Source of the DNA: Falsiroseomonas tokyonensis
GTDB taxonomy: Bacteria > Pseudomonadota > Alphaproteobacteria > Acetobacterales > Acetobacteraceae
Assembly (NCBI RefSeq): GCF_019024325.1
Contig: NZ_JAFNJS010000005.1
Span: forward strand, 62,001-126,000
Length of the DNA stretch: 64,000 nucleotides
Reading direction: 5' to 3'
The notes beneath the pieces were generated by a model that did not search any database, was not told the DNA's origin, and saw nothing but the letters and a program-made list of their open reading frames with translations. The position numbers and the translations under genes were made by a program. This document shows, piece by piece, positions 1-64,000 of the stretch; position 1 is the stretch's first letter; the number at the start of each line of letters is the position of its first letter.

Positions 1-2070
<2,070 letters not shown>

Positions 2071-2140
2071 CTAGACTCTATAGCCGGAAATCGCTGGATT
2101 TGCCATGCGGCATCCTTGGATGGGCCTGGGGAGGGGTGGG

Positions 2141-3409
2141 TCAGGCCGGCAGCAAGCCCTCCGGCGTCGCGGCAAAGCTTTCCGCCACGCCCTGCAGGGG
2201 GGCGAAGACCTCGGCATCGGTGCCGGTCAGGAAGACCTGGGCCGGCAGCTGGGCCAGGGCGGCATACAGCGCCTCCCGCCGCGTCGCATCCAGATGCGCC
2301 GCCACCTCGTCCAGCAGCAGCAGCGGCGCGAAGCCCCGGGCGGCGCCGATCAGTGCGGCATGGGCCAGCACGACGGAGACCAGCAGCGCCTTCTGCTCCC
2401 CGGTGGAACACAGTGCCGCCTCGAGCCCCTTGGGCAGGTGCACCAGGTCCATGTCGGTTCGGTGCGCCCCCTGGGCGGCGCCGCCCGCCGCGGCATCCCG
2501 CGCCCGGCTGGCGGCCAGGCCCGCCCGCAGCTGGTCCTCCACCGCCAGGGCCGGCGCCTGGTCCAGCGCGGCCGCGATCGGGCAGACCAGGTCGAGCCGC
2601 GCGGCCGGGAAGGCGCCGGTGGCGGTGCCGGCCGCCAGCAGCAGGTTCAGCCGCTGGCCGAGCGACCGCCGCGCCGCCACGGCCGCCACCGCATGCCGCG
2701 CCATGGCATCCTCCAGCGCCGCCAGCCAGCCGGCATCCCGGCGGCCCTCGGCCAGCAGCCGGTTGCGCCCGGCCATGGCCGTGTCATGCGCCGCCACTTC
2801 CCGCGCATGGCCGGGGTCCAGCGCCCAGACCAGCCGGTCCAGGAAGCGCCGGCGGCCGGAGGCGCCTTCCTGGAACAGCCGGTCCATCTGCGGCGTCAGC
2901 CAGACCGCGGCGGCTCGCCCGGCCAGCTCCGCCTGGTTCTTCGCCGGCTCGCCATCCACCAGGTATTTGCGGCGGCTGGAATCAGCGGCCTCGCCCATCG
3001 TGCCGGTGCCGATTTCGGTGGGGCCGTCCGGCCCCTCGAAGGCGCCGAAGGCGGCCCAGGGGCGGGCAGGCTCCCCGGCGCTGCGCCGCCCGATCTCCCC
3101 GGCCCGCGCGCCGCGCAGGCCGCGGCCGGGGCCGAGCAGGCTGATCGCCTCCAGCAGATTGGTCTTGCCCACGCCATTCGCGCCCGCGATGGCGACGATG
3201 CGGCCCGCGAAACGCTGCTCGAAACTGGCATAGGACCGGAAATCGGTGAGCCGGAGGCGCGTGAGGCGCAGCGTGGGGGCGGGGGTCAGAGGCGGAATTC
3301 CCGGCAGAAGGTCCCGGCTGGCGGCCTGGGCTGGGATTAGGGCGAACGAAGGCGGAACGTCAAGCCGGCGGCTGGCCAGGGGCGACGGGGCGTGGGATGG
3401 CCTGGGCAT
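2141..3409 (-). CDS. recF: DNA replication/repair protein RecF
   Basis: SMC-like ATPase that helps RecOR load RecA at gapped DNA. The conserved core begins at about 3280 with TLRLTRLRLTDFRSY, followed by Walker A GANGVGKTN, a signature region STGEQKALL and Walker B LLLLDEVAAHLD near the C-terminus, ending at the TGA at 2141. The start is uncertain. The ATG at 3409 gives 422 residues with a roughly 45-residue non-conserved N-terminal extension, and no ATG, GTG or TTG lies between it and the conserved region. That ATG also overlaps the start of the divergent secreted-protein gene at 3408. Family length is usually 360-400 residues, so a rarer start codon nearer 3300 is possible. gyrB follows 136 bp downstream. 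Confidence 0.9.
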   Translation of the reverse strand: MPRPSHAPSPLASRRLDVPPSFALIPAQAASRDLLPGIPPLTPAPTLRLTRLRLTDFRSYASFEQRFAGRIVAIAGANGVGKTNLLEAISLLGPGRGLRGARAGEIGRRSAGEPARPWAAFGAFEGPDGPTEIGTGTMGEAADSSRRKYLVDGEPAKNQAELAGRAAAVWLTPQMDRLFQEGASGRRRFLDRLVWALDPGHAREVAAHDTAMAGRNRLLAEGRRDAGWLAALEDAMARHAVAAVAARRSLGQRLNLLLAAGTATGAFPAARLDLVCPIAAALDQAPALAVEDQLRAGLAASRARDAAAGGAAQGAHRTDMDLVHLPKGLEAALCSTGEQKALLVSVVLAHAALIGAARGFAPLLLLDEVAAHLDATRREALYAALAQLPAQVFLTGTDAEVFAPLQGVAESFAATPEGLLPA

Positions 3410-3806
3410 GCGCCTGCTTCTGCTGCCCATCCTGCTGCTCCTCGCCCCCATGGCTTCGGCGCAGACCCTACCGCCCGCCTGCCTCTTCCCGCGCGGCGGC
3501 ATCATGCTGGATGAGCCCTGCCACGACCTGCTGGCCGGCATCGCGCGGGACTGGCAGGCGGCGCGCGGCGGCGGCGCGGCGCCCGTCCTCATCGTGCAGG
3601 GCTTCGCCCAGGACCAGCAGGGACCGCGCCTCGACGGGCTGCTGAGCCGGCGGCGGGCGGAGGCGGTGGCAGAGGAATTGCAGCGCCTGGGCATCCCGCG
3701 CGACAGCATCGAGATCACCACCCCGCCCGCCGAGCCGCGGGACCTTCACAGCCGGCTCGACCCGCATAGCCGCCGCGCGGAGATTTTGGTACGCGCCAAG
3801 CCGTGA
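3408..3806 (+). CDS. Small exported protein with OmpA-like C-terminus
   Basis: 132-residue protein starting with a clear signal peptide (MRLLLLPILLLLAPMASAQ), so it is probably periplasmic. The C-terminal half resembles an OmpA/MotB peptidoglycan-associating fold: LSRRRAEAVAEELQRLGI, then RDSIEI and DPHSRRAEILV, which match the alpha-helix plus NRRVEI-type ending of that family. The domain is short and the usual glycine-rich DxxG motif is not obvious. It is divergent from recF, and the two possible start codons overlap by two bases. A binding role at peptidoglycan is inference only. Confidence 0.7.
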   Translation: MRLLLLPILLLLAPMASAQTLPPACLFPRGGIMLDEPCHDLLAGIARDWQAARGGGAAPVLIVQGFAQDQQGPRLDGLLSRRRAEAVAEELQRLGIPRDSIEITTPPAEPRDLHSRLDPHSRRAEILVRAKP

Positions 3807-3932
3807 TCGATCCAAGCCCCTGCGACCCGGCAGCGGCTGCGCCGTGCCCGCGCCCATCAATTTCCCGTCGCATGCCATCCCGCCCCGGCCAGCCACGTTG
3901 AAGGGGACCAACGACGTCCAGAAGGGCATGCC

Positions 3933-4169
3933 ATGGCCACGCTGCAGCAGTTGAACCCGCCGCTTCCGATGACCACGCCGCATGGCCCGGGCCTTGCGCA
4001 TTTCCTGCTCGACTATGGGCCGGAGAGCCACCTCATGTGGGTGGTCTTCCTGGATGCCGATGGCGCCTGCTGGACGGTGCCGAACCCGGAAATCCGCATG
4101 GCCAACAACTGGTCGCTCGGCCGCCGCCCGAAGCCCCGGCCCACCGCCGTCGTGCCGCTGACCGGCTGA
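3933..4169 (+). CDS. Hypothetical protein, 78 residues
   Basis: Short soluble protein of unknown function. No signal peptide or membrane segment is visible. The middle contains MWVVFLDADGACWTVPNPEIR, reading like a small beta-rich unit, followed by a basic, proline-rich tail RRPKPRPT. The composition fits real coding sequence, and the gene lies alone between the OmpA-like gene and gabD. I do not recognise a family beyond an impression that similar small proteins occur in Acetobacteraceae. Confidence 0.6.
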   Translation: MATLQQLNPPLPMTTPHGPGLAHFLLDYGPESHLMWVVFLDADGACWTVPNPEIRMANNWSLGRRPKPRPTAVVPLTG

Positions 4170-4176
4170 GCCGCCC

Positions 4177-4205
4177 CTGACATCGGTGGCGCGAAGCTCT
4201 ATCTT
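4177..4205 (+). promoter_or_regulatory. Candidate sigma70-type promoter of gabD
   Basis: CTGACA at 4177-4182 and TATCTT at 4200-4205 are separated by 17 bp. They lie 29 bp before the gabD ATG, behind which a GGAAGGAG ribosome binding site is visible. The match is good but not experimentally supported. Confidence 0.5.
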
Positions 4206-4234
4206 CGGCACCTACCGAGGGAAGGAGCGCCGAT

Positions 4235-5713
4235 ATGCTGGACGTCACGGCCAAGCTGCCGCTGAAGGACTCGGACCTGTTCCGCCAGGCCAATTGCATC
4301 GGCGGCCAATGGATCCAGGCGGATAGCGGCAAGACCATCGCCGTGCGCAACCCCGCGACCGGGGAGGTGATCGGCGAGGTTCCGGCGCTGGGCGCCGCCG
4401 AGACGCGCCGCGCCATCGAGGCGGCCCATGCCGCGCTCGCCGGCTGGCGCGCCATGCTGGCCAAGGACCGCGCCGCCATCCTGCGCAAGTTGTTCGAATT
4501 GATGCTGGCGAATACCGACGACCTCGCTGCCATCATGACCGCCGAGCAGGGCAAGCCGCTGGCCGAGAGCAAGGGCGAGATCGCCTATGCAGCCAGCTTC
4601 ATCGAATGGTTCGCCGAGGAAGGGAAGCGCATCTACGGCGATACCATCCCGCAGAATGCCAAGGGCCGCCGCATCCTGGTGCTGAAGGAGCCGATCGGCG
4701 TCTTCGCCGCCATCACCCCCTGGAACTTCCCGGCGGCGATGATCACGCGGAAAGCGGGTCCCGGCTGGGCCGCGGGCTGCACGGGGGTGATCCGCCCCGC
4801 CTCCCAGACCCCCTTCAGCGCCCTGGCGCTGGCGGTGCTGGCGGAGCGCGCCGGCATGCCGCCCGGCGTCTGCAACATCATCACCGGCCCGGCCGGCGAG
4901 ACGGGGGGCGAGCTCACCTCCAACCCGCTGGTGCGAAAGCTGTCCTTCACCGGCTCCACCGAGGTCGGCCGCAAGCTGCTGGCGCAATGCGCGCCCACCA
5001 TCAAGAAGACCTCGATGGAACTCGGCGGCAATGCGCCCTTCATCGTCTTCGACGATGCGGATCTGGATGCCGCGGTGCAGGGCACCATCGCCTCCAAGTA
5101 CCGCAACACCGGCCAGACCTGCGTCTGCGCCAACCGCATCCTGGTGCAGGACGGCATCTTCGACGCCTTCACCCAGAAGCTGAAGGCGGCGGTGGAGGCG
5201 CTGAAGGTGGGCAATGGCATGGAGCCGGGGGTCACCCAGGGCCCGCTGATCAATGCCGATGCCGTGGCGAAGGTGGAGGAGCATATCGCCGACGCCACCG
5301 CCAAGGGCGCCAGCATCGTCACCGGCGGCAAGCGGCATGAGCGCGGCGGCAATTTCTTCCAGCCGACCATCCTGGCCGATGTGCCCCCCGGCGCCATGGT
5401 CTTCCGCGAGGAGACCTTCGGCCCCGTCGCCCCCCTGTTCCGCTTCAAGACGGAGGAGGAGGCGGTGGCGCTCGCCAATGACAGCGAATTCGGCCTGGCC
5501 GCCTATTTCTACTCCCGCGACATTGGCCGCATCTTCCGCGTGGCGGAGGCGATCGAGGCCGGCATCATCGGCATCAATGAGGGCATCATCTCGACCGAGG
5601 TCGCGCCCTTCGGCGGCGTGAAGCAGAGCGGTCTGGGTCGCGAAGGCTCGAAATACGGGATCGAGGATTACCTCGAGATCAAGTATCTGGCCCTTGGCGG
5701 CATCGGGACCTGA
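4235..5713 (+). CDS. gabD: Succinate-semialdehyde dehydrogenase, NAD(P)-dependent
   Basis: Oxidises succinate semialdehyde to succinate in 4-aminobutyrate and related catabolism. The 492 residues match the aldehyde dehydrogenase superfamily throughout: TPWNFP with the catalytic Asn, FTGSTEVGRK for cofactor binding, the general base Glu at about residue 262 in MELGGNAPF, and the nucleophilic Cys at about 296 in GQTCVCANR. The segment FGGVKQSGLGREGSKYGI near the end is typical of GabD. One oddity is AAGCTGVIRPAS, where family members usually have VLKPAS or VVKPAS, so the conserved cofactor-region Lys is Arg (about residue 187). The preceding residues PGW replace PAL. The gene has a strong RBS and its stop is 5 bp from gor, so the two are likely co-transcribed. 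Related semialdehyde dehydrogenase specificities cannot be excluded. Confidence 0.9.
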   Translation: MLDVTAKLPLKDSDLFRQANCIGGQWIQADSGKTIAVRNPATGEVIGEVPALGAAETRRAIEAAHAALAGWRAMLAKDRAAILRKLFELMLANTDDLAAIMTAEQGKPLAESKGEIAYAASFIEWFAEEGKRIYGDTIPQNAKGRRILVLKEPIGVFAAITPWNFPAAMITRKAGPGWAAGCTGVIRPASQTPFSALALAVLAERAGMPPGVCNIITGPAGETGGELTSNPLVRKLSFTGSTEVGRKLLAQCAPTIKKTSMELGGNAPFIVFDDADLDAAVQGTIASKYRNTGQTCVCANRILVQDGIFDAFTQKLKAAVEALKVGNGMEPGVTQGPLINADAVAKVEEHIADATAKGASIVTGGKRHERGGNFFQPTILADVPPGAMVFREETFGPVAPLFRFKTEEEAVALANDSEFGLAAYFYSRDIGRIFRVAEAIEAGIIGINEGIISTEVAPFGGVKQSGLGREGSKYGIEDYLEIKYLALGGIGT

Positions 5714-5718
5714 CCACC

Positions 5719-7107
5719 ATGGCCTACGACTTCGACCTCTTCGTCATCGGCGGCGGCTCCGCCGGCGTGCGCTGCGCCCGCATCTCGGCCGGCCACGGCG
5801 CCCGGGTGGGCGTGGCGGAGGAGCGGTTCTGGGGCGGCACCTGCGTCAATGTCGGCTGCGTGCCGAAGAAGATCATGGTGAACGCCACCGAATACGGCCA
5901 ATGGGCGGAAGACGCCGCCGCCTTCGGCTGGGACCTCGAGGTCAAGGGCCATGACTGGGCCAGGCTGGCAGAGGCGCGGAACCGGGAGGTGGCGCGCCTG
6001 TCCGGCATCTATGGCAAGTTGCTCGCCGGCAATGGCGTCACCACCTTCGATGCCCGCGCGAAGTTCCTGGATGCCCATACCCTGCAGGTGGGCGAGCAGC
6101 GGGTGACGGCGGAGCGGATCCTGATCGCCACCGGCGGCACGCCGCAGCGGCTGGAGATTCCGGGCGCGGAGCTTGGCCTGATCTCGGACGACCTCTTCAC
6201 CCTGAAGGCGCTGCCGAAGCGCGTCGTGGTGATCGGCGCCGGCTATATCGCGCTGGAATTCGCCTGCATCCTGCGCGGCCTGGGGGCGGAGGTCGATGTG
6301 ATGTACCGCGCTGCCCTGCCGCTGCGTGGCTTCGACGACGATATCCGCACCGCGGTGGTGGAGGCGCTGCAGGGCCAGGGCATGCGCCTGAACCCCGATG
6401 TCTCGCCCACCCGCATCACCCAGGTGAACGGCCACCTGATGGTCGCCATGTCGAACAACTTCATGCGGGAGGCCGATGCCGTCTTCTTCTGCACCGGGCG
6501 CAGCCCGAACACCGCCGGCCTGGGGCTGGAGGAAGCTGGGGTCGAGACCAATGCATCCGGCGCGGTGGTGGTGGATGAGGATCACCGGACCAGCCAGGCG
6601 CATATCTACGCCCTGGGCGATGTGATCGACCGGGTCAACCTGACCCCCATGGCCACCGCCACCGGCCATGCCCTGGCCGATACGCTGTTCGGCAACAAGC
6701 CGCGCAAGGCCTCCTACGACGATGTGCCGACCGCGGTCTTCACCAACCCGCCGATCGGAACCGTCGGCCTGTCCGAGGCCGAGGCCGCGGCGCGCGGGCC
6801 GGTCGATGTCTATGTCACCCGCTTCACCCCGATGCGCCACACCATCAGCGGCCGGCAGGGGCGCCGCACCCTGATGAAGCTCGTCGTCTGCCAGAAGACG
6901 GACAAGGTGCTGGGCGCCCATATGCTGGGGGAGGATGCGGCCGAGATCATGCAGGGCATCGGCATCGCCGTCCGCATGGGGGCGACCAAGGCCGATTTCG
7001 ACCGCACCATCGGCATCCATCCGACGGCCGCCGAGGAATTCGTCACCCTCCGCACCCGGGCGCGGGAGGCGGGGGTGCAGCCGCCCAGCCAGCAGGCGGC
7101 CGAATAG
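5719..7107 (+). CDS. gor: Glutathione-disulfide reductase
   Basis: FAD-dependent enzyme reducing oxidised glutathione with NADPH in the cytoplasm. The 462 residues show the FAD-binding [11 protein letters not shown], the redox-active pair Cys42/Cys47 in [12 protein letters not shown], the second nucleotide motif [10 protein letters not shown] followed by two arginines (YRAALPLRG) that favour NADPH, the ALGDV segment and the C-terminal catalytic HPTAAEE. The Arg/Lys pattern and the CVNVGCVPK disulfide fit glutathione reductase better than lipoamide dehydrogenase or mercuric reductase. It sits 5 bp behind gabD. Confidence 0.93.
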
Positions 7108-7171
7108 GCCGGAGTTTCACAAGCCGGCTCCTGGCGCTAAGCTTGCGGCCAGGAGTGGAGCACGGACCATA

Positions 7172-8554
7172 ATGAACGCGCGCGTGTGGACCCCGGACAG
7201 CTGGCGGGCAATGCCCATCCGGCAGGTTCCGGACTATCCCAACCCGGCCCAGCTGCGGGCCATCGAGGACAAGGTCCGCCGATTTCCGCCCCTCGTTTTT
7301 GCAGGTGAGGCTGATCGGCTGAAGGCCCAGCTGGCGCGTGCGGGTGATGGCCATGCCTTCGTCCTTCAGGGGGGCGATTGCGCGGAGAGCTTCGCCGAAT
7401 TCCATGCCAATACCATCCGCGACACCTTTCGGGTGTTGCTGCAGATGGCCGTTGTGCTGACCTTCGGGGCGGCGCTGCCGGTGGTGAAGCTGGGCCGCAT
7501 GGCCGGGCAATTCGCCAAGCCGCGCAGCAGCGACAGCGAAACGATAGGGGGCGTGACGCTGCCCTCCTATCGGGGCGACATCGTCAACGGCCCGGATTTC
7601 ACGCCCGAGGCCCGGGTGCCGGACCCCTCGCGGATGGAATTCGCCTATCTGCAATCGGCCGCGACCCTGAACCTGCTGCGCGCCTTCGCCACGGGCGGCT
7701 ATGCCGACCTGCATGAGGTGCATCGCTGGAACCTGGACTTCGCCGCCCGCAGCCCGCTGGCGGACCGCTATGCGGGCCTGGCGCACCGGATCGACGAGAC
7801 GCTGCGCTTCATGGGCGCCTGCGGCATGTCCGACCTGCCGCAGGTGCGGGAGACGGAGTTCTATACCTCCCACGAATCCCTGCTGCTGCCCTTCGAGGAG
7901 GCGCTGACCCGCCAGCCCTCCACCCATCCCGGGCGGCATTTCGCCTGCTCCGCCCACTTCCTGTGGATCGGCGACCGCACCCGGCAGCCGGATGGCGCGC
8001 ATGTGGAATTCCTGCGCGGCGTGGCCAACCCCATCGGCATGAAGGTCGGCCCCTCCATGGAGGCGGATGAACTCGTGCGGCTGACCGAGATCCTGAACCC
8101 GTCCAACGAGAAGGGCCGCCTGACCCTGATCGCCCGGATGGGGGCGGAGAAGGTGGAGGCGAAGCTGCCCGGCCTGCTGGCCGCGGTGAAGCGCGCCGGG
8201 CGGAACGTGGTCTGGCTCTGCGATCCCATGCACGGCAACACCGTGAAGGCGGGCGAGTACAAGACGCGGTCCTTCGACGCGATCCTGTCCGAGATCCGCC
8301 GCTTCTTCGACTGCCATGCGGCGGAGGGCACCATCCCGGCCGGCGTGCATGTCGAGATGACCGGCCAGAACGTGACCGAATGCCTGGGCGGCGCGCATCG
8401 GATGACGGAGGCTGACCTGGCCGCCAACTACGCCACCTTCTGCGACCCGCGGCTGAATGCCGAGCAGTCGCTGGAACTGGCCTTCCTGATCTCGGAGGAG
8501 CTGAAGGCGCGGCGTCCCGGCGGGGCGGTGCTGCCCGCCAAGGCGGCGCAGTGA
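7172..8554 (+). CDS. aroG: Class II 3-deoxy-7-phosphoheptulonate (DAHP) synthase
   Basis: First enzyme of the shikimate pathway, joining phosphoenolpyruvate and erythrose 4-phosphate. The 460-residue product is of the class II (plant/mycobacterial) type: [18 protein letters not shown] at the start, [60 protein letters not shown] and [12 protein letters not shown]. The ATG at 7172 is chosen because the conserved family N-terminus begins there; a GGAG lies 11 bp upstream. An 8 bp inverted repeat (CTCCTGGC 7128-7135, GCCAGGAG 7148-7155) precedes it. The stop overlaps the next gene's GTG. Confidence 0.95.
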
Positions 8555-9720
8555 CAGCCATGCCGAGCCCGGGCCGGCCGCTGCCCCCGGCCGTGGACGA
8601 TATTCCGGGCTGGACGGACAGCTACTTCAACCGGACGCGGACGGTGGTCGAGAAATTCGGCGACTGCCGCGTCACCTATGCCGTCTTCCTGCGCCGGCCG
8701 GTGATCTCGGCCCCGCGGCTCGCCACCGACTGGCTCGCCGCCGTGGCCGAGCGGCGCCGCACGCGCTTCGAGGTGGAGCTGATGCACCGGGAGGGCGATT
8801 GGGTCGGCGCCGGCGACCCGATCTTCTACCTCTCGGGCTCCTTCGCCCAGCTTGCGGACCTGGAGACCATCCTGCTGCAGAAGCTGGGCCCCGCCTGCGT
8901 CGCCGCGCACAACGCCTACCAGATGTGCGTCGAACTGCCGCAGGTGCCCTTCCTGGCGATGGAGGCACGGCACTGCGCCGGGGCCGAGATGCAGGAAATG
9001 ATGGCCTATGCCGCCGCCATCGGCAGCGCGGCGGCGCAGCGGGAAGGCGCCAAGGGCTTCATCGGCAATGCCAATGACGCGACGGCCCATTGGTTCGGTG
9101 CCGCGCGCGGCCGGGGCACCATGCCGCACGCCCTGATCGGCTATGCCGGCTCGACCGTCCGCGCCGCCGAGATGTTCCACGAGACCTTCCCGGCCGAGGA
9201 TCTCACGGTCCTGGTCGACTACTTTGGCCGGGAAGTGACGGACAGCCTGGCGGTCTGCCAGCGTTTTCCGGAGCTCGCGGCGGCGGGGCGGATGGCGGTG
9301 CGGCTGGACACCCATGGCGGGCGCTTCCTGGAAGGGCTCGACCCCGGCGAATCCTATGCCGTGCTGGAACGCCACGCGCCGCAGGCGGTGCGCCGCTATC
9401 GCAGCGAGACGGAGCTGCGCCACCTGGTCGGCACCGGGGTCTCCGCCGCCGCCATCTGGCGGATCCGGGAGGCGCTGGACGAGGCCGGCTTCCCCAAGGT
9501 CCGCATCGTCGCCTCCTCCGGCTTCGGCGTCGGCAAGTGCCGCGTGGTGGCGGAAGCCAAGGCGCCGATCGACGTGGTCGGCACCGGGTCCTTCATCCCC
9601 GAGGCCTGGAGCGAGACCTATGCCACGGCCGATATCGTCGCCTATGACGGCGTGCCGCGGGTGAAGGTCGGCCGCGAATTCCTGCTGCGCAACGGGGCCC
9701 GCCGGCGCGGCGCGGGCTGA
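8551..9720 (+). CDS. Nicotinate phosphoribosyltransferase-like protein
   Basis: Probably forms nicotinate mononucleotide from nicotinate and PRPP in NAD salvage. The roughly 389-residue protein resembles the short archaeal-type nicotinate phosphoribosyltransferases. It begins with [17 protein letters not shown], has an N-terminal QPRTase-like half, and then a barrel half with [31 protein letters not shown] and VVGTGSFIP, which fit phosphate- and PRPP-binding loops. The GTG at 8551 overlaps the aroG stop (GTGA); an ATG at 8560 is an equally good start. nadE lies 2 kb downstream, so NAD metabolism is loosely grouped here. Substrate preference is inferred from overall similarity. Confidence 0.8.
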
Positions 9721-9722
9721 AT

Positions 9723-10757
9723 TCAGCGCAGCTCCACACCCTTCTGGCCGCGCGCGGCGGCTTCCGCCATCAGCCTGCGCTCCTGCTGCGCGCCCTCCGC
9801 ATCGGTGAAGAAGGTGAAGATGGCGAAGCGCTGCCCCTCGGTCACGGGCAGCGCCTCATGCAGCAGATCGCAGCAGAAGATGGCGCAGCCGCCGGCAGCG
9901 GGTTCATAGGCTTCGTCCCCGAATTCCGGGAATCGCAGCGTGCCGCCGGAATAGGCGCCGCTGTTCAGGTTCAGGCTCATGGCGAAGCGGCGATGCGCGG
10001 TGAAGGGCGTGCGGTTGTCGCGGTGGGCGCCGAAGCCGCCGGCGGTCTCTGCCGAATAGCAGCCGATGCGCGGCGCCTCGAAGCTCGCCGCGCGGAAGCG
10101 GAAGGCGCGCCACATTTCCGGCAGCACCCGTCGTTCCAGGCGCCGCTGAAACGCGGCGTAGAGCATGCGGTCGGTCAGGAATACATCGGTGCGGCGCTTG
10201 ATGTCCGTCACCAGGCCTGCATCGGCGCCTGCGGCTGCGACGCGACCCTGCAGCTTTTCCCCCTCCTCCCAATGCGCCAGGAGGGCGGCGATCATCTCCG
10301 GCTCCAGCACATCCGGAATCAGCAGCACCGGTGCGCCGCCACGCCGGATGGCCGGCGCCTCCGGCTCCGGCAGGATGGCGAGCGCGGCCTGCAGCGCGGC
10401 GGCTCCGGCCTGGGCGAAGCGGAGCCGCCCGCGGGGGGAAATCACAGCGACACCGCCCTGCGGCAGCCCCAGGCCGAGGAATAGCTTCCGGTCCGCATCG
10501 ATGAGCCGGGTCGGTTCCTCCGTCAGCCCGGCCTTCGCGGGCCTGTCCTGGCTCACCAGAATGATGCGGGCCTGGCGCTCGCTTGCCGCCGCCTCCGCCC
10601 TGCGAAGCGCATCGGGCGCCGGCGCCTGGCCCAGTATCAGCAGGCGATGGAGACCTGCGATCGATTGGTGATGGAGGTCGAAGGGCGCTCCGCTCGCATC
10701 GGGAAGCGACAGGGCTGGGAGAAGGTCGCCGGGCAGGAAGGGTTCGGGCGCTGCCAT
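9723..10757 (-). CDS. Redoxin-like domain fused to a 2-oxoglutarate/Fe(II) oxygenase
   Basis: 344-residue two-domain protein. Residues 1-130 look like a peroxiredoxin/thioredoxin fold (GDLLPALSLPDASGAPFDL, LFLGLGLPQGGVAVISPRG), but no cysteine is present where the peroxidatic Cys is expected (LILGQAPAPDAL). Residues 140-330 resemble the prolyl 4-hydroxylase family: His-x-Asp in GAHRDN, a distal His in DLLHEALPV and the 2-oxoglutarate Arg in EGQRFAIFTF. The oxygenase half therefore looks active and the redoxin half looks non-catalytic. It is convergent with the phosphoribosyltransferase-like gene (2 bp apart) and divergent from the EamA gene. The substrate is unknown. Confidence 0.8.
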   Translation of the reverse strand: MAAPEPFLPGDLLPALSLPDASGAPFDLHHQSIAGLHRLLILGQAPAPDALRRAEAAASERQARIILVSQDRPAKAGLTEEPTRLIDADRKLFLGLGLPQGGVAVISPRGRLRFAQAGAAALQAALAILPEPEAPAIRRGGAPVLLIPDVLEPEMIAALLAHWEEGEKLQGRVAAAGADAGLVTDIKRRTDVFLTDRMLYAAFQRRLERRVLPEMWRAFRFRAASFEAPRIGCYSAETAGGFGAHRDNRTPFTAHRRFAMSLNLNSGAYSGGTLRFPEFGDEAYEPAAGGCAIFCCDLLHEALPVTEGQRFAIFTFFTDAEGAQQERRLMAEAAARGQKGVELR

Positions 10758-10811
10758 GCGGGCTTCCTCGGTGAATGGGCAAGTGGCCTATCCTAGATTA
10801 GCTTGAATGGC

Positions 10812-11741
10812 ATGTCCGGCGAAGCACCCCCCCTGACCGCCGTGGCAGCCGGCGCCAATCCTGCGGCGCGGGAGCGACGGATCGGCTTCGCCTGCGCCTT
10901 CGCGGTGCTCTTCGTCTGGACAGGCTTCCTGCTCTCCTCCCGCCTCTCGGCCAGCCAGGCGCTGACGCCCTGGGATGTGGCGGCGCTGCGCTATGCGGGG
11001 GCCTTCCTGGCGGGGCTGCCGCTCGTGGCGCTGCTCGGCCTGCCGCGGCTGCCGCCGCTGCGGCTGCTGGCCATCCTGGCCGCGGCCTCCTTCGGATTTC
11101 CCATCTTCGCCTATCACGGCTTCACCCTGGCGCCGGCCGCGCATGGCGGGGTGATGCTGCCGGGCACGCTGCCCTTCCTGACGGCGGCGCTGGGCGTGGC
11201 CTTCCTGGGCGAGGCCTGGACCCGCCGCCGCATCGCCTCCCTCCTCGTGGTCGCCGCCGGCATCGGCCTGCTGGCCAGCGATACGCTGGGCGCGCATCCG
11301 GGCGCCTGGCGCGGGGACCTGCTGTTCTTCGCCGGCTCCTGCTGCTGGGCCGTCTATACGCTGCTGATCCGCCTCTGGGGCATCGGGGCCATGCAGGCCA
11401 CGCTGTCCATCGCGCTGTGGTCGGCGCCGATCTACCTGCCGGTCTGGTGGTTCCTGCTGCCCTCCAGCATCGGCCAGGCCAGCGGCGGCGCGGTGCTGTA
11501 CCAGCTGGGCTATCAGGGCTTGGGCGCCACGATCCTGGCGGGGCTGCTCTTCACCCGAGCGGTGACCGCGCTCGGCGCGCCGACCACCACCACCATCACC
11601 GCTTTGGTGCCCGGCATGGCAGCGCTCGCCGCCTGGCCGCTGCTGGGCGAGCCGCTGGGGTGGGCAGGCTTCCTGGGCGTGGCGCTGGTTTCGGCCGGCA
11701 TGATCCTGCTGGTGGGCCGCCTCCCGGAACGGGTGCGTTGA
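10812..11741 (+). CDS. EamA/DMT-family transporter
   Basis: About 309 residues with some ten hydrophobic helices arranged as two EamA repeats. Examples are FACAFAVLFVWTGFLLSS at the start, TLPFLTAALGVAFLGEAW ending the first repeat, and LVPGMAALAAWPLLGEPL near the end of the second, the last two being typical DMT signatures. Such carriers export amino acids, nucleobases or other metabolites across the inner membrane; the substrate cannot be told from sequence. ATG 10812 is preferred over the upstream TTG at 10803. nadE begins 34 bp downstream. Confidence 0.88.
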   Translation: MSGEAPPLTAVAAGANPAARERRIGFACAFAVLFVWTGFLLSSRLSASQALTPWDVAALRYAGAFLAGLPLVALLGLPRLPPLRLLAILAAASFGFPIFAYHGFTLAPAAHGGVMLPGTLPFLTAALGVAFLGEAWTRRRIASLLVVAAGIGLLASDTLGAHPGAWRGDLLFFAGSCCWAVYTLLIRLWGIGAMQATLSIALWSAPIYLPVWWFLLPSSIGQASGGAVLYQLGYQGLGATILAGLLFTRAVTALGAPTTTTITALVPGMAALAAWPLLGEPLGWAGFLGVALVSAGMILLVGRLPERVR

Positions 11742-11775
11742 CCCTCCCGGGGGCGGTCCCTAGGTTCCCGGGACC

Positions 11776-13440
11776 ATGACAAACCAGCTCCGTATCGCGC
11801 TCGCCCAGATCAACCCGCATGAGGGTGCGCTGGACGCCAATGCAGATCGCATCCGTCGCGCGCGGGCGGAGGCGGCGGAAGCGGGCGCCGACCTGCTGGT
11901 GACGCCGGAATTCTCCATCGCCGGCTATCCGCCGGAGGACCTGGTGCTGAAGCCGGCCTTCGTGGAGGCCTGTCTGCAGCGCATCGAGGCCCTGGCGGCG
12001 GAGACGGCGGATGGCGGGCCCGGCATCGTGGTCGGCGGCCCCTGGCGGGATGGCGACCGGCTGCACAATGCGCTCTTCGTGCTGGAAGGCGGCCGCATCC
12101 TGGCGCGGCGGGCCAAGCACGAGCTGCCAAATTACGGCGTCTTCGACGACAAGCGCGTCTTCATCTCCGGCCCCGCCCCCGGCCCGGTGGCCTTCCGCGG
12201 CGTCCGCCTCGGCCTGATGATCTGCGAGGATTGGTGGTTCCCCTCGGTCAGCGAGACGCTGCTGGAAAGCGGCGCGGAGATCCTGATCAGCATCAACGGC
12301 TCGCCCTTCGAGGCCGACAAGCAGGATACACGGGTGCAGCTTGCGGTCGCGCGGGTGGTGGAGACGGGGCTGCCCTTCGTCTTCCTGAACCAGATCTGCG
12401 GCCAGGACGAACTGGTCTTCGATGGCGCCTCCTTCGTGCTGAATGCGGACCGCAGCCTGGCCGTGCAGATGCCGATGTTCGAGGAGAAGCTGGCCATCAC
12501 CGACTGGTCCCGGGGCCCTGGCGGCTGGATCTGCGCGCCGCAGCCGGTGCCGCCGGCACTCTCCCAGCTCGAGCAGATCTACCGGGCGATGATGCTCGGC
12601 CTGCGCGACTATGTGGACAAGAACGGCTTCCCCGGCGTGGTGCTGGGCCTTTCGGGCGGCATCGACAGCGCGCTGTCCGCCGCGGTGGCCGCGGATGCGC
12701 TGGGGCCGGACCGGGTGCGGGCGGTGATGATGCCCTCGCCCTATACCTCCCGCGACAGCCTGGACGATGCGGAGGGCTGCGCAAAACTGCTCGGCATCCG
12801 CTACGAGAGCATCCCGATCGGGCCGGCGATGGAGGCCATGCGCGGGATGCTGGCGCCGGCCTTCGGCAATCGCCCGGCCGATACGACCGAGGAGAACCTG
12901 CAGTCCCGCCTGCGCGGCGTGACGCTGATGGCGCTGTCCAACAAGTTCGGCGACATGCTGCTGACCACCGGCAACAAGTCCGAGATGAGCACGGGCTATG
13001 CCACGCTCTATGGCGATATGTGCGGCGGCTATTCGGTGCTGAAGGACGTCTGGAAGATGACGGTCTTCGCCCTGTCCCGCTGGCGCAATGCGCATCGCCC
13101 GCCCGGCGCGCTGGGGCCGGAAGGCGCGGTGATGCCGGAACGCGTGATCACCAAGCCGCCTTCCGCGGAACTCAAGCCCGACCAGACCGATCAGGACACG
13201 CTGCCACCCTATGAGGTGCTGGACGCGATCCTGGAGGGGCTGGTGGAACGCGAGATGGATGTGGATGGGCTGGTGGCCCAGGGGCATGACCGGGCGACGG
13301 TGCTGCGCATCTGGCGCATGCTGGACCGCGCCGAATACAAGCGTCGCCAGGCGCCGCCCGGCGTGAAGATCACGCCGCGCGCCTTCGGCCGCGACCGTCG
13401 CTACCCCCTGACCAACGGCTTTTCGGGGCTGATCGCATGA
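11776..13440 (+). CDS. nadE: Glutamine-dependent NAD+ synthetase
   Basis: Catalyses the last step of NAD synthesis, amidating deamido-NAD with ATP and ammonia released from glutamine. The 554 residues comprise an N-terminal nitrilase-type glutaminase with Glu in TPEFSIAGY, Lys in KHELPNYGVFDDKR and Cys in LMICEDWWF, and a C-terminal ATP-pyrophosphatase with the P-loop LSGGIDSALSAAVA and TGNKSEMSTGYATLYGD. Length and both catalytic sets match the bacterial two-domain enzyme. The stop overlaps the next ATG (ATGA), so the small downstream gene is translationally coupled. Confidence 0.96.
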   Translation: MTNQLRIALAQINPHEGALDANADRIRRARAEAAEAGADLLVTPEFSIAGYPPEDLVLKPAFVEACLQRIEALAAETADGGPGIVVGGPWRDGDRLHNALFVLEGGRILARRAKHELPNYGVFDDKRVFISGPAPGPVAFRGVRLGLMICEDWWFPSVSETLLESGAEILISINGSPFEADKQDTRVQLAVARVVETGLPFVFLNQICGQDELVFDGASFVLNADRSLAVQMPMFEEKLAITDWSRGPGGWICAPQPVPPALSQLEQIYRAMMLGLRDYVDKNGFPGVVLGLSGGIDSALSAAVAADALGPDRVRAVMMPSPYTSRDSLDDAEGCAKLLGIRYESIPIGPAMEAMRGMLAPAFGNRPADTTEENLQSRLRGVTLMALSNKFGDMLLTTGNKSEMSTGYATLYGDMCGGYSVLKDVWKMTVFALSRWRNAHRPPGALGPEGAVMPERVITKPPSAELKPDQTDQDTLPPYEVLDAILEGLVEREMDVDGLVAQGHDRATVLRIWRMLDRAEYKRRQAPPGVKITPRAFGRDRRYPLTNGFSGLIA

Positions 13441-13856
13441 GCGGCCAGGACGAGGGGGAGGAAGACCCCATCTTCGCCAAGGATGTGCTGGGCCAGGTCG
13501 AGGGGCTGGAGGTCCGGATCATGGACCTGTCCGGCGCCAATGGGGCGGAGCCGGTGGAGGTGGTACGCGGCTTCGGCACCATCGCCCATGCCAATGCCTT
13601 CGCCCGCCGCTATGTCCGGGATTCGGTGGATATCTGCCGCGCCCCCGGCATGGATGCCCGGTCCGTCATGCAGGCCTGGGGCACCTACGGCGAGGATGCC
13701 GAGGTGCAGGGCGCCGGCGACGATGCCTGGCGCAGTGCCACCGAACTCGCCGACTTCGCCGCGCGTCCCGCCACGGATGCGGAGGAGCGCAACTGGCGCG
13801 TCCTCGACCCCCGCCGTGACGAGGAGGACGAGGAGGAGGAAGACGGGGAGGGGTAG
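13437..13856 (+). CDS. Hypothetical acidic protein coupled to nadE
   Basis: 139 residues, very acidic at both ends (GQDEGEEDP at the start, RRDEEDEEEEDGEG at the end). The middle contains FGTIAHANAFARRYVRDSVDICRAPG, which looks like a short alpha/beta unit. There is no signal peptide or membrane segment. The start codon overlaps the nadE stop, and the gene converges on 13864-14220 with a 7 bp gap. I do not recognise the family. Confidence 0.75.
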   Translation: MSGQDEGEEDPIFAKDVLGQVEGLEVRIMDLSGANGAEPVEVVRGFGTIAHANAFARRYVRDSVDICRAPGMDARSVMQAWGTYGEDAEVQGAGDDAWRSATELADFAARPATDAEERNWRVLDPRRDEEDEEEEDGEG

Positions 13857-13863
13857 CGGCCGG

Positions 13864-14220
13864 CTACTTCACCCAGCCATAGTAGCCGGGCGGCGGCGCA
13901 TAGACCTGCGGCGGCGCCACATAGCGCGGCGCGTAGTAGACGGGCGGGGGCGCATAGGCGGGCTCCCAATAGACGCGCGGCGGCGGCGGCGGATAATAGA
14001 CGACCGGCGGCGGCGCATAGACCACGGCGGGCGGGGCCAGGGCGGCCCCCAGGGCGGCCCCCACGCCGAGACCCAGCAGCGCGCCGCCCAGAACGGCCGC
14101 GCCACCGCCACCGTGGTAGTGTCCGTGCCCCCGGTAGCGCCAATCGGCATGGGCCGCCGGCGCCGTCACGGCCCCCAGCGCCAGCATGCCGGCGACAATC
14201 GCGGTTCGAAGCCTGAGCAT
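13864..14220 (-). CDS. Exported proline/tyrosine-rich protein with glycine-rich segment
   Basis: 118 residues with a signal peptide (MLRLRTAIVAGMLALGAVTAPAAHA), a short His/Gly stretch (RGHGHYHGGGG), a glycine-zipper-like hydrophobic segment (AVLGGALLGLGVGAALGAALA), then repeats of the type PPxVYY and APPP to the end. The start at 14220 has GGAGG directly upstream. The protein is probably periplasmic or envelope-associated with a disordered C-terminus. A protein with the same kind of repeats is encoded at 29874-30236. Function unknown. Confidence 0.75.
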   Translation of the reverse strand: MLRLRTAIVAGMLALGAVTAPAAHADWRYRGHGHYHGGGGAAVLGGALLGLGVGAALGAALAPPAVVYAPPPVVYYPPPPPRVYWEPAYAPPPVYYAPRYVAPPQVYAPPPGYYGWVK

Positions 14221-14330
14221 GGAAAGCCTCCTTACCACGCCACATTAGCACTTCGGGCATGGCGGCAATGCGGCGAATTGTATCGGGCGCCTTGCCTTGT
14301 GCCGCCATTTGACGTTCCTGTGCCCGCCTG

Positions 14331-15665
14331 ATGAAAGTCCGCTTCGCCCCGTCCCCCACCGGCCTGCTGCATGTCGGCAATGCCCGTATCGCGATCGCCA
14401 ATTGGTGCCTGGCCCGGCGCCGTGGCGGCCGGTTCCTCTTGCGCCTCGACGACACCGACCTGGAGCGCTCCCGCCCCGAATACGCCCAGGCGATCGAGGA
14501 GGATCTGCGCTGGCTCGGCCTCGACTGGGACGAATTCGCCCGGCAGTCGGACCGGCTGGCGCTCTATGCCGCGGCCGCCGAAAGGCTGAAGGCCTCCGGC
14601 CACCTCTATCCCTGCCTGGAGACGGAGGAGGAGCTGGCCTTCAAGCGGGAGCAGCGCATCCGCCAGGGCAAGCCGCCGCTCTATGACCGCGCCGCGCTGA
14701 AGATGACCGCGGAGCAGCTCGCCCGGGCCATCGCCAATGGCAAGACGCCGCATTGGCGCTTCAAGCTCTCCGGCGGCCATGTCGAATGGCAGGATGGCGT
14801 GCTGGGCCGGCGCAGCGTGAAGCTGCCGAGCCTGTCCGACCCGGTGCTGATCCGCGCCGATGGAAGCTTCCTCTATACCTTCACCTCGGTGGTGGATGAC
14901 CTCGACACCGGCATCACCGACATCGTCCGCGGCGAGGACCATGTCACCAATACCGGCATCCAGCTGGACATCTTTGCAGCCCTCGGCGGCAACCCACGGA
15001 AAATCCGCTTCGCCCATCTGCCGCTGCTGACCGATGCGGATGGCGGGCCGCTGTCCAAGCGCACCGGCAGCGTCGGCCTGCGGCAGTTGCGGCGGGACGG
15101 GGTGGAGCCGGCCGCGCTGGTCGGCTACCTGGCGGCGCTCGGCACCTCGGCCGATCCGGTGCCTTCCATGCCGGCGGATCTGGTGGCCGGCTTCGACCTC
15201 GGGCGGGTGTCCAAATCCTCGGCCCGGTTCGACACCAAGCAGTTGCTGGCCCTGAACCGCCGCTGGCTGCATGCGCTGCCCTATGCGGCGGTGAAGGATC
15301 GGCTGCCGGAGGAGGCCAGCGAGGATTTCTGGCTCGCCGTCCGCGGCAATCTCGACCTGCTGCGCGAAGCGCGCGACTGGTGGGAGGTGGTGGCCGGTGG
15401 TATCGTGCCGCTGGGCGATCCTGCCGATGCCGATCTCCTGCGCATGGCGGCGGAGACCCTGCCCGAGGAGCCCTGGGATGAGGCCACCTGGCCGGCCTGG
15501 ACGTCCGCACTCTCGACCCGCACCGGCCGCAAGGGCCGCGCGCTGTACCTGCCGCTGCGCCGCGCCCTGACGGGCGAGGAGCACGGACCGGACCTCAAGG
15601 TCTTCCTTCCATTGATCGGCCGCGAGCGGGCGCTGAAGCGCCTGCTGCAGGCCGCCGCAGGCTGA
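14331..15665 (+). CDS. gltX: Glutamate-tRNA ligase (GltX2-like)
   Basis: Charges tRNA(Glu), and possibly tRNA(Gln), with glutamate. The 444 residues begin with the class I signature FAPSPTGLLHVGNAR, where HVGN stands for HIGH, and carry LRLDDTDLERS, IVRGEDHVTNTGIQ and PLSKRTGS as the KMSKS equivalent. The C-terminal anticodon-binding domain is compact. This is the shorter, second-type GluRS common in alphaproteobacteria, where one of two copies may mischarge tRNA(Gln) for the amidotransferase route; which role this copy has cannot be decided here. cysS follows after 2 bp. Confidence 0.93.
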   Translation: MKVRFAPSPTGLLHVGNARIAIANWCLARRRGGRFLLRLDDTDLERSRPEYAQAIEEDLRWLGLDWDEFARQSDRLALYAAAAERLKASGHLYPCLETEEELAFKREQRIRQGKPPLYDRAALKMTAEQLARAIANGKTPHWRFKLSGGHVEWQDGVLGRRSVKLPSLSDPVLIRADGSFLYTFTSVVDDLDTGITDIVRGEDHVTNTGIQLDIFAALGGNPRKIRFAHLPLLTDADGGPLSKRTGSVGLRQLRRDGVEPAALVGYLAALGTSADPVPSMPADLVAGFDLGRVSKSSARFDTKQLLALNRRWLHALPYAAVKDRLPEEASEDFWLAVRGNLDLLREARDWWEVVAGGIVPLGDPADADLLRMAAETLPEEPWDEATWPAWTSALSTRTGRKGRALYLPLRRALTGEEHGPDLKVFLPLIGRERALKRLLQAAAG

Positions 15666-15667
15666 AC

Positions 15668-17062
15668 ATGGACATCCAGCTCCACAATTCCGCGACGCGC
15701 CGCAAGGAACGCTTCGTGCCGATCGATGACCAGCATGTCCGCATGTATGTCTGCGGGCCCACGGTCTATGACCTGGCGCATCTCGGCAATGCGCGCCCGA
15801 ACGTGGTCTTCGACGTGCTCGCCCGGCTGCTGCGGCAGGCCTATCCGCGCGTGACCTATGCGCGGAACATCACCGATGTCGAAGACAAGATCATCGACCG
15901 CGCGCGGGAAAGCGGAGAGGGGATCGCGGCGCTGACCGCGCGAACCACCGCCGACTTCCATCGCGACATGGCGGCGCTGGGCGTGCTGCCGCCGGATGTG
16001 GAGCCGACCGCCACCGGCTCGATCCCCGAGATGGTGGCGCTGATCGAACGCCTGGTGGCGAATGGCCATGCCTATGCGGCGGAGGGTCATGTGCTCTTCG
16101 CGGTCGCCAGCTTTCCCCAGTACGGCGCGCTTTCCAATCGCTCGACCGAGGAAATGCTGGCGGGCGCGCGGGTGGAAGTCGCGCCTTACAAGCGCGATGC
16201 CGGCGATTTCGTGCTGTGGAAGCCCTCCACCCCCGACCAGCCGGGCTGGGACAGCCCCTGGGGCCGCGGCCGGCCGGGCTGGCACATCGAATGCTCCGCC
16301 ATGTCCTGGAAGCAGTTCGGGCCGGATTTCGACATCCATGGCGGCGGGGCGGACCTGATGTTCCCGCACCATGAGAATGAGGTGGCGCAATCCCTCTGCG
16401 CCTTTCCCGGCAGCCACTACGCCCGCTACTGGCTGCACAACGGCATGCTGCTGGTGGATGGGGAGAAGATGTCGAAATCGGTCGGGAATTTCCTGACCGT
16501 GCAGGACATTCTGGGCCACGGCCCCTGGGCCGGTGAGGCGTTTCGCCTGCTGCTGCTGCGCACGCATTACCGCGCCGCCCTGGACTATACCCAAGGCGCG
16601 CTGGAGGAGGCGCGGCGGGAGCTGGACCGCTTCTACCGCGCCCTGTCGAAAATGGCGGAGATCGAGGCGGAAGATGGCGACCGGCCGCATCCGGCCGAAT
16701 CGCCGCCCTTCGAGCAGGCGCTGGCCGATGACCTGAATACCCCTCTGGCGCTGGCCACGCTGCACCACCTGGTCTCCACCGCCAATGACTCGCTGGCGCG
16801 TGGGTCCGATGCAGGGCTCCCGCATCTCAAGGGCCGCATCCTGGCCTGCGGCGCGCTGCTCGGCCTGCTCGGCACCGACCCCGCCGCCTGGTTCCGCGGC
16901 GAGGCCGGCGATGCCGCGGCGATCGAGGCGGCCATCGCGGCGCGGCTGGCTGCCCGCAAGGCGAAGGACTGGGCGGAGGCCGACCGGATCCGGCAGGATC
17001 TACTGGCCCAGGGCATCCTGCTGGAGGACGGGCCACAGGGGACGAGTTGGCGCCGTGCATGA
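15668..17062 (+). CDS. cysS: Cysteine-tRNA ligase
   Basis: Class I aminoacyl-tRNA synthetase charging tRNA(Cys). The 464 residues contain CGPTVYDLAHLGNAR (first zinc Cys and the HIGH equivalent), NITDVEDKII, GRPGWHIECSAM with the second zinc Cys, HGGGADLMFPHHENEVAQS with zinc His and Glu, and KMSKSVGNF. A C-terminal helical DALR-type domain is present. It is transcribed with gltX. After the stop, 17070-17090 form a near-perfect GC-rich inverted repeat without a T-run. Confidence 0.96.
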   Translation: MDIQLHNSATRRKERFVPIDDQHVRMYVCGPTVYDLAHLGNARPNVVFDVLARLLRQAYPRVTYARNITDVEDKIIDRARESGEGIAALTARTTADFHRDMAALGVLPPDVEPTATGSIPEMVALIERLVANGHAYAAEGHVLFAVASFPQYGALSNRSTEEMLAGARVEVAPYKRDAGDFVLWKPSTPDQPGWDSPWGRGRPGWHIECSAMSWKQFGPDFDIHGGGADLMFPHHENEVAQSLCAFPGSHYARYWLHNGMLLVDGEKMSKSVGNFLTVQDILGHGPWAGEAFRLLLLRTHYRAALDYTQGALEEARRELDRFYRALSKMAEIEAEDGDRPHPAESPPFEQALADDLNTPLALATLHHLVSTANDSLARGSDAGLPHLKGRILACGALLGLLGTDPAAWFRGEAGDAAAIEAAIAARLAARKAKDWAEADRIRQDLLAQGILLEDGPQGTSWRRA

Positions 17063-17129
17063 CCCTCTTGCCTTCCCCCGGGGGGAAGGCCCCACTTCCG
17101 GATCCGGCCCATCAACCGGAGGATCCGAC

Positions 17130-17510
17130 ATGCCCCGCCTTGCCATCGCCACCGCCCTGTCCCTGGCCCTGACCGCGCCCGCCTTCGCGCAGCAGGGTCA
17201 CCAGGGCCATCACCCGGGGCCGACCACGCAGCGCAGTGCCTCCGAACAGCCGAGCACGCGGGAATTCCGCGCGGCCAGCGACCGCATGCACCGCGACATG
17301 GCCATCGCCTATAGCGGCAATACGGATCGCGACTTCGCCGCCGGCATGATCCCGCACCACCAGGGCGCCATCGAGATGGCGCGCATCCAGCTGCGCCACG
17401 GCACGGATCCCGAGATGCGCCGCCTGGCCGAGGAGATCATCCGCGCGCAGGAGGCGGAGATCGCGACCCTGCGGGCCTTCCTCGCCCGCACCGCGCCGCC
17501 GCCGCGATGA
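17130..17510 (+). CDS. DUF305 family exported protein
   Basis: 126 residues with signal peptide MPRLAIATALSLALTAPAFAQ. The mature part holds a DUF305 helical bundle: MHRDMAIAYSGNTDRDFAAGMIPHHQGAIEMA and then EEIIRAQEAEIATLRAFL. The MIPHHQGAIEMA motif is diagnostic. Some members (CopM) bind copper or silver in the periplasm, and a His-rich linker (QGHQGHHPG) follows the signal peptide. Metal binding here is inference. The stop overlaps the trmJ start (ATGA). Confidence 0.88.
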   Translation: MPRLAIATALSLALTAPAFAQQGHQGHHPGPTTQRSASEQPSTREFRAASDRMHRDMAIAYSGNTDRDFAAGMIPHHQGAIEMARIQLRHGTDPEMRRLAEEIIRAQEAEIATLRAFLARTAPPPR

Positions 17511-18349
17511 CGGGCGGGCGCGGCGAGGGGGGCGCGGTACTGACGCCGGCGCCGGGCGAGAGCCCGATCGTGGTGCTGGTGCGGCCGCAGATGGCCATGA
17601 ACATCGGCACCACGGCGCGCGCCATGGCCAATGGCGGGCTGTTCCATCTGCGCGTGGTGGCGCCGCGCGATGGCTGGCCGCAGCCCAATGCCTATGCCGC
17701 GGCCTCCGGCGCCGATGCCATCCTGGATGCGGCGCAGGTCTTTCCGGACGTGCCCTCGGCGGTCGCCGATTGCCACCGGGTCATGGGCACCTGCCCGCGG
17801 CCGCGCTTTGCCATCGTGCAGCAGCGCGATGCCCGCGCCGCGGCGGCCGATCTGCGGGAGATCAATGGCCGGGGGCTGCGCGCCGCGGTGCTCTTCGGCC
17901 CGGAACGCGCGGGGCTGGAGGCGGAGGACCTCTCGCATTGCGACACGCTGGTGCGCTACCCGCTGAACCCGCAGCACTGCTCGCTGAACCTGGCCCAGGC
18001 GGTGATGATCCTCGCCTATGAATGGTGGATGGCCGCCGAGACCACGCCGCCGCGCCAGTTTCTGACCAATGGCACGACGGTGGCCACCAAGGGCGCGCTG
18101 GAGAATTTCCTGAGCCGGCTGGTGGCGGAGCTGGATGCCGCGGGCTTCCTGCACAATCCGCCCAAGCGCCCCGGCATGGTCCGCAACCTGCGCCACTGGT
18201 TCCAGCGCGGCGAGGTGACGGAGCAGGAGCTGCGCACGCTGCACGGCGTGGTGACGGAGCTGTCCACCGGCCGCATGCAGCGCGGCCGCTTCCCGGCCCA
18301 GGACCCGCTGCCGCCCTGGCATGAGGCGGCCGAGAAGGATTCGGCATGA
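17507..18349 (+). CDS. trmJ: tRNA/rRNA 2'-O-methyltransferase, TrmJ type
   Basis: SPOUT-fold SAM-dependent methyltransferase, probably modifying position 32 in tRNA. The 280 residues show VRPQMAMNIGTTARAMANGG, a knot region FGPERAGLEAEDLSHCD and YPLNPQHCSLNLAQAVMI, all typical of the TrmH/TrmJ branch, plus a C-terminal helical extension with KRPGMVRNLRHWFQR. It is coupled by 4 bp overlaps to the DUF305 gene before and the hydrolase after. Confidence 0.85.
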   Translation: MTGGRGEGGAVLTPAPGESPIVVLVRPQMAMNIGTTARAMANGGLFHLRVVAPRDGWPQPNAYAAASGADAILDAAQVFPDVPSAVADCHRVMGTCPRPRFAIVQQRDARAAAADLREINGRGLRAAVLFGPERAGLEAEDLSHCDTLVRYPLNPQHCSLNLAQAVMILAYEWWMAAETTPPRQFLTNGTTVATKGALENFLSRLVAELDAAGFLHNPPKRPGMVRNLRHWFQRGEVTEQELRTLHGVVTELSTGRMQRGRFPAQDPLPPWHEAAEKDSA

Positions 18350-19209
18350 TCCACCCCGACGGCACCCCCATCCCCCCGCTGCCCGATCCCCGCTTCTGCG
18401 AGGTGGATGCGGAAGCCCTGGGGCTGGAGGGCCGGCGGCTGTCCTATATGGAGGCGGGGCAGGGGCCGGTGACCATCCTCTGCCTGCATGGCATCGGCGC
18501 GAACAGCATGGGCTGGCGCTTCTCCCTCGCCGGGCTGTTGGACCGGGCGCGGGTGATTGCCTGGAACGCGCCGGGCTATTTCCTCTCCGACCCCTTCGTG
18601 GCCGAGGCGCCGGCGCCGGAGGCCTATGCGGCGGTGGCGCTGGCGCTGCTGGAGGCGCTGGGCGTGCAGGGGCCGGTCTGCGTCGCCGGATCCTCCTTCG
18701 GCTCCATGCTCGGCGCCTGCCTGGCGGCGCGGCATCCCGAAAGGGTGGCGAAGCTGGTGATGATGGGCACCTCCCGCGGCCAGCGCTGGAAGGGCGAGGC
18801 GGGGCGCGCCGCCATGCTGGCGATGCGGGAGGCGAGCGTGGCGGAGGGCGGCGTGGCCCTGGCGCGGACGCGGTCGGAAAAGCTGGTGGCGCCCGGCGCG
18901 GGGCCGCTGGTGCGCGGGCTGGTGGAGGGCATGGTGGCCGCCACGCATCCGCGCGGCCTGCTGCAGGCGGCGCGCTGCACGGACCAGGTGGATGTCATCA
19001 CCGATTTCGCGCCGCTGATCCGGGCGCCGACGCTCTGCCTCACCGGGGCCGAGGATGCGGTGAACCCGCCCGAGACGGTGGGCCGGCTGATCGCGCAGGC
19101 CATCCCGGGCGCGGCCTTCCTCTCGCCCCCCGGCATCGGCCACCTGCCGGAACTTGAAGCCCCGGCCGTGACATTGGACCATCTGCGCCAGCACTTCCTC
19201 GGAGCCTGA
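18346..19209 (+). CDS. Alpha/beta-fold hydrolase
   Basis: 287-residue soluble hydrolase. Ser nucleophile in VAGSSFGSMLG, acid in GAEDAVNPPE and His in GIGHLPELE form the expected triad, and the oxyanion region LHGIGANSMGWRFSLAGL is clear. An esterase or C-C hydrolase of the same type as MhpC/BphD relatives is plausible, but the substrate is unknown. It overlaps trmJ by 4 bp and is followed after 2 bp by a Bug-type binding protein, so it may act on an imported organic acid. Confidence 0.85.
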   Translation: MIHPDGTPIPPLPDPRFCEVDAEALGLEGRRLSYMEAGQGPVTILCLHGIGANSMGWRFSLAGLLDRARVIAWNAPGYFLSDPFVAEAPAPEAYAAVALALLEALGVQGPVCVAGSSFGSMLGACLAARHPERVAKLVMMGTSRGQRWKGEAGRAAMLAMREASVAEGGVALARTRSEKLVAPGAGPLVRGLVEGMVAATHPRGLLQAARCTDQVDVITDFAPLIRAPTLCLTGAEDAVNPPETVGRLIAQAIPGAAFLSPPGIGHLPELEAPAVTLDHLRQHFLGA

Positions 19210-19211
19210 GC

Positions 19212-20186
19212 ATGCGCATCCCCCGCCGCACCCTGCTGGCCGCCGGCCTGGCTGCCCCCCTGGTGGCCCGCGCCCAGCCGGCGGAGTTCCCGAACCGCCA
19301 GGTGCGAATCGTGGTGCCCTTCCCGCCGGGCGGCGGGCTGGATGCCCTGGCGCGCGCCCTGGCGGACCGGCTGCAACTGGCCTGGCGCCAGCCGGTGGTG
19401 GTGGACAACCGCCCCGGCGGGTCCACCGTGCCGGGCACGGACCTGGTCGCCAAGGCGGCGCCCGATGGCCATACGCTGCTGATCACCGCGGACAATTCCA
19501 TCACCGCGAACCCGCATCTGATCCGCAACCTGCCCTATGACCCGATGAAGGACCTGGCGCCGGTCAGCCTGCTGGTGGATGTGCACCAGATGGTGCTGGT
19601 GCATCCCTCGGTGGGCGCGCAGGACATGGCAGGGCTGGTGGCCGCCGCCCGCGCCGCGCCGGGGCGGCTGAACTTCGGGTCCTACGGCAATGCCAGCCAG
19701 CCGCATCTCTGCTTCGGCGCGCTAATGGCGCGGGAGCGGATCGAGATGGTGCATGTGCCCTATCGCGGCCTGACGCCGGCGGTGCTGGCCACCCTGGCCG
19801 GGGAGGTGCAGATGACGCTGGCGGGCATCGCTTCCGGCGCCACGCATATCCGGGCCGGCACGCTGCGGGCCCTGGCGGTGGGCAAGCCCACGCGCTTCGC
19901 GGCGCTGCCGGATGTGCCGACCCTGGCCGAGGCCGGCTTCGACGATATCGACCCGCGCACCTGGTTCGGCGCCTTCGCCCCCGCCGGCACGCCGCCCGCT
20001 TTGCTGGCCCGCATCCAGCGGGACATCGCCACCGCCATGGCCGACCCGGCGGTGGAACAGCGCCACCTGGCGCCTTCCGGCTATACCGTGCATGCGGCGA
20101 CGCCGGAGGCCACGGCCGAATTCCTGCGCCAGGACCTCGCCTACAAGGCGCGGCTGATCCAGGCGGCCGGCATCACGCCCGATTAG
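19212..20186 (+). CDS. Bug/TctC-family periplasmic solute-binding protein
   Basis: 324 residues with a twin-arginine-like signal peptide (MRIPRRTLLAAGLAAPLVARAQ). The core begins PNRQVRIVVPFPPGGGLD and contains VDNRPGGSTVPGTDLVAKAAPDGHTLL, VHVPYRGLTPAVLATLAGEV and AVGKPTRFAALPDVPTLAEAG, which are hallmarks of the tripartite tricarboxylate transporter binding proteins. No membrane partners (TctA, TctB) are nearby, as is common for orphan Bug proteins. It ends in a 4 bp convergent overlap with the next leftward gene. Confidence 0.9.
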   Translation: MRIPRRTLLAAGLAAPLVARAQPAEFPNRQVRIVVPFPPGGGLDALARALADRLQLAWRQPVVVDNRPGGSTVPGTDLVAKAAPDGHTLLITADNSITANPHLIRNLPYDPMKDLAPVSLLVDVHQMVLVHPSVGAQDMAGLVAAARAAPGRLNFGSYGNASQPHLCFGALMARERIEMVHVPYRGLTPAVLATLAGEVQMTLAGIASGATHIRAGTLRALAVGKPTRFAALPDVPTLAEAGFDDIDPRTWFGAFAPAGTPPALLARIQRDIATAMADPAVEQRHLAPSGYTVHAATPEATAEFLRQDLAYKARLIQAAGITPD

Positions 20187-20386
20187 CCCAGCCGCTTGGC
20201 CAGCTTGCGCGCCTGGAGATAGCCGATCATCCCGGCCACCGGCGCGGCCGGCAGCAGCAGCAGCCAACCCAGGTGCTGGCCGCCGATGACCAGCCCCATG
20301 CCGATGCCGAGCATCATGCCGCCGACCAGGCTGCCGACGACGCCGGCGCTGAGGCCGAGGATCAGGATGTCTTCGCGCGTGACCAT
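20183..20386 (-). CDS. Small two-helix membrane protein
   Basis: 67 residues starting MVTREDILILG. Two hydrophobic, glycine-rich helices (LSAGVVGSLVGGMMLGIGMGL and GWLLLLPAAPVAGMIGYL) are followed by a basic tail QARKLAKRLG. ATG 20386 is chosen over an upstream TTG. The gene is divergent from rpsD. No family recognised. Confidence 0.6.
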   Translation of the reverse strand: MVTREDILILGLSAGVVGSLVGGMMLGIGMGLVIGGQHLGWLLLLPAAPVAGMIGYLQARKLAKRLG

Positions 20387-20415
20387 GGCGGCGAAGTAGG
20401 GGTTTCCGCCCCGGT

Positions 20416-20445
20416 TTGACAAGCCAGGCCCGCCAACCCTATAGC
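20416..20445 (+). promoter_or_regulatory. Promoter of rpsD
   Basis: TTGACA at 20416-20421 and TATAGC at 20440-20445 with an 18 bp spacer, the best sigma70-type match seen in the window. It is 158 bp upstream of the rpsD ATG, implying a leader of about 150 nt. Confidence 0.75.
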
Positions 20446-20451
20446 CGCGCC

Positions 20452-20602
20452 ACTTCCGGGAACGTGGACAGGCCTTCGGGGCCTGCGCCCGCCCTTGGCC
20501 ATGCTGGCCTTGGGCCTACCGGGACAACCCGCCGCGATGCCCCCAAGGGTGCCGGCACAAGGAAGAACCGGCAGCCCCCAGGGCGCCGGGCAGGAGAAGC
20601 GC
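20452..20602 (+). promoter_or_regulatory. Structured 5' leader of rpsD
   Basis: The leader contains several GC-rich hairpins. CAGGCC 20469-20474 pairs with GGCCTG 20480-20485 across a five-base loop, and a longer arm around 20490-20515 pairs GCCC..GGCC with GGCC..GGGC around an internal TT/TT. Ribosomal protein S4 represses its own mRNA in several bacteria by binding a leader structure, so autoregulation is plausible but unproven. An in-frame ATG at 20537 would extend S4 by 22 residues; the family N-terminus and the AGGAG before 20603 argue against its use. Confidence 0.4.
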
Positions 20603-21220
20603 ATGACCAAGCGCGCAGAAAGCAAGTACAAGATCAACCGCCGCCTCGGCGTGAACCTCTGGGGTCGTGCCAAGTCCCCGATCGCCAAGCGCGAATACGG
20701 CCCCGGCCAGCACGGGCAGCGCCGCAAGCAGAAGCCGACCGACTTCGGCGTGCAGCTGATGGCGAAGCAGAAGCTGAAGGGCTACTACGGCAACATCGGC
20801 GAGAAGCAGTTCCGCAAGTACTACGAGGAAGCCGTGCGCCGTAAGGGCGACACCTCGGAGAACCTGATCGAGATCCTGGAGCGCCGGCTGGACACCATCA
20901 TCTACCGCATGAAGCTGGCGGTGACGCCCTTCGCCGCGCGGCAGTTCGTGAACCACGGCCATGTGCTGGTGAACGGCAAGCGCCTGAACATCCCGTCCTA
21001 CCTGGTGAAGGACACGGATGTGATCGAGGTGAAGGAGAAGTCGAAGCAGCTGACCTGCGTGCTGGATGCCGCGCAGTCCGGCGAGCGCGACGTGCCGGAA
21101 TACATCGAGGTCGATCACCGCGCGATGCGCGGCCGCATCCTGCGCGCGCCGAAGCTGAGCGACGTGCCGTACCCGGTGCAGATGGAACCGAACCTGGTGG
21201 TCGAGTTCTACTCGCGCTGA
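20603..21220 (+). CDS. rpsD: 30S ribosomal protein S4
   Basis: 205-residue primary 16S rRNA-binding protein. The start [16 protein letters not shown] is the usual family N-terminus and has an AGGAG Shine-Dalgarno sequence 7-11 bp upstream. Landmarks are [27 protein letters not shown], the S4 RNA-binding domain [24 protein letters not shown], and the conserved end VVEFYSR. Unlike in many bacteria it is monocistronic here, with its own promoter and terminator. A decayed copy of its last codons and terminator occurs 1.85 kb downstream. Confidence 0.98.
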
Positions 21221-21229
21221 GGGTAACGA

Positions 21230-21255
21230 GGCGGGGCCTAAAAACTCCGCCTTTT
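21230..21255 (+). terminator. Rho-independent terminator of rpsD
   Basis: A 7 bp stem, GGCGGGG (21230-21236) with CTCCGCC (21245-21251) and one G-U pair, has an 8-base loop and is followed by TTTT, 9 bp after the rpsD stop. Confidence 0.8.
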
Positions 21256-21314
21256 CAATGTCTTGCAAGGGGTGAGCCATTGGCGCTCCCCCTCACGTGT
21301 CCCCCTCTCGGCCT

Positions 21315-21728
21315 CTAGCGGGGTATCACGAGTCCGGTTCCTCTCAAGGCCCAATCCTGCGCAGCCTGTCGGCTCCCTTGCGGAGCTCCCTCAGTGAACG
21401 TGAGCACGGCATTGACGTATTGCCGCCTCGACTCAGCGGGGAGCGCAGCCATGAAGTGGGGTGAGCAGTCCGCCACCCGCACTCCGATGACGAATTCCAT
21501 GGCGAGAAGACGCTCCATTTGGCGAGCCGCGAACTCGCCGGTTGATAGGCCGATGGTAACGCGCGTGAGGCCTTGGAGCACCTCCGTGGCTGTCAGTGCT
21601 TCAGTTAGCGATGCACATCTATGAGCGAAAGCTGGGCTTTCCGGCGATGGAAATCGCTGTTGGCCCACGGCGGGCATTACGCAGAAAGAGGCAAGGCAAG
21701 CCAGGGCGGCCAGCAGGGCAGGCTTCAT
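21315..21728 (-). CDS. Hypothetical exported protein
   Basis: 137 residues starting MKPALLAALACLASFCVMPAVGQQ, a clear signal peptide. The mature part has two cysteines (HRCASLTEAL and VADCSPHFM), which could form a disulfide, and two helical segments. Codon use is less GC-extreme than in the neighbours. I do not recognise a family. It lies in the islet between rpsD and the duplicated rpsD tail. Longer in-frame starts up to 21881 exist but would hide the signal peptide. Confidence 0.6.
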   Translation of the reverse strand: MKPALLAALACLASFCVMPAVGQQRFPSPESPAFAHRCASLTEALTATEVLQGLTRVTIGLSTGEFAARQMERLLAMEFVIGVRVADCSPHFMAALPAESRRQYVNAVLTFTEGAPQGSRQAAQDWALRGTGLVIPR

Positions 21729-22238
21729 CAAGCGTTCTCCAATCGAGGACGGTACAGCTTGGCGGATCATTGTTGCGCCTAAGGCAAGCAGCCCTTCCCG
21801 ATTTTCGATGCGCATGTCCGAGACGGCCATCCATAGGGGCGCCGCACAACATCTCCCCCCTCCCCGGGTGGCACCCCCCACGCCCTCTGTGGATGCCCCC
21901 GGGGCGTGGCCGTGGCGGCCCCGGCGGTGCGGCCAGGGCGGGGCGCTGTAGTCCCGGCATCCACCAGCGCAGGGCAGGGCAGCGGCCCCTATGGCTGTCC
22001 CAAGGCGGCCCGGCAGGCATGATCCTGCAACCCCATCCGGCAGCTACGGTCCCCTACCCCGGGACGCGGACGAAGGCCTGGCGTCCATGTCATTGGCCTT
22101 CTACCTCCGATAGAAGCTGGTGACATGCATCGGCCGGGACTCAGGGTGGCGCAGTACCCGCCAAGACCAGCGCTGTAGCGCTAACCCCCAGCGTCGCCTG
22201 GGCTACGCTCGGCCAGCCGTCGATGCAGGCGGCCAGGA
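21729..22238. other. 510 bp without a recognisable gene
   Basis: Both strands were read; no frame has convincing composition, start site or family similarity. It contains a short palindrome AGCGCTgtAGCGCT near 22170. It may be decayed sequence of the rpsD-tail islet. Confidence 0.5.
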
Positions 22239-22937
22239 CTAACCCACCACCACGCTGTCGATCTGGCCGGAGGCGCTATAGGCGATCTGGTAGCTGTCCC
22301 AGGTGTGCTGGTTCAGCAAGTCATAATCGGTGACGATCATCCGACCATCCGCCAACCTGTCCACCACATAGTCAAGCCGGCCCTGGGCATCGTAGTCCTG
22401 CGCCAGGCTGCGGCCGTTGGCGAAAACGGAATAGGCATAGTCGATCAGGCCCGCGGCGGCGTTGAAGTCCTTGGCCTCGATCAGACCGTCGATGTGGCGC
22501 ACATAGGAGTAGTCCAGGTTGCCGGTAGCTGGATCGTACTCGGTCTGGCTGTAGCTGAGACCTGAAAGCTGCGGCCCGACTGCATAGGCGCGCTCGACGA
22601 AGACCACCACTGACTCGGTACGCCCTTGCGCGTCGAAGGTCGTGTAGGTGTCTGACGCAATGCCAGCCGCACTGCCACCGATGGCGAAGACGTAGCTGAT
22701 AGCCCTGAGAGTAGCCGACCCGTCATCCCAGGTGACCCGCACGGTGTCTAGGGCGGGGAAGAAGCCATAGAGGCCATACGAAGTCTCGATGCTCGCCCAA
22801 GGGTTTTCTTCGCGCTGGTCGTAGTCGAGCAGGTACGAAGTGTACGGGATGTCGTAAAAGATGCCCGACATGGCTGTCCGGTAGGCGTAATCCGGCCGTC
22901 CGGCGTCGTCGTCATGGACGGTGATAGTACCGCTCAC
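22239..22937 (-). CDS. Hypothetical protein with YD-like repeats
   Basis: 232 residues from a GTG at 22937 preceded by GGAGG. The sequence is Tyr/Asp-rich and built from repeats of roughly 20-25 residues with the pattern (F/Y)DAxGRxDxVV or YDxxxGxLDYxY, for example TFDAQGRTESVVVF, EYDPATGNLDYSYV, DYDAQGRLDYVVD and AYSASGQIDSVVV. This recalls RHS/YD repeats of secreted beta-filament proteins, but no toxin domain or signal peptide is present. Base composition is lower in GC than the surroundings, supporting acquisition. It could be the C-terminal remnant of a larger repeat protein. Confidence 0.6.
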   Translation of the reverse strand: MSGTITVHDDDAGRPDYAYRTAMSGIFYDIPYTSYLLDYDQREENPWASIETSYGLYGFFPALDTVRVTWDDGSATLRAISYVFAIGGSAAGIASDTYTTFDAQGRTESVVVFVERAYAVGPQLSGLSYSQTEYDPATGNLDYSYVRHIDGLIEAKDFNAAAGLIDYAYSVFANGRSLAQDYDAQGRLDYVVDRLADGRMIVTDYDLLNQHTWDSYQIAYSASGQIDSVVVG

Positions 22938-23025
22938 CCTTTGTCCTCCGAAGGTGGGACAAAAGGATGCCGTAATGACGTGGGAGCGTCGATGCGGGCG
23001 TGCAGGTCCCCCACCGCCTTCCGAG

Positions 23026-23073
23026 GGCGTGCCCGTACGCCATGGCGGGCGTGTCAAGTTCCACTCGCGCTGA
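23026..23073 (+). pseudogene. Remnant of a second rpsD 3' end
   Basis: An open frame reads GVPVRHGGRVKFHSR and stop, compared with the true S4 end VVEFYSR and stop. The last 21 bases (23053-23073) match rpsD 21200-21220 at 19 positions. It is followed by a terminator almost identical to that of rpsD. It is too short to be a gene and is interpreted as a displaced or duplicated fragment. Confidence 0.6.
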
Positions 23074-23101
23074 TCGAGCCCAAGGGTTCGATGCCTAGCG
23101 A

Positions 23102-23128
23102 GGCGGGGTCTCAGGACTCCGCCTTTTT
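23102..23128 (+). terminator. Second copy of the rpsD-type terminator
   Basis: GGCGGGG (23102-23108) pairs with CTCCGCC (23117-23123), followed by TTTTT. Over 29 bases it matches the rpsD terminator at 25 positions. It now sits between convergent or remnant sequences and the leftward hydrolase gene. Confidence 0.75.
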
Positions 23129-23135
23129 GCTTGCC

Positions 23136-23981
23136 TCAGACCGCCGCCCGGGCGCGGTGCCCCAGGAACAGCAGGATCTCGCGGGCGACCCGGTACCAGA
23201 TGCCGGGGTCGCCTCGGAAGCCATGATCGGTGTCGAACAAGACCAGCTGCGTATTGGCGGAGAGCGGGTAGCGGCCAGGGATGTCGGCGCCGCCATAGGG
23301 ATCGCGAAGCCCCTGCAGGATCAGGGTCGGCGTCTGCAGCCCGGGCAGATGGGCATAGCGCTCCGGCTCCTCCGGCCCGCTGGGCTTGCGGAAGGGGTAG
23401 CCGAGGCAGACCAGGGCGCGGATCGGGCGGGAATCGGCCAGCAGGCTCGCGATCCGGGCGCCGGAGGAGCGCCCCATCAGGATAAGGCGTCGCGGTGCCT
23501 CCGCCGAGTCGATCACCCCCTGCAGCCAGTCCTGCCGCTCCGCAAAACTGCGCGGCAGGGCTTCCTCGGGCGGGATGCCGAAGGCGGAGCCTTCATTTTC
23601 GAACGCGCCCGTCAGGTAGGGATCCAGCGCGGCCCGCAGCGCCTCCCCCACATGCGCATCCTTCGGGCGTGAGTCGCCGCTCAGGAAGACGACCCTGTCC
23701 GGCGCCGGTGGCCCAGGCCGATGCAGCGCCAGGGCCAGCACCGCGGGCCCCGGCGCCGCCTCGCAGGCGCCGTCGGCCAGGCAGGTTTCGCCGGAGGCCA
23801 GCGGCAGCGGGAAGCTGCCGTCCGAGGTGATCAGCCGGGCCGAGGCGACCTCGGATGGCGTGCCGAGCCGCCGGATCGGCCACTGCACGGCAAACAGCAG
23901 ATGGGGCCCGTTGGACAGGAAGGGCGCAACCGGCGCCCCGTCCACCCAGGCAACAGACGGCGCCAACCCCAGCTGCATCAT
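23136..23981 (-). CDS. Alpha/beta-hydrolase family protein (KANL3/Tex30-like)
   Basis: 281 residues. The C-terminal two thirds carry a compact alpha/beta hydrolase core with Ser in LMGRSSGARIASLLA, Asp in LQGLRDPYG and His in FDTDHGF, and segment LVCLGYPFRKP. The N-terminal 90 residues are less typical (two cysteines in GETCLADGACE). No signal peptide is evident. Related proteins are annotated as dienelactone-hydrolase-like or Tex30-like; the substrate is unknown. It lies 16 bp downstream of grxD and is probably the last gene of the purL-bolA-grxD unit. Confidence 0.75.
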   Translation of the reverse strand: MMQLGLAPSVAWVDGAPVAPFLSNGPHLLFAVQWPIRRLGTPSEVASARLITSDGSFPLPLASGETCLADGACEAAPGPAVLALALHRPGPPAPDRVVFLSGDSRPKDAHVGEALRAALDPYLTGAFENEGSAFGIPPEEALPRSFAERQDWLQGVIDSAEAPRRLILMGRSSGARIASLLADSRPIRALVCLGYPFRKPSGPEEPERYAHLPGLQTPTLILQGLRDPYGGADIPGRYPLSANTQLVLFDTDHGFRGDPGIWYRVAREILLFLGHRARAAV

Positions 23982-23997
23982 CAGCCGGCAGGAAGGA

Positions 23998-24336
23998 TCA
24001 GGCGGTGGCCTTCGGCATCACGCCATTGTCCTCGAGCAGCGTCTGCAGCTCGCCCGACTGGAACATCTCCGTCACGATGTCGCAGCCGCCGACGAACTCG
24101 CCCTTCACATAGAGCTGCGGGATGGTCGGCCAATTGGCGAAGGCCTTGATGCCCTCGCGGATTTCCATGTCCTCCAGCACGTTCACGCCCTTGAAGGGCA
24201 CGCCGACGTGGGAAAGGATCTGCACCACACGTGCCGAGAAGCCGCATTGCGGGAAGACCGGCGTGCCCTTCATGAAGAGCACCACCGGGTTGGCGGAGAT
24301 GTCGGCCTGGATGCGGTCGAAGACGGGGTTGCTCAT
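23998..24336 (-). CDS. grxD: Monothiol glutaredoxin, Grx4 family
   Basis: 112 residues with the monothiol CGFS active site in [13 protein letters not shown], the cis-proline [17 protein letters not shown] and the [15 protein letters not shown] helix. These proteins carry or deliver [2Fe-2S] clusters, usually as a complex with BolA, whose gene is directly upstream. ATG 24336 is chosen because the family N-terminus ([13 protein letters not shown]) starts there. Confidence 0.95.
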
Positions 24337-24364
24337 GTCGGTCGGTCCCTGCTCGGAAGAATCT

Positions 24365-24597
24365 TCAATCGGGGGCGGAGGTCTGCAGCGCCAGGGCGTG
24401 CAGCACACCCCCCATCCGGCCCTGCAGCGCGGCATAGACGATCTGGTGCTGCTTCACGCGGCTGATGCCCTTGAAGGCGGAGGAAACGACGGTGGCGGCG
24501 TAGTGGTCGCCATCCCCCGCCAGATCCTCGATCGTCACCACGGCATCCGGAAGGGCGGCCTTGATCAGGGCCGCGATTTCCGCCGAATCCATCGCCA

Positions 24598-24598
<1 letters not shown>
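24365..24598 (-). CDS. bolA: BolA family protein
   Basis: 77 residues with the BolA fold: [33 protein letters not shown], where His is the usual cluster ligand, then [17 protein letters not shown], the conserved RVxxHQxVYxAL helix. It is probably the partner of the CGFS glutaredoxin in iron-sulfur cluster handling. The start overlaps the purL stop (ATGA), so it is translationally coupled to purL. Confidence 0.92.
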
Positions 24599-26805
<2,207 letters not shown>

Positions 26806-26839
26806 CGTGACGGAGGCTCCGGGTTGGGCGAGGCCCAGG

Positions 26840-27538
26840 TCAGGCGGTGGCGAGCGAATCGAGCAGGCTGGTGAACAGCGGCAGCCCGTCCGTGCCGCCC
26901 ATCAGCGGATCCACCAGATCCTCCGGATGCGGCATCAGGCCGCAGATGCGCAGGTTGGGGGAGAGGATGCCGGCGATATGGTCGCGCGCCCCATTGCGGT
27001 TGGCGGCGGCGGTGATGGCGCCCTCGGGCGTCGCATAGCGGAAGGCGACCAGGCCCTCGCCGTTCAGCCGGGCCAGGGTCTCGTCATCGCAGAAGTAGTT
27101 GCCGTCGCCATGCGCCATGGGAGAGCGGAAGACGGCGCCCTTCTGCCAGTGGCTGGTGAAGGGCGTGTCCGCACGCTCCACCCGCATGTGGCAGTCCATG
27201 GACAGGAAGCGCAGCGTCGCATTGCGCAGCAGGGCGCCGGGCAGCAGCCCCGCCTCGGTCAGGATCTGGAAGCCGTTGCAGACGCCCAGCACCAGCCCGC
27301 CGGCGGCCGCGAAATCCCGCACCGCGCGCATGATGGGCGACTGCGCCGCCATGGCGCCGCAGCGCAGATAGTCGCCATGGCTGAAGCCGCCCGGCAGCAC
27401 CACCAGGTCGACCCCCGCCGGCAGGGCGGTTTCGCGGTGGAAGACCATGGCCGGCTTGCGGCCGCTGACCCGTTCCAGCGCGATCGCCATGTCGCGTTCG
27501 CGGTTGGTGCCCGGAAAGACGATGATCGCGGATTTCAT
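26840..27538 (-). CDS. purQ: Phosphoribosylformylglycinamidine synthase, glutaminase subunit
   Basis: Class I glutamine amidotransferase feeding ammonia to PurL. The 232 residues begin [16 protein letters not shown]. The nucleophile Cys is in [10 protein letters not shown], and His and Glu are in [11 protein letters not shown]. Start 27538 matches the family N-terminus. The gene lies 34 bp upstream of purL. Confidence 0.96.
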
Positions 27539-27542
27539 GGAG

Positions 27543-27719
27543 TCACCAGAATATCCAGAGGACCAGCCCGGCCAGGATGGCCAGGACGATGAGAAGGCCG
27601 AGAAGCCAGCAGGCGAAGCCGAAGAGCAGCCCCTGCGGCCGATTGCCCCAGAGCGGGCGAAGGATGGGTCTGCCGAGCCGCGCAAAGAGTTCGATCAGCA
27701 GCTCCAGCAGCTCCTGCAT
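27543..27719 (-). CDS. Small membrane protein within the pur operon (58 residues)
   Basis: Reads [18 protein letters not shown], then a basic linker ([10 protein letters not shown]), then one long hydrophobic stretch, roughly residues 31-58, that ends at the stop. It is probably a single- or double-pass inner-membrane protein. It fills the space between purQ (4 bp) and the next small gene (15 bp), which supports it being translated. Function unknown. Confidence 0.55.
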
Positions 27720-27734
27720 CGATCGCTCCGGCCG

Positions 27735-27962
27735 CTATTCCAGCCAGACCCGCAGCCAGTGCAGGCCGCCAGCGACCCCCAGCGTGACCACGGCGGCCAG
27801 CGCCGCGGCCGTCACCCAGCGGTCCAGCCCCTTCTTGCCCCGCGCCACCAGGCCCAGCCGCTTCTGGCTCGCCACCGCCGGTAGGCGCTGCTCGCGCCAG
27901 CGCAGGCCCATGGCGATCAGCACCGTCAGCACCAGCATGACGAGGAGCGAGACCTTCACCAT
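27735..27962 (-). CDS. Small two-helix membrane protein within the pur operon (75 residues)
   Basis: Starts MVKVSLLVMLVLTVLIAMGLRW, a membrane helix, followed by a basic cytoplasmic loop (REQRLPAVASQKRLGLVARGKKG) and a second helix (AAALAAVVTLGVAGGLHWL). Its tight packing 7 bp behind purS indicates co-transcription. It resembles the small HIG1-type membrane proteins in layout, but the motif is not clear enough to claim the family. Confidence 0.6.
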   Translation of the reverse strand: MVKVSLLVMLVLTVLIAMGLRWREQRLPAVASQKRLGLVARGKKGLDRWVTAAALAAVVTLGVAGGLHWLRVWLE

Positions 27963-27969
27963 GGCTGGC

Positions 27970-28209
27970 TCAGGCGAGCTCGACCCGGAAGGACTCAATC
28001 ACGGTATTGGCCAGCAGGCGCCGCGCCATGTCCTCCGCCGCGGCCTGGGCCTTGGCGGGGTCGGTTTCGGCCAGCTCCAGCTCGATCACCTTGCCGGCCC
28101 GCACCTCGGCCACGCCGGAGAAGCCGAGGCCTTCCAGCGCATGGCCAATCGCCTTGCCCTGCGGGTCCAGAACGCCGTTCTTCGGCATGATGGTCACACG
28201 GGCCTTCAC
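27970..28209 (-). CDS. purS: Phosphoribosylformylglycinamidine synthase subunit PurS
   Basis: 79 residues bridging PurL and PurQ. The GTG at 28209 gives [21 protein letters not shown] and ends [17 protein letters not shown], both typical of PurS. The GTG overlaps the purC TGA (GTGA), so translation is coupled. Confidence 0.95.
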
Positions 28210-28970
28210 TGGACCGTCTCCGGACCCTTCATGTCCCGCACCCCCGCCTCCGGCAGGATGCCCAGGCGCTTGGCCACCTCCTGGTAGCCCTCCTCGACCT
28301 TGCCGAGATCGCGGCGGAAGCGGTCCTTGTCCATCTTCTCGCCGGTCTTGACGTCCCAGAGGCGGCAATTGTCCGGGCTGATCTCGTCGGCCAGGACGAT
28401 GCGCATCTCGTCATTCTCGTACAGCCGGCCGAATTCCAGCTTGAAGTCCACCAGGGTGATGCCGACGCCGAGGAAGAGCCCGGTCAGGAAGTCGTTCACC
28501 CGCAACGCCAGGGCGACCATGTCGTCCAGGTCCTGGGTCGAGGCCCAGCCGAAGCAGGTGATATGCTCCTCGGACACCATCGGATCGCCGAGCGCATCGT
28601 TCTTGTAGTAGTATTCCAGGATCGAGCGAGGCAGGCGGGTGCCTTCCTGGATGCCGAGGCGCGTGGCCAGGCTGCCGGCCGCGACATTGCGGATCACGAC
28701 TTCCAGCGGGATGATCTCGACTTCGCGGATCAGCTGCTCGCGCATGTTCAGCCGGCGGATGAAATGGGTGGGGATGCCCATCTCGGCCAGCTTCATCATC
28801 AGGTATTCGCTGATGCGGTTGTTGAGCACGCCCTTGCCGGTGATCGTGCCCTTCTTCTGCGCGTTGAAGGCGGTGGCGTCGTCCTTGAAGTACTGCACCA
28901 GGGTGCCCGGCTCCGGGCCCTCGAACAGGATCTTGGCTTTGCCCTCGTAGAGCTGACGGCGGCGCGCCAT
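28206..28970 (-). CDS. purC: Phosphoribosylaminoimidazole-succinocarboxamide synthase
   Basis: Joins CAIR and aspartate in purine synthesis. The 254 residues start [22 protein letters not shown] and include [14 protein letters not shown], the nucleotide-binding [13 protein letters not shown] and [10 protein letters not shown], then [14 protein letters not shown]. The length equals the standard bacterial enzyme. It is first of the purC-purS-two small genes-purQ-purL-bolA-grxD unit; a TATAGC at 29058-29053 on this strand may be its -10 box. Confidence 0.97.
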
Positions 28971-29113
28971 GGTGCTGGAACTCCTCGACTGCCGCGCGGC
29001 CAAGGAATGGTCGAGCGGGACGGCAGGCCGCGGCGGCCTGGTATCTGGGCGTGCTATAGCAGGGCCCGCACGGCACCGCCACGCCAGGGCCGCAAGTCCG
29101 CGATGCGTGCCGG

Positions 29114-29857
29114 TCAGCCGGCCGCCGGAAGGGGCAGGTCGTGGAAGGGGGCGCGGCCGGGCGGGGCGGGGCAGAAGCGCCAGTGCCGCGCGCCGGGCGA
29201 AAGCGCCATTAGGCTGGCGCAGACGGTGCCGAAGCCGCGCACGCGCGGCACGCACAGCGCCTCGGCGATGCCGGCCTCGCCGAAGCCGTCATCCGCCAGC
29301 AGGTCTTCCCAGGCGTGCCAGTCGCCGCGGTCGGGATCGGGTACGGGGGCCTGGCGAAAACGCGGCAGGTGGCGGCGGATGCGCGGGCTGTCCAGGTCGT
29401 TCGGATCGTGGGCCGTGACCATGGTCAGCCCCTCGGCCAGTGGCACTGGCTCCGGCCGGCCATGGCCCAGGCCGCGCAGGAAGAAGGCGGATGCCGCATC
29501 GGCGATCACCAGGTTGAAGGGGCGCCAAGCCCCGGCATCGCGCGCGGCCAGCCGCGCCACGGCGGCCTCGGCCGAGGAGGCCTCAGCCGCTTCAAGCGGC
29601 AACAGCCCGCGGGAGGCCTTGCCTTCCGCCGGCCCCAGGCTGCCCGGCCGGTTGAGCGCCGCGGCCACCACCCCGCCTGGGCCCAGCGCCATCCAGGTGC
29701 CGCCCGCGCTGCGATCCAGGCCGCCCACCACCCCGGGCCGATCCGGCCAATGCCCGGCCGGCGCAAGCCAGGCCCGGTCGAGCCTTTCGTCGCGGTTAGC
29801 CGCCAGGATCAGCGGCCAGGCGGCGCCCGGCCGCCTGAGGAGCGCGACGGTACACAC
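29114..29857 (-). CDS. NRDE/TANGO2-family protein
   Basis: 247 residues. The GTG at 29857 gives an N-terminus of Met-Cys-Thr-Val, the universal start of this family, in which Cys2 is exposed as in N-terminal-nucleophile hydrolases. The naming motif is seen in [32 protein letters not shown] and TAHDPND also fit. The biochemical role is unsettled; animal TANGO2 has been linked to heme and acyl-CoA handling. It lies between two minus-strand genes, 144 bp before purC. Confidence 0.88.
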
Positions 29858-29873
29858 GCGGCAGGCAGCACCC

Positions 29874-30236
29874 TCAGAAGCGGAAGTAGAGCCCGACGCC
29901 CGGCGGCGGGGGCGGCCGGTAATAGCGCGGCGGCGGCGCATAATAGACCGGCGGCGGTGCGTAGTAGACCGGCGGCGGGCCATAGTAGCGCGGCGGCGGG
30001 CCGCGGTAATATCGGGGCGGCGGGCCGCGCCAGTGGCGGGGCGGCGGGCCGTGGTGGCGGCGGCCGCGATGCCAGCCATCCACCAGTACCACGCCCGGCT
30101 GCTCCATGACCGGCCCAACGAGGCCCGGCTGTTCGCTGAGCGGGCCGACCACCTTGGCCGAGGCCGGGGCAGCCCCGGCAAAAGCCAGAAGCGCGGCGCC
30201 AGCGGCCATTGGCAGAATTCTTGCCAGGAGACTCAT
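29874..30236 (-). CDS. Exported proline/tyrosine-rich repeat protein
   Basis: 120 residues from ATG 30236 with AAGGAGG upstream. A signal peptide (MSLLARILPMAAGAALLAFAGAAPASA) is followed by about 30 ordinary residues, a His/Arg patch (WHRGRRHHGPPPRHW), then repeats of the forms PPPRYYRG, PPPVYYA and PPPRYYRP to the end GLYFRF. It is related in style to the product of 13864-14220. Probably a disordered envelope protein; function unknown. Confidence 0.75.
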   Translation of the reverse strand: MSLLARILPMAAGAALLAFAGAAPASAKVVGPLSEQPGLVGPVMEQPGVVLVDGWHRGRRHHGPPPRHWRGPPPRYYRGPPPRYYGPPPVYYAPPPVYYAPPPRYYRPPPPPGVGLYFRF

Positions 30237-30336
30237 GTGACCGACCTCCTTGTCGTTCAATGCTACCTAGGCATTGCTTGTGGCGAGACCTGGGCAAAAC
30301 GTCATTCTGGCGATGACGCCCTCGCGAGCCGGCGCT

Positions 30337-31668
30337 TTATCCGAGGACTCGCCGGAATGTATTGTCGACATGGACGAAGTCCCGCGCCGGATCCATGGCG
30401 GCTTCCAGCGAGGCAGCATCCATATGGCCCGCCACCTCCGGATCGGCGAGGAGATTGGCGCGGAAGTCCCGGGCACCCGGCTGTCCCAGCGCCTGCCAGG
30501 TGGCCATGGCGGCGCGCTGCACGGCGGCATAGGCGGCCTCGCGGCTCAGCCCGGCCTGGGTCAGCGCCAGCAGGACCTTCTGCGAATGCACCACGCCGCC
30601 CAGGCTGGCCAGGTTCTCCTCCATCCGGCGCGGATAGATGGTGAGCTTGGCCATCATGCCGGTCAGGCGCATCAGAGCGAAATCCAGGGTAATGGTGGCA
30701 TCCGGCCCGATCACCCGCTCCACGCTGCTATGGCTGATATCCCGCTCATGCCACAGCGCCACATTCTCCAGCGCCGGCATGGCATAGCCGCGTACCAGGC
30801 GGGCTAGGCCGGTCAGATTCTCGGACAGCACCGGGTTGCGCTTATGGGGCATGGCGCTGCTGCCCTTCTGCCCGGCATGGAAGAATTCCTCCGCCTCCCG
30901 CACCTCGCTGCGCTGCAGGTGGCGCACCTCGACAGCCAGGCGCTCCACGCTGCTGGCGACCACGGCCAGGGCGCAGAAGAAGGCGGCGTGGCGATCGCGC
31001 GGGATCACCTGGGTGGAGACCGGCTCCACCGCCAGGCCGAGCTTCGCCGCGACATGGGCTTCGACGCGAGGATCGACACTGGCGAAGGTGCCCACCGGGC
31101 CGCTGATGGCGCAGGTGGCGACCTCCGCCCGCGCCGCCACCAGCCGGGCGCGGTTGCGCTGGAATTCAGCATAGTGGCCGAGCAGCTTCAGGCCGAAGGT
31201 GGTGGGCTCCGCATGGATGCCGTGGCTGCGGCCGATGGTCGGCGTATGCCGATGCTCCTCCGCCCTGTCGCGCAGCGCCTGGAGCAGCGCGTCGACATCG
31301 GCGATCAGCAGGTCCGCGGCGCGCGTCATCTGCACGGCCAGGCAGGTGTCCAGCACGTCGCTGCTGGTCATGCCCTGGTGCAGGAAGCGGGCTTCCGGAC
31401 CGATTCCCTCGCCCAGCCAGGTCAGGAAGGCGATGACGTCGTGCCGCGTCTCGCGCTCGATCGCATCGATGCGCTCCAGGTCGGCCGCACTGATCGCGGC
31501 GACCTTGGCGTCGCCGCCACGGCGGATCGCCTGCGCGGCCTCGGCCGGGATGGTGCCAAGCTCCGCCATGGCCTCCGCCGCCAGCGCCTCGATCTCGAAC
31601 CAGATCCGGAACCGCGTCTCGGGTGACCAGATTGCCACCATTTCAGGACGGCTGTAGCGGGGGACCAT
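30337..31668 (-). CDS. purB: Adenylosuccinate lyase
   Basis: Releases fumarate from SAICAR and adenylosuccinate in purine synthesis. The 443 residues have TSSDVLDTCLAVQM, the His region GRSHGIHAEPTTFGLK and the fumarase/aspartase signature KGSSAMPHKRNPVLSEN. A bacterial-type N-terminus (MVPRYSRPEMVAIWSPETR) confirms the start. It is upstream of the pur unit but separated by two unrelated genes. Confidence 0.97.
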   Translation of the reverse strand: MVPRYSRPEMVAIWSPETRFRIWFEIEALAAEAMAELGTIPAEAAQAIRRGGDAKVAAISAADLERIDAIERETRHDVIAFLTWLGEGIGPEARFLHQGMTSSDVLDTCLAVQMTRAADLLIADVDALLQALRDRAEEHRHTPTIGRSHGIHAEPTTFGLKLLGHYAEFQRNRARLVAARAEVATCAISGPVGTFASVDPRVEAHVAAKLGLAVEPVSTQVIPRDRHAAFFCALAVVASSVERLAVEVRHLQRSEVREAEEFFHAGQKGSSAMPHKRNPVLSENLTGLARLVRGYAMPALENVALWHERDISHSSVERVIGPDATITLDFALMRLTGMMAKLTIYPRRMEENLASLGGVVHSQKVLLALTQAGLSREAAYAAVQRAAMATWQALGQPGARDFRANLLADPEVAGHMDAASLEAAMDPARDFVHVDNTFRRVLG

Positions 31669-31723
31669 CGACCGAATTCCATGCGCGATTGAGCGAGCGT
31701 CTCATCGCGCGCCAAGCAGGCGG

Positions 31724-31754
31724 TTGACAAGTCTCCCGCAGAACGTGGCATTAG
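31724..31754 (+). promoter_or_regulatory. Candidate promoter of the terC-type gene
   Basis: TTGACA at 31724-31729 is perfect. The best -10 candidate CATTAG (31749-31754) lies 19 bp further, 32 bp before the ATG. The -10 is weak and the spacer long. Confidence 0.4.
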
Positions 31755-31785
31755 CGGCGCCGAAGCGGGATGGATACTGCGAAAC

Positions 31786-32580
31786 ATGGATTTTTCTTCA
31801 TTTGGACCAGAGCTCGTTGCGCTCGGGCAGGTCCTCTTCATCGACATTGTGCTGGCCGGCGACAATGCGATCGTGGTCGGCATGGCGGCGGCCGGCCTGC
31901 CCGCCGAGCAGCGCCGCAAGGCGATCTTCTGGGGCATCATCGCCGCGACGGTGATGCGCATTGCCTTCGCCTCGATCACCGTGCAGCTGCTGTCCATCGT
32001 CGGCATCGTGCTGGCCGGCGGCGTGCTGCTGCTCTGGGTCTGCTGGAAGATGTACCGCGAGCTGCGCAGCGGCGGCAGCCATGCGGAACAGGAAGGCGTG
32101 GATGCGCTTGAGGGCGAGCCCGGCGGTCCGCCGCGCAAGACGCTGAAGCAGGCGATCATCCAGATCCTGGTCGCCGACGTCTCGATGAGCCTCGACAACG
32201 TGCTGGCCGTGGCCGGCGCGGCCAAGGACCATCCCTATATCCTCATCATCGGCCTCGCCTTCTCGGTGGTGCTGATGGGTGTGGCCGCGACGCTGATCGC
32301 GCGCCTGCTGGACAAGCATCGCTGGATCGCCTGGGTCGGCCTGCTGGTCATCCTCTATGTCGCCATCACGATGATCTATGAGGGCACGAACCAGATCGCC
32401 GATACGGTGCCGCAGGCATACGGCTACCTGTTCCTGCCGCTGGGCTGGATGGCGCTGCCGGGGGTCTTCCCGATCAGCCTCTGGGTCCTCGCAACGGTGC
32501 TGCATGTGGCGGTGCTGGCGGTGGTCGCCACCCTGATGGTGGACCTGACGCGCCACATCACCAAGCGGAACGAGGGATGA
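31786..32580 (+). CDS. TerC family integral membrane protein (YkoY type)
   Basis: 264 residues with about seven membrane helices. The two family signatures are seen at IDIVLAGDNAIVVGMA near residue 20 and ADVSMSLDNVLAVAGAA near residue 130; their acidic residues are thought to bind metal. A charged cytoplasmic loop (HAEQEGVDALEGEPGGPPRK) separates the halves. Members have been tied to Mn2+ export and loading of exported proteins. The stop overlaps the next start (ATGA). Confidence 0.9.
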   Translation: MDFSSFGPELVALGQVLFIDIVLAGDNAIVVGMAAAGLPAEQRRKAIFWGIIAATVMRIAFASITVQLLSIVGIVLAGGVLLLWVCWKMYRELRSGGSHAEQEGVDALEGEPGGPPRKTLKQAIIQILVADVSMSLDNVLAVAGAAKDHPYILIIGLAFSVVLMGVAATLIARLLDKHRWIAWVGLLVILYVAITMIYEGTNQIADTVPQAYGYLFLPLGWMALPGVFPISLWVLATVLHVAVLAVVATLMVDLTRHITKRNEG

Positions 32581-33176
32581 GGCGCGCCGCGCTTCCGGTC
32601 CTCGCGGCGCTGGTCGCACTCGCGGCCTGCGCCGAGGGGCCAGGCCGTGATGGCGCGGCGACCGGGCGTGCCGGAAGCCGGCCGAGCCTGGAGCAGATGG
32701 CGGCCCGGCTGCCCGCCGAGGTCGCCAGCTTCAGCCGCGGCGAAACCACCTGGCATGAGCGCGACCGGCCGGGCTTCGGCCTTGCCGTGGATTATGCCGG
32801 GCCGGCACGCAGCGCCGTCTCCACGGTCAGCATCTACGACCGCGGCGAGGCGATGGTTCCGCAGGAGGTGGCCTCGGCCGCGATCCAGCGGGAGTTCAAT
32901 GCCGCGGTCCAGGACGCGCTCGCTTTGGCCGACCAGCGCACCAGCCAGCGCATTACCGAGGGCGTGCGATCCGAGATCGCCGTGCCCGGCCAGGCGGCGC
33001 TGCAATGCGTGGACCTGCGCAGCACCTATGGCCGCGCCCAGGTGCAGACGCTGCTCTGCGTCGGCGGCGCCGCCGGGCGCTATCTTAAGGTGCAGGTCAC
33101 CTCGCCGGTACGGCAGGTCCGCCCGGTGGACCCGCTGCCCTTCGTCGTCGGAATCGCCCAGGCCGCGCGCGGCTGA
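32577..33176 (+). CDS. Putative lipoprotein of unknown function
   Basis: 199 residues. MRRAALPVLAALVALAACAEG ends in a lipobox (LAAC), so the mature protein is probably membrane-anchored at the periplasmic side. The soluble domain has FSRGETTWHERDRPGFGLAVDYA, VSTVSIYDRGEAMVP and two further Cys (ALQCVDLR, TLLCVGG). Coupled by a 4 bp overlap to the TerC gene, it might act on exported or metal-loaded proteins, but this is speculation. No family recognised. Confidence 0.75.
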   Translation: MRRAALPVLAALVALAACAEGPGRDGAATGRAGSRPSLEQMAARLPAEVASFSRGETTWHERDRPGFGLAVDYAGPARSAVSTVSIYDRGEAMVPQEVASAAIQREFNAAVQDALALADQRTSQRITEGVRSEIAVPGQAALQCVDLRSTYGRAQVQTLLCVGGAAGRYLKVQVTSPVRQVRPVDPLPFVVGIAQAARG

Positions 33177-33190
33177 GAGAGCGGGGTGGG

Positions 33191-33267
33191 TGCCTTAGAG
33201 TACGAGATGCGTCCTCTCGGACGGATTTCGTGCTCTACAAGCTATTGTTTCTAAGGCACGAAATCCG
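33191..33267. repeat. Nested inverted repeats between convergent genes
   Basis: CGGATTTCGTGC (33222-33233) and GCACGAAATCCG (33256-33267) are perfect 12 bp arms around 22 bp; TGCCTTAG (33191-33198) and CTAAGGCA (33251-33258) form a second, overlapping pair. The segment is AT-richer than its surroundings. It may be a bidirectional terminator for the lipoprotein gene and parE or a dispersed palindromic repeat. Confidence 0.7.
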
Positions 33268-33299
33268 ACAACACTGATCCAGTTTCATCGGATGGTGCT

Positions 33300-35306
33300 T
33301 TAGGCGTCCACCGCCTCCTCGTCCAGCTTCGCGGCATTGTCCTGGATGAAGCGGAAGCGCAGCTCCGGCCGCCGTCCCATCAGCGCTTCCATCAGTTCCG
33401 AAGTCCGCGCCCGCTCCTCCGGCGGCAGGACCACGCGCAGCAGGGTGCGGCGCTTCGGATCCATGGTGGTCTCCTTCAGAGAGGCCGGCGGCATTTCGCC
33501 GAGGCCCTTGAAGCGGCTGACATCCACCTTCTGGTTCGCCTTGAATTCCTTCTTCAGCAGCCGCTCGCGGTCCGCATCGTCGCGGGCATAGACGGTCTTG
33601 CCTTGGGCCTGCAGCCGGAACAGCGGCGGCTGGGCCAGGAAAAGCCGGCCCTGGCGCACCAGCTCCGGCAATTCCTTGTAGAAGAAGGTCATCAGCAGGG
33701 CGGCGATATGCGCGCCGTCCACATCCGCATCCGTCATGATGACGATGCGGCCGTAGCGCAGCTTCCCCAGGTCGAAGCGGTCCCCGGCGCCGCAGCCCAG
33801 CGCCTCGATCAGGTCGCGCAGCTCCTGGTTCTGGCGCAGCTTGTCGGCGCTGGCGCTGGCGACGTTCAGGATCTTGCCGCGCAGCGGCAGCACCGCCTGG
33901 GTTTCCCGGTCGCGCGCCTGCTTGGCGGAGCCGCCGGCCGAATCGCCCTCCACCAGGAAGAGCTCCGTGCCATCGACACCTTCGCGGGAGCAGTCGGCCA
34001 GCTTGCCGGGCAGGCGCAGCTTGCGGGTGGCGGATTTGCGCGGCGTTTCCTTCTGTTCACGGCGCCGGATGCGGTCCTCGGCCCGCTCGATGCACCAGGC
34101 CAGAAGGTTGTCGGCGCGGCCGGGGTCGCCGGCCAGCCAATGGTCGAAATGGTCGCGCAGCGCGGCTTCCACCAGGCGCGCCGCTTCCGGGCTGGTCAGG
34201 CGGTCCTTGGTCTGACCCTGGAATTGCGGATCCCGGATGAAGACGGAGAGCATGCCGGCCAGGCCGCCCAGCATATCCTCGGCCGTGACATTGGCCGCCC
34301 GGCGTTCCTTCTTCAGCTCGCCATAGGCGCGCAGGCCCTTCACCAGCGCGGCGCGCAGCCCGGCCTCATGCGTGCCGCCCTGCGGCGTCGGGATGGTATT
34401 GGCGTAGGTGGAGAGGAAGCCGTCGCCGTGGTCCAGCCAGGTCACCGCCCATTCGGCGCGGCCGGCGCCTTCCGGGAAGCTGGCCTCGCCGGCCCAGGGG
34501 GTCGGCACCACGGGGGCACGCCCCTCGACGGAGGCGGCCAGGAAGTCTGACAGCCCGCCCGGGAAATGCAGCACCGCCTGGGCCGGCGTGTCCGTGCCCT
34601 CGACCAGCTTCGGGTCGCAGGACCAGCGGATCTCCACCCCGCGGAAGAGATAGGCCTTGGACCGGCAGAGCCGGTGCAGCCGGGCCGGGTTCAGCAGCTG
34701 CTTGCCGAAGATCTCCGGGTCCGGCTTGAAGCGCACCTGCGTGCCGCGGCGATTGTGCACGGGCCCCACGGTCTTCAGCTTCTGAACCGGCCGGCCGCGT
34801 TCGAAGGCGTGGGCATAGAGGGTGCGGTCACGCGCGACCTCCACCTCCATGCGCTCCGACAGCGCATTGACGACGGAGGAGCCGACGCCATGCAGACCGC
34901 CCGAGGTCTCATAGGCCTTGCCGGAGAACTTGCCGCCCGAATGCAGCGTGGTGAGGATCACCTCCAGCGCCGAAAGCTTGGGAAAGCGCGGATGCGGGTC
35001 CACCGGGATGCCCCGACCATTGTCGCGCACGGTCAGCCAGCTGTCGGCCTCCAGCGAGACCTCGATTCGGTCGGCATGGCCGGCCACGGCCTCGTCCATG
35101 GAATTGTCCAGGATCTCGGCCGCCAAATGGTGCAGGGCGTTCTCATCGGTGCCGCCGATATACATGCCGGGGCGGCGCCGAACCGGCTCCAAGCCCTCGA
35201 GGACCTCGATATCCTTGGCGGAATAGTCGGACGGCGCGGGGGCTGCAGGCGCGGCGGGCTTGGGTACGGGCTTGGCGGCGCGGCTGGCCTTGAACAAGTC
35301 GTTCAT
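33300..35306 (-). CDS. parE: DNA topoisomerase IV subunit B
   Basis: Decatenating topoisomerase ATPase subunit. The 668 residues have an Ala/Pro-rich leader, then VLEGLEPVRRRPGMYIGGTDENALHHLAAEILDNSMDEA, the TOPRIM motifs [17 protein letters not shown] and [19 protein letters not shown], and the ParE-typical end KRRTLLRVVLPPEE with FIQDNAAKLDEEAVDA. ALHHLAAEILDNSMDE and the shorter length separate it from gyrB at the window start. Confidence 0.95.
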   Translation of the reverse strand: MNDLFKASRAAKPVPKPAAPAAPAPSDYSAKDIEVLEGLEPVRRRPGMYIGGTDENALHHLAAEILDNSMDEAVAGHADRIEVSLEADSWLTVRDNGRGIPVDPHPRFPKLSALEVILTTLHSGGKFSGKAYETSGGLHGVGSSVVNALSERMEVEVARDRTLYAHAFERGRPVQKLKTVGPVHNRRGTQVRFKPDPEIFGKQLLNPARLHRLCRSKAYLFRGVEIRWSCDPKLVEGTDTPAQAVLHFPGGLSDFLAASVEGRAPVVPTPWAGEASFPEGAGRAEWAVTWLDHGDGFLSTYANTIPTPQGGTHEAGLRAALVKGLRAYGELKKERRAANVTAEDMLGGLAGMLSVFIRDPQFQGQTKDRLTSPEAARLVEAALRDHFDHWLAGDPGRADNLLAWCIERAEDRIRRREQKETPRKSATRKLRLPGKLADCSREGVDGTELFLVEGDSAGGSAKQARDRETQAVLPLRGKILNVASASADKLRQNQELRDLIEALGCGAGDRFDLGKLRYGRIVIMTDADVDGAHIAALLMTFFYKELPELVRQGRLFLAQPPLFRLQAQGKTVYARDDADRERLLKKEFKANQKVDVSRFKGLGEMPPASLKETTMDPKRRTLLRVVLPPEERARTSELMEALMGRRPELRFRFIQDNAAKLDEEAVDA

Positions 35307-35404
35307 GCTGTGTTCTCAAGTTCCGGCCCAAGATAGCGGCCGGCCGCGCCCCGCACAACCAAAGCGCAAGGCCTTGGTCGCGCGGGGCGCGATCAGGCGG
35401 CGGC

Positions 35405-35893
35405 TCAGTTGGTGGCCGTCGCCTCCAGCATCCACAGCGCCTTGTCGAGGTTCTTCGAGACATTGGTCAGGATATCGGCGGTATCGGCATCGCCGGCCTC
35501 ATCCGTCTCGTCGATGCCCTCGCGCACCGACTTGGCGAGCGCCGCGTAGCGATCCATCAGCGCCGTCACATGGTCCGCGCCGGCCTTCAGATCGGCCGGA
35601 TAGGCGGCCAGGCGAGTCTTGGACGCGACATTCTGGCTGGCGCCGATCGCCGTGCCGCCGAGCTGCACCAGGCGCTCCGCCAGCAGGTCGATGTCGCCCT
35701 CCAGCGTGCCGTAGAAGGTCTCGAACATCAGGTGCAGGCCGTGGAAGTTCGGGCCCTTCACGTTCCAATGCGCCTGGCGCGTGGTGTTATACAGGTCGAT
35801 GCTGTCCGTCAGGCAGGCCTGCAGCACCTCGATCGAGGCGGCCTTGGTATTGTCCTGCAGGTCGTTGCGGCTTTTGGGGGCGGACTTGGCCAT
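35405..35893 (-). CDS. dps: Dps/ferritin-like DNA-protection protein
   Basis: 162 residues forming a four-helix ferritin-like subunit. The inter-subunit ferroxidase residues are visible in TRQAHWNVKGPNFHGLHLMFETFYGTLEGDIDLLAERLVQLGG (His, then Asp-x3-Glu). It oxidises and stores iron and protects DNA from peroxide. ATG 35893 gives MAKSAPKSRNDL; an ATG at 35911 would add six residues and is also possible. Confidence 0.92.
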   Translation of the reverse strand: MAKSAPKSRNDLQDNTKAASIEVLQACLTDSIDLYNTTRQAHWNVKGPNFHGLHLMFETFYGTLEGDIDLLAERLVQLGGTAIGASQNVASKTRLAAYPADLKAGADHVTALMDRYAALAKSVREGIDETDEAGDADTADILTNVSKNLDKALWMLEATATN

Positions 35894-35961
35894 GGGGGAG
35901 GGTGTCTCCATTGCTGTTGCGTCGGCCCTAACGTAGCGACCGGCCCTGGCGTTGCATCCCC

Positions 35962-37581
35962 TCAGCCCGGCAATCCGGGCATGACATTCAGGTAGCGCGC
36001 AGCCTCCGGCGCCGCCGACCCGCGATGCAGCGCGGCGGCGCGGGCGAGGATGCTGCGGTCCCATTCTGTCATCCGCTCCTCCTCCCGCAGATGCTCGGTC
36101 CAGCTTTCCATCAGCCAGAGCTCCACCCACAGCTCGGGATGCGCGACATCCTCATAGAGCCGCCAGCCCTGGGCGCCGCTGCGCAGCCGCACCTGGCGGC
36201 AGGCGGCCATGGCGGCCAGGAAGGCAGCGCGGTCGGCGGGGTCGATCCGGTAGCGCACGGCCTCCAGCACCCTGCCGCTGTCATCGTTCAGCAGCGCGGC
36301 CAGGGACTGGGCGGCGGGCTCGGGCCGCGGCACGGCCGGCGGGCTGGCATCCCCGGCCTGGCCGGCCAGTTCAGCGGAGGGCGCCTCGATCGGGTAGCGC
36401 CGCACCAGCAGGCCGGTGACCGCGCAGAGCACCCCGGACAGGCCCATGGCATAGCCGATGCCGAAGCTCTCCCCGCCCCAGCCGCCGAAGCCCGCCCCCA
36501 GGGTCAGGCCGCCGAAGGTCACCAGCTGGTAGATGCCGATGGCGCGCGCCCGCACCCAGCTCGGCACCGAAAGCTGCGCCGAGGCCTGCAGGGTGGAAGC
36601 CCCGGCCAGCCAGCCGACGCCGTAGAGCAGCATGGCGAGCATGGCGACCGCCCAATGCGTCGCCTGGCCCAGCAGCACCAGGGCGGCCCCGGTCAGCACC
36701 GCCGCCGCCGTCACCGTGCCGCTGCGATCCAGCCGGGCGCGGAGCGAGGGCAGCAGGAAGCCGGCGCCCACCGCGCCGATGCCCATGGCGGCCAGCATGA
36801 TGCCGAACCATTCGGGCCCGAGCCCCAGCTGCTGGCGCACCAGCAGCGGCAGCAGCCCCCAGAGCACGGCGGCGAACAGGAAAAAGACGAAGCCGCGCAG
36901 CATGATGCCGCGCAGCACCGGGCTGGCCCGGGTATAGCCAAGGCCTGCGCGGATGGCGGACAGGAAGTGCTCCTTCGGCAGGCTCGCCCGCGGTGCCTCC
37001 CGCTTCCACAGCACCAGGGCCAGGATGACGACGAGGAAAGAGACGGCGTTCAGCGCGAAGGTCGCCTCCGCCCCCGCCGCCGCCACGGTGAAGCCGCCCA
37101 GAGCCGGGCCGATGGTGCGCGACAGGTTGAAGCCGATGCCGTTCAGGACGATGGCCCCGGTCAGGTCCTGGCGCGGCACCGTCTCCGGCGTCGTCGCCGC
37201 CCAGGCCGGGGAATTCATCGCCGTGCCGACGCCGATGGCGAAGGTCAGCGCCACAAGCCCCCAGGGGCCGAGCTGCCCGGTCCAGGCGAGGATCGCCAGC
37301 AGCGTGCCGGCGCCGGCGATCCAGGCCTGGGCAAAGATCAGGAAGCGCCGGCGATCGACGATATCCGCCAGGGCGCCGGCGGGCAGGGCCAGCAGGAAGA
37401 CCGGCAGCAGGCTGGCCACCTGCACCATGCTCACCATCAGCGGCGAGGGGGCGAGGGAGGTCATCAACCAGCCGGCGCCGGTGTTCTGCATCCACATGCC
37501 CGTGTTGCTGCACAGATTGGCCAGCCAGAGCATGCGGAAGGCGGGGTGGCGGAGCGGGGTGAGGGCGCTGGGAAGTTGCAT
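35962..37581 (-). CDS. MFS exporter with C-terminal alpha/beta-barrel domain
   Basis: 539 residues. Residues 1-400 form a 10-12 helix major facilitator of the enterobactin-exporter-like MFS_3 group ([27 protein letters not shown] at the start, [11 protein letters not shown] loop). Residues 440-530 are soluble and resemble a dimeric antibiotic-monooxygenase-like ferredoxin fold ([40 protein letters not shown]). This domain combination is known in the group. Substrate unknown; efflux is inferred. Confidence 0.85.
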
Positions 37582-37675
37582 CGCCGGCAGGGTGGCTGGG
37601 GCAGGGCGCCAGGGAAAGCGTTTCGTGCAGAATTTTGCCACGAGGCCCACGGCCTTCGCCTATCCTGGACCCGCC

Positions 37676-38038
37676 ATGACGCCGCCAAATCCCGCGACCC
37701 CGCATCCGGAAAGCTATGCCGAATTCTGGCCGCACTACCTGCGCGCCCATGCCCATCCGCGCACCCGCGCCATCCACGCGGCGGGAACGGTCGCCGGGCT
37801 GGTGGTCTTCCTTTGGGGCCTGGTGGCGGGGCCGGCCTGGCTGATGCTGCTGGCGCTGGTCATCGGCTATGGCGCGGCCTGGGCCTCGCACCTGCTGATC
37901 GAGCACAGCCGGCCGGCCACCTTCGGCCATCCGCTCTGGTCGCTCGGCAGCGACCTGCGGATGGCCTGGCTGCTGCTGACCGGGCGGCTGGAGGGGGAGC
38001 TGCGACGGGCCGGGCTGGATCCCCTCGGCCCGCGCTGA
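37676..38038 (+). CDS. DUF962/Mpo1-like membrane protein
   Basis: 120 residues. The N-terminus has [26 protein letters not shown], matching the histidine pattern of the DUF962 (YGL010w/Mpo1) family, followed by two hydrophobic helices and [26 protein letters not shown]. The yeast homologue is a dioxygenase acting on 2-hydroxy fatty acids; bacterial roles are not established. It lies between leftward genes, its stop 3 bp from the permease end. Confidence 0.85.
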
Positions 38039-38041
38039 GCA

Positions 38042-39328
38042 TCAGGCCAGGGCGAACTTCACCACCGACATGGCGGCCAGCAGCCAGACGGCGCCATGCA
38101 CCTCCGCCGCGCGGCCAGCCATCACCTTGATCAGCGCATAGGTGATGAAGCCGAGGCCGAGGCCGGTGGCGATGGAGAAGGTGAAGGGCATGGCCAGCGC
38201 CGTCAGGATCGCCGGCAGGTATTCCGTGGCATCGTCCCAGGCCAGGTCCTGCAGCCCCTTGGCCATCAGGCAGGCGACGAAGAGCAGGGCCGGGGCCGTG
38301 GCGATGGCCGGAATGGCGGTGGCCAGCGGCGCGAGGAACAGGGTCAGCAGGAAGAGCACGGCGACCGTCACCGCCGTCAGCCCGGTGCGGCCGCCCGCCT
38401 GGATGCCGGCCGCGCTCTCGATATAGCTGACGGTGGTGGAGGTGCCGAGCGCCGCGCCGATCATCGCGCCGCCGCTATCGGCCATCAGCACCCGCCCCAG
38501 CCGCGGCACCGTGCCATCCGGGTTCATCAGGCCGGAGCGGTGGGCGGTGGCGATCAGCGTGCCGGTATTGTCCAGCAGGTCCAGCAGGAAGAAGGTGAAG
38601 ACGATCGCGACCAGGCCCAGCTGCAGGGCGCCGGCGATATCCATCTGCAGGAAGGTGGGCGCGAGCGACGGCGGCAGGGAGATGAGGCCCTTGAACTCGG
38701 TCAGGCCGAAGGGCAGGCCGATGGCCGCGGTGGCCAGGATGCCCAGCACGATGGCCCCCGGCACGGCGCGGGCCGCGAGCCCCGCGATCAGCAGGAAGCC
38801 GGCGCAGGCGATCAGCGTGCCCGGCGCCGTCACGCGACCCAGGCCGATCATGGTGGCCGGATTGGCCACCACCAGGCCCATGCCCTGCAGGCCGATCAGC
38901 GCCAGCAGGAAGCCGATGCCCGCGGCGATGCCGAGCTTGAGCGACATGGGGATGCCGTTGATCAGCCATTCCCGGATGCGCAGCACCGAGACCAGGAAGA
39001 ACAGCAGGCCGGAGACGAAGACGGCACCCAGTGCCACCTGCCAGGGAATGCCCATGGCGCCCACCACGACGAAGGCGAAATAGGCGTTCAGCCCCATGCC
39101 CGGCGCCAGCGCGATGGGATAATTGGCCAGCAGCCCCATCAGCAGGCTGCCGATGGCGGCCGCCAGGCAGGTGGCGACGAAGGCCGCCCCCTGGTCGATG
39201 CCGGCCGCCGCCATGATCGAGGGATTGACCACGGCGATATAGACCATGGTCAGGTAGGTGGAGAGGCCGGCCAGGACTTCGGTGCGCGGCGTGGTGCCGC
39301 GCGCGCTGAGTTCGAAGAACCGATCCAT
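38042..39328 (-). CDS. NCS2-family nucleobase permease (AzgA-like)
   Basis: 428 residues, about 12-14 helices. EVLAGLSTYLTMVYIAVVNPSIM, LAPGMGLNAYFAFVVVG, FLLDLLDNTGTLIATA and ALGTSTTVSYIESAAGIQAGGRTGLTAV are signatures of the AzgA guanine/hypoxanthine/adenine proton symporters. It imports purine bases, fitting with the nearby purine synthesis genes only loosely. The MITE-like element lies 70 bp upstream of its start. Confidence 0.9.
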   Translation of the reverse strand: MDRFFELSARGTTPRTEVLAGLSTYLTMVYIAVVNPSIMAAAGIDQGAAFVATCLAAAIGSLLMGLLANYPIALAPGMGLNAYFAFVVVGAMGIPWQVALGAVFVSGLLFFLVSVLRIREWLINGIPMSLKLGIAAGIGFLLALIGLQGMGLVVANPATMIGLGRVTAPGTLIACAGFLLIAGLAARAVPGAIVLGILATAAIGLPFGLTEFKGLISLPPSLAPTFLQMDIAGALQLGLVAIVFTFFLLDLLDNTGTLIATAHRSGLMNPDGTVPRLGRVLMADSGGAMIGAALGTSTTVSYIESAAGIQAGGRTGLTAVTVAVLFLLTLFLAPLATAIPAIATAPALLFVACLMAKGLQDLAWDDATEYLPAILTALAMPFTFSIATGLGLGFITYALIKVMAGRAAEVHGAVWLLAAMSVVKFALA

Positions 39329-39397
39329 GGAAGGCCGCTCCGGCAGGTCTGGAATGCCGGAGCCTAAGCGGTGGTGCCGGGCTGTCCAGACCGGTCA

Positions 39398-39582
39398 GAG
39401 GCCGTTTGAGAATGGCGGCCGCTGAGGGCCCGCAGGCGATTTTTCGTCCCTGCCAGGCGCCGGATGCAGCCGATGCTGGTTGCATCGGCAAATCCGGCGT
39501 CGCGCGAGCAGCGCGCCCGAGGCGCGACGCAGGGGCGGAAAAGCGCCGCGGGACCGACCGGCTGCTGTTCTCAAATGGCCTC
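39398..39582. mobile_element. MITE-like element with 3 bp target duplication
   Basis: Imperfect terminal inverted repeats of about 23 bp: left GAGGCCGTTTGAGAATGGCG, right (reverse strand) GAGGCCATTTGAGAACAGCA, both continuing with GCC. They enclose about 140 bp without a gene. TCA flanks both ends (39395-39397 and 39583-39585), consistent with a 3 bp TNA target duplication as in IS5-family elements of the IS1031 group. The right TCA is also the maoC stop codon read on the minus strand, so the insertion kept the gene end intact. No transposase is present; it would need to be mobilised in trans. Confidence 0.65.
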
Positions 39583-40101
39583 TCAGTAATTCGCCTTCTT
39601 CTCCACGTCGAAGCCGCGCTTGGCGATCAGCATGGTGCGGTCGAATTCGCAGACCAGCTTGCCATCCTGGTTGAAGCCGCGGGTGCGGACATTGACGATG
39701 CCGGCATTCGGGCGGGATTTCGATTCGCGCTTGTCCAGCACCTCGCTCTCACCCGAGAGGGTGTCGCCGGCAAACAGCGGGAAGGTCAGCTTGATCTCCT
39801 TCCAGCCGAGATTGGCGATCGCCTTCTGGGAGACATCGCTGACGCTCATCCCCACCAGCAGCGCGACGGTGAAGGGGGAGCAGATGATGCAGCGGCCGAA
39901 TTCGGAATGCTTGGCGTATTCCGCGTCAAAATGCATCGGGTGCTGGTTCATCGTCAGCAGCGTGAACCAGGTGTTCTCGGTTTCGGTGATCGTGCGGTTC
40001 GGCCGGTGCTCATAGATGTGGCCGGGCGCGAAATCCTCGAAATAGCGGCCGAAGCTCTCGCGGAAGCGGTTCGGCGCCACTTCGGCATGCGTCTGCACCA
40101 T
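39583..40101 (-). CDS. MaoC-family acyl-CoA hydratase
   Basis: 172 residues with a single hot-dog fold of the MaoC type: GRYFEDFAPGHIYEHRPNRTITETENTWFTLLTMNQHPMHFD with the catalytic Asp/His pair, then SPFTVALLVGMSVSDVSQKAIANLGW. Such proteins hydrate enoyl-CoA thioesters; mesaconyl-CoA and related branched substrates are typical for this subgroup. ATG 40101 has a GGGAGAA site and lies 16 bp downstream of a GntR-type palindrome. Its stop is at the edge of the MITE-like element. Confidence 0.88.
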   Translation of the reverse strand: MVQTHAEVAPNRFRESFGRYFEDFAPGHIYEHRPNRTITETENTWFTLLTMNQHPMHFDAEYAKHSEFGRCIICSPFTVALLVGMSVSDVSQKAIANLGWKEIKLTFPLFAGDTLSGESEVLDKRESKSRPNAGIVNVRTRGFNQDGKLVCEFDRTMLIAKRGFDVEKKANY

Positions 40102-40114
40102 GCTGCGTTCTCCC

Positions 40115-40132
40115 AATTTGTCCGGACAAATT
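40115..40132. promoter_or_regulatory. GntR-type operator 1 (maoC)
   Basis: An 18 bp perfect palindrome AATTTGTCCGGACAAATT, core TTGTCCGGACAA at 40118-40129, sits between the end of the symporter gene and the maoC start. It is the strongest of six similar sites in this island. Confidence 0.7.
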
Positions 40133-40133
40133 T

Positions 40134-41075
40134 CTAGCGCATCGCGCGATGGCGCGCGAGGGCCCGATAGGCCGGTGCGACCAGCATCGGCATGATGAAG
40201 AGCGTGAGTTGCGCCGCGGCCACGATCAGGCCGAGGTCGCTGTCCCCCGGCGCGCCGAGTGCGGCCAGCAGCAGCACCATGTTGCGCGATCCGCTGACCA
40301 GGGCTGCGGACAAAGCTCCCGCTACCGGCGCCGGCCGAAAGACCAGGTAGCCCAGCGCCTGCAGCAGCAGGTTCAGCCCCAGCGCGAAGCCGATCATGCC
40401 GAGGAACTGCAGCGGCCTTGCGGACAGCGCCTCTCCCACCCCGGCCATGCAGGGCAGGGCGGACAGCGTGACCAGGACGACGAGCCAGGCATCGATGGTC
40501 GGCGCCGCCTGGCGCAGCCGGGGCCTGCCGAGCGTCCAGACCACCACGGCCGCGCCCGCAAAACTGCTGCCCACCATCACGGCCAGGCGGATCGCCATGT
40601 CGAGCGGATCGACCTGCGCGCCCACACCCATCAGCCCCGCGACCAGCGGCAGCCAGAGCGGCGCCAGCGCATTGGAGGGAATCGCCACCACCGTCAGCAG
40701 CGCGGCATCGGCGCCGAGTAGCAGGGCGAAGGCGGCGGCCGACATGATGGAGGGCGTGGCCGACATCAGCACCGCCGCGGCGAGGAAGGTCGACCCCGCA
40801 GGCAGGATCGCGCCGAGCACCAGCCAGACCAGCAGCGGCACGCCGAGCGTGACCCAGAGCAGGATCAGCAGCGCCAGGCCTGGCCGCCGCAGCACCTGGC
40901 CGAAGGCGGCGGGCTCGATCCGCAGCAGGCCGAACAGCATGACGACGATGGAGATGGCCACGAGCCCTGGCCGCGTCGCCTCCGCCAGCCCTGGCAGGGC
41001 GATGCCGGCCAGGGCACCCGCCGCGATCAGCGGCAGGCCGTTGCGGCGGATCAGCCCGCCCAGGCCCCCGCTCAT
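40134..41075 (-). CDS. Bile acid:sodium symporter-like permease
   Basis: 313 residues with about nine or ten hydrophobic helices (NGLPLIAAGALAGIALPGLAEA, LMSATPSIMSAAAFALLLGADA, ALVSGSRNMVLLLAALGAP). The SGSRNM segment recalls the cross-over helix of the BASS fold. It may import or export an organic acid. The start overlaps the dctM stop (ATGA), so it is the third gene of a TRAP operon, an unusual partner. Confidence 0.7.
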   Translation of the reverse strand: MSGGLGGLIRRNGLPLIAAGALAGIALPGLAEATRPGLVAISIVVMLFGLLRIEPAAFGQVLRRPGLALLILLWVTLGVPLLVWLVLGAILPAGSTFLAAAVLMSATPSIMSAAAFALLLGADAALLTVVAIPSNALAPLWLPLVAGLMGVGAQVDPLDMAIRLAVMVGSSFAGAAVVVWTLGRPRLRQAAPTIDAWLVVLVTLSALPCMAGVGEALSARPLQFLGMIGFALGLNLLLQALGYLVFRPAPVAGALSAALVSGSRNMVLLLAALGAPGDSDLGLIVAAAQLTLFIMPMLVAPAYRALARHRAMR

Positions 41076-42367
41076 CCGCGCAGCGAGGTCGGCAGCGCCG
41101 TGACGATCTGCGGGAACAGGGTGATCAGAGCGGTGAAGACCATCATGATGACGCAGAAGGGCCAAGCATAGCCGGCGATGCGGAAGATGTTCTCCCTGGT
41201 CAGCCCCTGGATGACGAAGAGGTTGAAGCCGACCGGCGGGGTGATCTGCGCCATCTCGATGGTGATGATCAGGAAGACGCCGAACCAGATCGGATCGAAG
41301 CCCGCCGCCACGGCCAGCGGCAGCGTCACCGGCAGGGTCATGACGATGGCCGAGAGGCCATCCAGGATGCAGCCCAGCGCGAGGTAGAACAGCAGCAGCA
41401 CGAAGATCAGCATGTAGGGGTGCAGGCCCCAGCCCTGGATGGCATTCGCCACATCCGCCGGCAGGCCCAGCCGCGCCATGGCCTTGGACAGGAACAGCGC
41501 GCCGACGATGATCAGCCCGATCATCGAGCAGGTCTTCACCGTGCCGAGCAGCGCGCCCCACATCCCGCGCAGCGTCAGCGTGCGCTGAGCCACGGCCACC
41601 AGCAGCGCGCCCAGCACGCCGATGGCCGCGGCCTCCGTGATGCTGGCGAAGCCAAAATACAGGCTGCCCATGATGAAGAGGATCAGGAAGGCGATGGGCA
41701 CCAGCTGCAGCAGCGCGCGCAGCGCCTCCGCCAGCGGGATCGCCGGCTCCTTCGGTGGCACCAGCGTCGGGTCCATCCAGGCGCGGAAGGCGATGTAGCC
41801 CATGAACATCAGCGCCAGGCCCAGCCCCGGCACCAGGCCCGCCATGAACAGTTCGAGGATCGAGGCATCAGCGACGACGCCATAGACGATCATCGGGATG
41901 GAGGGCGGGATCAGGAAGCCCAGCGTGCCCGCACCGGCGAGAGAACCCACGGCAAGCCGGCGGTCATAGCCGCGGCCCAGCAACTCCTGCAGCGTGATCC
42001 GCCCGACCGTCGCCGTGGTGGCCGCGCTGCTGCCCGAGACCGCGGCGAACAGCGTGCAGCCCAGCACGTTCACATGCACCAGGCGCCCCGGCAGCCAGCG
42101 TGTCCAGGGCGAAAGGCCCTTGAACAGATTCTCCGACAGCCGCGTGTGGAACAGGATCTCGCCCATCAGGATGAACAGCGGCAGGGTCACCAGCTCCACC
42201 GCCGTGGCGCTGGACCAGATATCGCCGGCCAGGAAGCGGTCCACCCGCATGTCGCGGAAGGCCTCCAGCGCGACGATGCCGATCGACATCAGCGCGACGC
42301 CGACCCAGACGCCGCCCGCCAGCGTCACCACCAGCATGCCGAGGACGAGCAGGAGGGGGGCGGTCAT
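41072..42367 (-). CDS. TRAP transporter large permease (DctM), system 1
   Basis: 431 residues, about 12 helices. VTLPLFILMGEILFHTRLSENLF, AAVSGSSAATTATVGRITL, GSLAGAGTLGFLIPPSIPMIVYG and ITPPVGFNLFVIQGL are the standard DctM motifs. It imports a carboxylate using the sodium gradient with DctQ (overlapping upstream gene) and the DctP-type binding protein encoded at 43337-44338. Confidence 0.93.
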   Translation of the reverse strand: MTAPLLLVLGMLVVTLAGGVWVGVALMSIGIVALEAFRDMRVDRFLAGDIWSSATAVELVTLPLFILMGEILFHTRLSENLFKGLSPWTRWLPGRLVHVNVLGCTLFAAVSGSSAATTATVGRITLQELLGRGYDRRLAVGSLAGAGTLGFLIPPSIPMIVYGVVADASILELFMAGLVPGLGLALMFMGYIAFRAWMDPTLVPPKEPAIPLAEALRALLQLVPIAFLILFIMGSLYFGFASITEAAAIGVLGALLVAVAQRTLTLRGMWGALLGTVKTCSMIGLIIVGALFLSKAMARLGLPADVANAIQGWGLHPYMLIFVLLLFYLALGCILDGLSAIVMTLPVTLPLAVAAGFDPIWFGVFLIITIEMAQITPPVGFNLFVIQGLTRENIFRIAGYAWPFCVIMMVFTALITLFPQIVTALPTSLRG

Positions 42368-42888
42368 TCCACGCCTCCGCTTGCCATTCCGTCGCCGAGG
42401 TCCGGCACCTCCCGCCGCAGCAGCCGGAGCAGCCGCGCGACGAAGCCGAGCAGCAGCAGCGTGACGCCCAGCGTCAGCAGCAACTGCGGGATCCAGGTGG
42501 GCGTGGCCATGGGATAGTAGGAGGTGCTGGCGAAATCGAAGCTGCGCAGCGTCTGCTGCCACAGCGTCGTGGTGGCGAAGCCGATGACGCCGATGGCGAA
42601 GACGCAGCCGGCCATGTCCAGCAGCCGCGCCGCCGCCGGCGGCAGGGCCTGCAGCAGCACCGCGACGCGAATATGCCCGCCCTGCCGCAGCGCCCAGCCG
42701 GCGCCGCAGAACAGCACAAAGCACTGCAGGTAGATGGCGTATTCCACCGCCCAGGGCTGCGACCAGTTGAAAAAGCTGGTGGCCAGCACTTCGACGATCA
42801 GGATCAGCGCGAGCAGCGCGGCGGAGACGGCGGCGACCCAGGCGCCGAGGGTGCAGAGCGCATCGACGCCACGAAGCAGCGCGGTCAT
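42364..42888 (-). CDS. TRAP transporter small permease (DctQ), system 1
   Basis: 174 residues with four membrane helices; NWSQPWAVEYAIYLQCFVLFCGAGWALRQGGHIRVAVLL is typical of DctQ. The stop overlaps the dctM start. An ATG at 42912 would add eight residues. Confidence 0.88.
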   Translation of the reverse strand: MTALLRGVDALCTLGAWVAAVSAALLALILIVEVLATSFFNWSQPWAVEYAIYLQCFVLFCGAGWALRQGGHIRVAVLLQALPPAAARLLDMAGCVFAIGVIGFATTTLWQQTLRSFDFASTSYYPMATPTWIPQLLLTLGVTLLLLGFVARLLRLLRREVPDLGDGMASGGVE

Positions 42889-42959
42889 CGCGGCTGCCCT
42901 CGCATCCCGCATCGGCGTCGCGTTACGCTGGGTGGCAGAGGCATTGGAAGGATCCCGTC

Positions 42960-43331
42960 ATGGCCGACAAGGCCGAACATTTCGAAGCGACGCTGGGCGC
43001 CGTGCCCGAGAGCGTCGCGCTGCTGCGCCGCCATGCGCCGGAGGCCTTCGCCGCCTATGTCATGGCGCGCGAGGCCGCCTACCGCCTGCCGCCCGAGGGC
43101 CATCTGCCGCTGGCGAGCAAGGAACTGGTCTTCATCGTGCTGGACGTCGCGGCCGGCCATGTGGAGGGCGCCGTCGCGCATGCCGAGGCCGGGCTGCGCG
43201 CCGGCCTGACGCCCGGCCAGATCATGGAGGCGCTGGGCATCGCCATCCTGATTCATGGCCATCAATGCTGGGCCAGGGCCGGGGCCGCGGTGATGCGCCG
43301 TGTGGAGACGCTGGCCGCGAGCCCCGGCTGA
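42960..43331 (+). CDS. Carboxymuconolactone decarboxylase-like protein
   Basis: 123 residues, all-helical AhpD/CMD fold: PLASKELVFIVLDVAAGHVEGAVAHAEAGLRAGLTPGQIMEALGIAILIHG. The redox CxxC seen in AhpD is absent (VAAGHVEG), while the helix His (AHAEAG) is kept, so a peroxidase-type activity is unlikely. It is encoded on the opposite strand between the binding-protein and permease genes of TRAP system 1. Confidence 0.85.
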   Translation: MADKAEHFEATLGAVPESVALLRRHAPEAFAAYVMAREAAYRLPPEGHLPLASKELVFIVLDVAAGHVEGAVAHAEAGLRAGLTPGQIMEALGIAILIHGHQCWARAGAAVMRRVETLAASPG

Positions 43332-43336
43332 AGGCC

Positions 43337-44338
43337 TCACGCCCGCCCGACGCGCCGGCGGAATTCCTGGATGATCGGACCCGCCGCCGGATTGGCGCGG
43401 GCGAAGTCATCCGCCATGGTCGCGGTCGCCGCGCGCATCGCCTGCACCAGCGCCGGAGCCGGTTCCTCCACCGTCATGCCATTGCGCTGCAGCTCCGCCA
43501 TGCGCGTCGCATGCTCGGCCTTGGAGACGTTCCAGAACTCCGGCTCCATCCGCTTCGCCACCTCCTGGATGGTGGTGCGGGTGGCGGCCGGCAGGCGGCG
43601 CCAGCTTTCCAGGTTCACCAGCATCAGGTTGGTGGCCCAGAGGTGGTTGGTCGTATAAGCGTGCTTGAGGAATTCCCAGTAGCGCTGCGCGACCGCCGTG
43701 GTGCCGGAGGTCATCACCGCATCGACGCGGCCGGAGGCGAGCGCCGGGACCACATCCGGATTGTTCAGCTGCTGCGGCACCATGCCGAGCCGCGTGCACA
43801 TCTCCGCCGTCACCCGGTCATAGGTGCGCATGCGCACGCCGCGCAGGTCGGCAGCGGTGACGATGGGCTTCTTGAAATAGAAGTTCTGCGTCGGCCAGGG
43901 CACCATATAGACCAGCGCCACGCCGCGCCGCTCCAGCTCCCGCTCCCAGGTCGCGCGGACCAGGCTGTGCATCACCTGCAGCTCGTCGTAATTGGCGATG
44001 AGGAAGGGCAGGCTCTCGATGCCCAGCAGCGGCAGGTCGCCGACATTCTGGAAGCCGGCCGATTCCGCCATCGGCACCACGCCATCGCCGACCGAGCGCA
44101 CCGTCTCATTCGCGCGCACGCCGAGCGCACCGCCCGGATGCACCGTCATCTGCACGGCGTCGTTGGTGGCCTTCTTCACCTCGGCGGCGAAGTTTTGGGC
44201 ATTGATCGTATGGAATTCCGTCGGGCCCCAGGGCAGCGAGATGTCCCAGCGCACCGGCGCCTGTGCGCTGGCACCGCGCGCCATCGCGCCAGCCAACACG
44301 GCACCCCCTGCCACCCGCATCACATCGCGTCGCTGCAT
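43337..44338 (-). CDS. TRAP transporter substrate-binding protein (DctP type), system 1
   Basis: 333 residues with an arginine-containing signal peptide (MQRRDVMRVAGGAVLAGAMARGASAQ). The mature part has WGPTEFHTINAQNFAAEVKKATN, VRMRTYDRVTAEMCTRLGMVPQQL, ASGRVDAVMTSGTTAV and the final helices of DctP proteins. The Arg in RMRTYDR is expected to bind the substrate carboxylate. Its permeases are downstream on the same strand but separated by an opposite-strand gene. A GntR-type palindrome lies 70 bp upstream. Confidence 0.92.
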   Translation of the reverse strand: MQRRDVMRVAGGAVLAGAMARGASAQAPVRWDISLPWGPTEFHTINAQNFAAEVKKATNDAVQMTVHPGGALGVRANETVRSVGDGVVPMAESAGFQNVGDLPLLGIESLPFLIANYDELQVMHSLVRATWERELERRGVALVYMVPWPTQNFYFKKPIVTAADLRGVRMRTYDRVTAEMCTRLGMVPQQLNNPDVVPALASGRVDAVMTSGTTAVAQRYWEFLKHAYTTNHLWATNLMLVNLESWRRLPAATRTTIQEVAKRMEPEFWNVSKAEHATRMAELQRNGMTVEEPAPALVQAMRAATATMADDFARANPAAGPIIQEFRRRVGRA

Positions 44339-44407
44339 GGTCCCACTCCTCGTCCCGATGGCCCCTTGCCCGAAGCCAAGCATGGGGCGTGCCGTTCGAC
44401 AAGGAAT

Positions 44408-44419
44408 TTGTACGGACAA
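44408..44419. promoter_or_regulatory. GntR-type operator 2 (dctP / crotonase)
   Basis: TTGTACGGACAA, one mismatch to the consensus TTGTCCGGACAA, in the divergent region between the binding protein (start 44338) and the crotonase gene (start 44448). It could control both. Confidence 0.6.
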
Positions 44420-44447
44420 CTCGCCCGGCCCGGGTTAGGCTCTCGCC

Positions 44448-45221
44448 ATGACCCTGCACCTGTTGCGCCACGGCGCCGTGGCGACCCTGCTGATCGACAA
44501 TCCCGCGCGCCGCAATGCCATGGGACGCGCCATGTGGGCCGCCCTGCCGGGCCTTGTGGCGCAGGCGGTGGCAGATCCCGACATCGCGGTGATCGCGCTG
44601 ACGGGGCAGGGTGCCCATTTCTGCGGCGGTGCCGATATCGCGGAGTTCGAGGAGAGCTACGCGACGGCGGAGGCCGCGAGCGCCAGCAATACCCTGATCC
44701 ATGAGGCCGTGCAGGCCTTGGCCGATTGCCCAAAGCCTGTGCTGGCCTGCATCCGCGGTGCCTGCGTCGGCGGCGGCGTCGCCATGGCGCTGGCCTGCGA
44801 CCTGCGGCTGGCGGCGGAGGATGCGCGTTTCGCCGTCACGCCCGTGCGACTCGGCCTGATCTACAGCCAGGCCGATACGCAGCGGCTGATGCGCGCCGTG
44901 GGTGCGGGGCGCGCGAAGGAGATGCTCTTCGCCGCCCGCATGGTGGAGGCCGCGGAAGCCGCGCGCATCGGCCTGGTGGAGCGGCTTTTCCCCGTCGAGG
45001 ATTTCGCCGCCGCGAGCGAGGCCTACTTGGCCAGTCTTGCCGCCTCCTCCCGCCCCGCGCTGCGCGCCGTGAAGCGGATGGTGGCGGCGATCGAGGCGGG
45101 GGCGCCGCCGGCGGCGTCCGAGCTGCACGCGCTGTTCGAGGCGCAGTTCCACGGCGCGGATTTCGCGGAAGGCACCGCCGCCTTCCTCGCCAAGCGTCCG
45201 GCGCGCTTCACGGCGCGATGA
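44448..45221 (+). CDS. Crotonase-fold protein lacking hydratase glutamates
   Basis: 257 residues of the enoyl-CoA hydratase/isomerase superfamily: NPARRNAMGRAMW, oxyanion-hole segments AHFCGGADIAEF and RGACVGGGVAMALACD, then RFAVTPVRLGLIYSQADTQRLMRAVG. In standard hydratases the two catalytic Glu lie in GGGCELAM and QPEILLG; here the aligned positions are Ala (GGGVAMA) and Pro (VTPVRLG). It therefore binds CoA thioesters but is probably a thioesterase, decarboxylase, isomerase or C-C hydrolase instead. Its 3' end overlaps the convergent amidase gene by 14 bp. Confidence 0.85.
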   Translation: MTLHLLRHGAVATLLIDNPARRNAMGRAMWAALPGLVAQAVADPDIAVIALTGQGAHFCGGADIAEFEESYATAEAASASNTLIHEAVQALADCPKPVLACIRGACVGGGVAMALACDLRLAAEDARFAVTPVRLGLIYSQADTQRLMRAVGAGRAKEMLFAARMVEAAEAARIGLVERLFPVEDFAAASEAYLASLAASSRPALRAVKRMVAAIEAGAPPAASELHALFEAQFHGADFAEGTAAFLAKRPARFTAR

Positions 45222-46470
45222 GCAGCTCCGCCATGCCGAGGATCAGCGCCTCGGCATAGGGGCGGCCGACCAGCTGCACGGAGGCCGGCAGGCCGCCATC
45301 CTGCGCCGGCCAGGGCAGGGCGATGGCAGGCAGGCCGGCGAAATTGGCCAGCGCCGTGAAATCCGCCTGATCCACCGGCGCCGGCGTGCCATGGGCGAAG
45401 GCGCGTTGCGGCGCGGTGGGCATCAGCAGCGCGTCGCAGGACTGCAGCGCCCGCAGCGCGGCGGCTTTCACCTCTTCCAGCCGATGCAGCGCGCGCACCA
45501 GTCGCACCGTGCCGGCATCGCGGCCATAGGCCAGGGCGGCCCGGAAGCCGGGCGAGGCGGCCTGAGGGTCATCGACCAGCTCGGCATGCAGGGCGGCCGC
45601 CTCGGCTTCCACCAGCAGCAGGCCGGCGCGTCGTGCGACGGAGGGATTCCAGGCGGGCATCGGCACCGGCTCCACCACCGCGCCGGCCTCCCGCAGCCGG
45701 ACGGCGGCAGCCGCCCAGGCGGCGCGCAGTTCGGGCTCCATGGTCGCGGCCAGCACCGGTTCCGGCAGGCCGATGCGCAAGCCGTCCAGGCGCGGCGGGG
45801 CCTCCGCCACGGCGCGCCACCCGGTGGGCGTGGGGCGCCAGCCGGGATCCTCCGGATCGTCGCACAGCATCGCCTCCAGCCCCAGCGCCGCCAGGCGCGG
45901 CGTGCGCGTCAGCATGCCGACCGTGTCGAGCGCCGGGGAGAGCGGCACGACGCCGCTGCGCCCGATCAGCCCCTGCGTCGGCTTCAGCCCCACCACGCCG
46001 CAATAGGCGGCCGGAATGCGGACGGACCCCATCGTGTCGCTGCCCACCGCCAGCGGCACGAAGCCCGCCGCCACCGCGGCGCCGGACCCGCCGGAGGAGC
46101 CGCCGGGGGTGAAGCCCTCGCGCAGCGGGTTGATGCAGCGGCCGAAGCCGGGAGTATCCGTCGTCGCGCCCAGCGCTCCCTCATGCATCGCCAGCTTGCC
46201 GAGGATCACCAGCCCGGCCGCGCGCAGCCCGCGCACGCAGGGCGCATCCGTCGTGGCAACGCGATTGCGGAAGGCGGCGATGCCGGCGGTGGTGCGCAGC
46301 CCCGCAACATCGACATTGTCCTTGATGCCGATCGCAACCCCATCGAGTTCGCCGTCGCCGCGCCGCGGTGTGGCCAGCGCGCCCGGCGCATCCACCTGCC
46401 AGAAGGCGCCGATCGCTGGATCTTCCCGCGCGATGCGATCGAGCAGGGCGGGGATGTCGCTGCCGCTCAT
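45208..46470 (-). CDS. Amidase signature family hydrolase
   Basis: 420 residues. The Ser-cisSer-Lys triad is clear: Lys in VAIGIKDNVDVAG, Ser in TPGGSSGGSGAAVAAG and the nucleophile in GSDTMGSVRIPAAYCG. It hydrolyses an amide, possibly a half-amide formed by ring opening of an imide. Neighbouring PaaK-type ligase overlaps by 4 bp (ATGA), so product and CoA activation may be sequential. GatA function is unlikely, since no gatB or gatC is nearby and the protein is short. Confidence 0.9.
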   Translation of the reverse strand: MSGSDIPALLDRIAREDPAIGAFWQVDAPGALATPRRGDGELDGVAIGIKDNVDVAGLRTTAGIAAFRNRVATTDAPCVRGLRAAGLVILGKLAMHEGALGATTDTPGFGRCINPLREGFTPGGSSGGSGAAVAAGFVPLAVGSDTMGSVRIPAAYCGVVGLKPTQGLIGRSGVVPLSPALDTVGMLTRTPRLAALGLEAMLCDDPEDPGWRPTPTGWRAVAEAPPRLDGLRIGLPEPVLAATMEPELRAAWAAAAVRLREAGAVVEPVPMPAWNPSVARRAGLLLVEAEAAALHAELVDDPQAASPGFRAALAYGRDAGTVRLVRALHRLEEVKAAALRALQSCDALLMPTAPQRAFAHGTPAPVDQADFTALANFAGLPAIALPWPAQDGGLPASVQLVGRPYAEALILGMAELLIAP

Positions 46471-47858
46471 TGGCGGTCGTCGACCAGGCGGATCGGTTTC
46501 TGGCGGCTTTCCACCTGGGTCAGCGCGGCGAGCGAACCCGGCGCGCAGAGCGCCACGCCGATCTCGACGCCGAGGCGCATGCGCAGCATGGCCTCCAGCT
46601 TTTCCTGCATCGCGGGCTCCGCCGCGCCACGGATTTCCAGATGCGCGGTCATCGTATCGCGCCCATCCGCACGGCTGACACGGCAGATGAATTCACCTGT
46701 CGCACCTTCCGCCTGCTCCACCAGCAGCGCGCCGATGCCGGTGGGGAACAGGTTGATGCCGCGCAGCTTCACCATGTTGTCGCTGCGCCCCAGAAATCCC
46801 TTCATGCGGCGGAAGGGAATGCCGAGCGGATTCGGCCCCAGCACTTCCTCCGTCACGTCATGCGTGTTGAAGCGGATGATCGGGAAGATATCGTCCTTGA
46901 ACAGACAGGTGCAGATCATGTCGCCGAGCGTTCCTTCCGGCACCGGCAGGCCGGTATCGGGATCGGCGATCTCCAGCACATGAGCATCCTCCTGGATGTG
47001 CATGCCGCTGCGGTCCGGCCCCTCGCCGGCGATGATCCCGGTATCGCCCACGCCGTACCAGTCAAAGACCGCGGCACCGCCCCAGGCGGCGGAAAGGCTC
47101 GCCTGGGTCTCGCTGCCGAGATGCGCGCAGATCAGGCGGATGGGGATGTCGAGGCCGGGCTCAAACCCTTCCTCCCGCGCCACATCGGACAGGCGCTTGA
47201 TGTAGTCGGCGAAGCCGACGATCGCGGTGGCGCCAAACTGCTTCATGATGAAGATCTGCTGCGCGGAGCGTGTCTCCACGCCCGTGCCGGCGGAGAGGAA
47301 CCGCGCGCCGACCCAGTGGTGCACGGCCTCGCGGATATAGTGGCCACCATTGATCATGCCGTGGCCATAGACCGAATGCACCACATCGTCCCGCGTCATG
47401 CCGGCCATCAGGTACATGCGCGCCAGCAGGCGGTTCTGAACCTCGCGCGACTTGGCGCCGAAGAGCAGCGGCTGCGGCGTGCCGGTGGTGCCGCTGGTGG
47501 TGTGGAAGATGATCTGGGGCCGGCGCTCCGGCGGATGCGCATCCTGGCCGTGGAAATCGCCGAGCGGCGGATAGGCAGCGACCGAGGCCATCAGGTCCGA
47601 CTTGTCATAGGCGGGCAGCTTCGGCAGATCGTCCAGGCCCTTGATATCGCCCGGCTCGATGCCCTTGGCGCCCCAGAGCCGCTGGTAGAAGGGCACCTTC
47701 CAGCCAAAGGCCATGATCTTCGCGAAATCGGCTTCCTGCCGCGCCCGCAGCGCATCGCGCGAAACGCCCTGCAGCGCCTGGGGAAAATCCGGGCCGATCG
47801 GGTAGTCGCGCAGCAGCGCCGGATGGTCCATGGCCGTGACATAGTCGAAGACCGGCAT
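46467..47858 (-). CDS. Phenylacetate-CoA ligase-like AMP-forming ligase
   Basis: 463 residues of the PaaK branch of adenylate-forming enzymes: P-loop HTTSGTTGTPQPLLFG, YGVGDTGIIAGEGPDRSG, IRFNTHDVTEE and FLGRSDNMVKLRGINLFP. It activates a carboxylic acid as acyl-AMP and transfers it to CoA. The acid is not necessarily phenylacetate; the context suggests an aliphatic or amide-derived acid. It lies between an MmgE/PrpD gene (20 bp upstream) and the amidase. Confidence 0.88.
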   Translation of the reverse strand: MPVFDYVTAMDHPALLRDYPIGPDFPQALQGVSRDALRARQEADFAKIMAFGWKVPFYQRLWGAKGIEPGDIKGLDDLPKLPAYDKSDLMASVAAYPPLGDFHGQDAHPPERRPQIIFHTTSGTTGTPQPLLFGAKSREVQNRLLARMYLMAGMTRDDVVHSVYGHGMINGGHYIREAVHHWVGARFLSAGTGVETRSAQQIFIMKQFGATAIVGFADYIKRLSDVAREEGFEPGLDIPIRLICAHLGSETQASLSAAWGGAAVFDWYGVGDTGIIAGEGPDRSGMHIQEDAHVLEIADPDTGLPVPEGTLGDMICTCLFKDDIFPIIRFNTHDVTEEVLGPNPLGIPFRRMKGFLGRSDNMVKLRGINLFPTGIGALLVEQAEGATGEFICRVSRADGRDTMTAHLEIRGAAEPAMQEKLEAMLRMRLGVEIGVALCAPGSLAALTQVESRQKPIRLVDDRQ

Positions 47859-47878
47859 GCCGGGCGGTTCCTTTGCGG

Positions 47879-49207
47879 TCAGGGAAGCAGGGTATCGAGT
47901 GCCGCGGCCGGGGCGCCATCGGGCAAGGCGAGCGTCGCGGCGATGATGGCCTCGATCCGCGCAGCATCCACGCCGACGCTGGCCATCAGCATGCGGGCCT
48001 TGTCGAGAATGCGCTCGGGCGGCAGCGGGTTCTCGGGATCGCCCAGCGCATCCGGCACGACCGCCTGCCGGCGGCTGCCATTGGCCAGCGTGACGGTGAC
48101 GGCGGCGCCGTAGCGCAGCGGATAGGCGGCGTGCAGTGCCTCGTCCTGGCGCAGCGTCACGCTCGCGCGCAGCGCGGCGAGTTCGGCATCCTGGTAGCCG
48201 GCCGGGGTGAAGGCGGCGAGCGGCGGCGGGCCATCGCGCAGCGCCACGGCGACCGCATGCTGCAGGGAGAATTTGGACTGCACCACGCTCTCGGGCGTCA
48301 CCCGGTCGCAGAAGGCGATGGCATCGCCATAGCTGGCGACCTCCACCGTCGCGATCTCCGCCAGCGGAATGCCGTGCAGTTCCAGAGCCGCATCGATGCT
48401 GGCATGGCAGTGGCGGCAAGCGGGCCAGGGCTTGAAGCTGGTGGCATGCACCATCCAGGGCGCGTCGGGTTCCGCCAGCACGCGCTGCGGCCGCGCATCG
48501 GGCGCCAGGCCGGCGAAGACGCCGAACTGGCCCTCCAGGATTCCGCGCGGGCCGGTCAGGCCATCGGCAGCGAGCAGCGCGGCCTCCAGCCCCATCACGG
48601 CGGCGCGCGCTGTGTGCAGCTGCTTCGTCATCACCGGCTCCGACCGGCATTGCCAGACGCCGCCGGCCTGGGTGCCGGCATTGCCGAGCGCCCAGACCGT
48701 GGCGCGGTCATCCAGCCCGAGCAGCGAGGCCGCCGCCGCCACCGCGCCGAAGGGGCCGCAACTCGCAGTGGGATGGAACTGCCGGTAATGCGCGGGGCCC
48801 ATGGCGCGGCCGATGCGGATCTCGGCCTCATAGCCGCGCAGGATGGCATCGAGCAGCGCCAGGCCGTCCGCACCGCGCTCGGTGGCGAGTGCCAGGGCTG
48901 TGGGGGCGATGACCGGGCCGGGATGCAGGATCGCCTCCCGATGCACGTCATCCATCTCCAGCACATTGCCGAAGGCGCCATTCGCGAAGGTCGCGTCGCG
49001 CGCGCTTGCAGTGCCGCCACCGATGATGCGGGCCGCCCCCTTGGGTTGCCGCGCGGCATGCGCCCGGAACACCGCACCCGTCTCGCTCGCCGCGCCGGCG
49101 ACGGCGCAGCCGATCCAGTCCAGCAGATGCAGCGCCGCGCGCTGCCGGTCCGCCCGCGTGATCGGGCGATGCAACAGGGCGACGAGATCCTCGGTCAATG
49201 ACGGCAA
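47879..49207 (-). CDS. MmgE/PrpD family protein 1
   Basis: About 442 residues. VLEMDDVHREAILHPGPVIAPTALALATERGADG, FHPTASCGPFGAVAAAASLLGLD, KPWPACRHCHASIDA and QSKFSLQHAVAVAL are the family's conserved blocks. PrpD dehydrates 2-methylcitrate; relatives act on itaconate/citramalate-type or unknown acids. The start is uncertain: TTG codons at 49207 and 49198 lie just downstream of the operator, while ATGs further up would place the operator inside the gene. First gene of the mmgE-ligase-amidase unit. Confidence 0.82.
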   Translation of the reverse strand: MPSLTEDLVALLHRPITRADRQRAALHLLDWIGCAVAGAASETGAVFRAHAARQPKGAARIIGGGTASARDATFANGAFGNVLEMDDVHREAILHPGPVIAPTALALATERGADGLALLDAILRGYEAEIRIGRAMGPAHYRQFHPTASCGPFGAVAAAASLLGLDDRATVWALGNAGTQAGGVWQCRSEPVMTKQLHTARAAVMGLEAALLAADGLTGPRGILEGQFGVFAGLAPDARPQRVLAEPDAPWMVHATSFKPWPACRHCHASIDAALELHGIPLAEIATVEVASYGDAIAFCDRVTPESVVQSKFSLQHAVAVALRDGPPPLAAFTPAGYQDAELAALRASVTLRQDEALHAAYPLRYGAAVTVTLANGSRRQAVVPDALGDPENPLPPERILDKARMLMASVGVDAARIEAIIAATLALPDGAPAAALDTLLP

Positions 49208-49232
49208 GGTACGATCCCGTTGGACAGAAAAC

Positions 49233-49244
49233 TTGTCCGGACAT
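49233..49244. promoter_or_regulatory. GntR-type operator 3 (mmgE unit / CoA-transferase)
   Basis: TTGTCCGGACAT, one mismatch to the consensus, in the 49 bp between two divergent starts (49207 leftward, 49257 rightward). Confidence 0.65.
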
Positions 49245-49256
49245 ATCAACGGAAGC

Positions 49257-50486
49257 ATGCCCGCCATGCAAGCCATCTCGCCAGCCTCTTTCGTCGCCGC
49301 GCTACCGCGAGGGCTGCGCATCTTCATCGCCGGTTGCGGTGGCGAGCCCGGCGCCGTGCTGGATGCGATGGGGGCGCTGCCGGGCAGCACCTTGATCGCG
49401 CTGCCGGTGCCGGGCGTGAACCGTCGCGACCTCTCCGCCATCGCGCCGGTGGAGGTGGCCTTCATGACGCCGGAGTTGCGACCGGGCCTGGCCGCGGGCC
49501 GCGTGCGCTTTCGGCCGCTGCACTATTCGGCGGCCGAGGCCTGGCTGCGCGGACCGGCGCAGGCGGACATGGCCATCTTCCGATGCGCCGGGCCGCGCGA
49601 TGGCAGCGTGTCCCTCGCGCTGGCGCATGACTTCGTCCCGGCGCTGGTCGCGGCCGGTGCCACGCTGGTGGCGGTAGTCGATCCCGCGCTGCCCGATGTG
49701 CCGGATGGCGTGAGGCTGCCGCTCGATCGGCTGCACGCGCTGGTCGACGGGCCCTCAGCCAATCCGCTGCTGCCGCTGGAGGAACCCGGCGAGGCCTTGC
49801 AGGCTCTGGCTGTGCATGCGGCGGCGCTCGTGCGGGATGGCGATACGGTGCAGGCGGGCATCGGCCCGGCGGCGGCCGCGGTGCTCGGCGCGCTGCGCGG
49901 GCATCGGCGCCTGCGCTTTCATGCTGGCATGATTTCGGACGCCGTGCCCGCGCTGCTGGATGCCGGCGCGCTGGAGCATGCGACGACCGGCACGGCGCTC
50001 GGCACCCAGGCGCTGTATGACCGCGTGGCGCGGGAGAGCCGCATCGCCTTCCGCGCGGTGTCGGAGACGCATGATGCCGGGCGGCTCGCCGCGATTCCGA
50101 ACCTCGTCGCGATCAATGCGGCGGTGGAGGTGGACCTGCTCGGCCAGGCGAATTCGGAGGTGATCGAGGGCCGGCAGATCTCCGGCCATGGCGGCGTCGC
50201 GGATTTTGTGCGTGGCGCGCGGCGCAGCCCGGGCGGGCGGGCGGTGACGGCGCTGCTCTCGACCGGTCGCGGCGGCCGGATCAGCCGCATCGTGCCGGCT
50301 CTCGCCGCCGGCACGCCCGTGGCGATCACGCGCGCCGATATCGATGTGGTGGTGACGGAACATGGCGTGGCGGAGCTGCGCCATGCCGATCTGGACCAGC
50401 GGGCAGAGCGGCTGATCCGTATCGCCGCGCCGCCATTCCGCGATGTGCTGGCAAATCAGTGGGATGCGATGCGCCGCGCGATGTAG
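49257..50486 (+). CDS. Acetyl-CoA hydrolase/transferase family protein
   Basis: 409 residues resembling 4-hydroxybutyrate/acetate CoA-transferases. GDTVQAGIGPAAAAVLGAL, the catalytic Glu in NAAVEVDLLGQANSEVI and a C-terminal GRGGRISRIVPALAAGTPVAITRADIDVVVTEHGVAELR are characteristic. It moves CoA from a donor thioester to a carboxylate, or hydrolyses a thioester. The N-terminal half is more diverged than usual. ATG 49257 has a GGAAG site 12 bp from the operator. Confidence 0.85.
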   Translation: MPAMQAISPASFVAALPRGLRIFIAGCGGEPGAVLDAMGALPGSTLIALPVPGVNRRDLSAIAPVEVAFMTPELRPGLAAGRVRFRPLHYSAAEAWLRGPAQADMAIFRCAGPRDGSVSLALAHDFVPALVAAGATLVAVVDPALPDVPDGVRLPLDRLHALVDGPSANPLLPLEEPGEALQALAVHAAALVRDGDTVQAGIGPAAAAVLGALRGHRRLRFHAGMISDAVPALLDAGALEHATTGTALGTQALYDRVARESRIAFRAVSETHDAGRLAAIPNLVAINAAVEVDLLGQANSEVIEGRQISGHGGVADFVRGARRSPGGRAVTALLSTGRGGRISRIVPALAAGTPVAITRADIDVVVTEHGVAELRHADLDQRAERLIRIAAPPFRDVLANQWDAMRRAM

Positions 50487-50488
50487 CG

Positions 50489-51616
50489 CTATTGCGAAAG
50501 GCGCCGCCGCGCCTCAGCCACCACCTCGGCCGTGTGTTCCCCGAGCGCGGGCAGGCGGGGGTTCAGCTGGCCGGGCTCGTCGCGGAACTTGATGGGCAGG
50601 CCGATATGAAGGTTGCCCTCCTCATCCCGCACCAGCATTTGCCGCGCCGCGACTTGCGGGCCCGCGAAGGCTTCCTTCAGGTCCAGCACCGGCGCGAAGC
50701 ACACGTCGCGGCCGGCGAACCAGGCCTCCCATTCATCGCGCGTGCGCGTGCCAAAAATCTCGCGCAGGAAGGTTTGAGCAGGTTCGTGGCCGGGGCCGGG
50801 TGGGCCGGAGGCGCCGGGGATCAGGTCGGGGCGGTCCAGGGCGTGCAGCAGCGTCTCGACGAACTTGTGCTCGCTGCCGCCGAGCACCACCCATTTGCCG
50901 TCGCGCGTCGGATAGATGCCGTAGAAGGCGCCGCCGCCCCATTGGCGCTCGTGCTTGACCACGGGCGCGCGGTCCTCGCCGAAGACCGCGCCGGTGGCGT
51001 TGGGCAGCCAGGACAGGGTGGCGTCGAACATCGCCATGTCGATCACGTCGCCACGGCCCGTTGTCTCGCGCCGCAGCAGCGCCATCAGGATGCCCGATAG
51101 CGCGAGGAGGGAGGCGGTGACATCCGCCACGGGAATACCGGGATTGGTCGGCTTGCCATCCTGGCCCAAATTGACGGAGAGCGTGCCGGCCAGCGCCTCC
51201 ACCGCCAGGTCATGCGCCGGGCGGCGGCTTTCGGGCCCGTCCTGGCCGAAGGCGGAGATGGAGCAATAGACCAGCCGCGGGTTCAGCGCCGTCATCGCGG
51301 TGGCCCCGATGCCGAGGCGATCCGCGACGCCGGGCCGGAAGGCCTCCACCATCACGTCGCAGGTCCGCGCGATATCGCGGAAGGCGGCCAGCTCCTCGGG
51401 CTTCTTCAGGTCCAGCACGATGGATTTCTTGCCGCGACCGATGTTGCGGAACCACACGCTGTGCCCGCCGGCGCGCTGGCCGATGCTGCGCACGGGCTCG
51501 CCGCTCGGCGGTTCCAGCTTGATCACCTCCGCGCCGTGATCCGCCAGCACCGTGGTGAGATACGGCCCCGGCAGGAACAGCGACAGGTCCAGCACGCGGA
51601 TGCCCTGCACCTTCAT
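50489..51616 (-). CDS. CaiB/BaiF class III CoA-transferase 2
   Basis: 375 residues starting MKVQGIRVLDLSLFLPGPYLTTVLADHGAEVIKLEPP. The catalytic Asp is in RRPAHDLAVEALAGT; ADVTASLLALSGILMALLRRE and the C-terminal FAPVLDLKEAFAGPQVAARQM are typical. Class III enzymes transfer CoA between dicarboxylates or carnitine/bile acid-type acids. It follows another family member after 2 bp; a pair may form a heteromer or act on different acids. Confidence 0.9.
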   Translation of the reverse strand: MKVQGIRVLDLSLFLPGPYLTTVLADHGAEVIKLEPPSGEPVRSIGQRAGGHSVWFRNIGRGKKSIVLDLKKPEELAAFRDIARTCDVMVEAFRPGVADRLGIGATAMTALNPRLVYCSISAFGQDGPESRRPAHDLAVEALAGTLSVNLGQDGKPTNPGIPVADVTASLLALSGILMALLRRETTGRGDVIDMAMFDATLSWLPNATGAVFGEDRAPVVKHERQWGGGAFYGIYPTRDGKWVVLGGSEHKFVETLLHALDRPDLIPGASGPPGPGHEPAQTFLREIFGTRTRDEWEAWFAGRDVCFAPVLDLKEAFAGPQVAARQMLVRDEEGNLHIGLPIKFRDEPGQLNPRLPALGEHTAEVVAEARRRLSQ

Positions 51617-51618
51617 GG

Positions 51619-52881
51619 TCAGACCGCCCCCAGCGCCCGCAACTGGGCGATTTCCGTTTCCGTGTAGCCGGCCTCCGCCAGCACCGCCGCGCTATCCGCG
51701 CCATGGGCGGGGGCGGCGCAGCCGGGCAGGCGCTGCCCGTCCAGCTTGATGGCGCTGGCCACCACCTTGAGGTCCCCGCGTGCCGGATGCGGCAGCTCCA
51801 GCACGCCGCCCTGGCTGCGGAAATAGGGGTTGTCCAGCGCCTCGGCCAGGCTGAGCACGGGCGCCACCGGCACCTTGCCCGCCAGCGCCTCCACCCATTG
51901 CGCGGAGTTGCGCGCGCGCATCACCGGATCGAGTGCGCGCATGAGATCCTCGCGATTCGCCAGCCGATCGTCGAAGCCCTTGAAGCGCGGGTCGGCGACG
52001 AGCTCCGGCACGCCGGCAATTTCGCAAAAGCTGCGCCAGAAGCCGGGCTTGATGCACATGACGAAGACATGGCCATCGGCTGTCGGGAACATCTCGCAGG
52101 GCACGACGGAGGGATGCCCCCCGCGCGGCCGCCGCGGCACCACGGTGCTGTCGTTCAGGTACCAGGTGGCGACATAGGTCAGGTTCTGCATCGCCACGTC
52201 ATAGAGCGACACATCCATGTCGCAGCCGCGCCCGCTGGCGCGCGCGCCCATCACGCCGGCGAGCAGCGCGGTGGCTGCGGTGAGGCCGGAGAGGAAATCG
52301 ACCAGCGACAGGCCGGCGCGCGCCGGCAGCGCATCCGGCTCGCCGGTCATGGCGCAGAAGCCGGCCTCGGCCTGGGCCAGATAGTCATAGGCCGGCCAGG
52401 CGGCGCGCGGGCCGGTGCGGCCATAGCCGGAGAGATGCACGCAGACGATGCCGGGCTTCACCTGCCCCAGCGCGGCATAGTCCAGGCCGAGCTTCGCCGG
52501 CAGGTCGCCGCGCAGATTGTTCAGCACCGCATCCGCATCCCGCACCAGGCGGTGCAGCGCATCCCGCGCGCCGGGCTTGCGCAGGTCGAGCGTCAGGCTG
52601 CGCTTGTTGCGGTTGAAGGTCTGGAAGTACTGGCTGTCATTCTCGCCGAGCGGATGCCCGCCGGTGTGGCGCGCGATGTCGCCCGGCAACTCGCCCTCGG
52701 CCGCCGGCTGTTCCACCTTCACCACCTCGGCGCCGAGATCGGCGAGGTTCATGGTGGCGAAGGGGCCGGCGCCGAATTGTTCGAAGCTGATGATCCGGAG
52801 GCCGGCCAACGGAAGCTTTGGTTGGCGGGGCCGATTCAGACCTTCGCGGCCTTCGCCGCTGCGGTCATCGGACCCGCTCAC
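51619..52881 (-). CDS. CaiB/BaiF class III CoA-transferase 1
   Basis: 420 residues. LAGLRIISFEQFGAGPFATMNLADLGAEVVKVEQP, NRNKRSLTLDLRKPGARDAL and the catalytic Asp in WPAYDYLAQAEAGF identify the family. The GTG at 52881 overlaps the acyl-CoA dehydrogenase stop (GTGA) and adds a roughly 25-residue leader before the conserved core. Together with that gene it suggests a dicarboxylate is activated and then dehydrogenated, as in methylsuccinate/itaconate-type routes. Confidence 0.9.
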   Translation of the reverse strand: MSGSDDRSGEGREGLNRPRQPKLPLAGLRIISFEQFGAGPFATMNLADLGAEVVKVEQPAAEGELPGDIARHTGGHPLGENDSQYFQTFNRNKRSLTLDLRKPGARDALHRLVRDADAVLNNLRGDLPAKLGLDYAALGQVKPGIVCVHLSGYGRTGPRAAWPAYDYLAQAEAGFCAMTGEPDALPARAGLSLVDFLSGLTAATALLAGVMGARASGRGCDMDVSLYDVAMQNLTYVATWYLNDSTVVPRRPRGGHPSVVPCEMFPTADGHVFVMCIKPGFWRSFCEIAGVPELVADPRFKGFDDRLANREDLMRALDPVMRARNSAQWVEALAGKVPVAPVLSLAEALDNPYFRSQGGVLELPHPARGDLKVVASAIKLDGQRLPGCAAPAHGADSAAVLAEAGYTETEIAQLRALGAV

Positions 52882-54047
52882 GCCGGAAACCGCTCGACCA
52901 GCTGTTTGGCGATAATGATGCGCTGGATCTCGTTCGTGCCCTCGCCGATGCACATCAGGGGTGCGTCGCGATAGTAGCGCTCCACATGGTATTCCTTGGA
53001 ATAGCCGTAGCCGCCGTGGATGCGCAGCGCCTCCAGGCTGTTCTCCACCGCAGCCTCGCTGGCGAAGTATTTCGCCATGCCGGCCTCCATGTCGCAGCGC
53101 AGGCCGGCATCGTAGATGCGCGCCGCGTCATAGGTCAGCAGCCGCGCCGCCTGCACCCGCGTGGCCATCTCGCCGAGCTTGAGCTGGATCGCCTGGTGCT
53201 CGCAGATCGGCTTGCCCATGGTCTTCCGAATCTGGCTGTAGCGGACGGAATCCATCAGGGCGGCGGAGGCGAGGCCGCAGCCGCGGGCCGCCACGTTGAT
53301 TCGGCCCAGCTCCAGACCGCCCAGCGCGGTCTGCAGTCCCTGGCCCTCGATCCCGCCGATGAGATTGGCGGCCGGCACGCGGTAGTCGTCGAAGACAAGC
53401 TCGGCGCTGTCGATGCCCTTGTAGCCCAGCTTCTCCAGCTTCTTCGAAACCGAGAAGCCGGGGCCCTTCGGCGCCAGCAGCATGGACATGCCCTTGTGGC
53501 GCGGCTTCGCCTCGCTGTCCGTCTTCACAAGCAGCGCGAAGCAGGAGCCGTGGATGCCGTTGCTGATCCAGGTCTTGGTGCCGTTGACGATGTAGTGGTC
53601 GCCATCCCGCACCGCGCGGGTGCGGATCGCCTGCAGGTCCGTGCCGCAATCCGGCTCGGTCAGCGCCAGCCCGCCGCGGATCTCGCCGCTGGCGAATTTC
53701 GGCAGCCATTCCGCCTTCTGTGCATCGGTGCCGAGGCGGGAGACGCAGGCGGCCATGATCAGGTGGCTGTTGAAGATGCCGGAGAGCGACATCCACACTT
53801 CCGCGATCTTCTCGACGATCTTCGCATAGACCGTGGCCGAGAGGCCGAGCCCGCCATACTCCACCGGGATGGTGGCGCCGAACAGACCGAGTTCCTTCAT
53901 CTGCTCGACCATCTCGGCCGGCCATTCATCCGCATGTTCCAGCCGCAGCACATGCGGGCGCACGTCGCGGTCCAGCCACTTGGCGATGGTGTCGAGGAGG
54001 GCGGCCTCCTCCTCGGCTTCGGCCGAGCGGGCGACATGCGTGTCCAT
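52878..54047 (-). CDS. Acyl-CoA dehydrogenase
   Basis: 389-residue FAD enzyme introducing an alpha,beta double bond into an acyl-CoA. Signatures are LALTEPDCGTDLQAIRTRA, NGTKTWISNG, LELGRINVAARGCGLA and the C-terminal RIHGGYGYSKEYHVERYYRDAPLMCIGEGTNEIQ, with the catalytic Glu in GEGTNEIQ. Electrons would go to ETF (not in the window). First gene of the acad-caiB-caiB unit, 21 bp from a GntR-type palindrome. Confidence 0.95.
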   Translation of the reverse strand: MDTHVARSAEAEEEAALLDTIAKWLDRDVRPHVLRLEHADEWPAEMVEQMKELGLFGATIPVEYGGLGLSATVYAKIVEKIAEVWMSLSGIFNSHLIMAACVSRLGTDAQKAEWLPKFASGEIRGGLALTEPDCGTDLQAIRTRAVRDGDHYIVNGTKTWISNGIHGSCFALLVKTDSEAKPRHKGMSMLLAPKGPGFSVSKKLEKLGYKGIDSAELVFDDYRVPAANLIGGIEGQGLQTALGGLELGRINVAARGCGLASAALMDSVRYSQIRKTMGKPICEHQAIQLKLGEMATRVQAARLLTYDAARIYDAGLRCDMEAGMAKYFASEAAVENSLEALRIHGGYGYSKEYHVERYYRDAPLMCIGEGTNEIQRIIIAKQLVERFPA

Positions 54048-54068
54048 GGCGGCGATCCCCGTTGAAAC

Positions 54069-54080
54069 TTGTCCGGACAA
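54069..54080. promoter_or_regulatory. GntR-type operator 4 (acyl-CoA dehydrogenase unit)
   Basis: Perfect TTGTCCGGACAA between the PrpD gene end (54104) and the acyl-CoA dehydrogenase start (54047). Confidence 0.7.
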
Positions 54081-54103
54081 ATATCGGCCGGAACCGCTCC
54101 GCG

Positions 54104-55486
54104 TCAAGCTTTCCCGGCGACCGCCGCAACCAGATCGGCGACATTTCCCAGCTGCTCGATCCCCGTAACCAGGTCGCGCAGCACCACGGCGCGGGCCTCC
54201 GGAACCGGCGGCACGGCGTGGCGGCAGCAGCGGAAGAATTTTTCCTCGTTGTCCGCGGCGGAAAGCGGCACGGCGGGGTGGCCGTAGATGCGCGGCAGGG
54301 TGATGGACAGCGTCTGGCCAGAGGTGAGACGCACCTCCACCACCTGCGGGTCCAGTGTGTTCTCGTCCGTATTGCCATCGGGCTCCAGCCGCACCAGGGC
54401 GGCGTAGCGATGCACCTCCGGGTCGCGCAGCGCCTCGCCCCGAAAGTCCGGCACGTCGCAGCGCCCCTTGGCGAGGAAGACGGCGGCGACGAAGGGCAGG
54501 CAGAGCTTGGCATAGTTCGAGGCAGGGTCTGGCACGTTCGGCCGCCCGACCAGGCGCAGCACCAGCGGAGGCGCCCGGCACACCACCTCCGCCACCTGAT
54601 CCGCCGCAAAGCCGTGCTGCATCATCAGGTCGCGCAACCCATGCACCACGCCATGCGTCAGCCGGCCGGAGGGGAAGGGCTTGTGGGACAGCTTTTCGAT
54701 CTGCCATTCCCGCCCGAGCACCGACGTGACCCGTTCGGGATGCACGTCCTGTTCTATGAGGGAAAAATAGCCGTAGCGGCCGGTGAAGACGTCGAGGGGC
54801 CCCTGCATGCCGGCGGCCGCAAGATCCGTCGCCGCGATGGCGCCCCGCGCATTGAAGCCGATCTGCAGGCCCAGCAGCGGCGAGCCCTCGAGATGCGCCT
54901 GCAGATTGCCGCTGGTCTGGCCATACATATGGCCGAAGGCGCTGCGCGTGGTTGCGATGTCGAAGCCGGCAAGATTGGCGATCGCCGCCGTGGCGCCGAA
55001 GCCGCCCGCCGTCGCCGGGCGGAAGAAGCGCAGCGCGGAATCGGTGGCGACGCCGAGCAGCCCGGCCGTATCCACCCCCACCGCCATGGCGGCCAGGAAG
55101 CGGTCGCCGGAGACAGGCCGGCCGCGCGCCGCCTCCCGTTCGCACCAGGCGAAAAGCGCGGAGAGCAGCGTCGCCATCGGGTGGACCACCGCGCGCTCAT
55201 GCACGCAGTCGAATTCCAGGCAGTGGATCAGATAGGCGTTGACGATGGCCGCCGAGCCCGCGGACATGCGCCGTCCGCCGAGCCAGGCCGTCGCCTCCTC
55301 CCCCGGTCCCCATTGCGCGGCGAGGTCCAGCACCGTCTGCACATTGGCGCCGCTGCTGCCGGCAATCGCCACGCCCAGCGTATCCAGCAGGAAGGTCTTT
55401 GCCGCAGCGATCGCCGCGGGCGGCAAGTCCGCGCGGCGCGTGCTGACGGCGTGGCGGGCGAAGGCTTCGGCCAGGTCCTGGGTCAT
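54104..55486 (-). CDS. MmgE/PrpD family protein 2
   Basis: 460 residues. LLDTLGVAIAGSSGANVQTVLDLAAQWG, NAYLIHCLEFDCVHERAVVHPMATLLSAL, GATAAIANLAGFD and YGQTSGNLQAHLEG are conserved MmgE/PrpD blocks; SHKPFPSGRLTHGVVHGL is the later active-site region. It differs clearly from family member 1 in the same island, so the two probably handle different steps or substrates. Its start overlaps the deacetylase stop (ATGA). Confidence 0.9.
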   Translation of the reverse strand: MTQDLAEAFARHAVSTRRADLPPAAIAAAKTFLLDTLGVAIAGSSGANVQTVLDLAAQWGPGEEATAWLGGRRMSAGSAAIVNAYLIHCLEFDCVHERAVVHPMATLLSALFAWCEREAARGRPVSGDRFLAAMAVGVDTAGLLGVATDSALRFFRPATAGGFGATAAIANLAGFDIATTRSAFGHMYGQTSGNLQAHLEGSPLLGLQIGFNARGAIAATDLAAAGMQGPLDVFTGRYGYFSLIEQDVHPERVTSVLGREWQIEKLSHKPFPSGRLTHGVVHGLRDLMMQHGFAADQVAEVVCRAPPLVLRLVGRPNVPDPASNYAKLCLPFVAAVFLAKGRCDVPDFRGEALRDPEVHRYAALVRLEPDGNTDENTLDPQVVEVRLTSGQTLSITLPRIYGHPAVPLSAADNEEKFFRCCRHAVPPVPEARAVVLRDLVTGIEQLGNVADLVAAVAGKA

Positions 55487-56367
55487 CGCGCTGCGGGCTC
55501 CGCCGGGGCTGGGGTGTGTGCGGCAAAGGCACGGGCGATCTCGGCGCGCGTCGCGAACCAGACGCCCGGCTTGCTGCGGGCATGCTGCAGGAAGCGGCCA
55601 AAAGCGCCGATGCGGCCGGGCCGGCCGATGATGCGCAAATGCACGCCGAGCGACATCATGCGCGGCGCGCTCGCGCCTTCCTCCAGCAGCACCTCGAAAG
55701 TCTCGATGGCGTAGTCCAGCCATTGCTGCGGCGTATAGCCGGGCGCCAGCCAGAACTTCATGTCGTTGCTGTCCAGCGCATACGGGACGATGACGATGGC
55801 GCGCGGCCCATCCTGCGTCTCCACCACATCCCAGCGCGGCACATCGTCGGAGAAGTCGTCCATGTGATAGAGGAAGCCTTCCTCCGCCAGCGTCGTGCGC
55901 AGCCGCGGCGAATGCAGATACCGGGAAAGCCATCCGAGCGGCCGATGTCCCGCGGTCTGGCGGATGCTCTCCACCGCCTTGCGCACGAAATCGCGTTCCC
56001 GCGCCTCGTCAAAGGAGAACTGGTGCACCCAGCGCCAGCCATGGCTGCAGGCCTCGTGCCCGCCGGCGGCGATCGCCTGGCCGATCTCCGGCGCGCGTTC
56101 CAGCGCCTGCGCCGCCGCGGTGAAGGTGGCCTTCACCTCATGCTTGGCGAGCTGCGCCGCCACCCGCGGCCAGCCTGCCCGGATGCCGTAGAGGTAGTTG
56201 GATTCATTGGCATAGTTGCGGATGGGGATCTTCAGCGCGACGCCGAGCTCATCCACCGGCTCCGGCCCCTTGTCGCCGTCCCGCACCGACATCTCGGCGC
56301 CTTCCTCGACATTGACGACGACGGACAGAGCGAGGCGGGCATCCTGGGGCCAGAGGGCTTGCGGCAT
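55483..56367 (-). CDS. Polysaccharide deacetylase-fold hydrolase (cyclic imide hydrolase/PuuE-like)
   Basis: 294 residues with a NodB-type barrel: SVVVNVEEGAEMS, IRNYANESNYLYGIRAGWPRV, VKATFTAAAQALERAPE, and HEACSHGWRWVHQ. That last motif and the lack of a classical FDDG box place it with PuuE allantoinase and cyclic-imide hydrolases and not with chitin or peptidoglycan deacetylases; there is no signal peptide, so it is cytoplasmic. Likely reaction: hydrolytic opening of a cyclic amide, imide or ureide. It heads a two-gene unit with PrpD 2 and has an operator 14 bp upstream. Confidence 0.82.
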   Translation of the reverse strand: MPQALWPQDARLALSVVVNVEEGAEMSVRDGDKGPEPVDELGVALKIPIRNYANESNYLYGIRAGWPRVAAQLAKHEVKATFTAAAQALERAPEIGQAIAAGGHEACSHGWRWVHQFSFDEARERDFVRKAVESIRQTAGHRPLGWLSRYLHSPRLRTTLAEEGFLYHMDDFSDDVPRWDVVETQDGPRAIVIVPYALDSNDMKFWLAPGYTPQQWLDYAIETFEVLLEEGASAPRMMSLGVHLRIIGRPGRIGAFGRFLQHARSKPGVWFATRAEIARAFAAHTPAPAEPAAR

Positions 56368-56381
56368 GGGGCTACCTGATG

Positions 56382-56393
56382 TTGTCCGGACAA
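56382..56393. promoter_or_regulatory. GntR-type operator 5 (deacetylase unit)
   Basis: Perfect TTGTCCGGACAA between gntR (stop 56428) and the deacetylase start (56367). Confidence 0.7.
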
Positions 56394-56427
56394 ATCCTAC
56401 CGAAGCCGCGCCGCGCGTAAAGGGTGC

Positions 56428-57210
56428 TCAGCCCTCGCCACGCCGCAGGCGCATCGCATAGGTGAAGCGTTCCGCCGGATGCCAGCTGCGGGACAGCAGC
56501 AGGGTCGCGCCATCCGTGCCCAGGTAGCGGCGCACGAAGCGCATGCCGACCTCGCGCCGCTTGCGGCCCAGCGCCTCCGCCACGCGGGCGGGCAGGGCGG
56601 CGGCGGTGATCTCCTGCACCACCTCCGCCACCTCCACCCCGAAGCGGCTTTCGATCAGCGCATAGATCGCGCCACGCTCCGACAGGGCACTGCTGATGGA
56701 GGCGAAGCGCGGATGGATCAGGATCTCGGCGGTCGCGATCGGGTTGCCATCCTGGCCGATCCGCAGGCCTTCCAGCTGCAGCCAGGTTTCGCCCGGCTGC
56801 GCGGGGATGGCGGCCGCATCCTCCGAGGTCAGCGGCGCCATGCGGCGGTCGCGGATCTCCAGCCGCGTATCGGCGGCGTATTGGAACAGGGATTCGATGC
56901 TGCGCAGCGACTGCACCGTGCCGCTCGGCGCCTCCCGCGCCACCACCATGGTGCCGGCGCCTTGCCGCCGCTCGACCAGCCCGGCCTCGACCAGCCGGCG
57001 CAGCGCCTCCCGGATCGTGTGGCGGGAGACCTGCAGGCTTTCGCAGAGCTCGGCCTCCGTCGGCAGCAGCGTGCCGATGGCGTAGCGGCCTTCCGCGATC
57101 GCCTCCCGCAGCTGGCCCTCGATTTGGGCATAAAGGGGCGGCCGCGGCGTATCCGGCCGGGATGCGGCGCGGGTCAGTGCCACGGCCTCCGTGCTGATTG
57201 CATGGTCCAT
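56428..57210 (-). CDS. GntR-family transcriptional regulator, HutC subfamily
   Basis: 260 residues. A winged-helix DNA-binding domain near residues 25-95 (PLYAQIEGQLREAIAEG, GTLLPTEAELCESLQVSRHTIREALRRLVEAGLVERRQGAGTMVV) is joined to a UTRA ligand-binding domain (GETWLQLEGLRIGQDGNPIATAEILIHPRF, GAIYALIESRFGVEV). HutC-type repressors bind palindromes and release them on binding a pathway acid. ATG 57210 has GGAGGGG just upstream; longer frames start only at a TTG inside the operator. It is the obvious reader of the six TTGTCCGGACAA sites, including one 36 bp upstream of itself. Confidence 0.92.
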   Translation of the reverse strand: MDHAISTEAVALTRAASRPDTPRPPLYAQIEGQLREAIAEGRYAIGTLLPTEAELCESLQVSRHTIREALRRLVEAGLVERRQGAGTMVVAREAPSGTVQSLRSIESLFQYAADTRLEIRDRRMAPLTSEDAAAIPAQPGETWLQLEGLRIGQDGNPIATAEILIHPRFASISSALSERGAIYALIESRFGVEVAEVVQEITAAALPARVAEALGRKRREVGMRFVRRYLGTDGATLLLSRSWHPAERFTYAMRLRRGEG

Positions 57211-57246
57211 CCCCTCCGTCCTTGGGGGAAGGCTAGCCGCTTGGCC

Positions 57247-57258
57247 TTGTCCGGACAA
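57247..57258. promoter_or_regulatory. GntR-type operator 6 (gntR autoregulation)
   Basis: Perfect TTGTCCGGACAA between the DUF2848 gene end (57271) and the gntR start (57210). Confidence 0.7.
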
Positions 57259-57270
57259 CCGGCGGCTGCA

Positions 57271-57951
57271 TCAGCTGATGACGGGCAGCTCCACCACCTC
57301 ATAGGCATGCCGCAGGCTGCGTCCGCGGACGGGGTCGTGCAGTTCCATGGTGAAGCGGCTGGCAGGACGGATACCGCCGATGGCGCCCAGCGTGCCGCAG
57401 AACATCAGGCTGCCGGGCGGCAGGGCAGGGCCGCCGGGGCGGCGCGCCAGCAGGTCGCGCGGGTGGCGCAGCGCGGCCAGGGTGCCGTCCTGGTACAGCA
57501 CCTCCTGCCCGCCGATTGTGGCCCAGGCGCGCAGCACCAGCGCATCCCAATGGCCCTCCACCTCCGCGAACCGCCAGAGGCCCTGGCCGATGGGCTTGCC
57601 GCAGAGCTGCTTGGACAGTGCGATGCCCGCGGCCTCCGCCTTGCGGTCGGTATGGTCCGAGCCCAGGCCGAGCCAGAGGCCATCGGCCAGCGAGACCAGC
57701 ACCGGCTCGACCTCGCCCGAACTATCCGGCCCCAGCACCTCCAGCCGCTTCGCCTGGGTCAGGTTGGCCGCCGCCGCGCGGTAGTAGACGGGCACGGAGG
57801 AGGGGGGCGGCACGCCGATGGCCGCCAGTTCCTCGATATGATGCTGCACCGCCGCCTCGTCGCGCCCGGTCCAGCCGGCGATGATGAGTTGGTCCGGGGT
57901 GACGCCGATCCGGTCCATACCGGACTCGGAGATCCGGTCGAAGGTCAGCAT
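57271..57951 (-). CDS. DUF2848 family protein
   Basis: 226 residues. VPVYYRAAAANLTQAKRLEVLGPDSSGEVEPVLV, GLWLGLGSDHTDRKAEAAGIALSKQLCGKPIG and LMFCGTLGAIGGIRP match DUF2848, a family with distant likeness to the fumarylacetoacetate hydrolase fold. The His/Asp/Glu-rich segment GSDHTDRKAE may bind metal. Its start overlaps the dctM stop by one base, so it is the last gene of the TRAP 2 operon and could act on the imported compound. No activity is established. Confidence 0.82.
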   Translation of the reverse strand: MLTFDRISESGMDRIGVTPDQLIIAGWTGRDEAAVQHHIEELAAIGVPPPSSVPVYYRAAAANLTQAKRLEVLGPDSSGEVEPVLVSLADGLWLGLGSDHTDRKAEAAGIALSKQLCGKPIGQGLWRFAEVEGHWDALVLRAWATIGGQEVLYQDGTLAALRHPRDLLARRPGGPALPPGSLMFCGTLGAIGGIRPASRFTMELHDPVRGRSLRHAYEVVELPVIS

Positions 57952-59324
57952 CACGGTCCCGCCACGCGCGGCAGCCACAGGGCGATGTCGGGCAGCACCA
58001 TCAGCAGGGCGATGGCGGCGATGTAGACGCCGACGAAGGGCAGCACGCCGACGAAGACATCGCCGATGCCGCGCCCATCCTTGCGCAGTCCCTGCAGCAC
58101 ATAGAGCACAGTGCCATCGGGCGGGCTGATGAGGGCGATCTCCACCAGCATGGTGACGACGACGCCAAACCAGATCGGGTCGTAGCCCAGCGCCACCACC
58201 ACCGGGAAGATCACGGGGATGGTGGTGATGATCATGGAGAAGCCCTCCATGAAGGTGCCGAGCGCCAGGTAGAAGCCGATGATCAGCGCCATGATCATCC
58301 AGGCCGGCAGCGGCAGCCCGCCCACCAGCTGCGCCGCCATCTGCGGGATGCCGAGCAGCGTGATGATGTAGTTCAGCACATAGGCGCCCAGCAGGATCAG
58401 GCCGATCATCGCCGTATTGCGCGCCGTCGCCTCGGCGCAGGCATGCAGCATGCGGAAGGAGAAGCGGCGCTCCACGATCGCGATGCCGATGGCGGCGACG
58501 ACGCCCAGCGCCGCCGATTCGGTCGGCGTCGCCAGGCCGGCATAGATGGTGCCGAGCACGATGAGGATCAGCAGGATGGTCGGAACCAGGCCCACCAGCC
58601 CGCGCAGCTTCACGCCCAGCGGAATCCGCGCACTCGGCGGCGGCGCGCCCTTCCGGTTGACCAGGATGACGGCGATGAAGGCCAGCATCACCAGGATGCT
58701 GGGCCCCACGGCGGCCAGGTACAGCGCGCCGACCGAGGTTTCGGTGATCAGCGCATAGATGATGAAGGTGATGCCGGGCGGGATCAGGTTGCCCAGCGCG
58801 CCACCCGCAGCCAGCGAGCCCATCACCATCTTCGGATCGTAGCCCTTGCCCTGGAAGAAGGGCATGGCAACCGAGCCCATGGTCGCCGCCGTGGCGACGG
58901 AGGAGCCGGAGATGGCGGAGAAGACGCCCGACGCCACGATATTCGTGTGCAGCAGCCCGCCCGGCAGACGGTCCATCCAGAGGTTCAGCGACCTGTACAG
59001 CCGCTCCGACAGGCCGGCCCTCAGCAGGATCTCGCCCATCAGCAGGAACAGCGGCACCGCCACCAGCACGAAGGAGGAGGAGGGGCCCCAGGCGGTCTGG
59101 CCGAGGAAGGTCCAGAAGGGCCGGTCGGAAAAGGCGAAGCCCGCCAACAGCCCGAGCACGCCGAGCGCCGCGCCCACATAGATGCCGGCCGCGAAGAAGG
59201 TGACGAAGACGCCCAGCAGCAGCAGCACGCCGGTCCAGGGAATCTCCGGCCCGCTGCCGATGCCGAACATGGAAAGGGTGAAGAAGATCGCCAGCAGGAG
59301 GAAGAGGAAGACGACCGCGATCAT
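57951..59324 (-). CDS. TRAP transporter large permease (DctM), system 2
   Basis: 457 residues, about 12-13 helices. LVAVPLFLLMGEILLRAGLSERLYRSL, SAISGSSVATAATMGSVAM, GSLAAGGALGNLIPPGITFIIYAL and ISPPDGTVLYVLQGL are the DctM motifs. It forms the sodium-coupled channel with DctQ encoded by the overlapping upstream gene. Confidence 0.94.
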   Translation of the reverse strand: MIAVVFLFLLLAIFFTLSMFGIGSGPEIPWTGVLLLLGVFVTFFAAGIYVGAALGVLGLLAGFAFSDRPFWTFLGQTAWGPSSSFVLVAVPLFLLMGEILLRAGLSERLYRSLNLWMDRLPGGLLHTNIVASGVFSAISGSSVATAATMGSVAMPFFQGKGYDPKMVMGSLAAGGALGNLIPPGITFIIYALITETSVGALYLAAVGPSILVMLAFIAVILVNRKGAPPPSARIPLGVKLRGLVGLVPTILLILIVLGTIYAGLATPTESAALGVVAAIGIAIVERRFSFRMLHACAEATARNTAMIGLILLGAYVLNYIITLLGIPQMAAQLVGGLPLPAWMIMALIIGFYLALGTFMEGFSMIITTIPVIFPVVVALGYDPIWFGVVVTMLVEIALISPPDGTVLYVLQGLRKDGRGIGDVFVGVLPFVGVYIAAIALLMVLPDIALWLPRVAGP

Positions 59325-59920
59325 CGCCGCGCCTCCGCCTCGGCCAGCGCGTCCAGCGCCTCCTGCGCCTCTTCCACATAGCCGCGGGAGGAGAGGTTGC
59401 GCTCCAGCTGCCCGGCCTCCCCGGCGATGGCCAGCAGCAGGTTCTCCACCAGCATGGCCGCGATCAGCAGCAGGAAGACGATCATGCCGAAGGCCCAGAG
59501 CCCCTGCGGGATCGCCAGCGGCGTGCGCAGCAGGCTGATATCGGTGGCGCCGAACAGCAGCGATTCATCCACCAGGTCCCAGGCGCCCTTGGCCACGAAG
59601 GCCATCAGGATACCGAGCAGCAGCAGCGAGAGCAGATGCAGCCAGATGCGCAGCTTCTGCGGCAGGCGGTTCACCAGCATGTCGATGCGCACATGGCTGC
59701 GCGTGTTCAGCGCATGGCCGAGCCCCCAGGAGAGGCCGAAGGCCAGCATATAGCCGGTGATCTCCGTGGTGGACTGGGTGCTGAAGCGGAAGAGCGACCG
59801 CGCCAGCACCTCGAAGGCGATGAAGAAGGCGCAGAGCACGAAACCCCAGCCGGCAACGAGACCCATCAGCGAGGACAGCGCGCCGATGGCGCGACGCAAG
59901 CGGGTGGCTGCGTGCAGCAT
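59321..59920 (-). CDS. TRAP transporter small permease (DctQ), system 2
   Basis: 199 residues with four helices and the DctQ-type EITGYMLAFGLSWGLGHALNTRSHVRIDMLVNRLP. The C-terminal tail is charged (EEAQEALDALAEAEARR). It overlaps dctM by 4 bp and follows the binding protein after 3 bp. Confidence 0.9.
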   Translation of the reverse strand: MLHAATRLRRAIGALSSLMGLVAGWGFVLCAFFIAFEVLARSLFRFSTQSTTEITGYMLAFGLSWGLGHALNTRSHVRIDMLVNRLPQKLRIWLHLLSLLLLGILMAFVAKGAWDLVDESLLFGATDISLLRTPLAIPQGLWAFGMIVFLLLIAAMLVENLLLAIAGEAGQLERNLSSRGYVEEAQEALDALAEAEARR

Positions 59921-59923
59921 GGC

Positions 59924-61000
59924 CTATTGCGCCGTGTAGCGGACGCCGGAGATCGGCGCGACGATGCGGTTGTAGGTCTCGCCGCAGGCCGCACCGCAGC
60001 GCCGCACGAAGGCGGGCAGCACGGTATTGGTCAGCACGCCGCGCAGCGTCACCAGATCCTCCGGCGTCGGGCGCGTCACGGTCATCGGGCGGTTTTCCAC
60101 CAGCCGGCCGATGCTGCAGCCGGCGCGCTGGCCGATATTGCAGGCGATGCCGTCCTCGGAGGCCTCGTCGCCCAGCTTCCACTGCGCATCGGCCACTTCC
60201 GCCATCACCTGGGTGATCAGCTCCCGCGCCGGGGCGTCGATGCGGTTCCACCAGGCAAGGTTCACGAAATAGCCGTAGGTCGACCAGGCGACTGGCAGCG
60301 CATACATATGCGTCGTCACCTCATACCACCGCGCCGCATTGCCCGATCCGGTGCCGGTGATGGCGCAATCCACCACGCCGCGTTCCAGCGAGGCATAGAC
60401 CTCGGGGAAGCCGATGCCGACGGCCTGGCCGCCGATGGCGCTGACGAAGTCGTTGATGCTGCCGCCGCCGGTGCGGATCCGCCGCCCGCGCAGCGCGGCC
60501 AGGCTCTCCGCCTTCTCGCGGCAGAACAGCACCTGCGCGGGGTAAGGGGCAACGGCCAGCAGCCGCACGCCGAAACGCTCCAGCCCGCGGTTCATCTCGG
60601 GCAGCAGCGCTTCGCCGATTTGGCGTGCCTGCTGGATGGTGGGGTTCAGGCCGGCCAGGTCCGCCATGTCCAGCAGCGGCACGTCGCCCGCCACCGTGTT
60701 CAGCGGCGCCGCGCCGATCTCGACCTGGCCGGAGCGCGTCAGGCGGATGATCTCCGGCCCGTTCACATTGCGCTCAGGCCAGGAGGCGAGGGTGACGCGG
60801 ATGCGGCCATTGCTGCGGGCCTGCAGCGCGTCGCGCAGCAGCGGCTGGTCCACGCGCGTATACTGCGGCTGCTGCGGATTGGGCTGCGTCACGGCCTGCA
60901 GGTTGATCTGCGGCCCCTGCGCCGCGGCCGTGCCTGCCAGCAGCGTGGCGCCCAGGACGGCGCCGAGCGTGGCGCGACCGAACTTGCCGAATGTGGTCAT
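59924..61000 (-). CDS. TRAP transporter substrate-binding protein (DctP type), system 2
   Basis: 358 residues with signal peptide (KFGRATLGAVLGATLLAGTAAAQ). DALQARSNGRIRVTLASW, LAALRGRRIRTGGGSINDFVSAIGGQAVGIGFPEVYASLERGVVDCAITG and the C-terminal helices are DctP-like; the Arg of RRIRTGG is the likely carboxylate ligand. Four extra Cys near the C-terminus (GIACNIGQRAGCS, RRCGAACGE) could form disulfides. No TTGTCCGGACAA-type site is seen upstream, so this operon may be regulated separately. Confidence 0.92.
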   Translation of the reverse strand: MTTFGKFGRATLGAVLGATLLAGTAAAQGPQINLQAVTQPNPQQPQYTRVDQPLLRDALQARSNGRIRVTLASWPERNVNGPEIIRLTRSGQVEIGAAPLNTVAGDVPLLDMADLAGLNPTIQQARQIGEALLPEMNRGLERFGVRLLAVAPYPAQVLFCREKAESLAALRGRRIRTGGGSINDFVSAIGGQAVGIGFPEVYASLERGVVDCAITGTGSGNAARWYEVTTHMYALPVAWSTYGYFVNLAWWNRIDAPARELITQVMAEVADAQWKLGDEASEDGIACNIGQRAGCSIGRLVENRPMTVTRPTPEDLVTLRGVLTNTVLPAFVRRCGAACGETYNRIVAPISGVRYTAQ

Positions 61001-61520
61001 GATGTCCCGAACCCCCGTTGGTTGTGGATGATGCCCCGCGCGCTACAGCACCATGCGCCGGCTGCTGCGCCTCGTCTCGCCGCAAGCTGCAGCCCGCCGC
61101 ATGCCCGCAGCATGCCCGCAGCATCCAGCGGCGGGTGATTCGGCTGGGGCAGCATGTCCTGGGGCATAGGCGATGGACCCTGTCACGGAACTGCGATGAT
61201 GGCGAAGCCGGCTGGCCGCGCCAATCGTGAATCTTTCCCTCGGGCGAGAAGGGCCCTTCGCGCTGCACCATCCTCGCCCATCCCGGGCCTGGCGCCGTGG
61301 CGCGGCTTTGCATCTTCCGGGCCAAGGCGGCGGCAGGCGGTGCAGGGGTACAATCCGGGCGCCTGGCTGGGGCGCAATGCCCCGCCTCTGGTCAGGCGCG
61401 GCCTTGTCCTTGGGCAGATCTCCGCCGCTTCGGCCGCGCAAGCGGGGCGGGGGGCGCTGGCACGCGGGTTGCTGGCCAAGCCCGCGCTGCGCTTTGGCGG
61501 CCCTGCAGATGGAAGGCGCG
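61001..61520. other. Divergent 520 bp intergenic region without a recognisable gene
   Basis: It lies between the leftward TRAP 2 operon and the rightward VOC gene. It contains an 11 bp direct repeat GCATGCCCGCA at 61099-61109 and 61110-61120. No frame on either strand looks coding, and no operator of the GntR type was found. It presumably carries the two divergent promoters, but no clear -35/-10 pair was seen. Confidence 0.5.
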
Positions 61521-62033
61521 ATGACGGACCCAGCGGATGGCGCGGCGATCACCGCCGGTCTGTTCCATGTGGCGGTGAAGACGAATGACCTGGCCGCCAC
61601 GAACGCATTCTACACGCGCATCATCGGCCTGCGACCGGTGGCACGGCCCGATTTCGGCTATCCCGGCGCCTGGCTCGCCGAGCCCCTGCCCGGGGGTGCT
61701 GCCATCCTGCATGTCTATGCCGGCGGTCCCGCGCTGGGGCCGGAAGGGCGGACGCCGGTCGGCACCGGGGCGATCGACCATATCTCGCTGTCCTGCCACG
61801 GCTACCACGCCTTCATCGCGCGCTTCCGCGCGGCCGGGCTGGACTGGCGCGAATTCCTCGTGCCGGGGACCAGCCTCTGGCAGCTCTTCGTGCACGATCC
61901 CTCCGGCGTGCAGCTGGAACTGACCTTCGACGGTACTGCGGAACAGGGTCCGCCGCCGGATCCGTCCGCGCATCGCCGCTACGTCGCCGGCGCCAGCTTC
62001 CACGATCCCGCCACCTATCCAAACCTTGCCTGA
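61521..62033 (+). CDS. VOC superfamily (glyoxalase/dioxygenase-like) protein
   Basis: 170 residues. Two beta-alpha-beta-beta-beta units with potential metal ligands His in GLFHVAVKTNDL, His in GAIDHISLSCHGY and Glu in VQLELTFDG. FYTRIIGLRPV is a typical VOC first helix. The function could be a lyase, isomerase or dioxygenase. ATG 61521 is chosen; an ATG at 61509 would add four residues. It is 10 bp upstream of the ABC importer genes and probably co-transcribed. Confidence 0.82.
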   Translation: MTDPADGAAITAGLFHVAVKTNDLAATNAFYTRIIGLRPVARPDFGYPGAWLAEPLPGGAAILHVYAGGPALGPEGRTPVGTGAIDHISLSCHGYHAFIARFRAAGLDWREFLVPGTSLWQLFVHDPSGVQLELTFDGTAEQGPPPDPSAHRRYVAGASFHDPATYPNLA

Positions 62034-62043
62034 GGAGATCGCC

Positions 62044-63009
62044 ATGATGCGCCGCCGCCCGCTGCTGCTCGCCGCCCTCGCCACGCCATTCGTCGCCCGC
62101 GCCCAGGCCGCGGATCGCGTGCGGGTCGCTGTCTTCAACGTTTCCTCCGCGCTGCCCTATTACGTGGCGGCGGAGCGCGGCTTCTTCGCGGCGGAGGGAA
62201 TCGAGGCCAGCGCCACGCCGCTGCAGGCGGCGCCGCTGATCGTGCAGGCCATGGTCGCCGGCGATGTCGAGGCGGCCTCGAACCTGGTGACGCTGGAAGG
62301 CGCCAATATCAACAGCCGGCGCGCCAATACGGCAGTCTATATCTCCCTGAACGGCCAGAATGCCCAGTATCAGATGGAGCAGTTCGTGGTGCGCCCGGGC
62401 TATCCGGCGCAGTCGCTGCGCGACCTGAAGGGCGCGCGCATCCTCTCCGCGCCCGGCCCCGCCAACCTCTCCGCGGCAAAGGCGGTGCTGGCGGCGGTGG
62501 GGCTGCAGGAAGGGCGCGACTATTCGATCCAGGAACAGCAGATGGGCGTGCATGTCGGCGCCTTGGCAGCTGGCACCTTCGATGCGGCCTATACGCTGGA
62601 GCCTGTCGCGACGATCGCGGAGCGCGCCGGCGCGGCGCGGCGGCTGGAGGCCGGCGTGATCGCCACCCACCTGCTCGGCCGGCCGGAGGCGCAGGCCTTC
62701 GCCGCCGGTGCCGCTTTGACGGGCAAATTCCTGCAGGAAAAGCCGGATGTGGCGCGCCGCTTCGCCAATGCCTGGTCCAAGGCCTGCGCGCTGATCACCA
62801 GCGACGCCGCCAGCGTGCGGCCGCTGCTGGTGCAGCACATGCAGACCTCCGCCGAGCTGGCGCCCACCGTCCCGCTGGTCGCCTTCCGCATGGTGCGCGA
62901 CCTTTCGCCGCAGGACATCGCGGACTTCCAGAAATTCGTCGACCTGGCCGTGGCGCAGGGCGTGGTGCGCAGCGCGATCCCCGTCGGCAGCTTCCTGCGC
63001 GCCCTTTGA
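62044..63009 (+). CDS. ABC transporter substrate-binding protein (SsuA/NMT1 type)
   Basis: 321 residues with an arginine-rich signal peptide (MMRRRPLLLAALATPFVARAQA) and an AGGAGA site upstream. VFNVSSALPYYVAAERGFFAAEGIEASATPLQ, VAGDVEAASNLVTLEGAN and LRDLKGARILSAPGP are characteristic of periplasmic proteins for sulfonates, thiamin precursors, nitrate or aromatics. The ligand cannot be told. The downstream ATPase overlaps the stop. Confidence 0.88.
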   Translation: MMRRRPLLLAALATPFVARAQAADRVRVAVFNVSSALPYYVAAERGFFAAEGIEASATPLQAAPLIVQAMVAGDVEAASNLVTLEGANINSRRANTAVYISLNGQNAQYQMEQFVVRPGYPAQSLRDLKGARILSAPGPANLSAAKAVLAAVGLQEGRDYSIQEQQMGVHVGALAAGTFDAAYTLEPVATIAERAGAARRLEAGVIATHLLGRPEAQAFAAGAALTGKFLQEKPDVARRFANAWSKACALITSDAASVRPLLVQHMQTSAELAPTVPLVAFRMVRDLSPQDIADFQKFVDLAVAQGVVRSAIPVGSFLRAL

Positions 63010-63776
63010 GCCTGACCCCGCGCGAGACCGCCATTACCATCCGCGGCCTGCGCAAGGCCTTTGGCGGGCAGCCCGTCTATTCGGGCTTCGACCTGGATGT
63101 GAGGCGGGGTGATATCCTCGCCATCTTCGGGCCGAATGGCTGCGGCAAGTCGACGCTGATCAACATGGCTGCCGGGCTGCTGCCGCGCGATGGCGGTGAG
63201 ATCCTGTATGACGGGCGCGAAGTGTCAGAAATCCGCGTCGGCTATGTCTTCCAGAACTACCGGGAGGCGCTGTTTCCCTGGCGTCGCGCGGCCGAGAATA
63301 TCCGCTACCCCATGCGCCGCATGGGGCTGCCGGCGGCGCAGGTGGAACAGCGCCTGCAAGGCCTGGCCGAGCGTTTTCGGGTGCGCTTCGACCTGAACCG
63401 CTACCCCTACGAATTGTCCGGTGGCCAGCAGCAGCTGGTCTCCATCATGCGGGCGCTGGCGGTGGAGCCGGAAGTGCTGTTCCTGGACGAGCCCTTCTCC
63501 GCGCTGGATTTCGAAACCACGCTCTCGCTGCGCGACCTGCTGCAGCGCGTGCTGAAGGAGCTTGGCATCACCACCATCCTGGTCTCGCACGACCTGGAGG
63601 AATCCATCATCCTGGCGGACCGCCTGCTGATGCTGACGCGGCGGCCGACCACGGTGGCGGATGACGTGCCGATCGACCTGCCCTGGCCGCGGCAGGCCGA
63701 GGCGCTGGCCTCGCCGGGCTTCGTCGCGCTGAAGGCGCGCTGCCTCGACGTGTTCCAGAAGGCGGTGGCGGCATGA
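63006..63776 (+). CDS. ABC transporter ATP-binding protein (SsuB/TauB type)
   Basis: 256 residues: Walker A FGPNGCGKSTLINM, Q-loop VFQNYREALFPWRR, signature YELSGGQQQLVSIMRAL, Walker B LFLDEPFSALDFE and the switch His in LVSHDLEE. It starts with TTG at 63006 overlapping the upstream stop; the permease follows with an ATGA overlap. It energises import with the binding protein before it. Confidence 0.93.
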   Translation: MSLTPRETAITIRGLRKAFGGQPVYSGFDLDVRRGDILAIFGPNGCGKSTLINMAAGLLPRDGGEILYDGREVSEIRVGYVFQNYREALFPWRRAAENIRYPMRRMGLPAAQVEQRLQGLAERFRVRFDLNRYPYELSGGQQQLVSIMRALAVEPEVLFLDEPFSALDFETTLSLRDLLQRVLKELGITTILVSHDLEESIILADRLLMLTRRPTTVADDVPIDLPWPRQAEALASPGFVALKARCLDVFQKAVAA

Positions 63777-64000
63777 GGGCCCTGACCGGGCCGGCGCTGG
63801 GCGCGCTGGGCTTCGTGCTGCTGTGGCAGCTGGCCGTGCTGCTGCGGGTGGCCGACCCCATCCTGCTGCCGCCACCGGCGGAGGCCTTCGCGGAAACCTG
63901 GCGTGGCTTTGCGGACGGCACGCTGGCGCATGACACCTGGCGCACCGTGCAGCGCACGGGCCTCGCCTTCCTCATCGCCAGTGCCATCGGCGTGCCGCTG
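63773..64000 (+). CDS. ABC transporter permease (5' part; continues beyond window)
   Basis: The first 76 residues are visible: a membrane helix GALGFVLLWQLAVLL, then ADPILLPPPAEAF, the usual opening of SsuC/TauC-type permeases, and RTGLAFLIASAIGVPL. The rest lies outside the window. It is translationally coupled to the ATPase gene. Confidence 0.85.
   Translation, partial: MRALTGPALGALGFVLLWQLAVLLRVADPILLPPPAEAFAETWRGFADGTLAHDTWRTVQRTGLAFLIASAIGVPL

Follow-up and report, generated by a model that had tools for sequence, protein, structure and literature searches.

The window, by which we mean the whole stretch of 64,000 bases analysed here, carries a cluster of genes for transport, CoA activation and oxidation next to a gene for a GntR regulator of 260 aa with a GntR HTH and a UTRA domain (gntR; minus strand, 56428–57210; assigned from Pfam matches and the translation). 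At the far end of the cluster stands maoC (minus strand, 39583–40101), a MaoC hydratase gene whose nearest NCBIfam model is RipB/Ich, followed by dctQ, dctM and a gene whose 313-aa product matches no Pfam family (minus strand, 40134–42888), and by cmd, of the carboxymuconolactone decarboxylase family (plus strand, 42960–43331). Family matches identify the TRAP solute receptor gene dctP (minus strand, 43337–44338), ech for an enoyl-CoA hydratase family protein (plus strand, 44448–45221), mmgE together with genes for a PaaK-like ligase and an amidase (minus strand, 45208–49201), acct for an acetyl-CoA hydrolase/transferase family protein (plus strand, 49257–50486), and acad, caiB2 and caiB1, an acyl-CoA dehydrogenase gene with those of two family III CoA-transferases (minus strand, 50489–54047). 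A gene for a PuuE-like hydrolase of the polysaccharide deacetylase family and prpD (MmgE/PrpD), assigned at family level only, lie between these and gntR (minus strand, 54104–56367). For dctP, acct and mmgE the codon-usage gene caller placed the starts further inside the gene, and the longer forms were adopted, since the alignment with the orthologues begins at the first residue of each.

Palindromes in the intergenic gaps

The palindrome TTGTCCGGACAA occurs exactly at 40118, 54069, 56382 and 57247 of the window and with one mismatch at 44408 and 49233, and a search of the 64 kb at up to two mismatches returned nothing beyond these six sites. All six, annotated as predicted operators without strand, are intergenic and stand 12–69 bp from the start codons, in agreement with the preliminary description, which had placed four exact and two one-mismatch sites between genes, 12–70 bp from starts, at the same coordinates. 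The predicted operator of maoC (40118–40129, TTGTCCGGACAA) is separated from the gene by 16 bp and is exact in 11/11 clusters of the genus; in genome G004 it sits on a separate contig (L187). The site in the divergent gap between dctP and ech (TTGTACGGACAA, 44408–44419; 69 and 28 bp from the two starts) has a one-mismatch form in 11/11 genus clusters, TTGTACGGACAA in seven and TTGTTCGGACAA in four, and the divergent neighbour of dctP is cmd, not ech, in G004, G006 and G008. Here cmd is without a site of its own, and the window scan found no operator with two mismatches or fewer upstream of dctQ. The divergent gap between mmgE and acct contains TTGTCCGGACAT (49233–49244; 31 and 12 bp), which is identical in 7/7 clusters that have this gap and missing in 4/4 clusters that lack acct. 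Exact copies of TTGTCCGGACAA also precede acad-caiB2-caiB1 (54069–54080; 21 bp; exact in 11/11 clusters), the hydrolase-prpD operon (56382–56393; 14 bp) and gntR (57247–57258; 36 bp). The hydrolase-prpD operator is present in 10 of 11 genus clusters, nine times in exact form; in G004 no operator was found at the hydrolase gene, which there sits about 20 bp behind gntR. All 11 gntR operons carry the gntR operator, 10 of them exactly.

Chance and base composition are ruled out as the origin of the six sites by shuffled sequences, a reversed pattern, the expectation from composition and the genus comparison. Across 100 dinucleotide shuffles of the window, matches at up to two mismatches averaged 0.90 and reached at most four, against six in the real sequence, and base composition predicts 0.0014 exact copies in 64 kb and 0.13 in a whole genome. 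A 16-position matrix trained on 60 orthologous sites, the six window sites among them, scored those six at 18.9–33.0 and the next-best place in the window at 4.0.

Sites across the genome and the genus

Outside the window, the genome contains 12 further copies with at most one mismatch (four exact, eight with one mismatch), 11 of them intergenic, although intergenic counts hinge on gene boundaries, which were taken here from a simple codon-usage caller and not from a standard annotator. Two loci with visibly poor gene calls (L047 and L055) were left out of the counts. At the two-mismatch level no excess is seen, with 64 matches in the genome versus 83 for the reversed pattern. Some of the off-window sites precede genes for FAD monooxygenases, a maleate-isomerase-like protein, a GAF protein and solute receptors, and some recur in relatives. 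Since intergenic sites exist elsewhere in the genome, the regulon is not limited to the six sites proposed originally, and the earlier statement that no full site occurs elsewhere holds for the 64-kb window but not for the genome. Speaking against the regulon, some sites adjoin genes without an evident link (L017, L148). Among the exact off-cluster sites of the genus, 26 of 27 are intergenic, and one exact copy is internal to a hydantoinase gene; the off-cluster target sets differ among species.

The genus comparison covered 15 genomes, 11 with a gntR orthologue and four without. Exact copies of TTGTCCGGACAA number 3–9 in each of the 11 and zero in each of the four, a comparison behind which there are few events because the genomes are related, and the reversed pattern used as a control has no exact copy in any of the 15. 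At up to one mismatch, 10–23 sites are found in the gntR-bearing genomes versus 0, 2, 2 and 5 in the others. The GAF gene shows the same distribution (11/11 and 0/4), and in G002, a genome without gntR, the site at the FAD monooxygenase gene has decayed, which amounts to a small natural experiment at an unlinked site.

Mean pairwise identity over the 60 sites, compared within the same gaps across genomes, is 0.988 for the core versus 0.576 for the flanks, the core value being raised because these sites were chosen for carrying a site; the flanks of the mmgE/acct gap are 88% alike. Site placement tracks the heads of operons in rearranged clusters: the site is missing in 4/4 clusters with mmgE joined on behind caiB1, and where an Amdase-like gene has been added to the gntR operon the site is shifted upstream. 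This extra gene ahead of gntR, present in G004, G008 and G011, is Amdase/maleate-isomerase-like; isochorismatase was considered for it and gave no match. Beyond the genus, sites adjoin gntR relatives of 35–46% identity at loci of Rhodobacterales and Burkholderiales with other gene orders, and gntR is kept in the cluster across Acetobacteraceae and Rhodobacterales despite differing gene orders. G043 and G060, two genomes without any match to the GntR query, nevertheless contain a single exact site apiece, and outside the genus six genomes have 1–3 exact matches to the reversed pattern.

The regulator and its proposed mode of action

Both domains of the HutC type to which the window GntR had been assigned score above cut-off, namely the N-terminal GntR-type winged helix (PF00392, 81.7 bits; cut-off 27) and the UTRA effector domain (PF07702, 54.3 bits; cut-off 23.8). 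According to the part of PMC4494728 used here, most sites of the HutC subfamily have the form GT-N4-AC, and TTGTCCGGACAA likewise has GT and AC four bases apart. With HutC, NagR and DasR, as presented in that part, the window system has in common the GntR HTH and UTRA domains, the GT-N4-AC palindrome, the several operons, the site at the regulator's own gene and the single sites in divergent gaps (PMC4494728). It differs in its centre, which is CG (GTCCGGAC) in 60/60 aligned sites, unlike the TA of the published GTMTAKAC, which is a consensus and no strict criterion (PMC4494728). A further difference is that its pathway has no tie to a GntR in those portions of the literature that were compared. 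Co-occurrence, footprint and operon-head tracking across relatives make this HutC-type GntR the likely owner of the sites, with gntR probably autoregulated. Aligned to the E. coli FadR numbering, the protein has His at HTH position 39. This residue was rejected as a code for the CG centre and does not account for CG versus TA, because the HutC-like paralogue C12:820578, which adjoins a TTGTCTAGACAA site, also has His. Position 39 is linked to the central operator bases in PMC4494728.

At acad, the operator abuts a −10-like element, with a TTGAC element 26–28 nt upstream in 11/11 clusters. At gntR, the TTGTCC half of the operator may itself be the −35 element, and TA(G/C)C(C/T)T follows 17 nt after it in 11/11. 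Promoter elements were not consistent at the other promoters, and a search for promoter-like sites found them at about the chance rate. The overlap at acad and gntR favours repression. We see a strong case, built on sequence comparison, that TTGTCCGGACAA is very probably the operator of the GntR encoded at 56428–57210, which would repress the cluster and some distant genes. In the proposed mechanism, a GntR dimer would place one winged helix on each half-site of TTGTCCGGACAA, the extended operator being ATTTGTCCGGACAAAT. Placed on or beside the −10 and −35 elements, the dimer would silence the gntR promoter as well as those in the five neighbouring gaps. Binding of a pathway metabolite to the UTRA domain would release GntR, leading to the joint induction of the transport, CoA-activation and oxidation genes, and the same GntR may also occupy the distant promoters of the FAD monooxygenases, the maleate-isomerase-like gene, the GAF protein and the solute receptors. 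Binding, repression rather than activation, and release by an inducer are steps that we infer, and the multi-operon regulon that had been postulated for this GntR is supported by co-occurrence, footprint and operon-head tracking across relatives. The control circuit is of an ordinary kind, and this new example of it is well supported; it would supply a new repressor-operator pair.

Some regulators both activate and repress, and GntR might act from these sites as an activator. This is improbable, as the sites lie 12–36 bp from 7/8 starts and those at acad and gntR overlap promoter-like elements, positions from which activation is not to be expected. Less credible still is that another DNA-binding protein or a DNA property (a methylation or nucleoid signal, for example) lies behind the palindrome with gntR a bystander: CCGG does occur within the site, but exact sites track gntR in 15/15 genus genomes, gntR stays in its cluster in both Acetobacteraceae and Rhodobacterales, and GT-N4-AC is the HutC-subfamily form in the portion of PMC4494728 cited above.

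A rather unlikely, though weightier, alternative holds that at least two GntR paralogues have a common motif, the window GntR owning the cluster sites and the off-window sites belonging partly or wholly to other regulators. In G003, G005, G012 and G013 a paralogue of 37–38% identity has exact and one-mismatch sites next to it, distant GntR genes adjoin exact sites at L174 and L176, and a HutC-like GntR adjoins TTGTCTAGACAA in G000, the genome of the window itself. In that same genome, however, the next-best match to the window GntR is only 28% identical, and L029 was the one off-window site with a GntR gene found in its vicinity. Moreover, sites with at most one mismatch drop to 0–5 in genomes without gntR, and presence of the GAF gene tracks gntR in 15/15 genus genomes.

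A candidate pathway

An acyl-CoA dehydrogenase, an MmgE/PrpD protein and a CoA-transferase occur together in the cluster, at the level of families. The best NCBIfam model for maoC is RipB/Ich (231 bits; cut-off 340). As a counterpart of maoC the itaconyl-CoA hydratase of Cupriavidus necator was considered, and the best matches in that genome are only 35% identical. No citramalyl-CoA lyase (RipC/Ccl) was found in the window cluster; L050 has a RipC/Ccl-like lyase (209.9 bits; cut-off 375), and G000 has three distant homologues outside the cluster (33–38%), which found no support as hidden regulon members, with no site at up to three mismatches in their loci of about 3.8 kb. With the itaconate/methylsuccinate cluster (ich, mcd, mmgE, ict, ccl), as described in the parts of PMC12290011 and PMC9875883 used, the window has in common an Ich-like MaoC, an acyl-CoA dehydrogenase, MmgE/PrpD and a CoA-transferase, and loci related to the window add a Ccl-like lyase. 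The window cluster differs from it in being without a lyase gene, in leaving the RipB/Ich and RipC/Ccl cut-offs unreached, and in adding the amidase, PuuE-like hydrolase, PaaK-like ligase and TRAP genes; no GntR appears in the main text of either paper. The pathway is probably a branched-dicarboxylate catabolism of the itaconate/methylsuccinate type. It had been regarded as defined by sequence alone, which goes too far because the families fit while the specific cut-offs are missed.

Among the off-window genes with sites, the FAD monooxygenases have PnpA and HspB as their nearest PDB sequences, and one protein is nearest to maleate isomerases. At family level only, such genes resemble those of the maleamate/maleate branch in the breakdown of pyridines (nicotinate, nicotine). 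The predicted operator, regulator and gene list for an organic-acid pathway in Falsiroseomonas-type bacteria and their relatives would link the scattered monooxygenases, maleate-isomerase-like enzyme, GAF protein and solute receptors to that pathway. More tentatively, the regulator might define a HutC-type clade of its own, with operators centred on CG, and its scattered regulon might mark an undescribed catabolic route, in which a FAD monooxygenase acts on a ring compound, the PuuE-like hydrolase and amidase open an amide or imide, a maleate-type isomerisation follows, and a branched dicarboxylate undergoes CoA-linked oxidation and cleavage in the itaconate/methylsuccinate manner. If so, the GAF gene, found in the genus only where gntR is, would be an unrecognised part of this route.

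The predicted GntR sites in the window and the genome

The gene at 56428-57210 encodes a regulator whose GntR HTH and UTRA domains each exceed the Pfam cut-off; the genome of F. tokyonensis (G000) has 27 GntR-HTH matches, 25 of them over the cut-off, and six UTRA matches. The 12-letter palindrome predicted to be the operator of this regulator occurs six times in the window, as the preliminary description had proposed: exactly at 40118, 54069, 56382 and 57247, and with one mismatch at 44408 and 49233, against 0.90 copies expected (maximum 4 over 100 shuffles). No further copy with up to two mismatches is present elsewhere in the 64 kb. The proposed placement close to gene starts also holds, as all six lie between genes, 12-69 bp from eight start codons. 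With a 16-position matrix built with these six sites included, the weakest of them scores 18.9 versus 4.0 for the next-best place in the window. Two gene sets for TRAP transporters border the cluster at 57271-61000 and 40134-42888, one of them with a DUF2848 gene; neither has an operator of its own at up to two mismatches.

The six sites stand, but the predicted regulon is not confined to them. The whole genome (6.16 Mb in 59 contigs) contains 8 exact and 10 one-mismatch copies, of which the window holds four and two. Judged by our own gene calls, 11 of the 12 off-window copies are intergenic (3/4 exact, 8/8 one-mismatch), so that equally good sites in coding regions amount to a single case, an exact TTGTCCGGACAA in a hydantoinase A/B gene (locus L018, 8003; G000:C23:558322), the only such exact copy in the genome. 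At up to two mismatches, 64 copies compare with 83 for the control pattern of reversed letters; there is no excess, and the signal therefore resides only in near-perfect sites.

Conservation of the sites and their co-occurrence with gntR

Including G000, 11 of 15 genomes of the genus carry a gntR orthologue (64-100% identity), while none was found in G002, G009, G010 and G014 (best match in G014, 38%). Exact sites number 3-9 in each gntR-bearing genome versus zero in each of the other four, and the reversed pattern has no exact match in any of the 15. With one mismatch allowed, gntR-bearing genomes have 10-23 sites each (179 in 64.4 Mb) versus 0, 2, 2 and 5 in those without gntR (9 in 22.5 Mb); the corresponding counts for the reversed pattern are 24 and 16. 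A one-sided Fisher test of presence versus absence gives 7e-4, a guide only since it ignores relatedness. Outside the genus, exact sites occur in 10 of 131 genomes, mostly one each (four in G020, two in G120). Two of these, G043 and G060, have one exact site each yet no match to the GntR query, and the reversed pattern is found exactly in 6 of the 131 (1-3 matches each), which argues that single sites arise by chance.

The cluster was mapped in ten relatives of G000. Exact sites precede maoC and acad in 11/11 clusters (the maoC copy of G004 on a separate contig), dctP keeps a one-mismatch form in 11/11, and the mmgE/acct gap carries TTGTCCGGACAT in all seven clusters that have it. The site of the gntR operon is present in 11/11 (10 exact) and that of the deacetylase gene deac in 10/11 (9 exact). 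That imperfect sites are kept imperfect suggests graded site strength. Across 60 aligned sites, pairwise identity is 98.8% for the core, a value raised because rows were picked for carrying a site (the G004 maoC site being omitted), versus 57.6% for 24 flanking bases. Flanks of the mmgE/acct site are 88% alike, so that gap tells little about the footprint. An additional two-mismatch copy lies within caiB2 of G012.

Rearranged clusters were also found. In G004, G006, G008 and G011, whose clusters yielded no acct, mmgE directly follows caiB1 and no site is there (4/4); in G004 the deacetylase gene directly follows gntR, again without a site. Where an Amdase-like gene stands ahead of gntR (G004, G008, G011), the site precedes the Amdase-like gene. 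In three Rhodobacterales loci (L050, L051, L053; gntR 44-46% identical) the cluster genes are grouped into fewer operons, and sites lie both in the mmgE/acct gap and ahead of a long operon. The sites ahead of this operon are exact and come in pairs spaced by 100-123 bp (L050 19280/19403, L051 12807/12907, L053 19059/19159), and locus L062 has a pair 477 bp apart (12182/12659); such pairs could reflect paired binding. In burkholderial loci L055-L057 (gntR 35-38%), gntR is flanked by TTGTCCGCACAA, TTGTCCGTACAA or TTGTCCGGACAT sites.

Predicted targets outside the cluster

In G000, off-window sites adjoin FAD monooxygenase genes (L016, L027, and the second gene of the L023 operon), a maleate-isomerase/Amdase-like gene, a GAF protein, TctC and other solute receptors and an amidohydrolase; radical SAM/UDG (L017) and recombinase (L022) neighbours have no evident link. 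Among 27 exact off-cluster sites of the genus (4 in G000, 23 in eight relatives), several orthologous to one another and hence not independent, 26 are intergenic in loci that are 84% coding, and 20 of these 26 lie within 51 bp of a start. One site without evident link (L148) is between LptC-related and exonuclease genes.

Seven gntR-bearing genomes have an orthologue of the L016 FAD monooxygenase at 83% identity or more, and in 7/7 it has a site with 0-1 mismatch; in G002, which lacks gntR, the gene for a 93% identical protein has a site at three mismatches. No site is present in gntR-bearing G004, G006, G008 and G011 (orthologues 74-75%). The L149 amidohydrolase has a site in four genomes; its 83-84% orthologues lack one, both in gntR-bearing G000, G001 and G007 and in G002, which has no gntR. 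All 11 gntR-bearing genomes have the GAF gene, versus 0/4 others; a site lies directly before it in two genomes and about 1 kb upstream, before the preceding TRAP-receptor gene, in five, with none in the retrieved locus of four. A GAF homologue (48-49%) adjoins the amidase gene in L050 and L053. In three genomes of the genus, the first gene of the gntR operon is the maleate-isomerase-like one; a 48% relative in G000 starts 15 bp downstream of a one-mismatch site. In the Salinarimonas locus L048, some 5 kb from gntR, a FAD monooxygenase gene with an Amdase-like gene behind it is preceded at 52 bp by a one-mismatch site.

Probable repression, possible pathway and further GntR regulators

The acad operator is abutted by -10-like bases, and 11/11 genomes have a TTGAC element 26-28 nt upstream of it. 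For gntR, the TTGTCC half of the operator is followed after 17 nt by TA(G/C)C(C/T)T in 11/11, the script's own top-scoring pair differing in 4/11. The other gaps contain no consistent pair of promoter elements. A general scan of 18 kb gave two promoter-like sites versus 1.2 expected, one of them at acad. The overlap of operator and promoter-like elements at acad and gntR favours repression, which would act by blocking polymerase. Effector release is the norm for HutC regulators (PMC4333415, PMC4918961), and an effector would presumably release this GntR from its operator.

The cluster encodes an Ich-like MaoC, an acyl-CoA dehydrogenase, two family III CoA-transferases, an acetyl-CoA hydrolase/transferase, two MmgE/PrpD proteins, a PaaK-like ligase, an enoyl-CoA hydratase, an amidase, a PuuE-like hydrolase and TRAP transport; a Ccl-like lyase is an extra gene in related loci. 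In enzyme families it resembles the itaconate/methylsuccinate cluster of PMC12290011 and PMC9875883. Unlike that cluster, it has no lyase, and specific family cut-offs are missed, so that the earlier claim of a pathway defined from sequence alone went too far. The chances that it serves branched dicarboxylate catabolism are about even, and any named substrate is less probable. Among the papers listed, none describes the regulon (subscription journals, preprints and RegPrecise being outside the search), and the 12-mer string gave one paper, on Drosophila germline stem cells. The regulon is strongly predicted and ordinary in kind; it rises above routine through its scattered off-cluster targets and a pathway without a name.

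Relatives of gntR at 81-86% identity occur in Falsiroseomonas and Roseomonas genomes. Four genus genomes (L147 in G012, L157 in G005, L164 in G013, L168 in G003) have another GntR regulator, 37-38% identical to that of the window and of a type absent from G000. Its gene shares an operon with one of the isochorismatase family, beside TctC-receptor and CaiB genes; nearby lie one exact site and one of the TTGTACGGACAA type. In G000, TTGTCTAGACAA (L029 4006; G000:C12:820385) lies roughly 100 bp upstream of a HutC-like GntR gene; it keeps the half-sites with a TA centre, so that two operators of this genome differ only in two central bases. Two further genera of this family have exact TTGTCCGGACAA sites (L174 4051, L176 4035) adjoining distant GntR genes whose products are about 27% identical to that of the window and have Phe at HTH position 39.
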